Origin: Rhizobium indicum
GTDB taxonomy: Bacteria > Pseudomonadota > Alphaproteobacteria > Rhizobiales > Rhizobiaceae
Direction of reading: 5' to 3'
DNA: 64,000 bases
Assembly (NCBI RefSeq): GCF_005862305.2
Contig: NZ_CP054021.1
Coordinates: 496,001-560,000, forward strand
The position numbers and the translations under genes are program-made. Numbering within the stretch: the stretch's first letter is position 1; every line of letters begins with the position of its first letter. The notes under the pieces are model-generated. The model saw only the letters and a program-made list of their open reading frames with translations. It was not told the origin of the DNA and did no database searches. Below are positions 1 to 64,000 of the stretch, one piece after another.

Positions 1-70
1 CCCCAAGAAACTCTGCCAGCTCAGCGAGCTTCAGACCTTCATGGGGCAGAAAAAAAACGTTTTGCTCCAT
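1..70 (-). CDS. lpxD: LpxD N-terminus (partial, cut by window edge)
   Basis: Only the first 23 codons are present. They begin MEQNVFFLPHEG, which matches the start of UDP-3-O-(3-hydroxyacyl)glucosamine N-acyltransferase, the third acylation step of lipid A synthesis. The ATG lies at 68-70, with a GGAG about ten bases upstream. The gene follows bamA on the same strand after a 50-base gap, and bamA-lpxD is the standard alphaproteobacterial order, which supports the call. The acyltransferase hexapeptide repeats lie outside the window. Confidence 0.82.
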   Translation of the reverse strand, partial: MEQNVFFLPHEGLKLAELAEFLG

Positions 71-120
71 CGGCAATGCTCCAGAACGGAATTGAGTCTT
101 ACAGTTCCGGACTGCCGATA

Positions 121-2454
121 TCAGAATTGGTTGTTGATGCCAAACTTGAAGTTCTGCGTCTTGTCGAAGTCTTCCTTGAGGACAGGGATCGCGTAATCCA
201 GACGCAATGCACCGAAGGGAGACTGCCATACGACGCCGACACCGACGGAGGCGCGTAGCGAAGCGCTGGTACCGTCGGCCTGGTCTGACCCAAGAAGCTC
301 GACGTCATTGCCGAACAGCGTACCGGCATCGGCAAAGACTGCGCCGCGCAGGTTGAAGTCACGCGGGAAGCCCGGCATCGGGAAGGTGGCTTCCGCAGAC
401 GCCGTGAAATAGGTCGTGCCACCGAGCGGGTCATCGTGATCCCCGCGAATGCGCGGGCCGATACCCTTGTTCTCGAAGCCGCGAATATCGCCGTTGGTCA
501 GCGTGAACTGGTCGAAGACGTTCAGATGGTCGCCCAAGGGAACGACATAACCAGCCGAAGCGGAGACCGAGCCGATGATATCGGCATCGTCAGCGAGCAG
601 GTGATAATAACGGGCTTTGCCGTAGATCTTGTAGAACTGCGAGTCGCCGCCGAGGCCGGCAAGTTCGTGCGTCGCCGTCGCATAGATGCCTTCACGCGGC
701 AGGACGGTGTCGTCAAGAGTGTTGTAGGTCAGCGTCTGCGAGACGGAAGAACGCGTCCACGGGCTCTCGTCGACCAGATTGGCGTAGGTCGCCGAAAGAT
801 CAGAGGTATCGCCGTCATACTTCATCTGCTTGTAGTTATAACGGAAGGTCGTCGCCAGATCTTCGGTGATCGGCGCAGTCACACGCAGGACGACGCTGGT
901 TTCTTCGTAATCGTAGTCGTCGTTGCTCGACGTTTCGCTGCGGTTGACGTCGAAGCCTGCCGCCAGACGGTAGCCGAGGAAATAGGGTTCAGTGAAGCTG
1001 ACGCCGTAGGCGCGCGAGCCTTCCTGGCCGCCACCGGCCGAGATGCGGATGTACTGACCACGACCGAGGAAGTTCTTTTCCTCGATCGAGGCTTCGAGCA
1101 GCAGACCGTCGCCGCCGGCGGCATAACCCGCGCCGACACCGAACGAACCGGTCGACTGATCCTGCACGTCGACGACCACCACGACGCGGTCCGGCGAGCT
1201 GCCCGGCTGGGTGGAAATGTTGACCGAGGAGAAGTAACCGAGCGCTTCGAGGCGGCGCTTGGCCTTGGTGATCATCTGCTGATTGAAGGCGTCGCCTTCG
1301 CTCATGTCGAATTCGCGGCGAATGACGTAGTCGCGCGTGCGGCTGTTGCCGCGGATCTCGATGCGCTCGACATAGGCGCGCTCGCCCTGGTCGACCAGAT
1401 ATTCGACACCGATCGTGTTGTTGTTGAGGTCGCGGTTACCGCGCGGCGTGACGCGCGCAAAGGGATAACCGGCAGACGCCACCTGATCGGAGATCGCCTC
1501 GATCGACTTCTGCACTTCTTTGGCGTTGTAGACTTGGCCTTCGCGGGTGCGCACCAGCGGCTGCAGCTGCTCTGAGCCGACGCCTTCGACGGTCGACTGG
1601 ACGGTCACCGGTCCGAAGTCGTAACGCTGGCCTTCCTCGATGTTGAAGGTGAGCGTGTATTTGTTGGTCGCGTCGTCGAAGGTGGCATCGGAAGAGACGA
1701 TGCGCATGTCGGCATAGCCGCGATTGTAATAGAACTGGCGCAGCGCTTCTTCGTCGGCGTGGAGCTTGTCTTCGTTGTAGACGTCCTTGCGAGTCAGGAA
1801 CGACAGGAAGTTCGAACGCTTGGTGGCGATGACGGCAGCCAAGCGGCCGGCGCTGTAGGCATTATTACCGACGAAGTTTATCGAATCGATCTTGGTGCGA
1901 TCGCCCTCGTTGATGACGAAGGCGAGGTTGACACGGCCTTCGCCGAGCGGCACCACCTGCGTCGTGACCTCGACCTCGCTGCGGCCGGTGGCAGCGTAAG
2001 CTTCCTTGATCGACTGGATGTCAGCCTGAATCTGGGTGTCGCTATAGGGACCGGCAGCGTGGGTCTGGACGATCGTCGCGAGCTTGTCGTCCTTGATCTT
2101 CCGGTTGCCGTTGAAGACGACCTGATTGACGAGCTGGGCTTCCTGAACGCTGACGACGAGCGTGCTTCCGGAAACCGAGATCTTGACGTCGGAGAAGTAA
2201 CCCGTGCCGTAGAGCTGCTTGACCGAGGCATCGATATCGCTGTTCGAAAAACTCTTTCCGGGAGCGATGGTGAGGTTCGACCGGACGGCTTCCGCGCCGA
2301 CACGGCTTGCGCCGCGCACATCGATGCGCTGGATGACCGCGGCCTCAGCGGCCGTAGCGGAAACGAACGTCACAGCACCTGCGCCCGAAGCAACAACACC
2401 AGCAGACAGCGCAACCGCCGATACTGCGTTCAAAAACTTTGAACCAGCCTTCAT
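121..2454 (-). CDS. bamA: Outer membrane protein assembly factor BamA
   Basis: This is the central subunit of the machine that folds and inserts beta-barrel proteins into the outer membrane. The 777-residue product has a Sec signal peptide (about 1-38, ending ATAAEA), then POTRA repeats to about residue 400 starting VIQRIDVRG, then a C-terminal 16-strand barrel. The barrel shows the loop-6 motif IRGF, the late-strand pattern WQSPFGALRLDYAIP and a terminal phenylalanine, the usual signal for outer membrane proteins. The frame stays open to 2541. I prefer the ATG at 2454 (or 2463) because it places the signal peptide at the true N-terminus. It lies between rseP and lpxD, as in most proteobacteria. 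Confidence 0.96.
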   Translation of the reverse strand: MKAGSKFLNAVSAVALSAGVVASGAGAVTFVSATAAEAAVIQRIDVRGASRVGAEAVRSNLTIAPGKSFSNSDIDASVKQLYGTGYFSDVKISVSGSTLVVSVQEAQLVNQVVFNGNRKIKDDKLATIVQTHAAGPYSDTQIQADIQSIKEAYAATGRSEVEVTTQVVPLGEGRVNLAFVINEGDRTKIDSINFVGNNAYSAGRLAAVIATKRSNFLSFLTRKDVYNEDKLHADEEALRQFYYNRGYADMRIVSSDATFDDATNKYTLTFNIEEGQRYDFGPVTVQSTVEGVGSEQLQPLVRTREGQVYNAKEVQKSIEAISDQVASAGYPFARVTPRGNRDLNNNTIGVEYLVDQGERAYVERIEIRGNSRTRDYVIRREFDMSEGDAFNQQMITKAKRRLEALGYFSSVNISTQPGSSPDRVVVVVDVQDQSTGSFGVGAGYAAGGDGLLLEASIEEKNFLGRGQYIRISAGGGQEGSRAYGVSFTEPYFLGYRLAAGFDVNRSETSSNDDYDYEETSVVLRVTAPITEDLATTFRYNYKQMKYDGDTSDLSATYANLVDESPWTRSSVSQTLTYNTLDDTVLPREGIYATATHELAGLGGDSQFYKIYGKARYYHLLADDADIIGSVSASAGYVVPLGDHLNVFDQFTLTNGDIRGFENKGIGPRIRGDHDDPLGGTTYFTASAEATFPMPGFPRDFNLRGAVFADAGTLFGNDVELLGSDQADGTSASLRASVGVGVVWQSPFGALRLDYAIPVLKEDFDKTQNFKFGINNQF

Positions 2455-2653
2455 TTCACCCATTACCTTTTGTTTCCCTCGTCCCCGGCTCCAGGAGAAC
2501 CCGATTCCGGTCACGTGTGTCGTTTTACCCGCTTTTGACATACAAGCAAGGCAGGTCGTTAATTTCTGTTTACTTCATTTGCAAGCGTGACCCATTCGCC
2601 ACTACAGCCTTGAAACATCGTAAATAAATAGTAATTGACCTCGCCTTGCTCGT

Positions 2654-3787
2654 TTACCCTATCCACGAGCCAATGTCGTTCCAGGTCGTGAAAACCATCA
2701 ATGTCAGTATCATCGCCAGGCCGATGCGAAATGCAATTTCCTGGGCCGAAGAGCCGAGCGGTTTCCCCCTCACCGCTTCCACCGCATAGAACATCAGGTG
2801 GCCGCCATCAAGTACCGGAACCGGCATCAGGTTAAGCAATCCTATCGAAACAGAAAGCACCGCCGCAAGCTGCAACACTGCGCCTATTCCAAGCGACGCC
2901 ATCTGGCCCGAAGCTTGCGCCACGCGGATCGGCCCGCCCAATTGATCGGCGCGCATCGTTCCGCTGAAGATGTTGCCGATATATTTGAAGGTGCCGGTGA
3001 CAATATCGCGGGTCTCGATCACAGCCTCGCGCAGCGACTGCAGCGGCGTATAGGTCTTCAGGCGGAAGTTGCCGGCCTCCCGGCTGGTGACGATGCCGAT
3101 CTGGCCGAGCTCGACCTTGTTGCCGAACTGGTCGGTCGTGTCTACGCGCTGCGGCACCATCGGCACATCAAGTTTCTGGCCGGCGCGCTCGATCGTCACG
3201 ACGATCTTCTGGCTCGGGCGGATGCCGACATAGCGGCGCACGTCGTCGAAGGTCTCGACCTTGCCGCCATCGATGGCGACCAGCAGATCGCCTGGAAGGA
3301 TGCCGGCGGCAGCGGCAGCGCCGTCGGGCTTGACCTCGGCAACGACGGGATCGGCGATCGTGCGGCCATAGACCGAGAAAAGAATGGTGAAGATGGCGAT
3401 CGCCAGCAGAAAATTGGCGATCGGGCCAGCCGCGACGGTTGCAGCGCGTTTCCACAGCTTGGCGCCGGCAAAGGAGCGCGCCCTGTCCTCCTCGGACATG
3501 GCGGCGATCTTGTCGGTGTCGGGCTTGCTCGAGGCATCCTCGTCGCCGAAGAACCGGACGTAGCCGCCAAGCGGGATCACCGAAATCTTCCAGCGTGTTC
3601 CGTGGCGGTCGGTGAAGCCGAAGATCTCCGGACCGAAGCCAACGGAAAAGGCAAGGATGCGAATGCCGCTCCAGCGCCCGACAAGGTAATGGCCCATCTC
3701 ATGCACGAAGACGAGCAGTGACAGCACGAGGATGAAGGTAACGATGTTCCCCATCAGAAATGCGTATATGCCGCTCATCGTTTCCAT
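2654..3787 (-). CDS. rseP: RIP metalloprotease RseP (site-2 protease)
   Basis: This is an intramembrane zinc protease that cleaves membrane-tethered anti-sigma factors and signal-peptide remnants. The HEMGH zinc motif lies in the first transmembrane segment (H29, E30, H33). One PDZ domain follows in the middle (about 125-210), and the second metal site LMPVPVLDGGH lies near residue 320. At 377 residues it is shorter than E. coli RseP (about 450) and appears to have a single PDZ domain, as is usual in alphaproteobacteria. It is transcribed 28 bases after cdsA and before bamA. A dxr gene, often found beside it elsewhere, is absent here. Confidence 0.94.
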   Translation of the reverse strand: METMSGIYAFLMGNIVTFILVLSLLVFVHEMGHYLVGRWSGIRILAFSVGFGPEIFGFTDRHGTRWKISVIPLGGYVRFFGDEDASSKPDTDKIAAMSEEDRARSFAGAKLWKRAATVAAGPIANFLLAIAIFTILFSVYGRTIADPVVAEVKPDGAAAAAGILPGDLLVAIDGGKVETFDDVRRYVGIRPSQKIVVTIERAGQKLDVPMVPQRVDTTDQFGNKVELGQIGIVTSREAGNFRLKTYTPLQSLREAVIETRDIVTGTFKYIGNIFSGTMRADQLGGPIRVAQASGQMASLGIGAVLQLAAVLSVSIGLLNLMPVPVLDGGHLMFYAVEAVRGKPLGSSAQEIAFRIGLAMILTLMVFTTWNDIGSWIG

Positions 3788-3815
3788 GAGTCCCTTCCGT
3801 CAGACCGCCGCGTTG

Positions 3816-4646
3816 TCAGAGTCCGAACAATGCCGCGCCAAGCGACGTCATTCCGGCCCCCTTTATCAGGGAAAAAAGCCCAGCAAGCAAGAACGCCGAA
3901 AAACAGGCGAAAATCAGTCCGTCGACACGGTCCATGACGCCGCCATGGCCCGGAATGAGACGGCTCGAATCCTTGACGCCGAATTTCCGCTTGATGAACG
4001 ATTCGAAAAGATCGCCCGACTGGCTGCAAACCGAGAGAACGAACGCCACGCCAGCGGCGATGATTTCAGCGCCCGGAAGGAGAAAATGGACGAGAACGAC
4101 GCCGGCTACGACCGCCGAAACGGCGCCGCCGATTGCACCCGACCAGGTCTTTCCGGGCGAGATCGAAGGGGCAAGCTTTGGCCCGCCGAGCGCCCTGCCG
4201 ACGAAATAGGCAAGGATATCGGTTGCCCAGACGACAGCAAAGACGAAGAGCATGGCGTAAAGGCCAAGCCGGTCATCGCCTCTGATCGCGGCAAGCGCCA
4301 GGCCGGTGGCGCCGGCATAAAACAGGCCCACTGGCAACCAGCGGCTCGTGCCCTGCAGAATGATCAGGGCGATGCCGACGGCGGTGACGCCGGCCAGCAT
4401 GCCGGCGGCGAATTCGAAATTGCCGACAAGCACCAGAAAGGCAATCGCCGCCTCGCCGATCCAGCCGACGGCATTGGCGACCCAATCCCGCGCGATGCCG
4501 GTCATTTTCGACCATTCATAGTAGATCAGCAGGCCGATCACGACCGCCAGGATACGGAAGGCAAGGCCGCCATACCAGGTGGCGGCAAGAACGATGGCCG
4601 CAAGAATCACTCCTGAAACGATGCGGAGCTTCAATTCCCTCTGCAT
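3816..4646 (-). CDS. cdsA: Phosphatidate cytidylyltransferase CdsA
   Basis: It converts phosphatidic acid and CTP to CDP-diacylglycerol, the precursor of all membrane phospholipids. The 276-residue product is almost entirely transmembrane helices. Near the C-terminus it carries the CDP-DAG synthase signature: KRKFGVKDSSRLIPGHGG followed by MDRVDG. Its ATG overlaps the uppS stop codon by one base (TGATG), so the two are almost certainly translationally coupled. Confidence 0.95.
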   Translation of the reverse strand: MQRELKLRIVSGVILAAIVLAATWYGGLAFRILAVVIGLLIYYEWSKMTGIARDWVANAVGWIGEAAIAFLVLVGNFEFAAGMLAGVTAVGIALIILQGTSRWLPVGLFYAGATGLALAAIRGDDRLGLYAMLFVFAVVWATDILAYFVGRALGGPKLAPSISPGKTWSGAIGGAVSAVVAGVVLVHFLLPGAEIIAAGVAFVLSVCSQSGDLFESFIKRKFGVKDSSRLIPGHGGVMDRVDGLIFACFSAFLLAGLFSLIKGAGMTSLGAALFGL

Positions 4647-5389
4647 CAGGTGCCGACCGCGGCCGCCTGCGACGACAGGCCGCCGAAGCGCCGGTCACGA
4701 GAGGCGAATGTCTCGAGCGCCGAGCGGAAGATCTCGGGGCTGAAATCCGGCCAGTATTCCGGAAGGAAGATGAATTCCGAATAGGCTGCCTGCCAGAGAA
4801 GGAAATTGGAAAGCCGCTCTTCGCCGCTGGTGCGGATAATAAGATCCGGATCGGGAATGCCGGCCGTGTCGAGACGGGCGTTGATCAGCGCCGGTGTAAT
4901 ATCCTGTGCTCTCAGGCGACCGGCCTCGACGTCGCGGGCGAGACTGACGACGGCGCGGGCGATCTCGTCGCGCGAACCGTAGTTGAAGGCGATGACCAGC
5001 GTCAGTGACGTGTTGTCCTTGGTCGTCTCCTCCGCCTCCAGCAACAGGCCCAGAATGTCGCTGCGCAGGCTGTGGCGATCGCCGATCACCTTGATCCGCA
5101 CGTTCTGGCGATGGAGTTCGGCGAGGTCGCGCCGGATGAAAGCCTTGAGCAGGCCGAGCAGATCGGAGACCTCGGCTTCGGGCCGGCGCCAGTTCTCCGA
5201 GGAGAAGGCAAAGAGGGTCAGATATTTTATGCCGGCCGCACCGGCGGCGCGGACTGTCTCGCGCACCGCCTCGACGCCTTTGCGATGGCCCATCGTGCGC
5301 GGCAGGCCACGCTGCTTGGCCCAACGGCCATTACCATCCATGATGATGGCAACATGCTCTGGCACAGTCACAAATACAGATTCCGACAT
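4646..5389 (-). CDS. uppS: Undecaprenyl (isoprenyl) diphosphate synthase UppS
   Basis: This cis-prenyltransferase makes the C55 lipid carrier for peptidoglycan and polysaccharide export. The N-terminus has the catalytic [14 protein letters not shown] motif followed by MGHRKG. The C-terminal half has [15 protein letters not shown] and YSEFIF, both conserved in the family. The frame is open to 5461, but that would overlap frr. The ATG at 5389 ([12 protein letters not shown]) gives 247 residues, the normal length, so I chose it. It sits between frr and cdsA in the standard order. Confidence 0.95.
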
Positions 5390-5426
5390 TTCCCGTCCGG
5401 TCTTTCCAGGCAAAGGCACAGATCCA

Positions 5427-5987
5427 CTAGACCTGCATGATTTCCTTTTCCTTCTCGCCAAGCAAGCGGTCGATTTCGGAAATCGTCTCGTCCGTCATCT
5501 TCTGTACACGTTCCGACTGCGCCCGGCTCTCGTCCTGGCCGATTACGCCATCCTTTTCGGCTTTCTTAAGGCCGTCCATGCCGTCGCGGCGGACATGGCG
5601 AATCGCCACTTTGCTCTTTTCGGCATAGTCGTGCGCCACCTTGACGAGCGACTTGCGGCGCTCCTCGTTCAGCTCCGGCAGCGGAATGCGCAGGTTCTGG
5701 CCGTCGATGATCGGGTTGAGGCCGAGATTGGATTCGCGAATGCCGCGCTCGACGGCGCTGACCATCGATTTGTCCCAGACGGAAACCGAGAGCATGCGCG
5801 GCTCGGGCACGGTGATGTTGGCGACCTGGTTCAGCGGCATGCGCGAACCATAGGCCTCGATCGTCACCGGGTCGAGGATGTTGGCCGAAGCACGGCCGGT
5901 GCGCAGCGATGCGATGTCGCTCTTGAATGCGGAAATCGCGCCGTCCATGCGGCGCTTCAGTTCCTTGATGTCGATACCTTCACTCAT
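5427..5987 (-). CDS. frr: Ribosome recycling factor
   Basis: It splits post-termination ribosomes together with EF-G. The 186-residue protein is of normal length and begins [16 protein letters not shown]. The central stretch [15 protein letters not shown] and the later [15 protein letters not shown] are family hallmarks. It lies 37 bases before uppS. It is separated from the upstream pyrH by 164 bases that hold a palindromic RIME-like repeat. Confidence 0.96.
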
Positions 5988-6003
5988 GTCGATGCTCCCG
6001 TCC

Positions 6004-6116
6004 AGAGCATGATGCCGAAAAGTGTCAGCGGTTTTCGGGCGACATCATGCTCTTACTATTTAATGTAGAACATGATTCAACTTTCAGGCCAAACGGGCCT
6101 AAATCATCATGTTCTA
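6004..6116. repeat. RIME-like double-palindrome intergenic repeat
   Basis: Two adjacent palindromes fill the gap between pyrH and frr. The first (6004-6053) pairs AGAGCATGATG with CATCATGCTCT and has an inner CCGAAAA/TTTTCGG stem. The second (6066-6116) pairs TAGAACATGAT with ATCATGTTCTA and has an inner AGGCC/GGGCCT-type stem. The total length of 113 bp and the two large palindromes match the published description of Rhizobium-specific intergenic mosaic elements (RIME1). Family membership is from memory and was not searched. Confidence 0.7.
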
Positions 6117-6151
6117 GCGAGGGCTGCGCCGAATCCGCGGCGCAGCTTATA

Positions 6152-6874
6152 TCAGTTGTCGGAGACGATGGTCTTGAGACCACCGCCCGTCAAGATTTCA
6201 GCAAAACCACCCTTCTCGTGGATCGAGAAGACGATGATCGGAATGGAATTCTCCCTGGCGAGCGCCACAGCGGCAACGTCCATCACCGCAAGCCCCCTGT
6301 CCAGCACTTCCTGGTGCGTCAGCCGGTCGAGGCGAGTCGCATCGGGATATTTCTTCGGGTCGGCGGTATAGATGCCGTCCACCTGCGTGCCCTTGAAGAT
6401 CGCTTCCGCACCCATTTCGGCTGCACGAAGTGCTGCGGCGGAATCGGTGGTGAAGAAGGGGTTGCCGGTGCCGCCGGCAAAGATCACCACGCGGCCCATC
6501 GACAGATGATAAAGGGTTGCGCGCTGCGAAAAGCTCTCGCAGATCTCGGGCATGGAGATGGCCGAAAGCACCACCGTATCGATGTTCAGCTTGCGCAGCG
6601 AGGTCGCCAGCGCCAGCGCATTGATGATGGTGCCGAGCATGCCCATATGGTCGCCGGTGACCCGGTCGCCGCCCTTGGACGCCACCGCGACACCGCGGAA
6701 GATATTGCCGCCACCGACGACGACGCCGACTTCCACGCCCATATGCCGTGCCTCGGCGATGTCGGATGCAATGCGGTCCGCCACCGTCACATCGATCCCG
6801 AAACCCTGGCCACCCATGAGCGCTTCGCCGGAAGCCTTGAGTAGAACACGTTTATAGACAGGCTCTAAAGACAT
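6152..6874 (-). CDS. pyrH: UMP kinase
   Basis: It phosphorylates UMP to UDP at the entry to pyrimidine nucleotide synthesis. The 240-residue amino-acid-kinase fold shows the N-terminal LLKASGEALMG nucleotide loop, GGGNIFRG, and the TDSAAALRAAEMGAEAIFKG segment of bacterial hexameric UMP kinases. It lies in the conserved order rpsB-tsf-pyrH-frr. A strong hairpin lies between it and tsf. Confidence 0.96.
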   Translation of the reverse strand: MSLEPVYKRVLLKASGEALMGGQGFGIDVTVADRIASDIAEARHMGVEVGVVVGGGNIFRGVAVASKGGDRVTGDHMGMLGTIINALALATSLRKLNIDTVVLSAISMPEICESFSQRATLYHLSMGRVVIFAGGTGNPFFTTDSAAALRAAEMGAEAIFKGTQVDGIYTADPKKYPDATRLDRLTHQEVLDRGLAVMDVAAVALARENSIPIIVFSIHEKGGFAEILTGGGLKTIVSDN

Positions 6875-6908
6875 CTTGGCTCCTCGTAAATTGCCGTGAA
6901 TGCCCGAT

Positions 6909-6948
6909 ACACGAAGGGCACCGCGTTGTCACGCGATGCCCTTCGTGT
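6909..6948. terminator. Intercistronic hairpin between tsf and pyrH
   Basis: A 12-bp perfect stem (ACACGAAGGGCA / TGCCCTTCGTGT) encloses a 16-base loop. The T-run follows only on the plus strand (GTTTTCC). Reading the minus-strand transcript, the hairpin lacks a U-tail. It may act as a processing or attenuation site rather than a full terminator. Confidence 0.6.
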
Positions 6949-6970
6949 TTTCCCAATTATGGCTGGAAGA

Positions 6971-7897
6971 TCAACCCTTGACGGCAGCCGCGACTTCGGC
7001 CGCGAAGTCGGTTTCTTCCTTTTCGACGCCTTCGCCGAGCAGCAGACGGGCCATGCCGGCAACCTCGATCGGCGCGCCGACGGCCTTTTCAGCTTCCTTG
7101 ATGGCGGCGGCGACCGTCAGATCCGGATTGATGACGAAAGCCTGCGAGAGAAGGGCGACTTCCTCGAAGAACTTGCGCATGCGGCCGTCGACCATCTTTT
7201 CGATGATATTGTCCGGCTTGCCGGAAGCGCGCGACTGCTCGATGAAGACGTTGCGCTCGCGCTCGGCGACGGCGGCATCGACTTCTTCCGGGCGGATCGC
7301 CAACGGCGCGGTGGCGGCGATGTGCATGGCGACCTGGCGGCCGATGGCGTTCAGGGCTTCCTTGTCGCCGGTCGACTTCAGCGCGACGAGAACGCCGAGC
7401 TTGCCGAGGCCGTCGGAAACAGCATTGTGGATATAGGTGGCGACGACGCCATCCTCGACCGAGAGAGCGACCGAACGGCGCAGGTTCATGTTCTCGCCGA
7501 TCGTTGCGATCGCATCCTTGATCGTGTCGGAAACCGACTTGCCGGATGCCGGGTAGGTCGCAGCGGCAACGGCATCGACGGTGCCGTCCGTGGATACGGC
7601 GACCTTGGCGATGCCGCGGACGAGTTCCTGGAAGGCATCGTTACGGGCGACGAAGTCGGTTTCCGAATTGACTTCGACGACGACGGCCTTGGTGCCCTGG
7701 CTCGAAACGCCGATGAGGCCTTCGGCAGCGGTGCGGCCGGACTTCTTGTCGGCCTTGGCGATGCCCTTGGCGCGCAGCCAGTCGATCGCCGCTTCCATGT
7801 CGCCACCGGTTTCAGCAAGAGCCTTCTTGCAGTCCATCATGCCTGCGCCGGTCTTTTCGCGCAGTTCCTTCACCATTGCAGCCGTAATCTCGCTCAT
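6971..7897 (-). CDS. tsf: Elongation factor Ts
   Basis: This is the nucleotide-exchange factor for EF-Tu. The 308-residue product starts with the UBA-like N-domain [20 protein letters not shown] and the following MDCKKALAE. The core domain has the [10 protein letters not shown] motif that contacts EF-Tu. It lies 240 bases after rpsB, with which it is normally co-transcribed. Confidence 0.97.
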
Positions 7898-8052
7898 TAG
7901 CTTCCTCTTGTCGGTTCATACGGTGGGCCGCAAAGCGCGGCTCGGCACCGGATTGAGGCACGAAATGTACCTGTATGTATGACAGCGTGATGAAGACGCG
8001 TCATAACGAAACTTATTGGACGGAGAGCCTGACGCCCTCCCTTGAAACAGGC

Positions 8053-8090
8053 AAGGCCGCCGAACTTCGATGAGTCGCGAGCGGCCTTTC
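8053..8090. terminator. Hairpin between rpsB and tsf
   Basis: AAGGCCGC at 8053-8060 pairs with GCGGCCTT at 8081-8088 across a 20-base loop. The T-run is short on both strands, so a role as a partial attenuator between rpsB and tsf is only a suggestion. Confidence 0.4.
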
Positions 8091-8137
8091 CCAGTCTCTG
8101 CAAGCATTGGCGGACCTTTTCGATCCGCCCGCCTTCA

Positions 8138-8905
8138 TCAGCCTTCGGCTGCTTCCTCGAGAGCCGGCTCGACCGGAACTTCGGAGGATGCGCCGAGATC
8201 GCGGCCGGAAGAGCCCTGCTGGCGTGCGATGCCGTCGATGGCGGCGCGGGAGATCAGCTCGCAGTAAAGAGCGATCGCGCGCGATGCGTCGTCATTGCCC
8301 GGGATCGGATAGTCGATCAGGTCCGGATCGCAGTTCGAATCGATGATGGCGACAACCGGGATGCCGAGGCGCTTGGCTTCGTCGATCGCGATCTTTTCCT
8401 TGTTGGTGTCGATGATGAACATCAGGTCGGGCGTGCCGCCCATATCGCGGATACCGCCAAGAGCCTTGTCCAGCTTTTCGCGTTCGCGCTCGAGGTTCAG
8501 GCGTTCCTTCTTGGTGAAGCCCTGGGCTTCGCCGTTCAGGATCTCGTCGAGCTTGCGCAGACGCTGGATCGAGTTGGAGATCGTCTTCCAGTTCGTCATC
8601 ATGCCGCCGAGCCAGCGCGAATTGACGTAGTACTGGGCCGAGCGCTTGGCGCTGTCGGCAATGATCTCAGACGCCTGGCGCTTGGTGCCGACGAAGAGAA
8701 CGCGGCCGCCGCGGGCAACGGTGTCGCTGACGACCTGAAGGGCGCGCGACAACATCGGAACGGTCTGGGCCAGATCGATGATGTGAATGTTGTTGCGATC
8801 GCCGAAGATATACGGCTTCATCTTCGGGTTCCAGCGATGCGTCTGGTGGCCAAAGTGAACGCCTGCCTCAAGCAGCTGGCGCATAGAAAAATCAGGCAAT
8901 GCCAT
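8138..8905 (-). CDS. rpsB: 30S ribosomal protein S2
   Basis: This small-subunit protein binds at the head-body junction of 16S rRNA. The 255-residue product begins [20 protein letters not shown], which is diagnostic. It continues with [10 protein letters not shown] and [19 protein letters not shown]. It is the first gene of the translation/envelope block running leftward. The 181 bases upstream contain a possible but weak promoter (CTTGCT, 18 bases, TATGGG on the minus strand). Confidence 0.97.
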
Positions 8906-9086
8906 GCCTTGTTACTCCTTTTCCGGTTGAACCTCCGCAAGGCGAACAGCACCCTCTTCGAGGATGCCACCGGGCGGAACAGCCCGGATTTCTCCCGGAC
9001 GATCCCATGCCTTACGTGTGGAATGCCGGTGCCCATACATTCGATTGGGCGCAAAAGCAAGGCTTATGCCGAAAAAACCTGACGGC

Positions 9087-10193
9087 TCAGCTTGCCAGCG
9101 TCGGCAGCAGCGACAGCATGACGCCAGCGTCGGGCATCGGCAGGATGGCATCGACCTCGGCCGGCAGCAGGGTGCCGATGGCGCTGTCGGCGTTGCCGGT
9201 GGCGGTCCCCAGCGGACCGCGGAAGCCGTGTCTCGTCCAGGCAAGCTCCTGGAGCTTCGGGCTCACCAGCGCTTCGATCAGCCGGTTGGCATTCTCGTCG
9301 ACGACGATCAGCGGATGCGCCGAATAGACGGTCGGGCGCGGATAGAGCACCACCGGCTTTGCGCCGGCGCTCGCCTTGATGCGCTCCCAGCGTGCGGGAT
9401 CGGCGAGGATCCATTCGACCAGCTGGTTTTCATAGCCAACGATCATCGGCTCGCCGCCAAGACCGCCTGCCAGATACTGGTCGAAAAGTTTGCCTGAGGA
9501 CGGCGACTTGAAGCCCATGTTGCGGAAAATCGCCTGCACCTTGCCGCCGAAGGTGGCGAGATCGCCTGAAGTCGCGACATTGCCGCTGAACAAGCTGAGC
9601 ACCAGGCCTGCGAACATGAAGCCGGAATTGGAGCGGTTGGGATCGGTCGAGACGATGCGGGCGCGGCCGTAGAGCGAATTGACGCCGAGTTTCGACCAGT
9701 CGGATCCGGCAAGGATCGCATCAAGCAAAGCCTTGAGGTCGAGCTGATGATGGCCTTCGTTCGTCACCGTCACCAATCCCGCTTTCATCAGTCCATCGAC
9801 GACGGGCTGCCAGGAATAGACGACGATCGGCGTGTTCAGCACGACGCGGTCGTTGCGGATAGATATGCCGTTCTGCCTGGCGATATCGACCATGATCGAG
9901 GAGGACGGCCAGAGGAATTGCGGATGCTGCGACAGCAGCGCCTGTTCGCGGACCATCTCGACGGAACCGGCGACACGGCTGTTCACCGTCAATCCGTATC
10001 CGCCGAGCGCCCTGATGACGTCGGGGTCGGCCAGGAAGGCCTCCTTCTCGCCGCCGACGAAGCCGAACAGCGTCGTGCGGCTGCCGAGCAGGCCCTGCAA
10101 TTCCGGCCGATCCCGGACGGCGAAATAACCGCCGGTGCCGACGACGCCTGCTCCGAGCAGTCCCACTCCAAAGGCGCGACGAGAAAGGGCCAT
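9087..10193 (-). CDS. Solute-binding-like protein, last gene of TelA/VWA cluster
   Basis: This 368-residue exported protein has a twin-arginine-like N-terminus (SRRAFGVGLLGAG), then an extracellular solute-binding-type fold. Its segments WPSSSIMVDIA, RSNSGFMFAGL and LYPRPTVYSAHPLIVVDE have direct counterparts in the N-terminal domain of the VWA lipoprotein two genes upstream, so the two domains look paralogous. Its start overlaps the stop of the xpaC-like gene by one base, which points to one operon with telA. The ligand is unknown. No catalytic motif is visible. Confidence 0.8.
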   Translation of the reverse strand: MALSRRAFGVGLLGAGVVGTGGYFAVRDRPELQGLLGSRTTLFGFVGGEKEAFLADPDVIRALGGYGLTVNSRVAGSVEMVREQALLSQHPQFLWPSSSIMVDIARQNGISIRNDRVVLNTPIVVYSWQPVVDGLMKAGLVTVTNEGHHQLDLKALLDAILAGSDWSKLGVNSLYGRARIVSTDPNRSNSGFMFAGLVLSLFSGNVATSGDLATFGGKVQAIFRNMGFKSPSSGKLFDQYLAGGLGGEPMIVGYENQLVEWILADPARWERIKASAGAKPVVLYPRPTVYSAHPLIVVDENANRLIEALVSPKLQELAWTRHGFRGPLGTATGNADSAIGTLLPAEVDAILPMPDAGVMLSLLPTLAS

Positions 10194-10810
10194 CAGCGTC
10201 CAATATCCTCTTTGAGCGATGCCTGGATGAGGCGCAGATCGGTGTCGAGCGTGCCGAGTTCCTCATCGACCAGGCTGTCGGCGTAATGGACGAAGGCCTC
10301 TTCGAGCTTGACCAGCACGCCGCGCACCTCCTCCAGCTGCTTGGGGTCGGGAACGCGCTTGGCCTCGATGACGGCAAAACCTTCCGCCACCTCGGCGGCA
10401 CGCGGCAGATAGTAGGAGAGGAACCGCCGTACTGCATTGGCGCTCTCGGGCTTGGCCTCGACCTTGCGAAAGACATCGGCGGCAATTTCAGCGAGATGCC
10501 GGACTGCGGCCGCCATCTGACGATCGTTTATCGTGTCGGCGGCAGTCTCCAGCCTCTGCGCGAAGGGAACGGCGGCCTCCAGCAGGTCGCGGGCAAAGGC
10601 GACGCGCCCGCTGCCGATGCTCTTGATATCGAAGCCTTCGAATAGCCGGCGCGGTGCGAGCAGAATGACGAGGCCGGCAAAGACCAGAAGGGCAATGATG
10701 ATGGCGATCCAGAAGGGCATGCCGGCGGCAAAGCTCAAGAGCGGCACGGTGATTGCCGCCGCCAATCCCGCCACGATCCAGTTGCCGTCATTGCCGAGCC
10801 AGTTGCGCAT
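10193..10810 (-). CDS. XpaC-like membrane protein
   Basis: The 205-residue protein has two closely spaced N-terminal membrane segments (about residues 12-28 and 31-48), followed by a helical cytoplasmic domain rich in Leu, Ala, Glu and Arg. This layout matches the XpaC/5-bromo-4-chloroindolyl phosphate hydrolysis family, whose members commonly sit beside telA. The pairing is known from comparative work on tellurite-resistance-type systems. It lies 7 bases after the VWA gene and overlaps the next gene by one base. Confidence 0.72.
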   Translation of the reverse strand: MRNWLGNDGNWIVAGLAAAITVPLLSFAAGMPFWIAIIIALLVFAGLVILLAPRRLFEGFDIKSIGSGRVAFARDLLEAAVPFAQRLETAADTINDRQMAAAVRHLAEIAADVFRKVEAKPESANAVRRFLSYYLPRAAEVAEGFAVIEAKRVPDPKQLEEVRGVLVKLEEAFVHYADSLVDEELGTLDTDLRLIQASLKEDIGR

Positions 10811-10817
10811 GCCTGTC

Positions 10818-12404
10818 CTAATTGTAGCCTCGCGCAGTTCGGAAGGCGGTGGCGAGATCCGAACCGCCGTCGAACACGCGCGCCGAGGTCAGCTTGGCGA
10901 GGCTGTCGAGCTGGGTCTTGTCGGCATCGCCGAATGTGATGCCGAAGATCGGCACATGCGGCTCCATCGCGTTCCATTCGCTGGTGAAGGCCTGGCTTTG
11001 ATCATCGGACTTGCCGTCGGTCATGATGACGATGGCAGGCAGATAAGTCGAGAGCTTGTCGGTTCGGGCAATCTGCTGCAGAGCCCGTTCGGCGCAGGCA
11101 TACATGTTCGTGCCGCCATTGGCCTTCTGCCGGGAAATCTCGTTCAGCAGCCCTTCCTGCTCCAGCGGATTTCCACTCGCCATGAAAGTGTTGCGCACGC
11201 TGCCGTCGAAGGGAATGACGATGATCTGATCGGCGGGCGACCATTGCACCAGCACCTTGCTCGCCTCGTCGGGCGTCAACAGGAAACGCATCGCCTTCTG
11301 CAGCTGGTCCTCGCCCTCCCCTTGCATCGAACCGGAAAAATCGAGGCAGAGCGCGGTCAGGGACGGTTTGCGCAGCGCGGCCTGATAAAGGTTGAGCGCC
11401 TGGCGGATGACGCCCGCCTCCGGCATGCGGATTGCCGTCACCAGCCGGGCGGGATCGAAATTCCAGCTCGACTCCGGTTTTGCGGCTACGCCGGTCAGCG
11501 GAATGCGCCGGCCGGTATCGGCGATGCGCTGCTGCACGGGGGCCGAGCTGAGATAGGCGAGCAGATCGTTGAAAAAGGTCTGGACTTCAGGCCCGCGGCC
11601 ATGATCGACGAAACCGATCGGCGAATCCGCCATAGCCACACCATCGGCCGGATAGATCGCGTAAAGCGGTTCCTGCGACAGGGCGGCGAGCTTGTCGTTG
11701 GTTTCCTTCAGCACCGCCTCGTAATTCCACATCGCGTCATAGACCGTGCCCTTGCCGGCGGATTCGACATAGAGATCGGCAAGCCAGCCGGAAGAGCCGG
11801 AAGAGCGCACGACACCTGACAGCAGCGATCGGACGCTTTCCTGGACGTGTCTGTCGTCGAGATCGCCGGGTTCGATCACCGGTTTGTTGCCGAGCGCGCT
11901 CGACAGCATGGCAAGATAGGCGCTGGCGCCCGAATTGGATTGCGTCGCCGAGGTCATCAGGAACTTCAGTGATCCGCTCTCGACGGCAGCGAGAATGTCC
12001 TTCATGAAGACGTCCTTGCCGATCCAGCCGAGCTGCTGCGCCTTCGACCTGCGCACGCCCATGACCACCGGCGTCTGGGCGATCGAGGTCAGGCTCTTGA
12101 CGCGGCGCTTGGTGTCGAACATGTCGACCCAGACGCTGGAGGCCGGCCAGACCGCATCCTGCGCGACGCCCTGGTCACTCTGCAGCGCCAGGCCGATATC
12201 GAGCGTGCCTTCATATTTGAAGGTGCAGGTGGCGTTCTTCTGCTTGCAGAATTCTTCGACGATCGGCTGCAGAACGGTGTTCTCCGATCCCGATACGATC
12301 GAGAAGTCCGGCCCCTGGCCGAAGGGATTGCAACCGGCAAGGGGCAGAAGGGCAAGAAGTGCCAGGCCTGAAAGCAGTGCTCGCATCGTCATCTTGCCGA
12401 TCAC
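10818..12404 (-). CDS. Lipoprotein with solute-binding domain fused to a VWA domain
   Basis: The 528-residue product has a lipoprotein signal (LLPLAGC, Cys25), then an extracellular solute-binding-like domain (about 30-325) and a von Willebrand factor A domain (about 345-528). The VWA domain retains a complete MIDAS: DFSGSM, the Thr of NGGTNMY and the Asp of MTDGKSD. The binding domain shares WPASSVWVD and QSNSG with the last gene of the operon. Its ATG overlaps the telA stop by four bases (ATGA). A periplasmic, membrane-anchored sensor or adaptor working with TelA is an inference. Confidence 0.85.
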   Translation of the reverse strand: MIGKMTMRALLSGLALLALLPLAGCNPFGQGPDFSIVSGSENTVLQPIVEEFCKQKNATCTFKYEGTLDIGLALQSDQGVAQDAVWPASSVWVDMFDTKRRVKSLTSIAQTPVVMGVRRSKAQQLGWIGKDVFMKDILAAVESGSLKFLMTSATQSNSGASAYLAMLSSALGNKPVIEPGDLDDRHVQESVRSLLSGVVRSSGSSGWLADLYVESAGKGTVYDAMWNYEAVLKETNDKLAALSQEPLYAIYPADGVAMADSPIGFVDHGRGPEVQTFFNDLLAYLSSAPVQQRIADTGRRIPLTGVAAKPESSWNFDPARLVTAIRMPEAGVIRQALNLYQAALRKPSLTALCLDFSGSMQGEGEDQLQKAMRFLLTPDEASKVLVQWSPADQIIVIPFDGSVRNTFMASGNPLEQEGLLNEISRQKANGGTNMYACAERALQQIARTDKLSTYLPAIVIMTDGKSDDQSQAFTSEWNAMEPHVPIFGITFGDADKTQLDSLAKLTSARVFDGGSDLATAFRTARGYN

Positions 12405-13477
12405 GCCTGGGTCATCGCCTTCTTGAGTTCGATCGTCATCTGCTCCATCTGCTGTTCGGCGAGCGCCCGCTTGCGGCGCCCCTCCTCCTGAACCTGCAGC
12501 ACGCCTGATATCGTATCGATCAGATCCCTGTTGGCCTTGGCGAGCGTGTCGATATCGACGATGCCGCGCTGCGACTGCTGTTCGATTGATATCGCCTGGT
12601 CCTTCATCATCTCGGATGCCTGGCGGATCATGTCGTTGGTGGCGTCGGTCACCGCCTTCTGCAGGTCGAGCGCCGATTTCTGCCGCGTCAGGCCGAGCAG
12701 GATCACCATCTTCTGCTTCCAGGCCGGCACCGTCAGCGCCGAAGTCGCCTGCAGATTCTCGATCAGCGTCTCGTCGCCCGCCTGAACGATGCGGATCTGC
12801 GGCAATTGCTGGATGCCGAGCTGGCGGGCCTGCTGCAGGTAGAACACCCGCTTCTCAAGCCGGTCGAGCGCCTGCAGGCTGTCCTGATAGGTCTGCGCCT
12901 CCAGCATGCCGCCGCCGGGGCCGGTCGCTGCCGCCTCGGCTTGCGCCTTCAGCCTCGGCAGCTCGACGCTGCGAAAACGCTCGGCGAAAGTCTTGCCGGC
13001 CTGAACATAAGCCTCGAGCCGCATGATCGATTGCCTGGTTTCCTCATGCAGGTCGTCGAGCAACGCAATGTCGCGCCTCAGCGTATCCTTGTGACGGTCG
13101 AGCTCCAGACCGATCCGGTCGATCTGGCCGGCCACGTCTTCGAACTCCGCCTTGAAGCGTTCGAGCCGGGCCTTGGCCGAGAGAAACATGCGGCTGAGGA
13201 AACCCTTATCCTTCAGCGATGCCGGATCGAGGCTTTTCGATTTGAGGATGATATCGGTCAGCAGGCGGCCGACATCGCCGAGGTCCTTGTTGCGGACTTC
13301 GCGCAGGATCCTGTCGGCATAATCGCTGACCGCCTGCTGGACGCGGTCGCCATAGACCGAGATGCCGGCACGGTCGGTGATATTGATGCTATCGGAAATG
13401 CGGGCAATTTCCGCCGGATCAGCGACAACAACCGGCAGGGCGGCATTCTGAACAGTCGCGAGATCGGTGTCGGCCAT
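12401..13477 (-). CDS. telA: Toxic anion resistance protein TelA family
   Basis: This 358-residue, highly helical protein matches the TelA family, named for tellurite resistance but with a poorly defined molecular role. Recognisable stretches include ILKSKSLDPASLKDKGF, then the segment beginning DQIDRIG, and the C-terminal KANRDLIDTISGVLQVQEEG. An upstream TTG is in frame, but the ATG at 13477 (MADTDLATV) is preferred. It is the first gene of a tight four-gene unit with the SBP-VWA lipoprotein, the XpaC-like protein and a second SBP. Confidence 0.85.
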   Translation of the reverse strand: MADTDLATVQNAALPVVVADPAEIARISDSINITDRAGISVYGDRVQQAVSDYADRILREVRNKDLGDVGRLLTDIILKSKSLDPASLKDKGFLSRMFLSAKARLERFKAEFEDVAGQIDRIGLELDRHKDTLRRDIALLDDLHEETRQSIMRLEAYVQAGKTFAERFRSVELPRLKAQAEAAATGPGGGMLEAQTYQDSLQALDRLEKRVFYLQQARQLGIQQLPQIRIVQAGDETLIENLQATSALTVPAWKQKMVILLGLTRQKSALDLQKAVTDATNDMIRQASEMMKDQAISIEQQSQRGIVDIDTLAKANRDLIDTISGVLQVQEEGRRKRALAEQQMEQMTIELKKAMTQA

Positions 13478-13667
13478 GGTTCGGGCTTTCAAGCTTGCGA
13501 TGCGTAATGGCTACGCAGTCTAGCAGATAGACGTCATCGCAATGGCTTGGCCGCCAGGATCGCACCGACCCGAAAAGCAGGACGACAGACGGCGACTCAG
13601 TCATCGCTGATCGCCGAACCATAGTGAATTTTATGATACAGTTTTATGACAGGCGAAAGCCCTTCGC

Positions 13668-14504
13668 CTACTTGCAAACCTCGGCCTTGCGGTCGAGCAG
13701 CTCCAGCTTGGCGAGCTTGCCGGTCAGGACGAAATCGCCGTAATCCATCGTCAGGTCGCGGGTAATGCCGTTCTCATAGAGCTTGAAGGACATGCGGTAG
13801 ACCGGCAAAGCATCCGATTTCGCACTTTCGTTGAAATAGGCGATCGTCACCGGCCAGAAGGCAGTCTTGGAGAAGGCGCCGGCATTGCCGGCATCGGCCT
13901 CCTCGGCGATCGGCGTCTCCTGCTTGCCGACGATCGTCGTCGTCGCCAGCGACTTGTCGCCGTCGTCCGATCCGTCGAAGACACGCGCCTCGAAGAAGCG
14001 CTTGCCGTCCTTGGCGTGCTGGATCACATCGAGCATATGTTCCGTGGGAAAACGGCTTTCTAAAAGCTGCAGCTCGCGGCTCGCCGGCTGCTTGAGATCG
14101 ACCTTGACGCCATCAGGCTGGTCCTGCGCCGCACCGTTGACCTCTTTATCGAGCTGCTCGTCGGTGAAGGATTTGGTGTCGAAGGTGAACTTGCCGTCCT
14201 TCAGGTTCTCGAAGGTCTTGGTCTGCTGGTCGCTGACGCGCACGCTGTCGCCGGTGTCGATCTGCGTCACGAAGCGGAAGTTGGTGGTGAAGCCCTGGCA
14301 ATAGCTGCCGTCGAACTCATAGACCATGCGGCCGTACATGCCGGCGATGCCGGAGCGGTCCGAAGCGTCCTTCAGTTCCAGATCGTAGACCGCGCGATGG
14401 GCGACGAGGCCGGTCGCGATCGCAGCGCTCACCGCGGGCGCAGCCGCCCATGCATTGGCGGAAACGCTGGCGAGAAGCAGAGCGACAAGACTCGATCGGA
14501 ACAT
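13668..14504 (-). CDS. eipB: EipB-like cell envelope integrity protein (DUF1849)
   Basis: The 278-residue periplasmic protein has a Sec signal peptide (about 1-21, ending AWAA) and a beta-spiral DUF1849 domain. Two cysteines, C69 (SYCQ) and C277 (EVCK), lie almost exactly where Brucella EipB forms its structural disulfide. EipB is needed for envelope integrity in Brucella and is restricted to alphaproteobacteria. It is divergent from ridA and lies 190 bases upstream of telA on the same strand. Confidence 0.88.
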   Translation of the reverse strand: MFRSSLVALLLASVSANAWAAAPAVSAAIATGLVAHRAVYDLELKDASDRSGIAGMYGRMVYEFDGSYCQGFTTNFRFVTQIDTGDSVRVSDQQTKTFENLKDGKFTFDTKSFTDEQLDKEVNGAAQDQPDGVKVDLKQPASRELQLLESRFPTEHMLDVIQHAKDGKRFFEARVFDGSDDGDKSLATTTIVGKQETPIAEEADAGNAGAFSKTAFWPVTIAYFNESAKSDALPVYRMSFKLYENGITRDLTMDYGDFVLTGKLAKLELLDRKAEVCK

Positions 14505-14640
14505 TCATTAACTCCTGTTGGACTCGGTCGCGATGTTATAAGAACGCTTTCGGCCAAATCGAGGCTCGAAACTGTCATATTAAAGATTCTAGTCTTGATG
14601 CATAATTTTTGAAGAATTGACAACAAAAGCGGAGACGAAA

Positions 14641-15111
14641 ATGTCCGATGAAATTGCAGCGCGCCTGATTGAGATGGGGATAACCCTGCCCGAAGCCGCA
14701 GCACCTGCTGCAAATTACGTTCCCTATGTCATCAGCGGCAATCTTCTCTACATCTCCGGCCAGCTGCCGCTCGAAGGCGGCAAGGTCGCCGTCTCGGGCC
14801 ATCTCGGTAAGACCATCGACGTTGCAACGGGCCAGCGCGGCGCCGAACTCTGCGCCATCAACATCCTTGCCCAGGCGAAGGCGGCACTTGGCGGCGATCT
14901 CGGCCGCATCCGGCGCGTCATCAAGCTGAACGGCTTCGTCGCCTCGGCGCCCGACTTCGTCGAGCAGCATCTCGTCATCAACGGCGCTTCGAACCTGATT
15001 GCCGGCGTGCTTGGCGAAGCCGGCAAACATGCGCGTGCCGCCGTCGGCATGGCGGCCCTGCCGCTGAATGCCGCCGTCGAGATAGACGCTATCATGGAAA
15101 TCGCAGAATGA
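14641..15111 (+). CDS. RidA family protein
   Basis: It belongs to the YjgF/RidA family, small trimeric proteins. Some of these hydrolyse reactive enamine/imine intermediates. The 156-residue form with MSDEIAARLIEMG and LPEAAAPAANYVPYV belongs to the longer RidA subgroup rather than the canonical one. The ATG at 14641 follows GCGGAG at good spacing, so the in-frame extension to 14617 is rejected. Its stop overlaps the start of the GDPD gene (ATGA), indicating translational coupling. Confidence 0.88.
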   Translation: MSDEIAARLIEMGITLPEAAAPAANYVPYVISGNLLYISGQLPLEGGKVAVSGHLGKTIDVATGQRGAELCAINILAQAKAALGGDLGRIRRVIKLNGFVASAPDFVEQHLVINGASNLIAGVLGEAGKHARAAVGMAALPLNAAVEIDAIMEIAE

Positions 15112-15827
15112 CCAATGTTGCCTGGATCAGGGACCTGCCGGTCGCCCATCGTGGCTATCACGACCTCAACACGCATGTCTGGGAAAACACGCTTTCGGCA
15201 TTCTCGCGCGCCGTCGAAGCGGGCTTTGCGATCGAATGCGACCTGCACTACGCCTCCGACGGCGTGCCGGTCATTTTTCACGACGAGGATCTGCAGCGCC
15301 TATGCAACCTCCACGGCGACATCCGCGAGCGCACCTCTCGGGAACTCGGACTGATCGCCGTCGGCGGCACGAGCGACAAGGTGCCGACGTTGCGCCAACT
15401 CCTCGACCTCGTCGAGGGCAAGGTGCCGCTGGTGCTGGAGCTCAAGGGGCGCGAGGCCGATGACGAAGGTTTCGCCGAAGCTGTGCTCGAGGTCCTCGAA
15501 GGTTATCAGGGCAAGGCGGCGCTGATGAGCTTCGACCACTGGCTGCTGCGCGACCTGAAGGCGCTTGGCTCACCCTACCCGCTGGGGCTAACCGCTAACG
15601 GCAACACGCCGGAGGAATTCAAGGCGCATGCGAAGGCGATGGAGATCGGTCTCGATTTCATCTCCTATCATTATGGCGACCTGCCGAACGCATTTATCAC
15701 CGGCGAACGCGAAAAGGGCATTCCCGTTATTACCTGGACGGTGCGTGACGAAGAGGCGCGCCGGCTTACATTCGCAAACGCAGACCAGATGACCTTCGAA
15801 GGCTTCGATCCGCGTGTGGCTGCTTGA
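15108..15827 (+). CDS. Glycerophosphodiester phosphodiesterase
   Basis: It hydrolyses glycerophosphodiesters to glycerol-3-phosphate and an alcohol. The 239-residue TIM barrel shows the GDPD motifs: HRGYHD near the N-terminus, ENTLSAF, the metal-binding IECDLHYASDGVPVIFHDE and, in the C-terminal half, ITWTVRDEE. No signal peptide is visible, so it acts in the cytoplasm. It is coupled to ridA through a 4-base overlap. Confidence 0.93.
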   Translation: MTNVAWIRDLPVAHRGYHDLNTHVWENTLSAFSRAVEAGFAIECDLHYASDGVPVIFHDEDLQRLCNLHGDIRERTSRELGLIAVGGTSDKVPTLRQLLDLVEGKVPLVLELKGREADDEGFAEAVLEVLEGYQGKAALMSFDHWLLRDLKALGSPYPLGLTANGNTPEEFKAHAKAMEIGLDFISYHYGDLPNAFITGEREKGIPVITWTVRDEEARRLTFANADQMTFEGFDPRVAA

Positions 15828-15861
15828 CGCTCGCTTTTTGGCCAAGATCATGCGCAGACTA

Positions 15862-15953
15862 CTGCATAATTCCTTAAATCGGATCGATTTCAGGGTAAAA
15901 TTATGCAGGAACTCAAAGTGTTACAGCGTCCTTTGCGCGTCTGAAAGACGCGC
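15862..15953. repeat. Palindromic intergenic repeat, family B, copy 1
   Basis: The first palindrome pairs CTGCATAATT (15862-15871) with AATTATGCAG (15899-15908) and has an inner AAATCG/CGATTT stem. It is followed by CTCAAAGTG and a perfect 8-bp hairpin, GCGCGTCT-GAA-AGACGCGC (15935-15953). A close copy lies at 17229 and a half copy at 33636, so this is a dispersed repeat family. Confidence 0.7.
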
Positions 15954-16006
15954 GGCGCGGTAAGGCAGAGCCGAGACGATCCTCCCACAGGCTTCGCATT
16001 TGTCCC

Positions 16007-17197
16007 ATGACTGATGAATTATCCATTCGCGTAGAACGCTCCTTCACCGCGATTTCCCCGGAGAGCTGGTCCAAGCTTTCCGGGGCATCGAAGACCTGCG
16101 CTACGATTGCCTACAACCCTTTCGTTTCACACGCTTTTCTATCGTCGCTGGAGGAATCCGGCTCGGCCGACGCCGAGACCGGATGGCTCGGCCACCATCT
16201 GCTGCTCGAGTCCGATCGTGGCGAGTTGATCGGCGCCCTGCCCGGCTATCTCAAGAACCACAGCCAGGGCGAATATGTCTTCGATCATGGCTGGGCCGAC
16301 GGCTTCGAGCGGGCCGGCGGGCGTTATTATCCGAAACTTCAGTGCTCGATCCCGTTCACCCCGGCGACAGGCCCGCGTCTTCTTGTCGCCGAGGGGCTGC
16401 AGCGGCTGCCGATCCAGAGCGCGATCGCCGAAAGCCTGAAGGAGGTCGTGCGGCGGCTCGGCATCTCCTCGGCCCACATCACCTTCGTGCCGGACGAAGA
16501 GATCGGCGTCTTCGAGATGGACGGCTATCTGCACCGCACCGACCAGCAGTTCCATTTCATCAATGACGGCTATGCCAATCACGAGGAATTTCTCGAAACG
16601 CTTGCCTCGCGCAAACGCAAGGCATTGCGCAAGGAGCGCCGCGCCGCCCTCGAAAACGGTATCAGCATCGACTGGCTGACCGGCCGCGACCTGACCGAAC
16701 GCATCTGGGACCAGTTCTTCAAGTTTTACATGGATACTGGCGGGCGCAAGTGGGGCCGGCCCTACCTCACCCGCAAGTTCTACTCGTTGATCGGCGAACG
16801 TATGGCCGACGATATCCTGCTCGTCATGGCCAAGCGCGAGGGGCGCTATATCGCCGGCGCGATCAACTTCATCGGCGGTGATACGCTCTACGGCCGTCAC
16901 TGGGGCTGCATCGAGGATCATCCCTTCCTGCATTTCGAGGTCTGCTATCACCAGGCGATCGACTTCGCCCTTTCGAAAGGGCTGAAACGGGTCGAGGCCG
17001 GAGCGCAGGGCGAACACAAGCTCGCCCGCGGTTACCTGCCGGTGACAACGCATTCCGCCCATTATGTCGCGCATGCCGGCCTTCGCCGGGCGATCGGCGA
17101 CTATCTCGCGCGAGAGCGCGCCGATGTCGAACAGATGAGCGAGTTGCTGACCGAACACAGTCCTTTCCGCAAGGGCGAGCGCCTGCAGGAGGATTGA
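16007..17197 (+). CDS. GNAT-type acyltransferase (COG3146/DUF482 family)
   Basis: The 396-residue soluble protein resembles the FemAB/GNAT-like family annotated as peptidogalycan or N-acetyltransferase. Supporting segments are RKRKALRKERRAALE, FYMDTGGRKWGRPYL and GRHWGCIEDHPFLHFEVCYH, followed by EAGAQGEHKLARGY. No signal or membrane segment is visible. The substrate is unknown. It is bracketed by two copies of the same palindromic repeat family (15862 and 17229) in the same orientation. Confidence 0.82.
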   Translation: MTDELSIRVERSFTAISPESWSKLSGASKTCATIAYNPFVSHAFLSSLEESGSADAETGWLGHHLLLESDRGELIGALPGYLKNHSQGEYVFDHGWADGFERAGGRYYPKLQCSIPFTPATGPRLLVAEGLQRLPIQSAIAESLKEVVRRLGISSAHITFVPDEEIGVFEMDGYLHRTDQQFHFINDGYANHEEFLETLASRKRKALRKERRAALENGISIDWLTGRDLTERIWDQFFKFYMDTGGRKWGRPYLTRKFYSLIGERMADDILLVMAKREGRYIAGAINFIGGDTLYGRHWGCIEDHPFLHFEVCYHQAIDFALSKGLKRVEAGAQGEHKLARGYLPVTTHSAHYVAHAGLRRAIGDYLARERADVEQMSELLTEHSPFRKGERLQED

Positions 17198-17228
17198 CGC
17201 CGCCGCACCGGCCGCGTTACCCGATCAA

Positions 17229-17284
17229 CGCATAACTCTCTAAATCGGAATCGATTTAGGAATAAAATTATGCAGTAATTCAAA
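17229..17284. repeat. Palindromic intergenic repeat, family B, copy 2
   Basis: CGCATAA, CTAAATCG-GAAT-CGATTTAG and TTATGCAG reproduce the palindrome seen at 15862, followed by the same ATTCAAAGTGCTAC. The second hairpin of copy 1 is not intact here. Confidence 0.62.
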
Positions 17285-17332
17285 GTGCTACGGCAAAGAC
17301 GCACGCCCTGCGAAAAACGAGGAGATTTAGCG

Positions 17333-17764
17333 ATGACTAGGCAGGCCGATTACGACGACGACAACATCTTCGCCAAGATCCTCCGCGGCGAAATCCCCTC
17401 GCACCGGGTTTACGAGGACGAGCATACCATCGCCTTCATGGATGTGATGCCGCAAGCGCCGGGCCATGTGCTCGTCCTTCCCAAGGCGCCGTCCCGCAAT
17501 CTCCTCGATGCCGATCCAGCCACCCTCACCCACGCAATTACTGTCGTCCAGAAGATCGCCAATGCGGTGAAGGACGTCTTCGACGCCGATGGCGTATTCA
17601 TCGCCCAGTTCAACGAGCCGGCCGCCGGGCAAACGGTGTTCCATCTGCATTTCCACGTCATCCCGCGGCATGAGGGCGCGGCGCTGAAGCCGCATTCCGG
17701 CAAGATGGAGGACGGCGCCGTGCTCGCCGCCAATGCCGAAAAGATCAGGGCCGCACTGGCGTAG
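17333..17764 (+). CDS. HIT family nucleotide-binding hydrolase
   Basis: This is a histidine-triad protein of 143 residues, likely a purine nucleoside phosphoramidase. The catalytic triad appears as HLHFHVIPR. The N-terminal half has NIFAKILRGEIPSHRVYEDE and FMDVMPQAPGHVLVLPK, both typical of the HinT branch. The ATG at 17333 follows GAGGAG with 8-base spacing, so the longer frame from 17285 is rejected. Confidence 0.94.
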   Translation: MTRQADYDDDNIFAKILRGEIPSHRVYEDEHTIAFMDVMPQAPGHVLVLPKAPSRNLLDADPATLTHAITVVQKIANAVKDVFDADGVFIAQFNEPAAGQTVFHLHFHVIPRHEGAALKPHSGKMEDGAVLAANAEKIRAALA

Positions 17765-17822
17765 GGTCAACACCCGTCGATTTCAGAGAATTCAATCCGG
17801 ACAATCCATTTGGAACAAGATC

Positions 17823-18113
17823 ATGATCCGCCATACTGTCGCATTCCGCCTGAAACACGAAGCCGGCTCGGCTGAAGAAACGTCGTTCCTCACCGACGCG
17901 CTGGTGCTTGCCAAGATCCCGAGCGTGCGGAATTTCGAGCAGCTTCGGCAGACGAGTCCAAAGAATGCTTTTGCCTTCGGCTTTTCGATGGAATTCGACG
18001 ATCAGGCTGGCTACGACACGTACAACCTCCATCCCCTGCATGTCGCCTTCGTGCGCGACCGCTGGGTGCCCGAGGTCGCCGACTTTCTCGAGATCGACTA
18101 CACCAGGCTCTGA
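17823..18113 (+). CDS. Dabb (stress-responsive A/B barrel) family protein
   Basis: This is a 96-residue dimeric alpha-beta barrel protein. It begins MIRHTVAFRLKH and ends VPEVADFLEIDYTRL, both typical of the family. The biochemical role is not defined for most members. It lies 58 bases after the HIT gene and converges on clpA. A bidirectional hairpin lies between the two stops. Confidence 0.86.
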   Translation: MIRHTVAFRLKHEAGSAEETSFLTDALVLAKIPSVRNFEQLRQTSPKNAFAFGFSMEFDDQAGYDTYNLHPLHVAFVRDRWVPEVADFLEIDYTRL

Positions 18114-18140
18114 AAAGGGCGCATGCAGATCCGAAAACGA

Positions 18141-18166
18141 AAAAGGCCGCAGTGACGCGGCCTTTT
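18141..18166. terminator. Bidirectional terminator between dabb and clpA
   Basis: AAAAGGCCGC pairs with GCGGCCTTTT over a 6-base loop. A-run and T-run flank both sides, so it can terminate both convergent transcripts. Confidence 0.8.
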
Positions 18167-18185
18167 CCAATTCGGTGACGGTATC

Positions 18186-20678
18186 TTACTTCTTGCGTGG
18201 AACCTTCGGAACCGCGCTTCCCTTCTTCGGGGCGTCGCGAACCTCGGGCTCGGCCTGCGGCACTGCTTTGGCGCGGGTCTTGCGGGCCGCCTTCGTCTTC
18301 AGCTCGCCGTCATCCCCATCATCGCCTTCGGGATGCACGACTTCAGCTTCCGGCTTCGGCTTGATCGGCGCCGTTTCCGAGATGGCTTCCAGCACAATGC
18401 CGGGCTTGCCGTCTTCCTTCGGGCCGACAGTGACGTTGACGACGCCGCCCTTCTTCAGCTTGCCGAAGAGGATTTCGTTGGCGAGCGGCTTCTTGATCGT
18501 ATCCTGAATGACGCGAGCAAGCGGGCGGGCGCCCATCTTCTCGTCGTAACCCTTTTCCGCCAGCCAGGCGATTGCATCCTCGTGCAGGTCGAAGGTGACG
18601 TTCCTTTCGGAAAGCTGGGCCTCCAGCTGCATGATGAACTTCTGCACGACCTTGTGGATGACGGCCGTCGGCAACGCCGCGAAAGGAATGATCGCGTCGA
18701 GACGGTTGCGGAATTCCGGCGTGAACAGGCGGGTGAGCGCCTCCTCGTCCTCGCCGGTGCGCTTGGACGAGCCGAAGCCGATTGCCGCCTTGGCCATTTC
18801 GGATGCACCCGCATTGGTCGTCATGATCAGGATGACGTTGCGGAAGTCGATCTTCTTGCCGTTGTGGTCGGTCAGCGTGCCGTGGTCCATGACCTGCAGC
18901 AGGATATTGTAGATGTCGGGATGCGCCTTCTCGATTTCGTCGAGCAGAACCACGCAATGCGGGTGCTGATCGACGCCATCGGTGAGAAGGCCGCCCTGGT
19001 CGAAGCCGACATAGCCGGGAGGCGCGCCGAGCAGGCGCGAAACCGTGTGCCGCTCCATATATTCCGACATGTCGAAGCGCAGGAGTTCGACGCCGAGCGA
19101 CGATGCCAGTTGCTTTGCCACCTCGGTCTTGCCGACGCCGGTCGGACCGGAGAAGACATAGGCGCCGATCGGCTTGTTCGGCTCACGAAGACCGGCGCGC
19201 GCCAGCTTGATCGAGGTCGAAAGCGCTTCGATGGCGATATCCTGGCCGTAGACGACCGAGCGCAGTTCCTTCTCGAGATTGGCAAGCACGGCTTCATCGT
19301 CCTTGGAGACGGTCTTCGGCGGAATGCGCGCCATCGTCGCGACCGTTGCCTCGATTTCCTTTTCTGTGATCAGCTTGCGGCGCTTGGACGGCGGCAGCAG
19401 CATCTGCGCCGCACCGGTTTCGTCGATCACGTCGATCGCCTTGTCGGGCAGTTTGCGGTCGGAGATGTAGCGGGCCGACAATTCGACGGCCGACTTGATG
19501 GCGTCGTTCGAATAACGCAGGTGGTGATACTCTTCGAAATAGGGCTTCAAGCCCTTCATGATCTCGATCGCATCTTCGATCGACGGCTCGCTGACGTCGA
19601 TCTTCTGGAAACGACGGACCAGCGCCCGATCCTTCTCGAAGAACTGGCGGTATTCCTTGTAGGTGGTCGAACCAATGCAGCGAATCGCGCCCGATGACAG
19701 GGCCGGCTTCAGGAGGTTCGATGCATCCATTGCGCCGCCCGAAGTGGCGCCGGCGCCGATCACCGTGTGGATCTCGTCGATGAAGAGCACGGCGCCCGGA
19801 TATTCTTCCAGTTCCTTGACGACCTGCTTCAGGCGCTCTTCGAAGTCGCCACGGTAGCGCGTGCCGGCCAAGAGCGTGCCCATGTCGAGCGAGAAGATCG
19901 TCGCATCGGCGAGTGCTTCCGGAACCTTGCCTTCGACGATGCGCTTGGCAAGGCCTTCGGCGATCGCCGTCTTGCCGACGCCGGGATCACCGACATAGAG
20001 CGGATTGTTCTTCGAACGGCGGCACAGGATCTGGATTGTGCGGCTGACCTCGGCGTGACGGCCGATCAGCGGATCGATCTTGCCGCCCTTGGCCTTCTCA
20101 TTGAGATTGACGCAATAGGCCTTGAGCGCATCCTGCTGCTTCTTCGGGCCGCCTTCTTCCTCGCCGCCGCGCGCCGTCGGCTTGCTGCTTTCGGCTTCGT
20201 CCTCAGCGCCGCGCGGGGGACGCACATCCGAAGCGCCCGGCCGCTTCCCGATCCCGTGGGAGATATAGTTGACGGCATCGTAGCGGGTCATCTCCTGCTC
20301 CTGCAGGAAATAAGCGGCGTGGCTTTCGCGCTCGGCGAAGATCGCGACCAGCACGTTAGCGCCGGTCACCTCTTCACGGCCGGACGATTGCACGTGGATG
20401 ACGGCACGCTGGATGACGCGCTGGAAGCCGGAGGTCGGCTTCGAATCCTCGTCATATCCGGTGATCAGGTTGGAAAGTTCGTTATCGACATATTCGACGA
20501 GCGTCTTGCGCAACGCGTCGAGATCGACATTGCAGGCACCCATGACCGCGGCCGCATCGGCATCGTCGATCAGGGCGAGCAGCAGATGCTCGAGCGTCGC
20601 ATATTCGTGGTGCCGCTCGTTGGCAAAGGTCAGTGCCTGATGGAGCGCCTTCTCTAAACTAGGCGAAAATGTTGGCAC
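18186..20678 (-). CDS. clpA: ATP-dependent Clp protease ATPase subunit ClpA
   Basis: This AAA+ unfoldase feeds ClpP and is adapted by ClpS for N-degron substrates. The 830-residue product has the Clp-N repeats (1-145) and a first AAA module with Walker A GDPGVGKTAIAEGLAKRI. The second AAA module has GPTGVGKTEVAKQLA, the ClpP-loop-type segment and VILIMTTNAGASEMA. An unusual tail of about 60 residues after the D2 domain is rich in Lys, Glu, Pro and Ala. clpS lies 10 bases upstream on the same strand. Confidence 0.97.
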   Translation of the reverse strand: MPTFSPSLEKALHQALTFANERHHEYATLEHLLLALIDDADAAAVMGACNVDLDALRKTLVEYVDNELSNLITGYDEDSKPTSGFQRVIQRAVIHVQSSGREEVTGANVLVAIFAERESHAAYFLQEQEMTRYDAVNYISHGIGKRPGASDVRPPRGAEDEAESSKPTARGGEEEGGPKKQQDALKAYCVNLNEKAKGGKIDPLIGRHAEVSRTIQILCRRSKNNPLYVGDPGVGKTAIAEGLAKRIVEGKVPEALADATIFSLDMGTLLAGTRYRGDFEERLKQVVKELEEYPGAVLFIDEIHTVIGAGATSGGAMDASNLLKPALSSGAIRCIGSTTYKEYRQFFEKDRALVRRFQKIDVSEPSIEDAIEIMKGLKPYFEEYHHLRYSNDAIKSAVELSARYISDRKLPDKAIDVIDETGAAQMLLPPSKRRKLITEKEIEATVATMARIPPKTVSKDDEAVLANLEKELRSVVYGQDIAIEALSTSIKLARAGLREPNKPIGAYVFSGPTGVGKTEVAKQLASSLGVELLRFDMSEYMERHTVSRLLGAPPGYVGFDQGGLLTDGVDQHPHCVVLLDEIEKAHPDIYNILLQVMDHGTLTDHNGKKIDFRNVILIMTTNAGASEMAKAAIGFGSSKRTGEDEEALTRLFTPEFRNRLDAIIPFAALPTAVIHKVVQKFIMQLEAQLSERNVTFDLHEDAIAWLAEKGYDEKMGARPLARVIQDTIKKPLANEILFGKLKKGGVVNVTVGPKEDGKPGIVLEAISETAPIKPKPEAEVVHPEGDDGDDGELKTKAARKTRAKAVPQAEPEVRDAPKKGSAVPKVPRKK

Positions 20679-20688
20679 GTTCAGATCC

Positions 20689-21045
20689 TCACTTCTTTTC
20701 CATGACGCATTGCAGCGGATGCTGGTGTTGCCGGGCGAAGTCCATCACCTGGCTGACCTTCGTTTCCGCTACCTCGTATGTGAATATTCCGCATTCGCCG
20801 ACGCCGTGGTTATGGACATGGAGCATGATGCGGGTGGCACTTTCACGATCCTTCTGAAAAAACCGCTCCAGAATATGGATGACGAATTCCATGGGAGTGT
20901 AGTCGTCATTCAAAAGCAGCACACGATAAAGATTGGGCTTCTTGGTCTTCGGCTTGGTGCGTGTGATGACCGAGGTTCGATTTGCGTTGTCCCCGTTCCT
21001 TTCGCTGTCGTTCTGCATCCGGATCGGCTTTGCGATCATTGTCAT
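20689..21045 (-). CDS. clpS: ClpS adaptor protein
   Basis: This adaptor delivers N-degron proteins to ClpAP. The 118-residue product has a flexible basic N-terminus, then the core motif [16 protein letters not shown] with the conserved NDD, and [20 protein letters not shown]. It forms an operon with clpA directly downstream. The length and order match the alphaproteobacterial ClpS1 type. Confidence 0.96.
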
Positions 21046-21240
21046 TCATTCCTCAAGCAATCCGGCGGAGCATGGGAGGGTGCTTTTCCCGCCGAATATC
21101 TGAAACACTAACTTAGTTCATAATAGGCTGATTTTAAGCCCCCTGTCAGACACTGCAATCAAGAAATGGCCAGCATGCACGGGAAAGACCAAAAAAGTCC
21201 CTGGTCGATCCCATGCGGGCGCTGCAGCGAAAGCGGAAAC

Positions 21241-21278
21241 AAAAAGACCGGCTACAGATGCGTAGCCGGTCCTCGTTT
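21241..21278 (-). terminator. Terminator of the phasin gene
   Basis: The perfect 10-bp stem GACCGGCTAC/GTAGCCGGTC has a 6-base loop. Read on the minus strand it ends in TTTTTGTTT, a good intrinsic terminator 45 bases after the phasin stop. Confidence 0.85.
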
Positions 21279-21315
21279 TTCAATATGTAGCGCAGGTTGC
21301 GCCTTTGAAATCAGT

Positions 21316-21678
21316 TCATGCAGCAGCAGGCGTCGCCGACTTGGCGGTCTTGACGACGGCAGCGGCGATCGGCGCTTCATAGGGCTTATAGGCTGATTTG
21401 GCGAGATCGGCATACATCTCACTGAGCTTCGTCGTCTCGGAGACAAAGCCTTCAAAATACGCCTTGACGTAGTTCGTCTGCAGCTCGAAAGCGGCCTCGA
21501 AGCTCTTGACGCCGGCCAGCGTTTCGAAATGCGTCACCGCGTCCTGAAAGGATTTCTTCGAATATTCAGTGGCTTCAGCGGCGATCGCCTGAAAGCCCTT
21601 GGTCGTGTCGGAATAAGTTTTCAGGGCCGTGTCGACGGCTTCCTTGCTCTTCTTGTTGGCGTCTTCAATGTTGAACAT
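21316..21678 (-). CDS. Phasin family protein
   Basis: This is a small amphipathic protein that coats polyhydroxyalkanoate granules. The 120-residue product is helical throughout (MFNIEDANKKSKEAVDTALK, then SFQDAVTHFETLAGVKSFE) and ends in an Ala-rich tail. The ATG at 21678 follows GGAGG at good spacing, so the frame extension to 21762 is rejected. A 12-bp perfect inverted repeat just upstream may bind the PHA regulator. The PHA synthase gene lies near the right end of the window. Confidence 0.88.
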   Translation of the reverse strand: MFNIEDANKKSKEAVDTALKTYSDTTKGFQAIAAEATEYSKKSFQDAVTHFETLAGVKSFEAAFELQTNYVKAYFEGFVSETTKLSEMYADLAKSAYKPYEAPIAAAVVKTAKSATPAAA

Positions 21679-21718
21679 GAGCCATCCTCCGTTGGGCTGT
21701 TGGTGGCGGCAGGGTAGC

Positions 21719-21756
21719 TGCAATGCACAAATAGTCAAGTAGTCTTGTGCATTGCA
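21719..21756 (-). promoter_or_regulatory. Perfect inverted repeat in the phasin promoter
   Basis: TGCAATGCACAA and TTGTGCATTGCA are exact reverse complements separated by 14 bases, 41-78 bases upstream of the phasin ATG. PhaR/AniA-type repressors of alphaproteobacteria bind TGC/GCA-rich sites in phasin promoters, so this is a candidate operator. The assignment is inference. Confidence 0.55.
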
Positions 21757-21897
21757 AAACATCCAGTAGTTGCATTACAATAATATAACAAAGCCGGCGC
21801 GCCGGGGCACGTACGTCTTTAATTGATTTTGCTAAAATATATCAGAATGCCGCAACCGGAAGTTTTGAATAAATTCTCGTTCCGAATCGAAAAAACG

Positions 21898-21938
21898 AAA
21901 AAAGGACCGAACGGATCGCGCCATTCGGTCCTTTTGAC
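21898..21938 (-). terminator. Terminator of the DUF3126 gene
   Basis: AAAAGGACCGAA pairs with TTCGGTCCTTTT around a 12-base loop. Read on the minus strand it ends in TTTTTTCG. It lies directly after the gene stop at 21953. Confidence 0.8.
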
Positions 21939-21952
21939 ACTTTCGAGCGCGA

Positions 21953-22156
21953 TCAGAGATCGACGTCGAGGATCGCCATCGAAAAGTTGTAGGAGCGGTC
22001 GCCGTCCTCGTCATCGATATAGACGACACCCAGAAATTCTTCGCCGAGATAGACTTCCGCAGAATCATCCTTGCGCGGACGCGCCTTGACGATCATCTGC
22101 GGGTTGAACATGCGCTTGAAATAGGCGTCGAGCTTCTTGATTTCTTCTGGCTTCAC
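21953..22156 (-). CDS. DUF3126 family protein
   Basis: This 67-residue acidic protein has the DUF3126 pattern: KKLDAYFKRMFNPQMIVKAR, then YLGEEFLGVVYIDDEDGDRS and YNFSMAILDVDL. The start is GTG, with GGAG eight bases upstream. The family is confined to alphaproteobacteria and its function is unknown. It is monocistronic, with its own terminator, and lies next to cysE. Confidence 0.88.
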   Translation of the reverse strand: MKPEEIKKLDAYFKRMFNPQMIVKARPRKDDSAEVYLGEEFLGVVYIDDEDGDRSYNFSMAILDVDL

Positions 22157-22296
22157 TCTGTCATCTCCGTAAGCGGTCTTGATTGGCCGCTTCTTGCACA
22201 GGAAATGCAGCGGTGTAAAGGCAAGGTTGCCGTTTGCTCATGGCCCTCCCCGCTCGGATCCCGCCGACTTTTCCTATCCTTGTTTCCAATGGGCGC

Positions 22297-23130
22297 TCAG
22301 ATATCGGCGCCGATCACCTGGTCCATGTTGCGCGACGGCTCGGAACAACCGGCCTCGCCGACGACCTTGGCCGGCACGCCCGCCACCGTCTTCTTGGGCG
22401 GCACCGCCTTCAGGACGACGGAGCCGGCGGCGACGCGTGAGCAGTAGCCGATCTCGATATTGCCGAGGATCTTCGCGCCGGCGCCGATCATGACGCCGGA
22501 GCCGATCTTCGGATGGCGGTCAGCGCCCTCCTTGCCGGTGCCGCCGAGTGTGACGCCGTGCAGGATCGAGACGTTGTCGCCGATGACGGCCGTCTCGCCG
22601 ACGACGAGGCCGGTGGCGTGATCGAGGAAGATGCCCTTGCCGATACGGGCGGCCGGGTTGATGTCGGTCTGGAAGACGCTGGAGGAGCGGCTCTGCAGAT
22701 AGAGCGCAAAATCACGCCGGCCGCGGTTCAGCAGCCAATGGGCGAGACGATGTGTCTGCAGCGCATGGAAGCCCTTGAAATAAAGCACCGCCTCCATAAA
22801 GCGCAGGCAGGCGGGATCGCGGTCATAGATCGCCTGGATATCGACGCGCAGGATGGAGCTCCAGTCCGGCCAGTCGAGGAGCATTTCCTCGAAGGTCTGG
22901 CGAAGCAGGTTCGCCTGCATGTCGGGGTGATCGAGACGTTCGCAGATGCGGTGGATGACGCATTCCTCGAGCGAATGGTAGTTGATCACGGTCGAATAGA
23001 GGAAGGCGGCGAGAACCGGGTCCCGTTCGGCGGCGAGCCGTGCTTCCTCGCGCAGGCTGTCCCAGATGGGATCCATCACCTTCACCGGATGGCCTGTGTC
23101 AAAAGCACGGATGTCAGTCTTTGCGACCAT
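22297..23130 (-). CDS. cysE: Serine O-acetyltransferase
   Basis: It acetylates L-serine with acetyl-CoA, the first step of cysteine synthesis. The N-terminal helical domain (PIWDSLREEARLAAERDPVL) is followed by a left-handed beta-helix. The helix contains AARIGKGIFLDHATGLVVGE, the catalytic DHATG and GGTGKEGADRHPKIG. The length of 277 residues is normal. The ATG at 23130 follows GAGGAGAG, so the extension to 23235 is rejected. Confidence 0.95.
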   Translation of the reverse strand: MVAKTDIRAFDTGHPVKVMDPIWDSLREEARLAAERDPVLAAFLYSTVINYHSLEECVIHRICERLDHPDMQANLLRQTFEEMLLDWPDWSSILRVDIQAIYDRDPACLRFMEAVLYFKGFHALQTHRLAHWLLNRGRRDFALYLQSRSSSVFQTDINPAARIGKGIFLDHATGLVVGETAVIGDNVSILHGVTLGGTGKEGADRHPKIGSGVMIGAGAKILGNIEIGYCSRVAAGSVVLKAVPPKKTVAGVPAKVVGEAGCSEPSRNMDQVIGADI

Positions 23131-23258
23131 CGCCGCTCTCCTCGTTGCCGGAAGGAATGCCGTTTTCGGAATGCCAATATATAGAGGAAAACGCCAATAA
23201 CATAAATGGGTGCCGTCGCCATGGTTTTTTAGCATGGTTTTTCAGCATCACGATGTTG

Positions 23259-24044
23259 TCAGCGATGGGCGACCCTTGCATAGAAGGCCAGCACCGCCTG
23301 CTTGAAAACCCTGTCGCCGACGGCGAGCATATGATCGCGGCCCGGAATATCGAGTGCTTCGGCATTTTGCATCAGCGCCGCCAACTCCTGCGGCGAGCCG
23401 GCGATATCATCCTTGGTGCCGACGCCGATCAGCGTCGGCATATCGAGCTTGGCCATATCGGAGCGGGCGACCAGATCGCGCGAGCCGCGGATGCAATCGG
23501 CAAGAGCGACCCGGTCGCTCTTCGTCTGCTCGGCGAAGGCGCGGAACATACGGCCGCGGGCATGCGTCACCGCCTCCAGCGAAGGAGCCAGCAGCGCATC
23601 GGCGATCGGGTCCCAGTCGCCGACGCCGTCGGTCATGCCGATGCCGAGGCCGCCGAGCACCAGCGAACGGACGCGATGCGGATTGGCAAGCGCGGCAAAA
23701 ACGGAAATGCGCGCGCCCATCGAATAGCCCATGACATTGGCCTCCGGGATGCCGAGATGATCGAGCAAGGCGATCGCATCGCCGGCCATGACCCAGGGAC
23801 GATAGGCTTCGGTATCATGCGGCTTGTCGCTTGCGCCGTGGCCGCGATTGTCCATGGCGATCACCCGGTAGCCGGCATCGCCCAGCGTCTTTAGCCAGCC
23901 CGGATGCACCCAGTTGACGTTTGCGGTCGAGGCAAAGCCGTGGATCAACAACACGGGCACACCGGCCGGATCGCCTTCATCGAAGAAGGCGAGCTGCAGT
24001 CCGTCATGGGTGAAGCTCGAAAATGTGGGCGTATTCAGGTTCAT
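23259..24044 (-). CDS. Alpha/beta hydrolase
   Basis: This is a 261-residue serine hydrolase fold of unknown substrate. The oxyanion segment LLIHGFASTANVNWVHPGW is followed by MDNRGHGASDKP, the nucleophile elbow MGYSMGARIS and a late DIPGRDHMLAVGD with the catalytic His. The ATG at 24044 is preceded by AAGGAAGG, so the in-frame extension to 24179 is rejected. The upstream 24204 gene is divergent. Confidence 0.9.
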   Translation of the reverse strand: MNLNTPTFSSFTHDGLQLAFFDEGDPAGVPVLLIHGFASTANVNWVHPGWLKTLGDAGYRVIAMDNRGHGASDKPHDTEAYRPWVMAGDAIALLDHLGIPEANVMGYSMGARISVFAALANPHRVRSLVLGGLGIGMTDGVGDWDPIADALLAPSLEAVTHARGRMFRAFAEQTKSDRVALADCIRGSRDLVARSDMAKLDMPTLIGVGTKDDIAGSPQELAALMQNAEALDIPGRDHMLAVGDRVFKQAVLAFYARVAHR

Positions 24045-24203
24045 CGGGCCTTCCTTTTTGGGCGCGACCATAGTCGAGCGGCCTTTCATGGTGAAGCCAA
24101 AAACTGTGGCTAAAAACTGTGCCCGGCGCGGCGGTTTGGCTCTACACATTTGCGGCGAAGGCTTATAAGGTTCGCGCACATTTCAAAGCATTCGGAGAGC
24201 GAC

Positions 24204-24449
24204 ATGGCCGGCCACAACATTCCCCACTTCCAGAACGACGGCGGTCACCGCGTTATCGAAGTCGGCGTCAAGGAATTCATGTGCACCGGCGCTTCGGCTC
24301 CCTTCGATCATCCGCATATCTTCATCGACATGGGCGACGACAACGAGAAGGTCTGTTCCTACTGCTCGACGCTCTATCGCTTCAATTCCGCGCTCAAGCC
24401 CAGCCAAACCAATCCGGCCGGCTGCGTTTTCCACGTGAAGGCGGCGTAG
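24204..24449 (+). CDS. NDUFS6-like zinc-finger protein (complex I accessory homologue)
   Basis: The 81-residue product has the CHCC-type zinc motif of NDUFS6, the zinc subunit of mitochondrial complex I. The motif is EFMCTGASAPFDHPHIFIDM followed by CSYCSTLYRF near the C-terminus. Alphaproteobacterial complex I carries homologues of this subunit. A role in NADH dehydrogenase assembly is therefore likely but inferred. It is divergent from the hydrolase and lies 28 bases before the monooxygenase gene. Confidence 0.85.
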   Translation: MAGHNIPHFQNDGGHRVIEVGVKEFMCTGASAPFDHPHIFIDMGDDNEKVCSYCSTLYRFNSALKPSQTNPAGCVFHVKAA

Positions 24450-24477
24450 TCAGTCCAGATCCGGGATCGGACGGGCA

Positions 24478-25632
24478 ATGCCGATCGAACATGCCGCCAT
24501 CATCGGCGCCGGGATATCAGGGCTGACCGCTGCCCTTGTGCTTTCGCGCCGGGGTATCAGCTCGGAGATCTTCGAACAGGCGGGCGAACTCACCGACATC
24601 GGCGCCGGATTGCAGGTTTCGCCGAACGCCTCCCGCATCCTTGCCGAACTCGGTATCCTTGACGGGCTGTCAAAGGTCTGGCTCGAGCCGGACGCGATCC
24701 GGCTGATATCGGGCAGTTCGCTGCGCCAACTCGCGGCGGTGCCGGCCGGCAAATTCGCGCGGGAACGCTGGGGTGCTCCTTATGGCGTCCTCCACCGCAC
24801 CACATTGCAGAAAGCGCTTTTGGATGCGGTCACGGCCGATCCGCTCTGCCGGCTTCACCTTGGCGTGCGAATAGATTCGACCCTACCGCCTTTCGAGCGG
24901 GCGGCCGATGTCGTGATCGGCGGCGACGGCGTCTGGTCGAAGCTTCGGCAATCTGTTCCAGGCAGCCCCTCGCCGCGCTTTTCCGGCAATATCGCCTACC
25001 GTTTTACGATTGCCGAAACGGAAGCGCCCGGATTCCTCGACCGGGCAAGCGTTTCGGCTTTTCTCGGCGGTTCGGCGCATCTCGTCTGCTATCCGCTGAG
25101 GGAAACCGGCAGCTTCAATATGGTGGCGATCACCGCCGGCAATATCGCGCCGCAGGCCTGGCAAAGCGAAGCGACGGAAGAACAGCGGGCGCAGCTGCGG
25201 GCGCGCCTTTCCGGCTGGAACTCAGCGATCGTCTCGCTGCTCGACAGAAATAGGAAGCTGACCTTCTGGCCGCTGTTCGAAACCACATCAGGCGCCTGGC
25301 AGGACGGCCGAAAGACGGTTCTGATCGGCGACGCCGCGCATGCGATGATGCCTTTTGCCGGACAGGGAGCAGCGATGGCGATCGAAGACGCCTACGAACT
25401 GGCGGCGTTTCTTTCGAATAGCCCCGTGGCGGAAGCGTTGGCGCGGTTCGAAAGACACCGGGCGCCGCGCATTGCGAGGCTTCGCCAGCGTGGCGCCTTC
25501 AACCGGTTCGCCTATCATGCGAAAGGGCCGATCCGGATCGGCCGCGATCTCGTGCTCGGCCTCAAGCCGCCGCTAAGCCTCGCGGCAGATCTCGACTGGA
25601 TCTACGGCTATCGGGCTGCCGATCTGCCGTGA
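24478..25632 (+). CDS. FAD-dependent monooxygenase (salicylate hydroxylase-like)
   Basis: This is a 384-residue class A flavin monooxygenase. The N-terminal Rossmann motif is IIGAGISGLTAALVLSRRG. The middle DG motif appears as VVIGGDGVWSKLR. The GD motif is VLIGDAAHAMMPFAGQGAAM, which binds the FAD ribityl chain. The substrate is not evident, since the family includes salicylate, 3-hydroxybenzoate and related aromatic hydroxylases. It converges on metC, with a 31-base gap. Confidence 0.88.
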   Translation: MPIEHAAIIGAGISGLTAALVLSRRGISSEIFEQAGELTDIGAGLQVSPNASRILAELGILDGLSKVWLEPDAIRLISGSSLRQLAAVPAGKFARERWGAPYGVLHRTTLQKALLDAVTADPLCRLHLGVRIDSTLPPFERAADVVIGGDGVWSKLRQSVPGSPSPRFSGNIAYRFTIAETEAPGFLDRASVSAFLGGSAHLVCYPLRETGSFNMVAITAGNIAPQAWQSEATEEQRAQLRARLSGWNSAIVSLLDRNRKLTFWPLFETTSGAWQDGRKTVLIGDAAHAMMPFAGQGAAMAIEDAYELAAFLSNSPVAEALARFERHRAPRIARLRQRGAFNRFAYHAKGPIRIGRDLVLGLKPPLSLAADLDWIYGYRAADLP

Positions 25633-25663
25633 GGCGCCGCCATCGGCGACAAAGCGTCTCTGG

Positions 25664-26854
25664 TCAGACCGCGCTTGCCGCGGCAAAACCCCGTTCGATA
25701 TCGGCCTTGAGGTCGGCCACGTCCTCGATGCCGATCTGCAGGCGGATGACCGGACCGTCCGTCGGCGCCTTGGCGACCTTGCGATCGTTGAGATAGGCAT
25801 GCAAAGCGAGGCTTTCAAAGCCACCCCAGGAATAGCCGAGACCGAAAATCCTGAGCGCGTCGAGGAAGGCATGCGCCTTTGCTCTTGATTTCTCGGGGCC
25901 GTCGGCGGCAAGCACGAAGGAAAAGATGCCGCTGGCGCCTTTGAAATCGCGCTTCCAGAGATGGTGCGAGGGGAAACTCGGCAGGGCCGGATGCAGCACG
26001 CGGGCGACATCCTCCCTGCCCTCCAGCCATTTCGCGATATCAAGCGCGCTTTCATAATGGCGCTCGAGGCGCAGGCCCATGGTGCGCAATCCGCGCAGAA
26101 TCTGGTAGGCATCATCGGGTGCGCCGCAGATGCCGAGCACACCGTTTGCTTCCTTCAGCCGCTCCCAGTGCTCGGCATTGGCCGAAACCGTTCCGAGCAG
26201 GATATCGGAATGGCCGGACGGATATTTCGTCGATGCGTGGATGGATATGTCGACGCCGTAATCGAGCGGCCTGAAATAGACCGGCGTCGCCCAGGTATTG
26301 TCCATCATGACGACGGCGCCGTGGCGGTGCGCAACCGCCGAGATCGCCGGAATATCCTGCATTTCGAAAGTATTGGAGCCTGGGGCCTCGGTATGAACGA
26401 GCTTGGTGTTCGGCCGGAACAGCGCCTCGATGCCGGCGCCGATCTCCGGGTGGTAATATTCCACCTCGACGCCGAGGCGCTTCAGCATCGTGTCGCAGAA
26501 ATGGCGCGTCGGGCCATAGACCGAATCGACCACCAGCGCATGATCGCCGGCTGCGACGAAACCCAGAAACGGAATGGTGACGGCCGCAAGGCCCGACGGC
26601 ACAAGGATCGTGCCGGCCGAGCCTTCGAGTGCGTCGATCGCCTCGCAGAGCGCATCCGTCGTCGGGGTGCCGCGCGTTCCGTAGGTATATTTCTGCGTGC
26701 GCGTCTCCATCGCCCGCGCATTCGGAAACAACACCGTCGAGGCATGCACGACCGGCGGATTGATGAAACCGTGATAATCGAAGGGGTCGTTGCCGATATG
26801 GGTCAGGCGGGTGTTGATGCCAGCATTCTGCAGCAAGCTGTCTTTGTCGTTCAT
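25664..26854 (-). CDS. metC: Cystathionine beta-lyase
   Basis: This PLP enzyme cleaves cystathionine to homocysteine, pyruvate and ammonia in methionine synthesis. The 396-residue Cys/Met-metabolism fold has MMDNTWATPVYFRPLDYGVD and the PLP lysine in SIHASTKYPSGHSD. YTYGTRGTPTTDAL near the N-terminus binds phosphate. No SAM-II-type riboswitch could be made out in the 5' region. Confidence 0.92.
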   Translation of the reverse strand: MNDKDSLLQNAGINTRLTHIGNDPFDYHGFINPPVVHASTVLFPNARAMETRTQKYTYGTRGTPTTDALCEAIDALEGSAGTILVPSGLAAVTIPFLGFVAAGDHALVVDSVYGPTRHFCDTMLKRLGVEVEYYHPEIGAGIEALFRPNTKLVHTEAPGSNTFEMQDIPAISAVAHRHGAVVMMDNTWATPVYFRPLDYGVDISIHASTKYPSGHSDILLGTVSANAEHWERLKEANGVLGICGAPDDAYQILRGLRTMGLRLERHYESALDIAKWLEGREDVARVLHPALPSFPSHHLWKRDFKGASGIFSFVLAADGPEKSRAKAHAFLDALRIFGLGYSWGGFESLALHAYLNDRKVAKAPTDGPVIRLQIGIEDVADLKADIERGFAAASAV

Positions 26855-27212
26855 GTCGGAAATAGCCTTTGGCGAAGGGTCGCGAAACCAGACTTTTGGA
26901 CGTCGCGCCGTTTCCGGTCAACCCTTGAAGATTGATGCAAGCGACGGCCTGGAATGATGGAATTGTCGATTTTCGCGTTATTTTTCCGCAACCAGACGCC
27001 TATTTCATGGCCAAGTGCCCATGAATGCAGCGCGATCTACCAAAATTCTGAATTTTGCCGCAATTATTGAGCGCGACACTTGACCATAGTGACATTTACG
27101 ACTGTGATAGACCCACTCGCGCCGGGAGGGTGTCGAGACAATGGGGAGGCGCACGGATTGTCGGCACGCACTCCCCACAAGAAAAGATAAGACAACGGAA
27201 AAGGTTGGGAAA
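26855..27212 (+). promoter_or_regulatory. Divergent control region between metC and aapJ
   Basis: The 358-base gene-free region is rich in short AT stretches. A plausible plus-strand promoter is CTTGAC (27079-27084), 18 bases, TGTGAT (27103-27108), which would give a leader of about 100 bases before aapJ. No clear sigma-54 site (TGGCAC-N5-TTGC) was found, although aap is nitrogen-regulated in Rhizobium. Confidence 0.45.
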
Positions 27213-28238
27213 ATGAAAAATAAGCTCCTGTCCGCCGCCATCGGCGCAGCAGTTTTGGCAGTTGGCGCCTCGGCCGCCTCCGCCACCACTCTCTCAGACG
27301 TCAAGGCAAAGGGTTTCGTTCAGTGCGGCGTCAACACCGGCCTTACAGGCTTTGCCGCACCTGACGCTTCCGGCAATTGGGCCGGCTTCGACGTCGACTT
27401 CTGCAAGGCCGTCGCTTCGGCCGTGTTCGGCGACCCCACAAAGGTCAAGTACACGCCGACAAATGCGAAGGAACGCTTCACCGCTCTGCAGTCCGGCGAA
27501 ATCGACGTCCTCTCGCGCAATACGACCTGGACGATCAATCGCGACACCGCACTCGGCTTCAATTTCCGTCCCGTCACCTATTATGACGGCCAGGGCTTCA
27601 TGGTGCGCAAGGGCCTGAACGTGAAGTCGGCTCTCGAACTCTCCGGCGCCGCAATCTGCGTGCAGTCGGGCACGACCACGGAACTGAACCTCGCCGATTA
27701 TTTCAAGACGAACAATCTACAGTACAATCCGGTCGTCTTCGAAAATCTTCCTGAGGTCAACGCAGCCTACGACGCCGGTCGTTGCGACGTTTACACGACC
27801 GACCAGTCCGGTCTCTATTCGTTGCGTCTGACGCTGAAGAATCCCGACGAACACGTCATCCTTCCTGAGATCATCTCCAAGGAGCCGCTTGGCCCGGCCG
27901 TCCGTCAGGGTGATGATCAGTGGTTCGATATCGTTTCCTGGACGGCTTATGCGCTGATCAATGCCGAAGAGTTCGGTATCACCCAGGCAAATGTCGATGA
28001 GATGAAGAACTCGCCGAATCCTGATATCAAGCGCTTCCTCGGCAGCGAGACCGACACCAAGATCGGTACCGATCTCGGCCTGACCAATGATTGGGCCGCC
28101 AACGTCATCAAGGGCGTCGGCAATTATGGCGAAATCTTCGAGCGCAACATCGGCCAGGGCAGCCCGCTCAAGATCGCACGCGGCTTGAATGCTCTCTGGA
28201 ACAAGGGCGGCATCCAGTACGCACCGCCGGTTCGTTAA
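27213..28238 (+). CDS. aapJ: General L-amino acid ABC transporter, binding protein AapJ
   Basis: This is the periplasmic binding component of the broad-specificity Aap amino-acid importer. The Sec signal peptide (residues 1-26, ending SAASA) is followed by an SBP_bac_3 domain beginning LSDVKAKGFVQCGVNTGLTG, with PLGPAVRQGDDQW later. The length of 341 residues matches Rhizobium AapJ. The ATG at 27213 is chosen because it starts the signal peptide. aapQMP follow in the same orientation. A strong hairpin after its stop probably keeps AapJ mRNA more abundant than the permease message. Confidence 0.95.
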   Translation: MKNKLLSAAIGAAVLAVGASAASATTLSDVKAKGFVQCGVNTGLTGFAAPDASGNWAGFDVDFCKAVASAVFGDPTKVKYTPTNAKERFTALQSGEIDVLSRNTTWTINRDTALGFNFRPVTYYDGQGFMVRKGLNVKSALELSGAAICVQSGTTTELNLADYFKTNNLQYNPVVFENLPEVNAAYDAGRCDVYTTDQSGLYSLRLTLKNPDEHVILPEIISKEPLGPAVRQGDDQWFDIVSWTAYALINAEEFGITQANVDEMKNSPNPDIKRFLGSETDTKIGTDLGLTNDWAANVIKGVGNYGEIFERNIGQGSPLKIARGLNALWNKGGIQYAPPVR

Positions 28239-28260
28239 TCGAGCACTGGCAATGAAATAC

Positions 28261-28287
28261 CGGGAAGGCGGCCAAGCCGCCTTCCCG
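28261..28287 (+). promoter_or_regulatory. Stabilising hairpin between aapJ and aapQ
   Basis: The perfect 12-bp stem CGGGAAGGCGGC / GCCGCCTTCCCG has a 3-base loop and no strong U-tail (CTTCCAAAAAG). Such structures after binding-protein genes commonly protect the upstream message or cause partial termination. Confidence 0.72.
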
Positions 28288-28342
28288 CTTCCAAAAAGTT
28301 AAAAAGAAAGCCCGAAAACGGGCACAAGGGGATTGGCGCGGC

Positions 28343-29545
28343 ATGACGCATGGGGCTGTGGATAGGACACCTTTGCATGACACCGGCTGGAGTTTCCGGT
28401 CGGCAATGTACGACCCGAAATACCGGAGTATATTTTACCAGGTCCTAACAATCGTTATTCTCGTGGGCTTTGTGTGGTGGGTGGCCCACAACACAGCCGT
28501 GAACCTTGCGCGCAGCAATACGGCATCGGGTTTCGGCTTTCTTCGCGGCCGCGCCGGTTTCGAAATCGGCCAGTCGCTGATCAGCTTTTCGAGTGACTCG
28601 ACTTATGCGCGCGCACTTCTCGTCGGCATTCTGAATACCTTGCTGGTGGCGGTGACCGGTATCTTCACGGCGACCATCATCGGCTTCCTGATCGGGATCG
28701 GCCGGCTGTCGCGCAATTGGCTGATTGCCAAGCTCTGCACGGTCTATGTCGAGGTTTTCCGCAACATTCCGCCGCTGCTCGTCATCTTTTTCTGGTATCT
28801 CGGCGTTCTCTCCGTCTTGCCGCAGCCGCGCGAGTCGGTCGGCCTGCCCTTCAACATGTTCCTCAACAACAGAGGACTAGCCTTCCCGAAGGCGATCTTC
28901 GAGACAGGCATGATAGCGGTCGGCATCGCCCTGCTGATTGCGATTGTCGCCACCATCATCATCGCGCGTTGGGCTCACAAACGCCAAGCCGCAACCGGCC
29001 AGCCGTTCCACACCGTGTGGACGGCGATCGCGCTGATCGTCGGCTTGCCATTGCTGGTCTTCGTTGTCTCCGGCTTTCCGCTCACCTTCGACGTTCCGGT
29101 CGCCGGAAAGTTCAACCTGACGGGCGGCTCCGTCGTCGGCCCCGAATTCATGTCGCTGTTTCTCGCTCTGTCCTTCTATACCGCCTCGTTCATCGCCGAG
29201 ATCGTTCGCGGCGGCATTCGCGGCGTTCCTAAGGGACAATCCGAAGCAGCCGGCGCGCTGGGGCTGCATCCGTCGAGCGTGACGAGACTTGTCGTGGTGC
29301 CGCAGGCGCTGCGCATCATCATCCCGCCGCTGACGAGCCAGTACCTGAACCTGACCAAGAACTCCTCACTCGCCATCGCGATCGGTTTCTCGGATCTCGT
29401 TGCCGTCGGTGGCACGATCCTCAATCAGAGCGGTCAAGCGATCGAGATCGTCTGCATCTGGGGTATCGTCTATCTCAGCTTGAGCATTCTCACGTCGCTG
29501 TTCATGAATTGGTTCAATGCCAAGATGGCACTGGTGGAGAGATAA
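28343..29545 (+). CDS. aapQ: Aap amino acid transporter permease AapQ
   Basis: This is an inner-membrane permease of the Aap importer, 400 residues. The first transmembrane helix (about 32-51) is followed by the HisMQ-type core. The EAA loop reads [20 protein letters not shown], followed by [21 protein letters not shown] long insert between helices, seen in Rhizobium AapQ, is present. The gene ends one base before the aapM start. Confidence 0.95.
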
Positions 29546-29546
29546 G

Positions 29547-30701
29547 ATGTCGGTCGCCGATAAACCCTTTGTCAGAACGTCCATCCTTGCCGCCGAACCG
29601 CCGCCCCCCGGCGAGAGGGGAGCCGTCGCCTGGATACGTCGCAATCTCCTGGCAACCCCGAAGGACGTGATCCTGACGATCCTCGCTCTTGCGCTCATCG
29701 CATGGGCCGTGCCGCATCTCGTCAACTGGCTGTTCATCCAGGCCGTATGGTCCGGCCCGGACCGCACATTCTGCGCGACAACGATCCAGGGCGGCATCCA
29801 GCCTGACGGCTGGAGTGGCGCATGCTGGGCTTTCATCAGCGCCAAGTACGATCAGTTTATCTTCGGCCGCTATCCGCTCGGTGAGCGTTGGAGGCCGGCG
29901 ATCGTCGGGATCCTGTTCATTCTGCTGCTGGTTCCGATGTTGATCCCGTCGGCGCCGCGCAAGGGCCTGAACGCCATTCTTCTGTTCGCCGTCCTGCCGG
30001 TCATCGCCTTCTGGCTTCTTCACGGCGGCTTCGGCCTCGAAGTGGTGGAGACTCCGCTCTGGGGCGGGTTGATGGTGACGCTCGTTCTGTCCTTTGTCGG
30101 TATTGCCGTCTCCCTACCCGTCGGCATTCTGCTTGCGCTGGGACGCCGCTCGAAGATGCCCGTCATCCGGATGCTCTGCGTTACCTTCATCGAGGTCATT
30201 CGAGGCGTTCCGCTGATCACCGTTCTGTTCATGGCAAGTGTCATGCTGCCGCTCTTCCTTCCGACAGGCTGGAACGTGGACAAATTGCTTCGGGCGCTGA
30301 TCGGCGTGTCGATCTTCACGTCGGCCTATATGGCTGAAGTGATCCGCGGCGGCCTTCAGGCGATCCCGAAGGGACAGTTCGAAGGCGCCGATTCACTCGG
30401 CCTCGGCTATTGGCAGAAGACCCGGCTGATCATCATGCCGCAGGCCATCAAGCTGGTCATCCCGAGCATCGTGAACACCTTCATCGGAACGTTCAAGGAC
30501 ACGTCGCTGGTCACCATTATCGGCATGTTCGACCTGCTTGGCATCGTTAAGCTGAACTTCTCCGATGCCAATTGGGCAAGCGCCGTCACGCCGATCACGG
30601 GCCTGATCTTCGCGGGCTTCATCTTCTGGCTGTTCTGCTTCGGCATGTCGCGCTATTCAGGTTTCATGGAGCGCCATCTCGATACCGGCCACAAACGATA
30701 A
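29547..30701 (+). CDS. aapM: Aap amino acid transporter permease AapM
   Basis: This is the second permease, forming the heterodimeric channel with AapQ. It has 384 residues with several membrane helices and the EAA loop [20 protein letters not shown], followed by [20 protein letters not shown]. The ATG at 29547 follows GGAGAG, so the frame extension to 29517 inside aapQ is rejected. Confidence 0.95.
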
Positions 30702-30736
30702 GAACGCTACAACGATAAGAATGAGGGAAAATAGTC

Positions 30737-31510
30737 ATGGCTGAAGCTCCAGCGAAAAAGCTCACCGTTTCCGCAACGGAAGTGGCGGTCGAGATCGTCA
30801 ACATGAACAAGTGGTACGGCGATTTCCACGTGCTGCGCGACATCAACCTGAAGGTCATGCGCGGCGAGCGCATCGTCATTGCCGGCCCGTCGGGTTCGGG
30901 CAAGTCAACGATGATCCGCTGCATCAACCGCCTTGAAGAGCATCAGAAAGGCAAGATCGTCGTCGACGGCACCGAGCTCACCAACGATCTGAAAAAGATC
31001 GACGAGGTGCGGCGCGAAGTCGGCATGGTGTTCCAGCACTTCAACCTCTTCCCGCATCTGACGATCCTCGAAAACTGCACGCTGGCGCCAATTTGGGTCC
31101 GCAAGATGCCGAAGAAGCAGGCCGAAGAAGTGGCCATGCACTTCCTGAAGCGGGTCAAGATCCCGGAGCAGGCCAACAAATATCCGGGCCAGCTCTCCGG
31201 CGGCCAGCAACAGCGCGTGGCGATCGCCCGGTCGCTGTGCATGAACCCGAAGATCATGCTGTTCGACGAGCCGACCTCGGCGCTCGATCCCGAAATGATC
31301 AAGGAAGTGCTCGACACCATGGTGGGTCTTGCCGAGGAAGGCATGACCATGCTCTGCGTCACGCATGAAATGGGCTTTGCCCGTCAGGTGGCCAACCGGG
31401 TCATTTTCATGGACCAGGGCCAGATCGTCGAGCAGAATTCACCGGCCGAGTTCTTCGACAATCCGCAGCATGAACGCACCAAGCTGTTCCTCAGCCAGAT
31501 CCTGCACTAG
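30737..31510 (+). CDS. aapP: Aap amino acid transporter ATPase AapP
   Basis: This is the ATPase of the Aap system, 257 residues. Walker A is [18 protein letters not shown], the signature is [15 protein letters not shown] and Walker B is [15 protein letters not shown]. The switch His is in CVTHEMGFA. It is the last gene of the operon and is followed by a clear terminator. Confidence 0.96.
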
Positions 31511-31527
31511 ATCGAAGCGTCCCTTGA

Positions 31528-31565
31528 AAAGACCCGCCGCACCTTCCGGTTCGGCGGGTCTTTCA
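31528..31565 (+). terminator. Terminator of the aap operon
   Basis: GACCCGCCG and CGGCGGGTC form the stem, flanked by AAAA and TTT, 18 bases after the aapP stop. It also lies just past the 3' end of the convergent repeat-protein gene and may serve both. Confidence 0.82.
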
Positions 31566-31568
31566 CGT

Positions 31569-32174
31569 TCAGCGGGAGGCTGTCGCCTGCAGTAGACTGC
31601 AGAGACCGGCAAGACCGGAATCACCGCCGGAGGCGGAGATATCGGCGCAACGGACGAGCATCTTGCGCTGCTCATTGACAGGCCTCGCCTGGAAGGCCTC
31701 CAGGGTGCGGATCTGGGACGCGCTGAGGCTGCGCTCGCCCGCGGGTCTGCCGCTGCTGCCTGCCCCATCTACCCTGCCGATGGCGAGGTTGGCATCGACG
31801 CCATTACCGCTGCCGACCGAGGCCGTGGCGTTGGCATCGATTCCATCGGAACCGCCGGTGCGTGCATTGAGATCGGCGTTGACGCCGCGACCGCCGCCGA
31901 CACTGGCATTGACATCGGCATCGATGCCCCGGCCACCGCCGGCATTGGCGGTCGCATCGGCATTGACGCCGTTCGAGCCGCCGACGGAAGCATTGGCATC
32001 GGCGCTGATGCCGCTCCCACTGCCAATCGAAGCCCCGACATCGGCGCTGACGGCATTGCCTGCATTCACCGACACACCGACATCGATCGCACGCGCATCG
32101 CTTGCCGGCATGGCAAGGAGGGCGCAGGTGGATGCGAGCACTGCAAAGGACAGTCTATTGTGGTTATGGGTCAT
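31569..32174 (-). CDS. Secreted protein with 14-residue glycine-rich repeats
   Basis: The 201-residue product starts with a Sec signal (about 1-29, ending DARA). It then has six consecutive 14-residue repeats (42-125) of the form [VI]-[SND]-A-[DN]-x3-[AN]-x2-G-x3-G, with partial units at both ends. A C-terminal domain (about 145-201) contains two cysteines (C176, C192). The regular period suggests a beta-solenoid or YadA-head-like stack. No family was recognised and the function is unknown. The ATG at 32174 starts the signal peptide. Codons upstream of it look non-coding. Confidence 0.75.
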   Translation of the reverse strand: MTHNHNRLSFAVLASTCALLAMPASDARAIDVGVSVNAGNAVSADVGASIGSGSGISADANASVGGSNGVNADATANAGGGRGIDADVNASVGGGRGVNADLNARTGGSDGIDANATASVGSGNGVDANLAIGRVDGAGSSGRPAGERSLSASQIRTLEAFQARPVNEQRKMLVRCADISASGGDSGLAGLCSLLQATASR

Positions 32175-32644
32175 GTTTTCCTCCGTTTCATTCCGCCGAA
32201 CGATCTGCCCGGCAGTTCGAAAATCGAGGAACGCGCGTGCCTTCGATCGATCGGACGCCTGCAACTACAGGACGTCCATGACAAGGCAACGTGAAGAGAT
32301 GACGAATGTTTCACGACAGGGCGCGGCAAGTCGGTTCGGCGGCGTATAATGATGTTTCGCGGTTATTGAATTCCGAATCGCCCGACCGACTGTGCCAAAA
32401 GCGGGCATGTCGGCTGACAGCCGGAAGGCTGCTGAAGTATTCCCTCCGATGGCGCCAGCAATCTTCAACCGGCGGCGAATAATCCGATGGCAGCTTTTCC
32501 TTGAGATCGACCACAGCTGTCGCGGGCATCGGCTTTTCCATCAGCGATTGAACATACTAAAAATAACTCCCTTTCCGCCTGGATATATCAAGCGGGAAGT
32601 CCATGTTTCAGCATGTTCTCATCTGATGGAACTGGAGGTTTAGA
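32175..32644. other. Gene-free region upstream of DUF3597
   Basis: About 470 bases lie between the divergent repeat-protein and DUF3597 genes. Two short overlapping minus-strand frames (32265-32468 and 32311-32541) have no recognisable start signal or protein family. I see no repeats or convincing promoter, only the GGAGG that serves the 32645 start. Confidence 0.5.
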
Positions 32645-33094
32645 ATGGGCATTTTCGACAAGATCAAACATGCAATCTTCGGAGAGGCGAAAGCAGCCGA
32701 ACCCGTTGCGGCCGGCGCACCGAAGACAGAGCCGGCGCAAGCGCCTGCCTCACCGTCGGCAGCCCCCAGTCCGGCGCCTGCGGCCCCTGCCCCGCAGAGC
32801 AAGCCGGTCCCCACGGCCACCGCACCAGGCACAGCTACAGTGGATATCGTCCCGATCCTCGACGCGGCGGTAAAGAAGAGCGGTCAGAAACTCGATTGGC
32901 GCCGCTCGATCGTAGACCTGATGAAAGCCGTCGGGATGGATGCGAGCCTGACCGAGCGCAAGGAACTTGCCGCTGAACTCGGCTATACCGGCGACACCAA
33001 CGATTCCGCAAAAATGAACATGTGGCTGCACAAGGCGCTGATGAAGCGGCTTTCGGAAAACGGCGGCAAGGTACCGGCCGACCTCCTGGATTGA
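32645..33094 (+). CDS. DUF3597 family protein
   Basis: The 149-residue product has a short amphipathic start (MGIFDKIKHAIFG), an Ala/Pro-rich linker (about 17-65) and a helical C-terminal DUF3597 domain (about 66-147). The domain includes KLDWRRSIVDLMKAVGMDA and MNMWLHKALMKRLSENGGKV. It resembles LysM-adjacent DUF3597 proteins of unknown role in other proteobacteria. A GGAGG lies six bases before the ATG. Two perfect hairpins follow the gene. Confidence 0.85.
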   Translation: MGIFDKIKHAIFGEAKAAEPVAAGAPKTEPAQAPASPSAAPSPAPAAPAPQSKPVPTATAPGTATVDIVPILDAAVKKSGQKLDWRRSIVDLMKAVGMDASLTERKELAAELGYTGDTNDSAKMNMWLHKALMKRLSENGGKVPADLLD

Positions 33095-33101
33095 TCGATG
33101 A

Positions 33102-33187
33102 CGCATAGCTGCCGCCATTTCTGTGGCGGCAGCTATGCGGTTAACGTCTCGGGCAAGGGGACGCCGGAACAAGGCGTCCCCTTGCCC
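33102..33187. repeat. Two tandem perfect hairpins after the DUF3597 gene
   Basis: The first hairpin is a 16-bp stem, CGCATAGCTGCCGCCA (33102-33117) with its exact complement at 33124-33139. The second is a 15-bp stem, GGGCAAGGGGACGCC (33151-33165) with its complement at 33173-33187. Neither has a U-tail, so they are not ordinary terminators. Confidence 0.75.
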
Positions 33188-33254
33188 GCAGGCGCTGGAA
33201 CCAATAACGTTTCGCTCGATACTTCGATAATCGATCAGGGGAGAAATAAGTCCA

Positions 33255-33566
33255 ATGAGATTGATGGCAGTCGTTGGTGTTGCACTCAGCCTGGCCTGTA
33301 TATCGGCCGCAGAATCTCCTTCAAACTATCAATCCTATAGCGGCATTCGGGTCGATACCGACCCGGTCCTCCTGGCTCGATACGACAAGGCACTCCAACA
33401 CTGCCTGCCGGAGGCAAGCTCATGGCGACGAGGCTCGTCGGACCCGCGAAGCCTGCATTACAACGCGGCTCTCAGAAATTGCCTCTATAGACGCAGCTTC
33501 GTCGACAGAGGCGTCTACGCCTACCCCATCCCCCAGGTGTACTTCGATCATTTCCTGGATCGCTGA
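33255..33566 (+). CDS. Small secreted hypothetical protein
   Basis: This 103-residue protein has a probable Sec signal (MRLMAVVGVALSLACISA). Its mature part is rich in Arg, Tyr and Ser and contains two or three cysteines (HCLPEAS, NCLYRRSF). AGGGGAG lies 11 bases upstream of the ATG. No family is recognised. It probably acts in the periplasm or is secreted. Confidence 0.6.
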   Translation: MRLMAVVGVALSLACISAAESPSNYQSYSGIRVDTDPVLLARYDKALQHCLPEASSWRRGSSDPRSLHYNAALRNCLYRRSFVDRGVYAYPIPQVYFDHFLDR

Positions 33567-33601
33567 GAAGAGCCGAGCCCTTCAGAGGCTATCAAACAAA
33601 A

Positions 33602-33620
33602 CCCCGCCATTTTGGCGGGG
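33602..33620 (-). terminator. Terminator of the 59-residue gene
   Basis: CCCCGCCA and TGGCGGGG form the stem with a 3-base loop. The minus-strand transcript ends in TTTTGTTTGA. It may also stop the plus-strand transcript arriving from 33566. Confidence 0.75.
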
Positions 33621-33635
33621 CTGTCTTCACTGCGT

Positions 33636-33665
33636 TCTTTGCGCGTCTTAAAAGGCGCGCGGCGC
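33636..33665. repeat. Half copy of palindromic repeat family B
   Basis: CTTTGCGCGTCTTAAAAGGC followed by GCGCGGCGCT matches the second hairpin half of the repeat at 15862 (CTTTGCGCGTCT...GCGCGGCGC). The stem has one mismatch. Confidence 0.55.
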
Positions 33666-33670
33666 TATGG

Positions 33671-33850
33671 TCAGCGTTTGCCGCCAGCTGGCGGCCGGCC
33701 CTTGCCCGCCGGGCGGTTGCCGCTTCCGGACGCAGTCTTGGCGTCATTGCCCTGACCGAAGTTGGTGCCGCCGAGATGGCCACCGCCGCTGGTATTGGCA
33801 ACCTGGCGCTGCGCTTTGCGCAACAGTGCCTCTGCATTGGTCTTGCTCAT
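33671..33850 (-). CDS. Small hypothetical basic protein
   Basis: The 59-residue product starts MSKTNAEALLRKAQRQVANT and continues into a Gly/Asn/Lys-rich, probably disordered tail. GAGGAG lies six bases before the ATG at 33850, which decides the start. The helical head followed by a glycine-rich tail has no recognised family. An intrinsic terminator follows. Confidence 0.6.
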   Translation of the reverse strand: MSKTNAEALLRKAQRQVANTSGGGHLGGTNFGQGNDAKTASGSGNRPAGKGRPPAGGKR

Positions 33851-34285
33851 GAAATTCTCCTCAATGGCTGGAAAACCCAGCCGGAATGCCGGCACTGACG
33901 TCCGCGGTCAAAGACCGGAGGCATATCAGGCAGCGACGATGTGCGTTTGGCGGAGGCTTGCGTCGATCAAAGACTTGCCTGCATTCATGACGATTCCCCC
34001 TCAACCGGCATGACAATCACCCTCCGGCGGCTGCCGGACGGCGCAGAAATCGATTTTGAAAGGAAAGATCAGCCGGGACGCCAGAGCGCAAACCAAGCTC
34101 GACAAGCAATTTCGATAGATGAATCAATATGACGGCAATGTGTTGAAAACAAGTTCCCGGCTTCCTGCCTGGAGAAGCGTTGCCGACTGCTTTTGCCGAT
34201 TCATGGAAGATAATCATCCTGCGGCGTCAGTTGGAACGCTTCTTGCAGAGTTACTAATATGTTTATGATGCAAGGACCAAATGTA
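33851..34285. other. Gene-free divergent region
   Basis: About 435 bases lie between the 59-residue gene and the DUF982 gene. It holds no supported ORF, tRNA or repeat. A short GC palindrome (CCGGCGGCTGCCGG) near 34023 is the only structure noticed. Confidence 0.5.
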
Positions 34286-34549
34286 ATGAATCGGTACACA
34301 TCGCATCAGTTTCCCGCACTGAGGATCCTCATGAGCGGCCAGGAAAAATACAGCGTCGTCAGGACCCTCGGCGATGCAGCCACCATGCTCATTTCCGAAT
34401 GGCCGGGTGATGACGGCGAGGAGTATGTCGTGGCGGTGAGGACATGCCTCGACGCCATCCGCGGAACCACGCCCCCGGACGCCGCGCGGGAAGCACTGAT
34501 CAGAGCGGCGGATGAAGCCGGCATCCGCTACCTCTCGGTCGTTCACTGA
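34286..34549 (+). CDS. DUF982 family protein
   Basis: The 87-residue product has the DUF982 layout common in Rhizobiaceae: VVRTLGDAATMLISEWPGDD, then EEYVVAVRTCLDAIRG, then REALIRAADEAGI. The function is unknown. The ATG at 34286 is preceded by AAGGA. In-frame ATGs at 34259-34268 are alternatives. Confidence 0.78.
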   Translation: MNRYTSHQFPALRILMSGQEKYSVVRTLGDAATMLISEWPGDDGEEYVVAVRTCLDAIRGTTPPDAAREALIRAADEAGIRYLSVVH

Positions 34550-34632
34550 GATCGCTCGAGCAGATTCCAGAGAAGGATTTGCGGAAACGCTCGAGCAGTG
34601 CAAATCCGCCGCGACTTTGGTTTCTGCCCAGC

Positions 34633-35472
34633 TCATAGCCTGTCCTGGCGTTTCTCCCGTGACATCAGGTGGCTAACCGCTGCAGCAGAGAGCGCGTCGT
34701 CGGCATATCCAAACGTACCCGCTGTTTTCACCTCCATAGCGGCGCGCAACAACGCCCCCAGAGCGGCCCGCGCGAAAGAGCCGCCGACACTCACGCGGCG
34801 CACGCCGACGCTCGACAGTTCGGCAACAGAGTATTTTCGCCCTTTCAAACCCATGACCACGTTGACTGGCTTGTCCACGGCCGCGCAAACGGTTCTGATT
34901 GCCTCGATGTCAGGCAAGCCGGGTGCGTAAAGCACATCTGCCCCAGCGGCCGAAAATGCTTGCAGCCGTTCGATGGTGTCGTCAAGATCGGGTCTCTCCC
35001 AAAGATAATTCTCCGCCCGCGCCGTGAGAAGAAAAGGCAGACCACGCGCAGCCTCTGCTGCAGCATGGATGCGTTCGACGGCTTGCGACAGCTCGTAGAT
35101 CGGGGCAGCAGGATTGCCTGTTGCGTCTTCGATCGATCCGCCGACAAGTCCGGTTTCGCATGCCAAGCGGATGGTTTCCGCACAGGTTTCTGGCGACGCA
35201 CCGAAGCCATCTTCAAGGTCGGCAGAGACAGGAAGATCAGCAGCGCCAACGATCTCGGCAGCGTTCTCAAGAACCTCATCCCGTCCAAGGCTCGCGAATG
35301 AATCCAACTTGCCCTTGGAAAAGGCGTAACCCGCGCTGGTGGTCGCGAGCGCCTCGAAGCCAAGGCTTGCGAGAAGGCGAGCCGAACCGGCGTCCCACGG
35401 GTTCGGGATGACAAAGGCACTGTCCCCCTGGTGAAGTGCCTTCAGTCGCTCGAACTTGGCCCTTTGATCCAT
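34633..35472 (-). CDS. Isocitrate lyase/PEP mutase family protein
   Basis: The 279-residue TIM barrel belongs to the ICL/PEPM superfamily, which makes or breaks C-C or C-P bonds in 2-oxo acids. Seen here are FVIPNPWDAGSARLLASLGF, the metal-binding VSADLEDGFG, SIEDATG and LLTARAENYL. It lacks a clear KKCGH loop of true isocitrate lyase, so it is more like the carboxyvinyl-phosphonate mutase or oxaloacetate hydrolase branch. The exact reaction is unknown. The start at 35472 (MDQRAKFERL) is chosen over the longer frame. Confidence 0.86.
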   Translation of the reverse strand: MDQRAKFERLKALHQGDSAFVIPNPWDAGSARLLASLGFEALATTSAGYAFSKGKLDSFASLGRDEVLENAAEIVGAADLPVSADLEDGFGASPETCAETIRLACETGLVGGSIEDATGNPAAPIYELSQAVERIHAAAEAARGLPFLLTARAENYLWERPDLDDTIERLQAFSAAGADVLYAPGLPDIEAIRTVCAAVDKPVNVVMGLKGRKYSVAELSSVGVRRVSVGGSFARAALGALLRAAMEVKTAGTFGYADDALSAAAVSHLMSREKRQDRL

Positions 35473-35679
35473 AAATGCCCCCTCACGTTTCACTGAGGGC
35501 GAGACTAGCATCACGGGAACGAAATGTGAACGAGTTGCGCGAACTAGCTTAGGAGAGAATAGCGACGATGCGCTATTGGTGCGCATTTCCGTCAGTCTCA
35601 CGCTCCTGGACTAGACATGAGTCCGCAGCAGAGGCCGAAACCAGCTGTTACCATGTCTTCGGTATGGACTTTGAAATAG

Positions 35680-35756
<77 letters not shown>

Positions 35757-35813
35757 GTCCGGCGGCCGCGTCTCACGAGCGCGACCGGATGCGGCATATC
35801 TGGACCAGAAATC

Positions 35814-36119
35814 TCAATGCGTCCAGGGCTGCGTGCGCGTATAGCGGAAATTGTCCGGATAGGCGACGACCTGGCGGACCGGATCCTTCGGCGCGATGAC
35901 GCGGTATTCGATGCCGTTGCGCTGGGCGTAGGCTTCGGCGAGTTCCTGCGTTTCGAAGGTGAGCTTCACCTGCTGGCGCATATCGCCCGAGGAAGTGTAG
36001 CCCATGATCGGGTCGATCTTGCGCGCCGACTCCTGATCGTATTCAAGCACCCAGAGATGGGTCTTGGCCTTGCCGGACTGCATGGCGGTCTTGGCTGGAC
36101 GATAGATCTTGGCAGACAT
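35814..36119 (-). CDS. NDUFS4-like complex I accessory protein
   Basis: The 101-residue product matches the ETC complex I subunit family (mitochondrial NDUFS4, 18-kDa AQDQ). The alignment-like segments are KTAMQSGKAKTHLWVLEYDQ, DPIMGYTSSGDMRQQVKLTF and AEAYAQRNGIEYRV. It sits in the hydrophilic arm of alphaproteobacterial complex I, by homology. It is one of two such accessory homologues in the window. Confidence 0.88.
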   Translation of the reverse strand: MSAKIYRPAKTAMQSGKAKTHLWVLEYDQESARKIDPIMGYTSSGDMRQQVKLTFETQELAEAYAQRNGIEYRVIAPKDPVRQVVAYPDNFRYTRTQPWTH

Positions 36120-36460
36120 GACTGCAGCGTCTCCGACTATGCGGGCAGCGCCCGCCTTTCATGGTCTCAATCCCGTTGCTGGCCCGTTCTCGGGGCCTTG
36201 GCATCATCGCTGAGGATAATGCCAAGAGATGAATTTTGCTTAGCCGCGAATCCCCGCTTTTTCAAGAAAAAAGGCGGTGTGCGACACGGCTGCCGACTCC
36301 GTTCGCATGACGGCCGACACCGCCTCCCTTTCAAATCCGGGGATTGCCGGCCGGATTTCGCAATATTTCCGCTTGTCTCACCTTGTGATCACAACCTGAT
36401 TGCCGCTGCCTTCCCTCGGCACTAGTTTACGGCTCAATCGATTTCAGTGGATTTGCACTC
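36120..36460. other. Structured intergenic region before a small membrane peptide
   Basis: About 340 bases contain nested inverted repeats. AATCCCC (36249-36255) pairs with GGGGATT (36339-36345). GGCGGTGT (36273-36280) pairs with ACACCGCC (36317-36324). A small CTTTTTCAAGAAAAAAG hairpin lies between the left arms. It could be a structured RNA or a terminator region, but nothing identifies it. Confidence 0.4.
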
Positions 36461-36574
36461 ATGATCAAACGTTCGGCGGAGTTCAATGCCATTGTCATAG
36501 GCGCTAGCATCACGGCGTTCTTCTACGTTGTCATCAGCTACGCCCAATATATCGGCCTGATCGCCCACGGCTGA
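36461..36574 (+). CDS. Small (37-residue) putative membrane peptide
   Basis: A short frame encodes a basic start (MIKRSAEF), a single hydrophobic helix (about residues 9-32) and the end IGLIAHG. An AGTGGA lies nine bases before the ATG, a weak ribosome site. Third-position GC is high, like true genes nearby. No family is recognised. It lies upstream of tRNA-Pro on the same strand. Confidence 0.45.
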
Positions 36575-36761
36575 GGTAGCCTTGTCCTGACGTACAATTG
36601 CGCCAGGCAGACCGAACTCGTGCGCCCGGCAAGCAGGCTGGCGGCCTATCAAGATTTTTCTGTCTTGCATCCACAGGTCCGGCGAGGAATCTTCGGCCAG
36701 AGCTGGATTTATGGGTTGCGACGGCGAAGTGAACCGTGTATCTCCCCTGCCATTCACGGCA

Positions 36762-36838
<77 letters not shown>

Positions 36839-36903
36839 TTCAAATATCCCGATTACTGTTGAATTCCTGACAGGCGCACCGCTGCTCGCGGTCGTGCGCG
36901 CCG

Positions 36904-37392
36904 TTACTTCGCCTTCTTCGTCGTCGTGGCGCTGACGATCTTGTCGCCGGGCTTGATTCCGAGTTTGGCGACGATGCCGGCGTTGAGTTCGACGACGTAT
37001 TTCACCGCAACCATCGAATCGATGATGTCGCGTGAATAGGGCACTGCCTTTTCCTTGATGTGGCGAATCGTGCCGGTGTCGTCGGCAAAAAGCATGTCGA
37101 GCGGCAGGATGGTGTTTTCCATCCACATGGTGACGCGCCGCGGCTGGTCGAAATCGAAGATCATGCCGGCATCATCGGCCATCACCTTGCGAAACATCAG
37201 GCCGCGGGCGCGCTGATCCGGGGTCGAGGCGATTTCGACAGTGAAATGCAGCACCTTGCCCGCAGCGGTCTGGATGAGCAGCGGCTCCTTGTCGAACCGC
37301 ATCTCCTCGTCAGCCAAGGCCGGCAGCGCGACCATGAAAAAAAGCGCCAGGATGGCGCTTCTGATAGCATCAAATAGGATTAGGCCGCGCAT
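36904..37392 (-). CDS. DUF192 family secreted protein
   Basis: The 162-residue product has a Sec signal peptide (1-27, ending ALPALA) and a DUF192 domain (about 40-155). The domain includes TPDQRARGLMFRKVM, the typical RRVTMWMENTILPLDMLF, and VELNAGIVAKLGIKPGD. The function of this periplasmic fold is unknown. The frame runs open through the cold-shock gene to 37881, but the true ATG at 37392 lies 2 bases after the csp stop, so the two are likely co-transcribed. Confidence 0.9.
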   Translation of the reverse strand: MRGLILFDAIRSAILALFFMVALPALADEEMRFDKEPLLIQTAAGKVLHFTVEIASTPDQRARGLMFRKVMADDAGMIFDFDQPRRVTMWMENTILPLDMLFADDTGTIRHIKEKAVPYSRDIIDSMVAVKYVVELNAGIVAKLGIKPGDKIVSATTTKKAK

Positions 37393-37394
37393 AT

Positions 37395-37973
37395 TCAGTG
37401 CGACCGGCTTGCCGGGCTCGGAACGTCGGGATGGATCTCTGCGGCCATCAGGCCCTTTTCGCCATCGCCGAAGCGAACGAGAACCACCTGGCCGGGGCGG
37501 AGCTCCGTCAGGCCGAAGCGGCGCAGCGTCTCCATGTGAACGAAGATATCTTCGGTGCCCTCGCCGCGTGTCAGGAAGCCGAAGCCCTTGGTGCGGTTGA
37601 ACCACTTGACCAGTGCACGCTCGAGGCCGCTCGTCGCGGTGACCTGCACATGGGTGCGCACCGGCGGCAGTTGCGAGGGATGAACCGCGGTCGACTGGTC
37701 CATCGAGAGGATCTTGAAGGCCTGATAGCCGCGCTCGCGGCGCTGGATAAGGGCGACGATGCGCGTTCCCTCGAGGATCGTCTGGTAACCGTCGCGGCGC
37801 AGGCAGGTCACGTGCAGGAGAACATCCTGCATGCCGTTGTCGGGCACGATGAAGCCGAAACCCTTGGCGACATCGAACCACTTGACGACGCCGGTGATTT
37901 CAACAAGATCGACCGCCTCTCCTGATAGCTCGTCGAGGTCGGAGTATTCGTTCGATGAAATCCTGTCAGCCAT
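37395..37973 (-). CDS. Cold-shock protein with two CSD domains
   Basis: The 192-residue protein has two cold-shock domains joined by a linker. Domain 1 (about 23-90) carries [20 protein letters not shown] and DVLLHV. Domain 2 (about 115-180) carries [14 protein letters not shown] and DIFVHMETL. Both retain RNP1 and RNP2, so both should bind single-stranded RNA or DNA. Double-CSD proteins are typical of alphaproteobacteria. The upstream 195 bases include a 14-bp TCTTGA-AA-TCAAGA palindrome at 38021. Confidence 0.92.
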
Positions 37974-38168
37974 TGTCGCCAGCCCCTCGAATACGCGTCA
38001 CACTGTTACGGTTAACTGATTCTTGAAATCAAGATTAACATCTTGGTAACGGATAAGCGCAAGTCCTAGTTTTCGGTTATTCCCAGGTGCACATTTTATA
38101 AAGTTGACTTGCCCGAAGCTGACCTCGGTTCGCCGAAAAAAGCCAGCCCCAATAAAGGAGTAAATAGA

Positions 38169-38609
38169 ATGCGTTATCTACATACAATGGTTCGTGTCAA
38201 AGACCTGGACGCCTCGCTTGCCTTTTACACCACGCTGTTCGGACTGGAGGAAATTCGCCGCCACGAAAACGAGAAGGGCCGCTTCACCCTGGTTTTCCTG
38301 GCTGCTCGCGACGATCTCGACCGTGCGCGCAGCGAAAAAGCCCCCTGCCTCGAGCTTACCTACAATTGGGACACGGAAGATTATAGCGGAGGTCGCAATT
38401 TCGGCCACCTCGCTTATGAGGTCGACGATATTTACGCCACCTGCCAAAATCTGATGGACAACGGCATCACCATCAACCGGCCACCGCGCGACGGGAACAT
38501 GGCCTTCGTGCGCTCGCCCGACGGCATCTCGATCGAAATCCTGCAGAAGGGCAACCCACTTCCGGCCGCCGAACCTTGGTCTTCGATGGGCAATACCGGC
38601 GCCTGGTAA
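38169..38609 (+). CDS. gloA: Lactoylglutathione lyase (glyoxalase I)
   Basis: It converts the methylglyoxal-glutathione hemithioacetal to S-lactoylglutathione. The 146-residue product shows MRYLHTMVRVKDLDASLAFY with the metal His, LELTYNWDTEDYSGG, FGHLAYEVDDIY and VRSPDGISIEILQKG. AAAGGAG lies eight bases before the ATG at 38169. A good terminator follows the gene. Confidence 0.95.
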   Translation: MRYLHTMVRVKDLDASLAFYTTLFGLEEIRRHENEKGRFTLVFLAARDDLDRARSEKAPCLELTYNWDTEDYSGGRNFGHLAYEVDDIYATCQNLMDNGITINRPPRDGNMAFVRSPDGISIEILQKGNPLPAAEPWSSMGNTGAW

Positions 38610-38617
38610 GGGTTTTT

Positions 38618-38650
38618 GCCGCAAGGCTTTTGCGAGGCTTGCGGCTTTTT
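38618..38650 (+). terminator. Terminator of gloA
   Basis: The stem GCCGCAAG/CTTGCGGC is followed by TTTTTCG, nine bases after the gloA stop. Confidence 0.85.
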
Positions 38651-38776
38651 CGATTTCGGGTCCGGCCGGCGCCTCGGCGCTTGCCGCGATCCGACGCCGC
38701 AGGCAGTCTCCTGGCGACTCGAAGCGGATAGAGAAGCGTTTTTCGCTTATTTTCTGCATCAACTGGAGACTGTCGC

Positions 38777-39847
38777 TTGCGTAAGATGCAGATGCGGATG
38801 CCTGTGACGGGCGCTTTGCTGATCGCCACCTCGGTGCTGGCGCTGTCCGGCTGCGCGTCGGACAAGAAGGCGCTCGATTCGGCGGTGGTGGTTCCGGCTG
38901 TGCCGGCCGCAGCACCGCAGCTGGCCACGGCAGCGCCTGCAAGCCCTGCCCCCCCACGTTCGGTCTATACCGATCCCCGCCTCGTCAACGTCTCCGGCGT
39001 CCAGGGCGCGCCTCAGATCGTGGCACAAGATCCGAATGCAGCTGTCCCCCCCGCCGGCTCGGCGACGACGGCGCCCGCCAATATCGGCGGGCTCGTCCTG
39101 CAGTCGACCAGGATCAACGCGCAGGCGATGAGCATCTTTTCCGATCACCAGCCGGCGCCGCAGAACAACAGCACGTCCACCGTCATTCAGCCGCAGGCCT
39201 ATGTGCCGGTGGAAGGTGCAGCACCTGCGCGAAGCAGCGTCTACAGCCAGCCGCCCATGCCCCAACAGCCGGCGGAGCCGGTGTTACCGCAGCAATCCTC
39301 GCAGAATAGCAGCACGCAGCTTGCGCCCGTGCAGACGGCGTCGCTGGCGACGGGCAGCATTCCGACCTCGACGATGAACGCGCTCTACAGCGCGCCGAAG
39401 CAAAACCTGCTCGGCAGCCTCTCGGGCCTGCTGCACAAGGCGGCCCTGCCCGGCATGACGCGTATCGCGCCGAACGGGCTGCATCTCCAGAACGACAAGG
39501 TCGAGGTTGGCTGCTTCAAGCCCGACCTGCTGAAAGTGATCAAGATGGTCGAAAGTCATTTCGGCCGGCCTGTTATCGTCACCTCCGGCTACCGTGACGA
39601 AGAGCATAACCGCCTCGTCGGCGGGGCTGACGAATCGATGCACAAGAGCTGCGAGGCCGCCGACATCCAGATCGACGGTGTTACGAAGTGGGATATCGCC
39701 GCCTATATCCGCTCGTTGCCGGACCGCGGCGGCGTCGGCACCTACTGCCACACGGATTCGGTTCACCTCGACACCGGCAAAACCCGTGACTGGAACTGGG
39801 GCTGCGGCGGCAAGCGCGCACCGATAGCGACGGCAAGAGCGATCTGA
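38777..39847 (+). CDS. Peptidase M15A / YcbK-like lipoprotein (DUF882)
   Basis: The 356-residue product has a lipoprotein signal ending LALSGC, a long Pro/Ala/Gln/Ser-rich linker (about 40-220) and a C-terminal M15-type metallopeptidase domain. The domain shows VTSGYRDEEHNRLVGG, ESMHKSCEAADIQI and DSVHLDTGK, which hold the likely zinc ligands His, Asp and His. A role in trimming peptidoglycan peptides is inferred. TTG at 38777 sits eight bases after GGAG. ATG at 38786 is the alternative start. Confidence 0.85.
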   Translation: MRKMQMRMPVTGALLIATSVLALSGCASDKKALDSAVVVPAVPAAAPQLATAAPASPAPPRSVYTDPRLVNVSGVQGAPQIVAQDPNAAVPPAGSATTAPANIGGLVLQSTRINAQAMSIFSDHQPAPQNNSTSTVIQPQAYVPVEGAAPARSSVYSQPPMPQQPAEPVLPQQSSQNSSTQLAPVQTASLATGSIPTSTMNALYSAPKQNLLGSLSGLLHKAALPGMTRIAPNGLHLQNDKVEVGCFKPDLLKVIKMVESHFGRPVIVTSGYRDEEHNRLVGGADESMHKSCEAADIQIDGVTKWDIAAYIRSLPDRGGVGTYCHTDSVHLDTGKTRDWNWGCGGKRAPIATARAI

Positions 39848-39996
39848 CGGCCGCGCGATTTTCGCATTACGTTACGGCAGCTGCACCTCGTCTCGTTAAA
39901 GAAACAACCGGCAGCCTATTGATTCAGCTTCAATAATCGGCTTCTCGAACGCACTTGGATTTCCTGTCATTTTTTTGAAAGAAAACCGCAATTCCG

Positions 39997-40026
39997 CTTG
40001 CGGGATTCAAAACGCCTGACTATAAG
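39997..40026 (+). promoter_or_regulatory. Promoter of tRNA-Glu(TTC) copy 1
   Basis: CTTGCG and TATAAG are separated by 18 bases, 19 bases before the tRNA. The same arrangement with the same spacing precedes the copy at 56007, and the tRNA-Glu(CTC) gene has CTTGCA, 18 bases, TATTTT (40151-40180). Confidence 0.7.
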
Positions 40027-40129
40027 GGCGCCACCACGAAGGAAGCGCCCTTCGTCTATCGGTTAGGACACCAGATTTTCATTCTGGGAAGAGGGGTTCG
40101 ACTCCCCTAGGGCGTACCACTTTCTCTCC
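40016..40129 (+). repeat. 114-bp direct repeat, left copy (contains tRNA-Glu)
   Basis: It is identical base for base to 55978-56091. The repeat covers the -10 box, the leader, the whole tRNA-Glu(TTC) gene and 10 bases of its downstream flank. Flanks outside the 114 bases diverge. Confidence 0.95.
40045..40119 (+). tRNA. tRNA-Glu (TTC), copy 1
   Basis: The 75-base cloverleaf GCGCCCTTCGTC...AGGGCGT-A-CCA has anticodon TTC, and the 3' CCA is encoded. It is identical to the gene at 56007. Confidence 0.95.
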
Positions 40130-40193
40130 ATAAAGAAGCCATCACTTCCGCTTGCAGAAGCCGGCGCGCGCTCCTATTTTAACGAGGCTGCCT

Positions 40194-40268
40194 GCGCCCT
40201 TCGTCTATCGGTTAGGACGACAGATTCTCATTCTGTAAAGAGGGGTTCGACTCCCCTAGGGCGTACCA
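40194..40268 (+). tRNA. tRNA-Glu (CTC)
   Basis: The 75-base cloverleaf has the same acceptor and T-arm as the TTC genes, but an anticodon arm reading CAGATTCTCATTCTG, which gives anticodon CTC. It lies inside the segment bounded by the direct repeats. Confidence 0.95.
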
Positions 40269-40337
40269 CTGCTGGTCACAGAAGCCATTCTCGGCGTTCT
40301 ATTCGACCAGAACAGGGCTCGGCTGCTCCGATATGCA

Positions 40338-41489
40338 TCAGGGGAGCGACGGTCCATTCAGAGAAGCGCCGAGCTTGATGCCTCCCAATGTTTCGGGCAG
40401 ATCGACGACGTAGATCTTCCAAGGCCGTTTCACCATGTCCTGCTTGTTGCCGAACAGCCTCGTTCGGCGGGATTGCGTGACCGGAATATAGAGCTTGCGA
40501 TCGACACTGATGAACGATCCGTCCGGACTGATGAACTCGTCATCCGACGTCAGCACCGCAGTCTCTCCGGTCGGTGACAAGATCGTCACCCGCTTGTTGT
40601 CCAGTTCCGAGAGATAGAGGTTACCGTTCGTATCAAGGGCGCAGCCGCCGCTGCGTGCGATCGTCGCGTATTCCTCGACCTGTTCGGCGAGGTCGTCATC
40701 CGAAAGCGACGCGTCGCGCAACGCTGCGGTCTTGATCCTGATGAATGGGCCGGTCGGTGCTGCAGCATAAAGCCACTCCCCGTCGTCGCTGACCTCGATC
40801 ATGTCGATCTTCGGGGTCTGGTGACTCCCCTGCTGCATATTCGGTTCGACCTTTGCCTGCATCTCAGGAGAACCGGACATCCGGCGAAGCGTAACGCCGG
40901 TCTTGAGGTCATGATAGATCAAAGCGCCCAACCCGGAGTCCGTGACGTAGACATGGTCGCCGAACACGCGCAGATCGTTCAATTTCGCGCCCTTCGGCAG
41001 AATATCGTCGCCGAAGCGCAGAACCCGCAGCACCTCGCCGGAGTCCGCATCCAATTGAACAAGCTTTTGTGCGCCCTTGTGAGGCTCGGAAAGCGCAGGC
41101 GGATAGGAGTCTGCGCGCAGTGCTCCCTGGTCCACCGCCCAGACAGTCCCCTCCTTGAAGACATGGATCGAGTTGACATAGACGAAGCTATCAAATCCGT
41201 CGTCACCGGGCTTCCATTCGTTCCAGGCGTTTCCCGGAAAGGCGGCTGGCTTTCCGTCCGCACCCCGCTTTGCGAGACAGGGCGTCTGGTCGTAGTCCGG
41301 ATAGCGCGGCAGGCCGAAGAACATGTCTCCTTTGGCTGTCAGCGCCACCTGGTTGCAGAACCATGGAATTTCTGCCGCCACGGTGTGAATAAGCTCTGCC
41401 CCTGCCGCCGATACACCTCTTGCCGGCAGCAAGCCTGAAGCCGCAGTGCAGGCAGCAGCAGTCATAAATCTCCGACGTCCAATTTTCAT
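40338..41489 (-). CDS. Tat-exported yellow/major royal jelly-like protein
   Basis: The 383-residue product has a twin-arginine signal (GRRRFMTAAAC, 1-28) and a six-bladed propeller of the yellow/MRJP family, often annotated as L-dopachrome tautomerase-related. Supporting segments are LNDLRVFGDHVYVTDSGLGA and SGGCALDTNGNLYLSELDNK near the C-terminal blades. Its enzymatic role in bacteria is undefined. AGAGGAGG precedes the ATG. It is the last gene of operon 2, 235 bases after the esterase gene. Confidence 0.83.
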   Translation of the reverse strand: MKIGRRRFMTAAACTAASGLLPARGVSAAGAELIHTVAAEIPWFCNQVALTAKGDMFFGLPRYPDYDQTPCLAKRGADGKPAAFPGNAWNEWKPGDDGFDSFVYVNSIHVFKEGTVWAVDQGALRADSYPPALSEPHKGAQKLVQLDADSGEVLRVLRFGDDILPKGAKLNDLRVFGDHVYVTDSGLGALIYHDLKTGVTLRRMSGSPEMQAKVEPNMQQGSHQTPKIDMIEVSDDGEWLYAAAPTGPFIRIKTAALRDASLSDDDLAEQVEEYATIARSGGCALDTNGNLYLSELDNKRVTILSPTGETAVLTSDDEFISPDGSFISVDRKLYIPVTQSRRTRLFGNKQDMVKRPWKIYVVDLPETLGGIKLGASLNGPSLP

Positions 41490-41724
41490 GATATCCTCCT
41501 CTTGGTAAGGTCACACGACGGCAAGCAAACGACCGCCATCGAATCGGCGTGCAAACGCCCCGCGCTTTGCGTGCGCGTGGGAGGCCGCGACAGCTGAAAT
41601 GACGCCGTGGAAAGCCTGGGAACGACCCGCCAATTCTTAGGGCTGGAGCCGTTTTATTGGCAGGATCGATGGCCTCTATCAGCTCTGCGAGTTTTGTAGA
41701 TCGGCCTGCCGCTCGGCCGCGCGA

Positions 41725-43419
41725 TCAGGGTTTTTCAGCGATATCCCTCTCCGTCATGCCGATACCCTCTAGAATCTTTTTCCGCAGGTAGGCGTCACGG
41801 CTTGGGTAGAGCGTCGAGGTCCGCATGGCAGCTTCCCCCTCATGAAACCGAATGAACTGGCCGCCTGACTGAGGGGTCACCTGCCCCCAGTGCGGGACGC
41901 TGTTACCGTTCGGATCGCCAGTCTTGATGAAGTTTGCGAGATAGGTAATGGCCATGTCGCGCATGGCGAAATCCGGGTCGGTCCACGGAAGCTGGTCACG
42001 GTTTCCAGGGCGCAGCGAACCGTTGAAGTACCAGTTGTCTCCCGCGTGCCAAGCGCGACGAAAGCCCTGATCCTTGCCCGGCGGCCAGTGGTCCCAATAG
42101 TAGAGATAGACGTTGGCGCTGCTGTGGGCTTTGGCGAATTCCGCCCCGACGCGCACATACTCGAACATATAGTCGTTCAACATCCGCAGCGACAATCGAT
42201 AGGCTTCCACCGGGTCGTTGGTTTCGTAGAGCGGAAAGACGGCGTCGTCGACATTGCCCGCCTGGTGCGGTCGGATCGCCGCCAGCATCGCCTCATGCTG
42301 CTCGCCCTCCGTCATTTTCAGGTCGTTCGGCCGTAGTCCGGTATATTCGTCCGCCGTCTGACCGATGATGATATCCAGACCGTCGAAATCGCCCGGTTGA
42401 ACCAGGTTTACCGATTCCTTGGTGAACACGTAGTCGTCGATGGTATAGAACTGGTTCGTTGCGACGGCGCCGGTCATTGCACCATAGAGCGTTTCCTTTC
42501 CGCCCTGCCAATTCTCCAGCCAGGTCTTGCTGTCGATCGCCCGTTGGTCGGCAAGCGTCACCTCCTTGCCGAAGAGCTTGTTGACCACATCCTGGTTTTG
42601 CTCAGACTTCTTGGCGAAATCGACAACCTTCCCCGGCAGGAAGCCGGTGAAGCTCGATTGAATGAACGCGCGCTTGAAGAGACCTTTGGCAAGCGGCGTA
42701 CGGAGGAGCGCGACCGTGTTTTCGCCACCCGCCGACTGGCCGCCGATCGTCACGGTCTTCGGATCCCCTCCGAACGCCTCCGCGTTCTTTTGGATCCAGT
42801 GGAGGGCATCGACGAGATCGAGGACCCCGAAATTGCCTTTCGGGCCCTTGCCACTGTCCTTGCCCATCTCCGGCAGCGACAGCCAGCCCATCGCTCCAAG
42901 GCGATATTGAACAGAGACGACGACCACGCCCTGCGCGGCCAGCTGCGCCGCATAGAGGTCTTTCATCTCGCTTGAACCCAGGCGGTTGGCGCCGCCGTGG
43001 ATAAGCATATAGACGGGGAGCCGATCGCCGGTGCTGTGGGCCGGGGTCCAGACCGCAAGGTTCAAGCCGTTGTCGCTGATCGGCGCCCGGCCGAGACTGT
43101 TCGGGTTCTGGAGCATCTGGTCGCCCCACTTGTCAGCCGTGAGAACACCATCCCATGGCTTCACCGGCGGCGCTGGCTTCCAACGGTTTTCCCCACTAAC
43201 ATTTCCGGCGAATGGAATGCCGAGGAATTGGGTAACGCCGGGTGTGTCGCTCGGTACGCCCTCGACCCGGCCTCCCGTAACAGTCGCCAACGTGAGTGGC
43301 GCGGTTCCGTCGGTTGCGTTCGCATTGTTTGCCGCGCTCAGCAACAGGCTTGCCATCAGGACGACAGCACCCGTTCTACTCTTGCCGACGACAGCCTTGA
43401 ACTTTCCACTCATTCTCAT
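41725..43419 (-). CDS. Secreted type-B carboxylesterase
   Basis: The 564-residue product has a Sec signal (about 1-36, ending NNANA) and a carboxylesterase/cholinesterase fold. The nucleophile elbow is VTIGGQSAGGENTV (Ser in GQSAGG, with Gln in place of the usual Glu). A likely catalytic His lies in RRAWHAGDNWYF. Early segments FLGIPFAG and MLIHGGANRLGSS support the oxyanion hole. GGGAGG lies before the ATG at 43419. It probably releases an ester-linked product in the periplasm or outside. The substrate is unknown. Confidence 0.9.
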   Translation of the reverse strand: MRMSGKFKAVVGKSRTGAVVLMASLLLSAANNANATDGTAPLTLATVTGGRVEGVPSDTPGVTQFLGIPFAGNVSGENRWKPAPPVKPWDGVLTADKWGDQMLQNPNSLGRAPISDNGLNLAVWTPAHSTGDRLPVYMLIHGGANRLGSSEMKDLYAAQLAAQGVVVVSVQYRLGAMGWLSLPEMGKDSGKGPKGNFGVLDLVDALHWIQKNAEAFGGDPKTVTIGGQSAGGENTVALLRTPLAKGLFKRAFIQSSFTGFLPGKVVDFAKKSEQNQDVVNKLFGKEVTLADQRAIDSKTWLENWQGGKETLYGAMTGAVATNQFYTIDDYVFTKESVNLVQPGDFDGLDIIIGQTADEYTGLRPNDLKMTEGEQHEAMLAAIRPHQAGNVDDAVFPLYETNDPVEAYRLSLRMLNDYMFEYVRVGAEFAKAHSSANVYLYYWDHWPPGKDQGFRRAWHAGDNWYFNGSLRPGNRDQLPWTDPDFAMRDMAITYLANFIKTGDPNGNSVPHWGQVTPQSGGQFIRFHEGEAAMRTSTLYPSRDAYLRKKILEGIGMTERDIAEKP

Positions 43420-43471
43420 GCCTTCCTCCCAGGTTGCTTGCTCGATTGCCGCGTGGAACAGCAGGTGCCAA

Positions 43472-44203
43472 TCAGGGTGGCACGACGACATCGGCGTGTC
43501 CGCTCTGCACCAGAGACCGGCGAACGAAACCGCTCGCCTTCTGCTCCTGGACGAAAGCGCGCGTGAACGCGGCTGCGGCAGGGCGATCCGCACTGATGCC
43601 AACGGCCTGGGGAATGGCCATGAACGGTTCCTGCATCACTGCAAAGTCGGGCTGGTCGCGAGCAACGATCGACATGGCCTGCCGCACGCCCGCCAGACCA
43701 TCGAGATCCCCGCCCGTCAAAGCCGCCACCGCTTCCGGAAAACTGTCGAAACGGATCAGTTCGCCGGCTCCGCCCTGTCTTGAAAGAAAGAGTTCGTAGG
43801 CACTTCCCCTAACGGCGCCGATTTTCAGTCGCAGCCGGTCCACGTCCTTCAGGCCCAACGGCCCCGCAGCGCGGCGTATCAGAAATGCGCCTTCGATCTG
43901 GACATAGGGTTCGCTGTAGGCGATGCGCTCGGCTCGCTGCGGATCGATTGCGAGGAAACACACGTCCCACTCCCCGGCGCCAACACTTGCGGACACATCG
44001 CCGGCTTTGTCGTAATGTCGAAAGCGGATCGGGAGTGAGAGTTTCTCTGCAAGCGACCGTGCGAGGTCCACCGACACGCCCGCCGGCGTCTCGTCCGTCG
44101 GGCCGCGCCGAACCAGCACGACATTGCCGTGATTGAGGGCGCAGACCAGCGTTCCGGAAGGAGCGATCTCCCTGCGGATCGCCTCGAGGTCAAAATCGGT
44201 CAC
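43472..44203 (-). CDS. SBP_bac_3 domain protein without signal peptide
   Basis: The 243-residue protein has the fold of amino-acid-type solute-binding proteins: GTLVCALNHGNVVLVRRG, then VSVDLARSLAEKLSLPIRF, WDVCFLAIDPQRAERIAYSE and GAVRGSAYELFLSRQ. The N-terminus (MTDFDLEAIRREIAPSG) is not a signal peptide, so it would remain in the cytoplasm. Enzymes such as cyclohexadienyl dehydratase share this fold. A catalytic or ligand-buffering role is possible. It sits between the cupin and esterase genes. Confidence 0.78.
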   Translation of the reverse strand: MTDFDLEAIRREIAPSGTLVCALNHGNVVLVRRGPTDETPAGVSVDLARSLAEKLSLPIRFRHYDKAGDVSASVGAGEWDVCFLAIDPQRAERIAYSEPYVQIEGAFLIRRAAGPLGLKDVDRLRLKIGAVRGSAYELFLSRQGGAGELIRFDSFPEAVAALTGGDLDGLAGVRQAMSIVARDQPDFAVMQEPFMAIPQAVGISADRPAAAAFTRAFVQEQKASGFVRRSLVQSGHADVVVPP

Positions 44204-44239
44204 GGTTTTCTCCTCTTGCTGAACTCATACCTTCCGGGA

Positions 44240-44980
44240 CTAGATGGATTTCATCCACTCATCTTCGGTCGGGAACTGCGTGATCATCAGCTCCAGCCCA
44301 TCCTCGCCGGCCGTTATGGTCGGCGCAGGATCGTCGAACCGCACGAACATCAGCGAGAAGGGCTCATAGGTCCGGCCTTCATGGATGAGACTGCCGTTGA
44401 GGACGATCAGGTACTGGCCGCCGCTGCCTGTCGGATCGGGTGCCTGCATCGCCATGGTCGGTCCCAGCCGGAACACCTTGCAGTTCATGCCATCGTCACC
44501 CGGCTGCTCCTCGATGATGGTGTCGACGGTCAACTCGGTGCGATTGCGGAGAACCGGCTCGATCGACAGCGCCACCGCACCCGACGTGCGATGACGGCGT
44601 TTGGTGGGTTTAAGCTTTTCGCGAACAGTCGGCGTCGTCAGGTAGACGAGCCCTGCATCGGTCTTGCTGCGCAAAGTCAGGTATGACAGTCCCTGTTCAC
44701 TGGCGATCAGCGGGCCATAGCCGGTGTGATGGTCGGCGTAATGCACGGTAACGAGACGCACTTCGTCACGGCCGATCGTGCCGCTCCCGGCGATGAAGAC
44801 CTGGAACTGATCGACGATGTGGAAATGCGAGTCGAGCTTTTGATGAGCGTTCAAATCAAGCCGGAAGGCCTGTGGATCGGGCGCGGCAATATCCGAGTTC
44901 TTGCCGAACATGTTGATCTTCCAGGATTGGCCGCGGCGAAAGCGGGTCGGTTCTTTTTCGGTGTAGGACGCAGTTTGCAT
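44240..44980 (-). CDS. Cupin-like protein of unknown function
   Basis: The 246-residue cytoplasmic protein has a cupin-like first motif (HFH at residues 52-54, with Gln58 and a later Gly-rich turn). A second possible metal cluster is HYADHHTGYGP. The C-terminal half has GQYLIVLNGSLIHEG, typical of a second cupin barrel. A metal-dependent isomerase, dioxygenase or binding role is possible. No specific family was recognised. It is 52 bases after the flavin reductase gene. Confidence 0.6.
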   Translation of the reverse strand: MQTASYTEKEPTRFRRGQSWKINMFGKNSDIAAPDPQAFRLDLNAHQKLDSHFHIVDQFQVFIAGSGTIGRDEVRLVTVHYADHHTGYGPLIASEQGLSYLTLRSKTDAGLVYLTTPTVREKLKPTKRRHRTSGAVALSIEPVLRNRTELTVDTIIEEQPGDDGMNCKVFRLGPTMAMQAPDPTGSGGQYLIVLNGSLIHEGRTYEPFSLMFVRFDDPAPTITAGEDGLELMITQFPTEDEWMKSI

Positions 44981-45032
44981 CGATTGATCCTCCTTGGGCC
45001 GTCGCGCCGATTTGCTTCAACGGTGATGCGCT

Positions 45033-46244
45033 TCAATGGTGATGGGGTGGCGAAAATTCGACATCGAGTGCTGCGGCAAGCGCGTCTCGGTCCATCCCGA
45101 TCATCTCGTGCAACTTGCCGAACTGCTGCGGGGCGTTGATCGTTTGGACGGCAACGAGACGATCGCGCTTGAAGCCCAGAACCGAAAATGCTCCGCTGGC
45201 CGGCGCATTCAGCACCGCTTCCATATCCGCGCCGTTCACCTCGCCCGACATCTGGATCTGGATGGCAGCCTGATGCGACCAATAGCGCGGCAGACGCTTG
45301 CGCGGCGGTGACGCCCCGGTGATCGCCGCAGCAACGATCTTCGCCTGATCCTGCCCGGGATTGACCGCTTCGTTTCGGACGTGGCGTGCGAGCACCGGAT
45401 CGTACCAAGTGGAGCAATCGCCAACGGCATAGACGGCCGGGTGCGATGAACGCCCGATCTCCGAAACGAGAATGCCGTTGTTCACCTCAAGGCCCGCGTC
45501 GCGCGCCAAGTTTTCATGGGGTGCCGCCCCGATCGCCACGACGACAATATCAGCCTCGATCTGCTCGCCATCGCCTAAGGTGACCAGATCCACATCCCGG
45601 CCACCGTCGCGGGCGATCGTCGTTACCGCGGCGCCGAAGCGAACATGAAGCCCCTGGTTCAGATAAAGGTCGAGCACGTAATTGGCGATCGACTTGCTGA
45701 CCGTCCGCTCCATGAGCCTGGAACCGGCCTCGATGACCGTGACGTCGAGCCCCTTTGCCAAAGTCATTGCGGCGATTTCCATGCCGATCAACCCGCCGCC
45801 GATGATCGCGACCGACTTGGCGCCGGCGAGGCGTGCCTTCAATCCGGTCAGATCTTCATGCGTGCGCAGGGTGTGGGCGACGCCGTCAGGATCGACAGAC
45901 GTGGGCAGACGACGGGGCTCGGCCCCGCAGGCGAGGATCAGGCGGCCGTATGAAAAGCGCCTTCCATCCTCGGAGAGCGCATAACTTTCCGCTACATTCA
46001 GCGCGACGATCTTCACAGCCTGAACGAGGTCGATCCGGTTCGAGGCGTAGAAGGTCTCCGGGCGGAGCGGCATCAGAGCATAGTCGTCCTTCGACAGCGC
46101 TTCTTTCGAGAGCGGCGGACGATGGTAAGGAAGGACGTTCTCCTGCGTCACCAGCATGATGGAGCCGTCATATTTGGCGCTGCGCAATGCGGCCGCAACA
46201 GCGACCCCGGAATGGGACGCACCAATGATCAAGATATCAGACAT
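45033..46244 (-). CDS. Rubredoxin/ferredoxin reductase-type FAD oxidoreductase
   Basis: The 403-residue flavoprotein has an FAD Rossmann motif (LIIGASHSGVAVAAALRS) and a second NAD(P)H motif (SVAIIGGGLIGMEIAAMTLA). VYAVGDCSTW binds the FAD ribityl. This layout matches reductases that feed electrons to oxygenases (AlkT, benzene dioxygenase reductase). Its start lies 25 bases after the rubredoxin stop. The open frame extends back to 46490 through the rubredoxin gene, but it is not a fusion. Confidence 0.9.
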   Translation of the reverse strand: MSDILIIGASHSGVAVAAALRSAKYDGSIMLVTQENVLPYHRPPLSKEALSKDDYALMPLRPETFYASNRIDLVQAVKIVALNVAESYALSEDGRRFSYGRLILACGAEPRRLPTSVDPDGVAHTLRTHEDLTGLKARLAGAKSVAIIGGGLIGMEIAAMTLAKGLDVTVIEAGSRLMERTVSKSIANYVLDLYLNQGLHVRFGAAVTTIARDGGRDVDLVTLGDGEQIEADIVVVAIGAAPHENLARDAGLEVNNGILVSEIGRSSHPAVYAVGDCSTWYDPVLARHVRNEAVNPGQDQAKIVAAAITGASPPRKRLPRYWSHQAAIQIQMSGEVNGADMEAVLNAPASGAFSVLGFKRDRLVAVQTINAPQQFGKLHEMIGMDRDALAAALDVEFSPPHHH

Positions 46245-46269
46245 CAAGGGTTCACCGATCCGATCGCTG

Positions 46270-46473
46270 TCATCCGACGACCACCATGTCGAACTCGCTT
46301 TTTCGAGCGCCGCACTCCGGGCAAACCCAATCGTCGGGCACATCTTCCCAGCGGGTGCCCGGCGGGACGCCGCCATCGGCATCTCCAAGCGCCTCGTCGT
46401 AGACATACGCGCACAGGACGCACTGCCACACCTTGAAGCCGCTCCGGGCGGCGACCTCCGCGGACGGAACCAT
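46270..46473 (-). CDS. Rubredoxin
   Basis: This 67-residue one-iron electron carrier has ligands Cys18, Cys21 ([13 protein letters not shown]), Cys51 and Cys54 ([11 protein letters not shown]). [19 protein letters not shown] is the classic core of the AlkG-type rubredoxin. GGGAGG lies seven bases before the ATG at 46473. It is the first gene of operon 2 and is divergent from lysR. The partner reductase follows, but no hydroxylase is encoded nearby. Confidence 0.94.
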
Positions 46474-46557
46474 TGTTTTTCCTCCCACAAACTCGAATTT
46501 GAGCGAGGCTACCTCAAGGATCTTGGTATCTCCAGATGTTCTGCCATACTATCAGTC

Positions 46558-46572
46558 ATAGCATTTCGGCAT
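46558..46572. promoter_or_regulatory. Candidate LysR operator in the lysR/rubredoxin divergent promoter
   Basis: ATAGCATTTCGGCAT contains T-N11-A and matches the perfect palindrome at 55821 in 12 of 15 positions. It is followed by the same ATCTC. It lies 20 bases before the lysR ATG and 85 bases upstream of the rubredoxin ATG, which suggests autoregulation and control of operon 2. Confidence 0.6.
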
Positions 46573-46591
46573 ATCTCAGGGAGAAGACGAC

Positions 46592-47503
46592 ATGGACATC
46601 CGCCAACTCGCTTATTTCGTCCGCGTGGCGGAACTCGGAAGCTTCAGCCGCGCATCGGCTTTCCTGCACATCGCCCAGCCCGCACTGAGCCGACAGGTCC
46701 GAAACCTGGAGGCGGAGTTGAAGGAACGGCTCCTGCTTCGCAATGGACGAGGCGTCGAGCTCACCGAGGCCGGCGAACGTCTGCTCGACAATGCGCGTGG
46801 CATTCTTCGGCAAATCGAGCGCACCTACGAGGACATCGAGAATTCTCGAACAGGGAAATCCGGGAAGGTCGGAATAGGTTTACCTGCTACGATCTCGACT
46901 GCAATCGCGACCGCGCTCATACGCAAGCTGAGAGAGGAATTGTCGGATGCTCAGGTGATGCTCGTCCACGGACGATCAAACCAGCTTCAGGAATGGATCC
47001 TGTCCGGCCGCCTCGACATGGCGATCATGTACGACGCTCCATCGTCCCCGATGTTGGAAATCCACGACCTTGTCGAGGAGAACCTCTATCTCATTGGCCG
47101 CGAAGGCGCGTTCAAAGATGACAAGCCGGTACATCTGGAATCAATTGCCGACGTGCCAATGGTCATCGCCTGCAGGCCCAACAGCACGAGGGTCCTGCTC
47201 GATTCCGAACTCGCACGGCTCGGCCAGAAGCTCAATATCGTCTTTGAATTGGACCCTCTCGATACGATGTTCGATCTTGTGAGGGACGGCTACGGCTTCA
47301 CGGTGGCGTCGATCCGCACGCTGGCATCCAAGGGTCCGGACGCGCGGCATGGATTGGAACTGCGCAAAATCGTCGGACCCGAATTGATCCTCTCCGTCCA
47401 ACTGGTGCAGCCCGCTCGCCGATTGTCGAACAGGCTGCACGAAGCGGCTTTTCGTATATTGCGCGACCTCAGCATGGATCTCCTGGGAGGCAAGCCGACC
47501 TGA
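46592..47503 (+). CDS. LysR family transcriptional regulator
   Basis: The 303-residue regulator has the N-terminal winged HTH (LAYFVRVAELGSFSRASAFL then HIAQPALSRQVRNLE) and a periplasmic-binding-like effector domain (about 90-295). It is the only plus-strand gene in the accessory block. It is divergent from operon 2 and convergent with operon 1. It probably binds the two matching palindromes (46558 and 55821). The inducer is unknown. Confidence 0.92.
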   Translation: MDIRQLAYFVRVAELGSFSRASAFLHIAQPALSRQVRNLEAELKERLLLRNGRGVELTEAGERLLDNARGILRQIERTYEDIENSRTGKSGKVGIGLPATISTAIATALIRKLREELSDAQVMLVHGRSNQLQEWILSGRLDMAIMYDAPSSPMLEIHDLVEENLYLIGREGAFKDDKPVHLESIADVPMVIACRPNSTRVLLDSELARLGQKLNIVFELDPLDTMFDLVRDGYGFTVASIRTLASKGPDARHGLELRKIVGPELILSVQLVQPARRLSNRLHEAAFRILRDLSMDLLGGKPT

Positions 47504-47572
47504 AGGCGCTCCCTGGAATGCTCTTCCGGGTGAAACCGCGGAGGCGCTATTCTCGGCAAGAGCGGCAGAACG

Positions 47573-48556
47573 TCAGCATCCGGTATCCAGGCCCATATTG
47601 ACGACACGCTCAGGGCGCCCATCCAAAAATGCTTCGATGAGGCGGACGGCGTCTCCGTAGTAGGTACCCAACATGTCCCTGGTGAAATATCCAAGGTGCG
47701 GGGTGATCACGACGTTCGACAGGCTGCGGAATGGATGGTCGACCGGCAGCGGCTCTTTTTCGTAGACGTCCAGCCCCGCTCCCGCAATCGATCTTGAGCG
47801 CAACGCGGCAATAAGCGCGGGCTCGTCAACGATGGCGCCGCGGGCGGTATTGATGATGTAGGCGGTCTTTTTCATCGCCTGCAGATCGGTCGCGCCGACG
47901 ATGCCTCGCGTTCGGTCGCTCAACGCCAGATGGATCGTGACGACGTCGCTGGTGGCAAAGAGCTCTTGCTTCGATACCAGACGCGCACCGGCTGCCTCCG
48001 CCTGCTCCGCCGTCATGTTCTGGCTCCAGGCCTGGAGCTCCATGCCGAATACCTTGCCGATCTCCGCGACCCTTCTGCCGAGGCTGCCGAGGCCAAGAAT
48101 GCCGAGCACCTTGCCTCCTACCGTCGTTCCCGCCTGGGTCTGCCAGCCTCCGCGGCGCATGCTGCGATCTTCCGAAGCGATATGTCTCGTTGCCGACAAG
48201 ATCAGACCCCAGACGAGTTCGGCAACGCCGCCGGCGCCAGCCCCGCTGACGGGAGTGTTCGAGACGAGGACGCCGCGGCTCGCGGCTGTCGCGATGTCCA
48301 CCGTATCGTAGCGCTTGCCGGTCACGACGATGTACTTCAGGCGCGGCAGCCGATTGATCAACTCCCCTGGAATCGGCATCCTCTCACGGAGAGTGCAGAT
48401 TATGTCGAATCCAGCGAGTTCGCGCGCGGCCTCATCCGGCAGCGCCAGCGGACGGTCGAAGACGACGACATTGGCGCGGGATTTCAAACCTCCCCAATCG
48501 GCGACCTCCTGAGAAATACCCAGATAATCGTCAAGAATGGCGATGTTCGGTTTCAT
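47573..48556 (-). CDS. D-2-hydroxyacid dehydrogenase
   Basis: The 327-residue NAD(P)-dependent enzyme reduces or oxidises 2-oxo/2-hydroxy acids. The nucleotide motif is GILGLGSLGRRVAEIGK. The catalytic Arg is in NTARGAIVDEPAL, the Glu is in DVYEKEPLPVDHP, and the His is in VITPHLGYFT. The ATG at 48556 is preferred over 48571. It is the last gene of operon 1, 50 bases after the binding-protein gene, which suggests it acts on the imported compound. Confidence 0.9.
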   Translation of the reverse strand: MKPNIAILDDYLGISQEVADWGGLKSRANVVVFDRPLALPDEAARELAGFDIICTLRERMPIPGELINRLPRLKYIVVTGKRYDTVDIATAASRGVLVSNTPVSGAGAGGVAELVWGLILSATRHIASEDRSMRRGGWQTQAGTTVGGKVLGILGLGSLGRRVAEIGKVFGMELQAWSQNMTAEQAEAAGARLVSKQELFATSDVVTIHLALSDRTRGIVGATDLQAMKKTAYIINTARGAIVDEPALIAALRSRSIAGAGLDVYEKEPLPVDHPFRSLSNVVITPHLGYFTRDMLGTYYGDAVRLIEAFLDGRPERVVNMGLDTGC

Positions 48557-48606
48557 AGATATCCCACGCAAATGATCTTCGGATAGTCTGGCTTAAACGG
48601 CCCTGC

Positions 48607-50295
48607 TCATTGCCGCTGCCATTCCTCCGACCAGATCTGCAACGGGTCGAGCGTTCCCTGCCGGAAGTTCGTAAGGCCGGTGACGGTGACGTAGGCGCGC
48701 GGGTAGAAATAGAGCGGCAACATCGGCAGATCGTCGGCAAAGATTTTCTGGACCGCCGCCCATTTCTGCTTTGCCGTCTCAGGATCGAGCGCCGCCTCGA
48801 GCTCGGATATGGCCTTGTCCATCTCCGGATTTGCATAGGCTGAGAAATTGTTGCCGACGCCATTGTTTTTTGGACCCGGAATGGCGTCGGATCCGAGCGC
48901 GATCCGCGGCGAAACGGATGGAGAAAAGTCGATCGAGGACATCATCAGAGCTTTGAACTTCCGCTTGCGCGCCATCTCGCCATTGAATTCCTGCAGGGGC
49001 ACGAAGTTGTTGGTGATCTCGATGCAGACATCCTTCAACTGGCTCTGGATGACCTGAGCAATCTGCTCTCTGGTCTGATTGCCCGCAGTGGAGACAAGCT
49101 CGAGCGAAAGACGCTCGCCTTTGTCATTGACACAGATGCCGTCACTGCCCGGTTTCCAACCAGCGCTTTCGAGCAGCTCTTTAGACTTCTCAGCGTCATA
49201 TGAGTAGAGCGTCATATCCTTGTTGTAATAGGCATTCTCGCTGCTCAGGATGCCGTTGGCGACGGGCTGCAGCCCTCCGAACAGTTCGTCGCTTATCGCC
49301 TGGCGGTCGATTGCGTAGAGGATGGCCTGGCGCACCGCCTTATCCTTGAGGATCGGATTGTCGAAATTGACAGCGATGCGCTCGACGTTCGTTCCGTAGG
49401 CAAGATGGTAGGTGAACTTGTCAGGCTGCTGGTTCTTGAGATCGAGCATCTGCGAGAAGCTGATTCCGCCGGGGCTGACAGGGACCGCATCGACCGATCC
49501 AGCGAGCAGATTCTGAAGCAACGAAGACGAATTGTCGCGATAGCTCAGGATTATCCGCTGCAGATGGGGCTTATCTCCCGGCCACTTCGGATTGGGCGTG
49601 AACACGATGCGTGTTCCGATCTGATAGTCGCTGAGCAGGAACGAGCCGTTCCACAGGCCGGGATTGGTCGGCTGCAGATTGTAGAGCGATTGCTTGACAT
49701 AGGTGTCGAGCGTTGGATTGGCCGCATAGACCGGACCTTCCAGGTGCTCCGGAATGACCTGGTCCCAGGAATTATAGCTCGAAATGATCTGCGGGATCGT
49801 CAGCACGACGGTTCGCTCGTCGACGATCTCCAGCGCAGATGCCCGCGTCCAGGAATTGTAGTTGGAGAAGCCGATCTTGGGATCGCGCGCCATTTTCCAG
49901 GTGAACTCGATATCCTTCGAGGTAACCGGCACGCCGTCTCCCCAGGCAAGCCCCTCCCTGAGCTTGAACGTGACCTTCATTCCCTTCTTGCCATCGGGAA
50001 GATCGACGATCTTGGCAAGACCGTTGTCGATGGTCGGCAGCGTTTCGCAAAGGATACAGTGATTGACGACGTTCTCGTCGAATGCCGTTATCGGTCGGAG
50101 GGAATAGTTGATGACGAGGCGCTTGGTATTGTTGACTTGAACCAGCGGATGAAAATTCGTCAGGAACTGCAACTGTCCGACGACCAGTTGATCCTTTGCC
50201 TGAGCCATAGCGCTGGCACTCGACAGCGAGGTCAGCGCAGCCGTGGCGAGTGCCACGGTGACGAACGATTTTAGTCTCTTCCCGGCAGATGTCAT
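48607..50295 (-). CDS. Peptide-type ABC transporter substrate-binding protein
   Basis: The 562-residue periplasmic SBP_bac_5 protein has a Sec signal (about 1-31, ending SASAMA) and a mature part with KDIEFTWKMARDPKIGFSNY, VRQAILYAIDRQAISDELFG and YLDVC-like segments typical of the dipeptide/oligopeptide/nickel class. GGAGG lies just before the ATG at 50295. It is encoded between the dehydrogenase and the permease genes. The ligand cannot be read from sequence. Confidence 0.92.
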   Translation of the reverse strand: MTSAGKRLKSFVTVALATAALTSLSSASAMAQAKDQLVVGQLQFLTNFHPLVQVNNTKRLVINYSLRPITAFDENVVNHCILCETLPTIDNGLAKIVDLPDGKKGMKVTFKLREGLAWGDGVPVTSKDIEFTWKMARDPKIGFSNYNSWTRASALEIVDERTVVLTIPQIISSYNSWDQVIPEHLEGPVYAANPTLDTYVKQSLYNLQPTNPGLWNGSFLLSDYQIGTRIVFTPNPKWPGDKPHLQRIILSYRDNSSSLLQNLLAGSVDAVPVSPGGISFSQMLDLKNQQPDKFTYHLAYGTNVERIAVNFDNPILKDKAVRQAILYAIDRQAISDELFGGLQPVANGILSSENAYYNKDMTLYSYDAEKSKELLESAGWKPGSDGICVNDKGERLSLELVSTAGNQTREQIAQVIQSQLKDVCIEITNNFVPLQEFNGEMARKRKFKALMMSSIDFSPSVSPRIALGSDAIPGPKNNGVGNNFSAYANPEMDKAISELEAALDPETAKQKWAAVQKIFADDLPMLPLYFYPRAYVTVTGLTNFRQGTLDPLQIWSEEWQRQ

Positions 50296-50328
50296 TTTAT
50301 CCTCCATCAGACTTTGTTTTTGTTTTCT

Positions 50329-51279
50329 TCAGTGCGATCCCTTGCTCGTCTCCGAGCGAGGATCGAAGGCCGAGCGAACGCCATCGCCGACGAAATTGAC
50401 CGCCATTACGGTGGTGAAGATCAGCAGGCCGGGATAGACGGCAAGCATCGGGGCCGAGATGATGAGCTGCTGCGCATTGGTCAGCATGTTCCCCCATGTC
50501 GGCGTTGGCGGAACGATGCCAAAGCCAAGGAAGCTCAGCGTCGATTCGAACAGGATGATGCGGCCGACCGACAAGGTCATCGCGACGATCAGAGGTGTGG
50601 CGATGTTCGGCAAAATGTGGACGAAAATGTTATATCGACCCTTGGCTCCGCTGACACTTGCTGCCCTGATGTAATCGACATCGCGTAACGTGATGGTGCC
50701 GGCCCTGGCTATTCTGGCGATCGTCGTCCAGTCGACGAGAGCGATGATGATGACGATCCTCAAGAAGACGGCGGCAGGCGACGTCGCCGCAGCCTGGCTG
50801 AGGCCGAGTTTCGTCAGATCGACGGCGCCCAGGACGATCAGCACCGGGATGAGCGGCAGAGCGATGATGCAATCCGTCATCCGCATGAGCACGTTGTCGA
50901 ACCTGCCGCCGATGTAGCCCGCAGTGACGCCGATCCCGATGCCGATGATCCCGGTAATGAAGGTGGCGAGCAGACCGACGGCAATGGATACCTGGCCGCC
51001 ATAGAGGAGCCGCAGCAGTACGTCGCGGCCAAGGTCGTCGGTGCCGAGCCAGTGCTGCGCTGACGGCGGCTTGAACCGGCGCAGGAGATTGGTGGCGTTG
51101 GCGTCTATTCCCGTCAAATAGGCGATGGGCCCGGCCATGGCGCAGGAAAGCATGAGAAGGACCACGAAAACCAGCGAGATCATCGCGAGCTTGTTGTCCC
51201 GGAAGCGCTGCCAGCGCTTGCTCCAGACCGAATTCGAGCTGGCGCCCGCTGGCGCCGTATCTGCGGTGACGATGCTCAT
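50329..51279 (-). CDS. Peptide-type ABC transporter permease (DppC-like)
   Basis: The 316-residue inner-membrane permease has an N-terminal helix (about 32-52), a periplasmic segment with NLLRRFKPPSAQHWLGTDDL and GRDVLLRLLYG, which is diagnostic of DppC/OppC, and the EAA loop RAASVSGAKGRYNIFVHILP. Its start overlaps the DppB-like stop by four bases. It pairs with the next gene to form the channel. Confidence 0.93.
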   Translation of the reverse strand: MSIVTADTAPAGASSNSVWSKRWQRFRDNKLAMISLVFVVLLMLSCAMAGPIAYLTGIDANATNLLRRFKPPSAQHWLGTDDLGRDVLLRLLYGGQVSIAVGLLATFITGIIGIGIGVTAGYIGGRFDNVLMRMTDCIIALPLIPVLIVLGAVDLTKLGLSQAAATSPAAVFLRIVIIIALVDWTTIARIARAGTITLRDVDYIRAASVSGAKGRYNIFVHILPNIATPLIVAMTLSVGRIILFESTLSFLGFGIVPPTPTWGNMLTNAQQLIISAPMLAVYPGLLIFTTVMAVNFVGDGVRSAFDPRSETSKGSH

Positions 51280-52229
51280 TTCAGGGTAATCCTCGGGTCA
51301 AGCCACGCATAGGCGAGGTCGGCAAGAAGGCTTGAAAACAGGGTGACGATGGTCGCCAGCAGAAGGCCGACGAGCGCCAGATTGAAGTCGATGTTGCTGA
51401 TCGCGTCGTAGATGACTTTGCCCATACCCAGCATGCCGAAGATCGTCTCCACGACGAGCGCCCCTGAGAATAGCGAGCCGAAGCCGAGGGCAAGCACCGT
51501 CACCATCGGGATCAGAGCGTTGCGGAGCGCGTGACGCATGACGACAGCCGTTTCCGAAAGACCCTTGGCCCGCGCTGTCCGGACAAAGTCCGAATTGAGC
51601 GTCTCGATCATCGATGCTCTCACATATCGCACCAGCGGGCCGACATGGAAGAATGTCAGGACGACCACCGGCAGGATCATATGGACGATCTGTTCGCCGA
51701 CCGGAGCGTCGCTCATCAAGGGCGTGCCGCTCGCCGGAAGCCAGCCGAGCTTGACTGAGAATACGATGATCAGAATGAGCGAGGTCCAGAACCCGGGCAA
51801 CGAAATGCTGGCGAAGGCGATAAGACTGATGACGTTGTCCGTCCATCCGCCCGGCTTGCGGGCAGCCAGCGCACCGAGAAGCATCGCAAGCGGGATACTG
51901 ATGATTTCGGTCGCGACGAGAAGCTTCGCGGTCTGAATCACGGCTGGCCAGAGGACGTCCAGGACCGGCTTGAAATAGACGCTGGAATAGCCGAGATCGC
52001 CATGAAGCGCCTGGTAAAGCCAGTGACCATAGCGGGCAAAAAGCGGCTGATCCATTCCGTAGAGCGCCCGCATCTGCGCCATCGTCTCCGGCGTCAGCGA
52101 TGGATTACCCTCCAGCATGGTCTCGACAGGGTCGCCAGGCATGAGCCCGATCAGGACGAACAGCAGAAGCGACATCACAAGAGTGACGAGGACTGCCTGG
52201 AGGAGACGTGAAATCGTATATCTCAACAT
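51276..52229 (-). CDS. Peptide-type ABC transporter permease (DppB-like)
   Basis: The 317-residue permease begins MLRYTISRLLQAVLVTLVMS and has LMPGDPVETMLEGNPSLTPE, typical of DppB/OppB. The EAA loop is FVRTARAKGLSETAVVMRHA, followed by LRNALIPMVTVLAL. It lies four bases after the DppF-like stop and overlaps the DppC-like start by four bases. Confidence 0.93.
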   Translation of the reverse strand: MLRYTISRLLQAVLVTLVMSLLLFVLIGLMPGDPVETMLEGNPSLTPETMAQMRALYGMDQPLFARYGHWLYQALHGDLGYSSVYFKPVLDVLWPAVIQTAKLLVATEIISIPLAMLLGALAARKPGGWTDNVISLIAFASISLPGFWTSLILIIVFSVKLGWLPASGTPLMSDAPVGEQIVHMILPVVVLTFFHVGPLVRYVRASMIETLNSDFVRTARAKGLSETAVVMRHALRNALIPMVTVLALGFGSLFSGALVVETIFGMLGMGKVIYDAISNIDFNLALVGLLLATIVTLFSSLLADLAYAWLDPRITLK

Positions 52230-52233
52230 CGGC

Positions 52234-53178
52234 TCAATCCTTGAAATGACAGGCGGAAAGTTGCGTGGGCCGGCCAGGTGCGGGCAGAAGCGCAGGTCTT
52301 TGGCTCTTGCAGATGTCCTGCGCCTTTGGACAACGGGTATGAAACACGCAGCCGGAGGGTGGGGCCAAGGGCGAAGGGATCTCGCCCCGAAGGATCTGTT
52401 CTTTCTTTCGTCGTCCCCGGCCGATGCGTGGAACGGCCGCCAGCAGGGCTTGGGTATAGGGGTGGCTGGGTGTCTGGAAGAGATCCTCCGAGGCCGCCAC
52501 CTCCATCAACCGCCCGAGATAGAGAACGGCGACACGGTCCGCGAGGTGCCGCACGACGCCGAGATCGTGGCTGATGAACAGATAGCTGATGCCATGCTGC
52601 TTCTTGATGTCATCGAGCAGGTTGAGCACCTGGCTCTGGATCGAGACATCAAGGGCGGAAAGCGGCTCGTCGGCGACGATCATTTCCGGTTCGGCGATCA
52701 GGGCACGCGCAATCGCAATCCTTTGGCGCTGGCCGCCGGAGAACTGATGAGGATAGCGACGCGCCGCTTCCGGCGGCAGGCCGACCTGTCCTAAGACGTC
52801 GACTGCCCTGGCTTGCCGCTTGTCGGCCGGGACGCCCTTCAGCCTCAGCGGCTCTGCAACGATCTCTCCGACCACCATCCGCGGATCGAGCGCGGAAAAC
52901 GGGTCCTGGAAGATGACTTGCACCGGTGTGTGTCCTTCGCCGCCCGGCCTGGCGCTGTTGAACGTCACGGTCCCGGCGGTCTGCTTGCGCAATCCGGCCA
53001 CGACATATCCAAGCGTCGACTTGCCGCTGCCGCTTTCGCCGACAAGCGCGAGTGTTTCACCCTTCAAGACGCTCAGCGATACGTCATTGACCGCTTGCAG
53101 CCAGACCGCTGGTTTTAGAAAACCGCCACCGATTGGAATATCGACGTTGATATGCTCGAGATTCAGGAGTTCGGTCAT
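52234..53178 (-). CDS. Peptide-type ABC transporter ATPase (DppF-like)
   Basis: The 314-residue ATPase has Walker A LVGESGSGKSTLGYVVAGL, signature FSGGQRQRIAIARAL, Walker B MIVADEPLSALDVS and the C-terminal oligopeptide domain with cysteines in GCVFHTRCPKAQDIC. These cysteines correspond to the metal or Fe-S site of this subfamily. It overlaps the DppD-like stop by four bases. Confidence 0.93.
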   Translation of the reverse strand: MTELLNLEHINVDIPIGGGFLKPAVWLQAVNDVSLSVLKGETLALVGESGSGKSTLGYVVAGLRKQTAGTVTFNSARPGGEGHTPVQVIFQDPFSALDPRMVVGEIVAEPLRLKGVPADKRQARAVDVLGQVGLPPEAARRYPHQFSGGQRQRIAIARALIAEPEMIVADEPLSALDVSIQSQVLNLLDDIKKQHGISYLFISHDLGVVRHLADRVAVLYLGRLMEVAASEDLFQTPSHPYTQALLAAVPRIGRGRRKKEQILRGEIPSPLAPPSGCVFHTRCPKAQDICKSQRPALLPAPGRPTQLSACHFKD

Positions 53179-54188
53179 GGCTTAACCTTGCGGCAGGCGA
53201 CCTTATGGCCGGGAGCGACTTCGAGAAGATCAGGCTCGATCTGTCGGCAGCCGTCGTCTGCAAAGGGACAGCGCCTGGCAAAACGGCAACCCGTCGTTAT
53301 ATCGGACGTGACGCGCCCAGGAATGACGTAGAGACGCTCTACCCGCTTGTCGGGATCCGGAAGCGTCTGAATCAGTCCCTGGGTGTAGGGATGAAGCGGA
53401 TTGGCGAAGAGCTCGTCGGCGGGCGCATATTCAACGGCCGTGCCGGCATACATCACCATGATGGAGTCGGCGATCTCCGATATGACAGCGAGATTGTGGC
53501 TGATGAACTGGATCGACATCTGGGCGTCGTCCTGCAGCGTCAACATAAGATCGAGTATCTGCGCCTGGATCGTGACGTCGAGCGCGGTCGTCGGCTCGTC
53601 GGCGATCAGCAACTGCGGACGACAGGCCAGCGCCATCGCGATCATCGCACGCTGGCGCATGCCGCCAGAGAGCTGATGCGGATAGTCCTCCGCGCGCCGA
53701 GCCGGCGACGGGATTCCGACCTGCGCAAGCAGATCGACCGCGCGGCCATGCGCTGCGACCTTGCGGAGCTTCTCATGCTTGACGAGAACCTCGGCGATCT
53801 GCCGTCCGACCGGCATCACCGGGTTCATGGCAGTCATCGGCTCCTGAAAGATCATCGCGATCTCGCGGCCGCGGACCTGCTGCCATTGGCGCTGCGTAAA
53901 CTTTGCCAGATCCCGGCCATTGAAATCGATGGTGCCGTCGACCCTGCCGCCGCCGGCAACAAGCCCGAGAAGAGCAAGCGACGTCATCGTCTTACCGCAG
54001 CCACTTTCGCCGACGATTCCCAAGGTTTTGCCGCGCGCGATGCTGTAGCTCAGACCTCGCACCATCTGGACAGCGCCTTGCGGACCTGGAAAGGAGACGT
54101 TCAGATCCTGGACGTCCAGCAAGGGCGTGGAGCTTTCGGCGGTCGACGCAGCTCCGTCACCAACGACAGCGCCGTTGACATGCAGCAT
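53175..54188 (-). CDS. Peptide-type ABC transporter ATPase (DppD-like)
   Basis: The 337-residue ATPase has Walker A GIVGESGCGKTMTSLALLG, signature LSGGMRQRAMIAMAL, Walker B LLIADEPTTALDVT and the C-terminal GCRFARRCPFADDGC segment. The first 25 residues (to about STPLLDV) are a non-conserved extension. It is followed by the DppF-like gene with a 4-base overlap, and lies 99 bases after capA. Confidence 0.93.
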   Translation of the reverse strand: MLHVNGAVVGDGAASTAESSTPLLDVQDLNVSFPGPQGAVQMVRGLSYSIARGKTLGIVGESGCGKTMTSLALLGLVAGGGRVDGTIDFNGRDLAKFTQRQWQQVRGREIAMIFQEPMTAMNPVMPVGRQIAEVLVKHEKLRKVAAHGRAVDLLAQVGIPSPARRAEDYPHQLSGGMRQRAMIAMALACRPQLLIADEPTTALDVTIQAQILDLMLTLQDDAQMSIQFISHNLAVISEIADSIMVMYAGTAVEYAPADELFANPLHPYTQGLIQTLPDPDKRVERLYVIPGRVTSDITTGCRFARRCPFADDGCRQIEPDLLEVAPGHKVACRKVKP

Positions 54189-54287
54189 TCGTCACCTCCC
54201 TTTCGAATGTCTGGCCGCTAACAGGCACAGTTCTTCTATTCGCATGTGTTGCCTACCGCGGCCTCCACCGCAGCAGGCGTATTCTCG

Positions 54288-55649
54288 TTACAGCTCGATA
54301 ACGCCGACGCCACTTCTGATTTCGATCTTCGTTCCGAACGGTTCAGACAAGCGACGATAGCGATCGATGATGCGCACGGCATCCTCTCCCTTGGCAACCA
54401 TCGGCCGCCCTTCGGTATTGTGATGGTCGCCCTTGCCGGTGCGCCGGGTCTGTTTGACATCAGGCGAGGTGTCGCGCCCCATTTCGACCGGATGGAGCAG
54501 AATGCGTTTCAGCCTCTCCCCCTCCATATCGAGCTTGATGACGGCGGAACTCCACCAGGTGTCGGTGGGCGTATCAAGGCCGGGATGAAGTGGATGGGCG
54601 GCGGGCGTCAGCATTGCGAGACGGTCGACGTCATGTCCCCAGGCATCGTAGCTGTCATAAGGGACGCGCTGGATGAACTCCGATTGAGCAAAGAAGTTAC
54701 CGATGCCGTAGAATATCGGTCTGCCATTGTAGATCTCGATGCCCAATGTCCGATGCCAGCCGTGGCCGATGTAGATATCGGCGCCGCCGTCGATGACGGC
54801 GTGAGCGAACTCCTTGACGAAGCCAGGCGGCGTATCGCCCCGCGGACCATCCGAGACGCTGAAATGATGCGCCACGATCACCAGGTCTGCCATGGAGCGC
54901 GCCTCGTGGACGGAACGAAGGTTGCGTTCGAGGTCGCGTTTGTGGCATCGGCTGATGACTTCGCAGCGGTCGCCCACGAAGAAGGATTCGGGATCGCCCC
55001 ATTGCTGGGCGCCGGGAATTTGAACGCCGAAAGACCCCTCGCGGCCATGCTTCGGCTTCTTCATGAAATTGAACTTCTCGCCAAAGTCCTTGAGATTCCT
55101 GGCGGTCTCTTCGTCCACCATGAATTCAAAGGTGAGGCGTTGGGGATTGACGCCAGGGCGGCCGCGTAGCGCGCCCTTCGGCATGCCCGCCCACATGAAA
55201 TGTTGATTGCCGGAACTTGTCGAGACGAGTGCGACACGTCCGTTTTTCTTGTCGACGTAGCCCGGCTCGCTGGCGAGCTCGAGATCCGCGCCGGTGCCGG
55301 CTGTGACGATGCCCGCGGCCTTCATGTGCTTCTTGGTCGCGATCAGGCCTTCGGCTCCGAAATCGAAACTGTGATTGTGCGCGGTGGACATGATATCAAA
55401 GCCGGCCCACTTGAGATCCTTGGCAATCTCGGGATCCGCCATCATGAAACTTCCGATGCCTTGGCCGCGGGCCGGCCACTTGAGCTCGTCGTAGTCGGCG
55501 AAATTCATTTCCAAATGACCGTAAGTGACATCGGCGTCCTTAAGGACGTCCCAAACCTCGGTAAATTGAGGCTCGTCGTGCATGGCAAATGGGCGACACA
55601 CCATGCACTCGCCCGCCAACGCCACTTTCCAGTTCCGTGTCGACACCAT
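54288..55649 (-). CDS. CapA family (PGA_cap metallophosphatase-fold) protein
   Basis: The 453-residue protein has the CapA/PgsA calcineurin-like layout: VALAGECMVCRPF near the start, GHLEMNFAD, STAHNHSFDFGAEGLIATKK, VIVAHHFSVSDGP, IYIGHGWHRTLGIEIYNGRP and FYGIGNFF. No signal peptide or membrane anchor is visible, unlike capsule CapA, so a cytoplasmic hydrolase role is more likely. CAGGAGG lies just before the ATG at 55649. It is the first gene of operon 1. Confidence 0.87.
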   Translation of the reverse strand: MVSTRNWKVALAGECMVCRPFAMHDEPQFTEVWDVLKDADVTYGHLEMNFADYDELKWPARGQGIGSFMMADPEIAKDLKWAGFDIMSTAHNHSFDFGAEGLIATKKHMKAAGIVTAGTGADLELASEPGYVDKKNGRVALVSTSSGNQHFMWAGMPKGALRGRPGVNPQRLTFEFMVDEETARNLKDFGEKFNFMKKPKHGREGSFGVQIPGAQQWGDPESFFVGDRCEVISRCHKRDLERNLRSVHEARSMADLVIVAHHFSVSDGPRGDTPPGFVKEFAHAVIDGGADIYIGHGWHRTLGIEIYNGRPIFYGIGNFFAQSEFIQRVPYDSYDAWGHDVDRLAMLTPAAHPLHPGLDTPTDTWWSSAVIKLDMEGERLKRILLHPVEMGRDTSPDVKQTRRTGKGDHHNTEGRPMVAKGEDAVRIIDRYRRLSEPFGTKIEIRSGVGVIEL

Positions 55650-55977
55650 AAAACCTCCTGAGCCGACGAGACGCCGGCACAGAGAGCCTGCGTTCGTCCG
55701 ACTGCCGTTCTCATATTCGTGAGCTTGAAAATCTCCCAAAGCGACATTTCTCACTCCCGTCGCATATCGAACATAGCACTCCGGGCAGCTATCACTAGTT
55801 TCGTCGATTGCCTTTCAGAAATGCCGTTTCGGCATATCTCTCGGTGCATCGATACACGTCGTTGACCAGCCTGTGCTGCGCGTCGGCAGTAAGCGGTACC
55901 GTGATTTTCCACAGCCGAAATAAATCGGCGAAAACGATGATTTTTTCGCGCCTTGGCGCTTGCGGCCTTCGAAGGCG
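55650..55977. other. Upstream region of operon 1
   Basis: About 330 bases lie between capA and the tRNA-Glu repeat. The region holds the LysR-type palindrome at 55821 and, near its right end, the -35 of the tRNA promoter. The open frame to 55754 has no good start and is taken as leader. Confidence 0.6.
55821..55835. promoter_or_regulatory. Candidate LysR operator upstream of capA operon
   Basis: ATGCCG-TTT-CGGCAT is a perfect 15-base palindrome of LysR T-N11-A type, 172 bases upstream of the capA ATG. The half-site and following bases (TTTCGGCATATCTC) are repeated exactly next to lysR at 46564-46577. Confidence 0.65.
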
Positions 55978-55988
55978 CTGACTATAAG
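55959..55988 (+). promoter_or_regulatory. Promoter of tRNA-Glu(TTC) copy 2
   Basis: CTTGCG, 18 bases, then TATAAG, at the same distance from the tRNA as in copy 1. The -35 lies outside the identical repeat, so it was conserved separately. Confidence 0.68.
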
Positions 55989-56091
55989 GGCGCCACCACG
56001 AAGGAAGCGCCCTTCGTCTATCGGTTAGGACACCAGATTTTCATTCTGGGAAGAGGGGTTCGACTCCCCTAGGGCGTACCACTTTCTCTCC
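55978..56091 (+). repeat. 114-bp direct repeat, right copy (contains tRNA-Glu)
   Basis: It is identical to 40016-40129. It marks the right border of the accessory block. Confidence 0.95.
56007..56081 (+). tRNA. tRNA-Glu (TTC), copy 2
   Basis: The 75-base gene is identical to that at 40045, with anticodon TTC and encoded CCA. Confidence 0.95.
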
Positions 56092-56130
56092 CTTGGCACG
56101 TCCCATCGTCAGCGCTTTTGCGCGACTACT

Positions 56131-57933
56131 CTATTTCGCCGGCGCAGCATCGCAGACGCGCAACTGGATGCGGCGTGCGCCCTGGTAGTGGTCGGCACCG
56201 AGCGAACCGGCGACATGCAGGCTGGCACCGCGTGAATTGATGAGAAGATTGCCAAGCGGCGTATCGGCGGCGCGAAAGGCGATGCCGTCGAGCCGCGATC
56301 CGTCCATGGCCTCCAGCGTCACCTTCACATGTTTCTCACCGACCAGGCGGGCGTCTCGCACCCTATGCGCCGGTACGGCAAAGAGCGGCTGTGCGTGGCC
56401 AGAGCCATAGGGGCCGGCGGCCTCCAGGCGGTCGATGAGTTCGAGGGTGGCGCCGCTTGCGCCGATCGCGCCGTCGATCTTCAGCGTCTCGTTGGCGACG
56501 AGGCTGGCCACTGTCCTCTCGGCCTTCTCGGTGAAGAAGGTCCTCAGCCTGCCGAGATCGGTGCGCTCGACCGTCAGGCCCGCGGCCATGGCGTGGCCGC
56601 CGCCCTTGACGAGCAGACCCTCGTCGACCGCAGCCCGGACCATCCTGCCCATATCGAAGCCGTTGATCGAGCGGCCCGAGCCGGTGCCGCGGCCGGAGGG
56701 ATCGAAGGCGATCGCAAAGGCAGGCCGTTTGAACTTCTCCTTCAGCCGCGCCGCGATCAGCCCGACGATACCGGGATGCCATTTCTCATGGGCGGTGACG
56801 ATGACGGAGGCGCCCTCGCCGTCGCCATATTCGGCAAGTGCCTCGGCTTCGGCCTCCTGCAGCATGATCGCCTCCATCGCCTGGCGTTCGCGATTGAGCT
56901 CGTCGAGGCGCTGCGCGATCACATCCGCCTCGCCGGCGTCGTCGAGCGTCAGCAGCCGGCTTCCGAGTGCCGCGTCGCCGATCCGCCCGCCGGCATTGAT
57001 GCGCGGGCCGATCAGGAAGCCGAAATGATAGGGTGTCACCGGGCCGGCGAGCCCCGCCTTGCGGAACAGTGCTGCCAGTCCGGCATTGCTCTGGTGGCGG
57101 GCAGCGACCAGGCCCTTCACGACATAGGCGCGGTTGAGGCCCTTCAGCGGCACGACATCGCAGACCGTCGCAAGAGCCACGATATCCAGCCATTGCAGCA
57201 GGTCGATCGCCAGGATGCGCTTATTGCCGGCCGCGCGCAGCAGCCGGAGCGTCGCGACCAGCACCATGAAGACGACGCCAGCCGCGCAAAGATGCCCCTG
57301 CCCCGAGAGATCGTCCTCGCGGTTCGGGTTGACCAGCGCATGGCAGGGCGGCAGCTCATGTGTAACCTGGTGGTGATCGATGACGACGACATCGATATTG
57401 CGCGCGGCAGCGGCGGCCAGCGCCTCGTGGCTGGTGGAGCCGCAATCGACGGTGACGATCAGCTGAGCGCCGTTATCGATCAACTGATTGATCGCCGCCG
57501 GATTGGGGCCGTAACCTTCGAAGACTCGGTCGGGGATATAGATGGTCGCCCTGACGCCGAAATGGCTGAGAAAGCGGAACATCAGTGCCGATGAGGCTGC
57601 GCCGTCGACGTCGTAGTCGCCGAAGATAGCGACGCTCTCGCCGCGCTCGATCGCGCGCAGGAGGCGGGTCGCGGCCTTTTCGCAATCGGTCAGCCTATGG
57701 GGATCGGGCATCAGGCTGCGGATCGTCGGGTCGAGGAATTCGATCGCCTCGTCTACCGTCACGCCGCGCCCGGCGAGCACCCGGGCGATCAGATCCGGCA
57801 GTCCGTGGATCTGCGACATGGCCAGCGCGCGGTTCTGCCCTGCCTGATCGAGCCGCGCGACCCAGCGATTGTCGAGCGCGGATTTCTCCACGCCGAGAAA
57901 CGCGCGCTGTACGGGGTCGACGAGATCTGCCAT
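56131..57933 (-). CDS. recJ: Single-stranded-DNA exonuclease RecJ
   Basis: This 5'-3' ssDNA exonuclease acts in recombination and mismatch repair. The 600-residue protein has the DHH motifs IFGDYDVDGAASSALMF, IVTVDCGSTSHEAL and VIDHHQVTHELPPCHALVNP, then the DHHA1 region with TGSGRSINGFDMGRMV and KGGGHAMAAGLTVER. The ATG at 57933 (MADLVDPVQ) follows GGAG. The ATG at 57954 is an alternative. Confidence 0.95.
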   Translation of the reverse strand: MADLVDPVQRAFLGVEKSALDNRWVARLDQAGQNRALAMSQIHGLPDLIARVLAGRGVTVDEAIEFLDPTIRSLMPDPHRLTDCEKAATRLLRAIERGESVAIFGDYDVDGAASSALMFRFLSHFGVRATIYIPDRVFEGYGPNPAAINQLIDNGAQLIVTVDCGSTSHEALAAAAARNIDVVVIDHHQVTHELPPCHALVNPNREDDLSGQGHLCAAGVVFMVLVATLRLLRAAGNKRILAIDLLQWLDIVALATVCDVVPLKGLNRAYVVKGLVAARHQSNAGLAALFRKAGLAGPVTPYHFGFLIGPRINAGGRIGDAALGSRLLTLDDAGEADVIAQRLDELNRERQAMEAIMLQEAEAEALAEYGDGEGASVIVTAHEKWHPGIVGLIAARLKEKFKRPAFAIAFDPSGRGTGSGRSINGFDMGRMVRAAVDEGLLVKGGGHAMAAGLTVERTDLGRLRTFFTEKAERTVASLVANETLKIDGAIGASGATLELIDRLEAAGPYGSGHAQPLFAVPAHRVRDARLVGEKHVKVTLEAMDGSRLDGIAFRAADTPLGNLLINSRGASLHVAGSLGADHYQGARRIQLRVCDAAPAK

Positions 57934-58013
57934 GCCACACTCCGCTGACTTCATCTGCTCTTTCTACAGGAGCAGCGGAGATAACATAGCGATGGATTTG
58001 CAGACACGGATTT

Positions 58014-58271
58014 TTACCAGAATACCGCCCAGACGATCAGGGCGATGCCGGTTATCTGCACGAGAATGACGGAAAACAGGGTAAGAAGAATGGCCCAGTT
58101 GCGACCTTCAGGGCTTTCGTCGTCATCAGGGGCCTCGCTGGAGGCCCCGGGGATTTGGTAACGAACCACATCATGGTCCGTTTCGGGAACTTCCTCAAAC
58201 ACATCAGGATGATCGGGAGGTTCTTCTTCCGAACGACCATACCCCTTCCCGGCATGGCTGTCCTTGTTCAC
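58014..58271 (-). CDS. Small single-pass membrane protein
   Basis: The 85-residue protein has an acidic, probably disordered N-terminus (EEEPPDHPDVFEEVPETDHD) and one C-terminal membrane helix (about 62-82, ending IVWAVFW). GTG at 58271 follows GGAG at six bases and is preferred to the TTG at 58283. No family is recognised. It lies between hom and recJ on the same strand. Confidence 0.68.
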   Translation of the reverse strand: MNKDSHAGKGYGRSEEEPPDHPDVFEEVPETDHDVVRYQIPGASSEAPDDDESPEGRNWAILLTLFSVILVQITGIALIVWAVFW

Positions 58272-58432
58272 GAAATTCTCCAAAGCCGGCGACTCCCTCT
58301 CCCGGCTTATTTATATCAATGTTTCGGTATCTGTTAATATAAGTTTTCGTGAGATCGGTGAAACAGGCATAAAAAACCCGCCGTGCGTGCACAGAGCGGG
58401 TCAGCCATCCCGGATTGTGGCAAAAAAAGAGG

Positions 58433-59758
<1,326 letters not shown>

Positions 59759-59819
59759 GGATCGATCCTGAAATGTCTGTGTGGCGGCAGCCGCATGACG
59801 CGGCTGCCCAACGGTTGGA

Positions 59820-61037
59820 TTAGCGGTGTGCGTTCAGCGAGATGACGTTGTGCATCGTCTCGTCTGCCGTCGACATGAACTTCTTGATGTTGCGCGCAGC
59901 CTGGCGAATGCGGTGTTCGTTCTCGACAAGTGCTAGACGGACGTAGTCGTCGCCCATTTCGCCGAAGCCGATGCCCGGGGCAACGGCGACGTCGGCCTTC
60001 TCGACCAGCAGCTTGGAGAATTCCAGCGAACCGAGATGACGGAACTTTTCCGGGATCTTCGCCCAGGCGAACATCGTCGCAGCCGGCGGCGGCACGTCGA
60101 ACCCGGCCTTGCCGAAGCTTTCGACCATGACGTCGCGACGGCGCTTATAGACGTTGCGGACTTCCGCAATGTCGGAGCCATCGCCGTTCAGCGCATGCGT
60201 CGCCGCCACCTGGATCGGCGTGAAGGCGCCGTAGTCGAGATAGGACTTGACGCGGGTGAGCGCCGCGATCAGCCGCTCGTTGCCGACGGCAAAGCCCATG
60301 CGCCAGCCGGGCATGGAGAAGGTTTTCGACATCGAGGTGAACTCGACGGTCACGTCCATCGCGCCCGGCACTTCGAGAACCGACGGCGGCGGGGCGCCGT
60401 CGAAGTAGATTTCCGAATAGGCAAGGTCGGAAAGCACGATGATGTCGTGCTTTTTCGCAAAGGCGATGACGTCCTTGTAGAAATCGAGCGTCGCGACATA
60501 GGCCGTCGGGTTCGAGGGATAATTGAGAACCAGCGCCAGCGGCTTCGGGATCGAATGCCGGACGGCACGCTCGAGCGGCTCGAAGAAGCTCGCATCCGGC
60601 TCCACCGACATGGAACGGATCACGCCGCCCGCCATCAGGAAGCCGAAGGCATGGATCGGATAGGTAGGGTTCGGGCAGAGGATCACGTCGCCAGGCGCGG
60701 TGATTGCCTGCGCCATGTTGGCGAAGCCTTCCTTGGAGCCCAAGGTGGCAACCACCTGGGTATCCGGGTTGAGCTTGACGCCGAAACGGCGGGCATAATA
60801 GGCGGCCTGGGCGCGGCGCAGGCCCGGAATGCCCTTGGAGGAGGAATAACGGTGCGTGCGCGGATCCTGCACGACCTCGCACAGCTTGTCGACGATCGAC
60901 TGGGGAGTGGGAAGGTCGGGGTTTCCCATGCCGAGATCGATGATATCGGCGCCGCCCGCTCGCGCGCTTGCCTTCAAACGGTTGACCTGTTCGAAAACAT
61001 AAGGCGGCAAACGCCGGACTTTGTGAAACTCTTCCAT
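59820..61037 (-). CDS. Class I/II pyridoxal-phosphate aminotransferase
   Basis: The 405-residue aminotransferase begins MEEFHKVRRLPPYVFEQVNR. It has DIIDLGMGNPDLPTP, LVLNYPSNPTAYVA and the PLP lysine in SMSKTFSMPGWRMGF. It resembles the LL-diaminopimelate/alanine aminotransferase group (AlaC-like). Its position upstream of hom suggests a role in amino-acid synthesis, possibly transamination feeding the aspartate family. The frame is open to 61256, but conserved sequence starts at 61037. Confidence 0.9.
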   Translation of the reverse strand: MEEFHKVRRLPPYVFEQVNRLKASARAGGADIIDLGMGNPDLPTPQSIVDKLCEVVQDPRTHRYSSSKGIPGLRRAQAAYYARRFGVKLNPDTQVVATLGSKEGFANMAQAITAPGDVILCPNPTYPIHAFGFLMAGGVIRSMSVEPDASFFEPLERAVRHSIPKPLALVLNYPSNPTAYVATLDFYKDVIAFAKKHDIIVLSDLAYSEIYFDGAPPPSVLEVPGAMDVTVEFTSMSKTFSMPGWRMGFAVGNERLIAALTRVKSYLDYGAFTPIQVAATHALNGDGSDIAEVRNVYKRRRDVMVESFGKAGFDVPPPAATMFAWAKIPEKFRHLGSLEFSKLLVEKADVAVAPGIGFGEMGDDYVRLALVENEHRIRQAARNIKKFMSTADETMHNVISLNAHR

Positions 61038-61259
61038 CTCATTCCCCATGGAAAGGCGGCATTTCGGGCCGCAGTCGAAGTTCGTTCCGTCTCCCGGCGG
61101 CTGCGACACGAACTTCAGAATCGCAACGCCGTATTCATCAGACCCAAGCGACGCGGCGAATCTTTGACGGAAAGGCCGCGTAACGCGCATTATCAGGAAA
61201 ATTGCATCTTCCGATCCATTCGGAATGGCTTTGCGTCCAAATTGCCTGAAAGGCAAGGT

Positions 61260-61673
61260 CTATTTGGAGATTTCCGAGAGCGTATCAGTGCCGTGCTCGG
61301 CGGCCAGACGCCGCATTTCGGCGACCTTGGCCTGATATTCGGCTTCCGAGATCGTGCCGGCCTTGCGCCGGGCGCCAAGTGCCGTCAGCTGATGCTGCAG
61401 TTCGGCCGCCTGCTCGTCGCTCATCTGGACATTGGCGGCGGTCAGCGGCGCGCCGAAATTCGGATAGCCGTCCGGGTATTTTGCAAGGCCGCCCTCGGCC
61501 GCCTCGCCCTTGGTGGCCGGCATGACGACGGCGGTCGGCGCCGCTCGTTTGGCGGCGGCTGCGGCTTTTTGTTCCGCCGTCAGATTGCATCCGGCAAGGG
61601 CCATCGCCGCCGCGGCGCAGATCAGTGCGGTGCGGTTGAAGGTTGCGATGCGCCGAATGCCGTTCTTCGTCAT
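61260..61673 (-). CDS. SHOCT-domain lipoprotein
   Basis: The 137-residue product has a lipoprotein signal (AMALAGCNLT) and a C-terminal SHOCT-like helical hairpin (LQHQLTALGARRKAGTISEA then YQAKVAEMRRLA). The function is unknown. It is divergent from phaC and lies upstream of the aminotransferase on the same strand. Confidence 0.8.
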   Translation of the reverse strand: MTKNGIRRIATFNRTALICAAAAMALAGCNLTAEQKAAAAAKRAAPTAVVMPATKGEAAEGGLAKYPDGYPNFGAPLTAANVQMSDEQAAELQHQLTALGARRKAGTISEAEYQAKVAEMRRLAAEHGTDTLSEISK

Positions 61674-61736
61674 GCCTCAAAAATCCAGTTTTGACTGCTT
61701 CGACTGTTAAATTTGTCGCAGCCACAAAGCAATAGC

Positions 61737-63659
61737 ATGAGCCGACGCGGGTGGAACTTGTTTTCTCGTTCGATCACGATGTACAACGAATGGATAAAAA
61801 GAGTGGTGCTGCCGCCGGAGGAAATGGTGACCGACAGCAAGCAGGAGAATGGCGGCAAGGCCGGCTTCGACGCGACCGATCTCGATCCCTATCTGTTGAA
61901 GGATCCTGAGGCCATGGCGATGAATTTTGCCCGGGCGCTCGAAAATCTCGGACAAGCAGCGTCTGCCTGGCTTGCGCCGCGCGAACGCGGCGAGATCAGC
62001 GAAAGCGCCGCCGATCCGATGACCGACATGGTCAAGACGCTTTCCAAGGTCACCGAATACTGGATTTCCGATCCGCGCCGCACCTTCGAGGCACAGACGC
62101 AGCTGATGTCCTCGTTCTTCGGCATCTGGATGCGCTCGATGCAGCGCATGCAAGGCGATCCCACGCCACCCGAGCCGGACACCCGCAAGGACAAACGCTT
62201 TTCGGACGAGGACTGGCAGAAGAATCCGTTCTTCGATTTTCTCCGCCAGGTCTATTTCGTCACGACCGACTGGGTGGAAAAGCTGGTGTCGGAGACCGAA
62301 GGCCTCGACGAGCACACCAAACACAAGGCCGGCTTCTACGTGAAGCAGATCACGGCAGCGCTTTCGCCGACCAACTTCATCGCCACCAATCCGCAGCTCT
62401 ACCGCGAGACGATCGCGACCAGCGGCGCCAATCTGGTGCGGGGGATGAAGATGCTGGCCGAGGATATCGCTGCTGGACATGGCGACCTTCGCCTTCGCCA
62501 GACCGACATGACGAAATTCGCCGTCGGCCGCGACATGGCACTGACGCCAGGCAAGGTGATCGCCCAGAACGACATCTGCCAGATCATCCAGTACGAGGCT
62601 TCGACCGAAACCGTGCTGAAGCGGCCGCTTCTGATCTGCCCGCCCTGGATCAACAAGTTCTATATTCTCGACCTCAACCCGCAAAAATCCTTCATCAAAT
62701 GGTGCGTCGACCAGGGGCAGACGGTCTTCGTCATTTCCTGGGTCAATCCGGATGCGCGCCACGCCGACAAGGACTGGGCGGCCTATGCCCGCGAGGGCAT
62801 CGATTTCGCGCTGGCAACGGTCGAGAAGGCGACCGGCGAGAAGGACGTCAACGCCGTCGGCTACTGCGTCGGCGGCACGCTGCTTGCCGCGACACTGGCG
62901 CTGCATGCCAAGGAGAAGAACAAGCGCATCAAAACCGCGACACTCTTCACCACCCAGGTCGACTTCACCCATGCCGGCGACCTCAAGGTCTTCGTCGACG
63001 AGGAGCAGCTTGAATCGCTCGAAGAGCATATGCAGGCGGCCGGCTATCTGGACGGCACGAAGATGTCGATGGCCTTCAACATGTTGCGCGCCTCCGAGCT
63101 CATATGGCCTTATTTCGTCAACAACTACCTCAAGGGCCAGGATCCCCTGCCCTTCGACCTGTTGTTCTGGAACGCCGATTCGACCCGCATGGCAGCGGCA
63201 AACCATGCCTTCTACCTGCGCAATTGCTATCTCAAGAATGCGCTGACGCAGAACGAGATGGTCCTCGACGGCAAGTCCGTGTCGCTGAAGGACGTGAAGA
63301 TCCCGATCTATAATCTCGCCACCCGCGAGGATCACATCGCACCTGCCAAGTCCGTCTTCCTCGGCAGCCGGTTCTTCGGCGGCAAGGTGGAATTCGTCGT
63401 GACCGGCTCCGGACACATCGCCGGCGTCGTCAATCCGCCCGACAGGAAGAAGTATCAATTCTGGACGGGCGGCCCCGCCAAGGGAGACTACGAGACCTGG
63501 CTCGAGCAGGCGACGGAGACGCCGGGATCATGGTGGCCGCATTGGCAGGCCTGGATCGAGACACATGAGGGCAGACGCGTGCCAGCCCGCAAACCTGGCG
63601 GCGATGCGTTGAACGCGATCGAGGAAGCGCCGGGAAGTTATGTGATGGAGCGCGCCTGA
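61737..63659 (+). CDS. phaC: Class I poly(3-hydroxyalkanoate) synthase
   Basis: It polymerises (R)-3-hydroxyacyl-CoA into PHA storage granules. The 640-residue protein has the N-terminal PhaC_N domain and the alpha/beta hydrolase core. The lipase-like box is GYCVGGTLLAAT, with catalytic Cys. The catalytic Asp lies in REDHIAPAKSVFLG and the His in VVTGSGHIAGVVNPP. The start is uncertain: ATGs lie at 61737 and 61779, and a TTG at 61713. The window's phasin gene is the functional partner, although it lies 40 kb away. Confidence 0.95.
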   Translation: MSRRGWNLFSRSITMYNEWIKRVVLPPEEMVTDSKQENGGKAGFDATDLDPYLLKDPEAMAMNFARALENLGQAASAWLAPRERGEISESAADPMTDMVKTLSKVTEYWISDPRRTFEAQTQLMSSFFGIWMRSMQRMQGDPTPPEPDTRKDKRFSDEDWQKNPFFDFLRQVYFVTTDWVEKLVSETEGLDEHTKHKAGFYVKQITAALSPTNFIATNPQLYRETIATSGANLVRGMKMLAEDIAAGHGDLRLRQTDMTKFAVGRDMALTPGKVIAQNDICQIIQYEASTETVLKRPLLICPPWINKFYILDLNPQKSFIKWCVDQGQTVFVISWVNPDARHADKDWAAYAREGIDFALATVEKATGEKDVNAVGYCVGGTLLAATLALHAKEKNKRIKTATLFTTQVDFTHAGDLKVFVDEEQLESLEEHMQAAGYLDGTKMSMAFNMLRASELIWPYFVNNYLKGQDPLPFDLLFWNADSTRMAAANHAFYLRNCYLKNALTQNEMVLDGKSVSLKDVKIPIYNLATREDHIAPAKSVFLGSRFFGGKVEFVVTGSGHIAGVVNPPDRKKYQFWTGGPAKGDYETWLEQATETPGSWWPHWQAWIETHEGRRVPARKPGGDALNAIEEAPGSYVMERA

Positions 63660-63866
63660 GAAGGCCCAACACATCTCTTTTTGAGACGTCGTGAGAAACT
63701 GCAACGCCGCGTAAACAAATTAGAAACCATAATTCGTCATCCTTGCGAGACAGTCGGACGTCGTGGGTGGTCTAAATTCGGCCCATTTGCGCCTGTACCG
63801 GCCCCGGCGAAGTGTAGTCAGTCAGTGCCGCCGGCCTGCGTAGCGAGTTTGAAAGACGAGTGTAGT

Positions 63867-64000
63867 ATGGCGTGTGCGGTCGGGACGTTCGATGACGTCA
63901 CCCCTCTTGGCGGATCTGCTTTCCGTTGGCGCAGATCTCGTGGTTTCCTTTACGGTGTTGTCGGCGCCGGATTTCTGACCTCCACATGGCTGATCGCGAC
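63867..64000 (+). CDS. Unidentified gene, N-terminus only
   Basis: An ATG at 63867 opens a frame that stays open to the window edge (44 codons). The start MACAVGTFDDVTPLGG is followed by a basic patch (FRWRRSRG) and a hydrophobic stretch (FLYGVVGAGFLTSTWLIA), consistent with an exported or membrane protein. No family can be named from this fragment. The ribosome site is weak. Confidence 0.4.
   Translation, partial: MACAVGTFDDVTPLGGSAFRWRRSRGFLYGVVGAGFLTSTWLIA

Follow-up and report, generated by a model that had tools for sequence, protein, structure and literature searches.

Gene sets that differ between genomes, many of them without an integrase, have been described at one and the same place between core genes, and such hotspots are proposed, in the part of that study considered here, to turn over through homologous recombination in the core genes on either side (Oliveira et al. 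2017, PMC5635113). The symbiosis islands of Bradyrhizobium brasilense are also bordered by tRNA-Glu, according to the portion of PMC11837538 used here. The locus analysed here lies in a window of 64,000 nucleotides from Rhizobium indicum (contig NZ_CP054021.1, positions 496,001 to 560,000), where two identical tRNA-Glu(TTC) genes frame a segment of 16 kb. We consider it likely that this segment holds an accessory island without an integrase, which lies in a hotspot spacer as an old insertion and was subsequently kept, partly replaced, exchanged and lost by homologous recombination in its flanks, with the TTC genes taking no part.

Results

The locus and its gene content

The window contains an exact direct repeat of 114 bp (40016-40129 and 55978-56091, offset 15962), and similarity drops off sharply on either side of it. 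That the two copies are identical and that each carries a complete tRNA-Glu(TTC) gene, as the initial annotation had stated, is borne out by sequence comparison and by ARAGORN, which places tRNA-Glu(TTC) at 40045-40119 and 56007-56081 and tRNA-Glu(CTC) at 40194-40268, all on the plus strand; the Rfam tRNA matches coincide with these positions. When the 7.5-Mb assembly was queried with the 296-bp left cluster, matches appeared at these two places only. Fourteen genes are predicted between the repeats, 13 of them assigned to a Pfam family, and no integrase, transposase or recombinase is found among these 13, the remaining gene (246 aa) having no family. To that extent the annotated lack of an integrase holds, as does the housekeeping character of the surroundings (glyoxalase and M15 peptidase to the left, recJ to the right). 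The features of the locus are as follows.

40016..40129, plus strand: left 114-bp repeat (part of the promoter, tRNA-Glu(TTC) copy 1 at 40045-40119, 10 bp downstream); also in block-less relatives
40194..40268, plus strand: tRNA-Glu(CTC); left insertion point just past its 3' end; in the relative G130 this tRNA serves as integrase site
40269..40311, no strand: left junction zone; conserved in all three carriers; aligns weakly with the ancestral spacer
40338..41489, minus strand: MRJP / L-dopachrome-tautomerase-related protein (Pfam PF03022)
41725..43377, minus strand: carboxylesterase (PF00135); ORF readable to 43602, start inferred; 78% to the plasmid copy
43472..44203, minus strand: family 3 solute-binding-like protein (PF00497)
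44240..44980, minus strand: 246-aa protein, no family; 80-98% identical in seven other cassettes
45033..46244, minus strand: FAD-dependent (rubredoxin/ferredoxin) reductase (PF07992, PF14759)
46270..46488, minus strand: rubredoxin (PF00301); below the 100-aa limit of the first ORF list
46592..47503, plus strand: LysR-type regulator (PF00126, PF03466)
47573..48571, minus strand: D-2-hydroxyacid dehydrogenase (PF02826)
48607..50307, minus strand: family 5 (peptide/nickel type) solute-binding protein (PF00496)
50329..52229 (50329-51279, 51276-52229), minus strand: two ABC permeases (PF00528)
52234..54188 (52234-53178, 53175-54188), minus strand: two ABC ATPases (PF00005, PF08352)
54288..55652, minus strand: CapA/MslH-like protein (PF09587); ORF readable to 55754
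55903..55977, no strand: right junction, with the ancestral DNA that forms the upstream portion of the TTC copy 2 promoter; homology of close block-less relatives begins near 55899-55905
55978..56091, plus strand: right 114-bp repeat with tRNA-Glu(TTC) copy 2 (56007-56081); ancestral

The MRJP-related protein is probably secreted, judging its signal by eye, and has no match in PADLOC; its gene is split over two frames in the carrier G075 and was not found in the carrier G034 at the cut-off used. For the 246-aa protein, neither Pfam and NCBIfam nor the PDB sequences gave a match. The CapA/MslH-like protein matches PDB 8gq9 (E 1.8e-53) and, scanned as the longer ORF (54288-55754), scores 220.3 against the curated NCBIfam cut-off of 700 for MslH peptide epimerase. 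Read by eye against the residue numbering in the part of PMC10406935 considered here, it keeps Glu44, Asn87, His88, Asp91, His295 and probably His259, with Asp11 replaced by Glu and His261 lost. A lasso-peptide pathway was rejected after this score and residue reading; we infer a catabolic role for the cassette.

Counterparts of all 14 block genes lie in one run, at 68-89% protein identity, on pAtH25_79a of Agrobacterium tumefaciens H25/79, a plasmid typed as conjugative by MOB-suite, and one cassette is common to chromosomes and a conjugative plasmid. The plasmid run differs from the block of the window in possessing an MFS gene and in the reversed order of the MRJP and esterase genes. An MFS gene follows the D-2-hydroxyacid dehydrogenase in five of the eight other cassettes and is absent from the window block. 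Circular permutation of the cassette, considered for the position of MRJP in G128, was rejected because the strand of this gene is inverted as well.

Ends of the block and other inserts at the site

The block extends from about 40269/40312 to 55903, in place of some of the short spacer that separates tRNA-Glu(CTC) from the second TTC gene. Both insertion points lie inside the repeats, one past tRNA-Glu(CTC) and the other about 75 bp ahead of the right repeat. The TTC-CTC spacer, tRNA-Glu(CTC) and these 75 bp are ancestral DNA common to block-less relatives, and the roughly 40 bp following tRNA-Glu(CTC) are perhaps ancestral too; among the matches listed, the alignment of G034 stops at 40311. 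The initial annotation had regarded everything between the repeats except tRNA-Glu(CTC) as accessory, which is correct for the block, for which empty sites exist, but not for the TTC-CTC spacer or the stretch before the right repeat. None of the junction sequences reveals the route by which the block entered.

Unrelated inserts occupy the same site in relatives. G130 bears a 20-kb island that has a tyrosine integrase and, on either side, a 45-bp repeat of the CTC tRNA, and G060 a 23-kb insert in which a serine-recombinase-type ORF adjoins CTC; the insert of G138 holds GDP-sugar/glycan genes, that of G097 kinase genes and that of G005 an integrase. The BREX island found at the cluster in G056 splits tRNA-Glu(CTC) and brings its own copy, an arrangement that we rate as more striking than the block itself.

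Across the genus, the spacer between CTC and the second TTC gene is a hotspot at which insertions recur. Searches of the open-licence PMC literature turned up no account of it; a chromosomal Rhizobium hotspot in which defence, polysaccharide and catabolic islands gather can now be named.

One end of the block lies at a tRNA 3' end, although the exact base is unsure within 40269-40311. Two marks of an integrase-made tRNA island are missing from the block: an integrase gene at one end and, at the other, the 3' end of the target tRNA as a direct repeat. No fourth copy of this 3' end was found, either in the window (at most 3 mismatches) or in the three carriers (at most 6 mismatches). The left junction at the CTC 3' end, together with the use of this same tRNA by the integrase island of G130 and its disruption by the BREX island, would suit a classical island which integrated there and from which the integrase and the tRNA-end copy on the right have since disappeared; given the missing integrase and 3'-end copy and the same ends in all carriers, we regard such an origin as unlikely, if a serious candidate. 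Because the carriers share their ends, any such loss predates their split or the spread of the block. The initial reading of a block not made by an integrase holds for the sequence as it now stands and has to be limited to it, without extending to the origin, because a classical integrase island occupies the same site in G130.

Distribution and divergence of the carriers

Carriers as a single clade are rejected with rpoBC (p-AU 0.0007) and with M15+recJ (p-AU 0.001), the latter tree having been computed by a quick method, with one long, probably misaligned row (L014) and without the four block-less loci L054, L055, L057 and L058. The two trees place the window differently, and that of rpoBC is star-like with 7 of its 13 inner branches open. 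Between the window and G075, its nearest carrier, dS is 0.11-0.25 in the block and 0.14-0.15 in the flanks: the divergence of the block equals that of its surroundings. Compared with G034, dS amounts to 0.18-0.24 in the left half, 0.81-1.28 from LysR to mslH and 0.17-0.21 in the flanks. The block is mosaic, and from LysR to mslH the window and G034 carry distantly related versions of it. In nine close relatives that lack the block, the spacers can be aligned with one another and retain no remnant of the block, which is an old, patchily held allele.

The equal divergence of block and flanks from G075 and the deep, star-like rpoBC tree, with which a single early gain and many losses would also agree, are what vertical inheritance from the ancestor of the species complex, followed by loss in most lineages, would produce. 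This history would require many losses, each restoring an ancestral-looking spacer of the kind seen in the nine relatives, and the deeply different half in G034 also speaks against it; we consider it distinctly improbable.

The tRNA-Glu cluster in block-less relatives

The search for the tRNA cluster covered 92 genomes and gave a match in 89, with the first TTC gene and CTC joined in 49 and split in the other 40, of which G005, G025 and G074 were looked at further. A second match on the same strand was present in 45 of the 49 joined clusters, 41 at 117-651 bp and three at 7.8, 10.7 and 23.2 kb; that of G072, 210 kb away, does not belong to the same cluster, and the spacer table excludes the overlapping second matches of G085 and G144, which hence have no spacer there, as well as six weak matches. 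Where non-carrier loci have three tRNA-Glu genes in order, the arrangement is TTC-CTC-TTC in 47 of 48 and TTC-CTC-CTC in the last. Block-less relatives thus keep TTC, CTC and TTC, so that the repeats predate the block, and identical tRNA copies that occur without it did not create it. The empty site with a single TTC gene beside recJ, proposed in the initial annotation as a check, was not found among these loci; single TTC genes on separate contigs do occur in members of the genus that are less closely related.

Two further candidates were discarded. The second TTC gene is ancestral and cannot be an island-borne attR, and duplication of a resident segment finds no counterpart: the tRNA query matches this locus only, and three tested block proteins have one G000 match each under strict cut-offs.

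The two TTC genes are identical to each other in 50 of 51 loci despite three sequence types between genomes. Being alike within and unlike between genomes, the copies exchange sequence, which points to concerted evolution, with gene conversion as its presumable cause. Notwithstanding this exchange, recombination between the identical genes, by which the 16-kb segment was initially supposed to have been gained, lost or duplicated, is highly improbable and as an origin already contradicted, since block-less relatives hold both copies and CTC, the insertion points lie within the repeats, and no deletion product with one TTC and no CTC occurs in the 48 non-carrier loci. The TTC genes are bystanders to the block, and the empty sites settle a case that looks like repeat-repeat recombination.

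Discussion

How could the block have arrived and persisted? The most probable course is that a mobile catabolic/transport cassette reached the hotspot in the distant past, possibly as an integrase island whose integrase and right end have since disappeared, or by capture through homologous recombination. As an allele it would then have been retained, partly replaced, exchanged and lost via homologous recombination in the flanks (M15, the tRNAs and recJ), a route that we infer, while gene conversion would keep the two TTC genes identical.

A broader and more speculative idea, to which we give little credence at present, is that the tRNA-Glu cluster serves as a dual-use docking site: integrase islands would enter at CTC, and the tRNA-Glu genes on both sides, gene-converted and nearly invariant, would act as portable homology arms, so that any cargo lying between them, with or without an integrase, could be swapped between diverged Rhizobium by homologous recombination.

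The locus shares features with both kinds of known system. As in the hotspots of PMC5635113, in so far as the part considered here describes them, different gene sets lie at one place between core genes and the block of the window lacks an integrase; unlike those hotspots, the site is a tRNA cluster also used by integrase islands. Like classical tRNA-associated islands, the block begins right past a tRNA 3' end, and the G130 island sits on the same tRNA; unlike them, it has neither an integrase nor a repeat of the tRNA 3' end on its far side.

The repeated tRNA-Glu genes

The two 114-bp repeats of the window are exact and lie where the initial annotation had placed them, each containing a tRNA-Glu(TTC) gene (TTC1 and TTC2), with tRNA-Glu(CTC) 74 bp past the left repeat. 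To the window we added 60 fetched stretches and compared the order of tRNA-Glu genes in these 61 sequences. Three such genes stand in order in 51, including 48 from genomes devoid of the accessory block, and the remaining ten comprise contig ends, rearranged loci, inserts and stretches with the cassette only. TTC1 equals TTC2 within 50 of the 51 three-tRNA loci, yet between genomes there are three tRNA-Glu(TTC) sequence types, with both copies of a locus varying together. The identity of the copies is therefore a matter of concerted evolution, and recent duplication is not required.

The order in the block-less genomes is TTC-CTC-TTC in 47 cases and TTC-CTC-CTC in one (L017, from G070). In that stretch the third gene (1966-2040, oriented) carries the anticodon CTC, apparently through conversion, leaving one TTC gene at the locus.

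Empty sites and boundaries of the block

What could have produced a block framed by identical repeats? The recombination between tRNA copies proposed earlier does not hold up: the second TTC gene is already present in 47 of the 48 non-carriers. Their CTC-TTC2 spacer measures 156-310 bp in 37, 311-1000 bp in eight and >1 kb in three, against 15738 bp in the window. Since non-carriers keep three tRNAs, mostly with a short spacer, TTC2 is old, and part of the spacer upstream of it has given way to the block. The first ~43 bp past CTC are common to carriers and weakly alignable to the ancestral spacer; on the right, homology to nine close non-carriers restarts at about 55903.

Among the best matches listed for window 38600-58200 (blastn against 148 genomes of the genus), the whole block occurs in G075 (96%) and most of it in G034 (85-91%), while the dehydrogenase-to-mslH part occurs at another location in G128 (80%) and partly in G110 (73%). 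A protein search found the mslH-like gene in the window and these four genomes only (5/148).

Other inserts at the cluster

The tRNA-Glu cluster is a hotspot for insertions. Scanned with a tRNA query, the other 92 genomes showed a short spacer in 41 cases and a long one in three (G097, G138, G060); in G025, G074 and G005, 14.5-15.7 kb separate a TTC from a CTC gene.

Inserts at the tRNA-Glu cluster
G097, 7.8 kb: SCO1, histidine kinase
G138, 10.7 kb: GDP-mannose dehydratase, family 11 glycosyltransferase
G060, 23.2 kb: type III methyltransferase, IetA-like protein, resolvase-type ORF (reading frame overlaps the CTC tRNA)
G025, between TTC and CTC: Wzz-like polysaccharide protein
G074, between TTC and CTC: look-alike ORFs (by eye)
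G005, between TTC and CTC: tyrosine integrase, PifA-like protein, 16-19-bp tRNA-end copies
G056 (L022+L021 reversed), 1590-36069, ~34 kb: BREX island with brxA, brxB, brxC, pglX, pglZ

The insert of G130 is a textbook island, with a 45-bp direct repeat of the CTC tRNA 3' half in copies 19.9 kb apart; it encodes a tyrosine integrase together with a type I restriction protein. The BREX island interrupts the host gene for tRNA-Glu(CTC) within its T arm, and on the far side lies a 21-bp copy of the tRNA end (35694); the island seems to replace the gene it breaks by a diverged tRNA-Glu(CTC) of its own (31790-31864, opposite strand). Four adjoining ORFs of this island (672, 745, 186 and 467 aa; L022 10243-16451) have no Pfam match. 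Distant genomes are often arranged differently, and because the cluster is split in 40 of the 89 genomes with a hit, the hotspot statement is firm for the wider group of the window and looser for the genus.

Two further observations concern tRNA neighbourhoods. In G037 (L011 2994-3070, oriented) a tRNA-Met-like gene lies ~1.3 kb past CTC, within a 1.6-kb spacer, and its 3' end matches that of tRNA-Glu at 24 of 25 bases. Ends corresponding to window 34680-35680, beside tRNA-Arg(TCT), are about 100 kb apart in G001, which suggests a large insert there; a full match to the window ORF 34633-35601 is missing in several close relatives.

Related cassettes and their possible role

Related cassettes occur in Pararhizobium polonicum, Xaviernesmea oryzae, Rhizobium sp. 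CF080 and, in another family, Microvirga zambiensis; none of these four has a tRNA gene closer than about 10 kb. Among the eight other cassettes compared (seven loci and a plasmid), rubredoxin is present in all, the reductase in seven (not Xaviernesmea) and an MFS gene in five (not G075, Xaviernesmea or CF080). The 246-aa protein at window 44240-44980, which lacks a family match, recurs at 80-98% identity in seven further cassettes, which come from two bacterial families. The 629-kb plasmid pAtH25_79a has the cassette set plus MRJP and esterase genes, with genes for 4-oxalomesaconate tautomerase and an aldolase nearby. An MRJP-like protein is found in three of the 148 genomes, all with the cassette. 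These neighbours suggest uptake and breakdown of a modified peptide or aromatic compound; no oxygenase is recognisable alongside the rubredoxin and reductase.

History and proposed turnover of the block

Carriers as a single clade were rejected both on rpoBC (p-AU 0.0007) and on the flanking M15 peptidase and recJ genes (p-AU 0.001), where the L014 row has a very long branch, probably a misalignment from an insert before recJ. Synonymous divergence between window and G075 is similar in block and flanks. Between window and G034 it is flank-like for the esterase, SBP3, 246-aa protein and reductase genes and reaches 0.81-1.28 from LysR to mslH; G034 also has an MFS gene and lacks the MRJP gene. 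In the right-half tree G034 still joins the window and G075, but by a deep split. The block is thus not recent, and half of it was swapped for a distant copy in one lineage or the other. With dN well below dS, it is under purifying selection. The MRJP-like gene of the carrier G075 (L020) is split across two reading frames.

The 14 genes tile 40338-55652 with ordinary GC content, and no recombinase is found among the 13 that have a Pfam family. The chief rival explanation would make the block a decayed integrase island. The best reading is that an old island without an integrase sits in the tRNA-Glu hotspot and is probably turned over by ordinary homologous recombination, a route that Oliveira et al. 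(PMC5635113) proposed for many hotspots.
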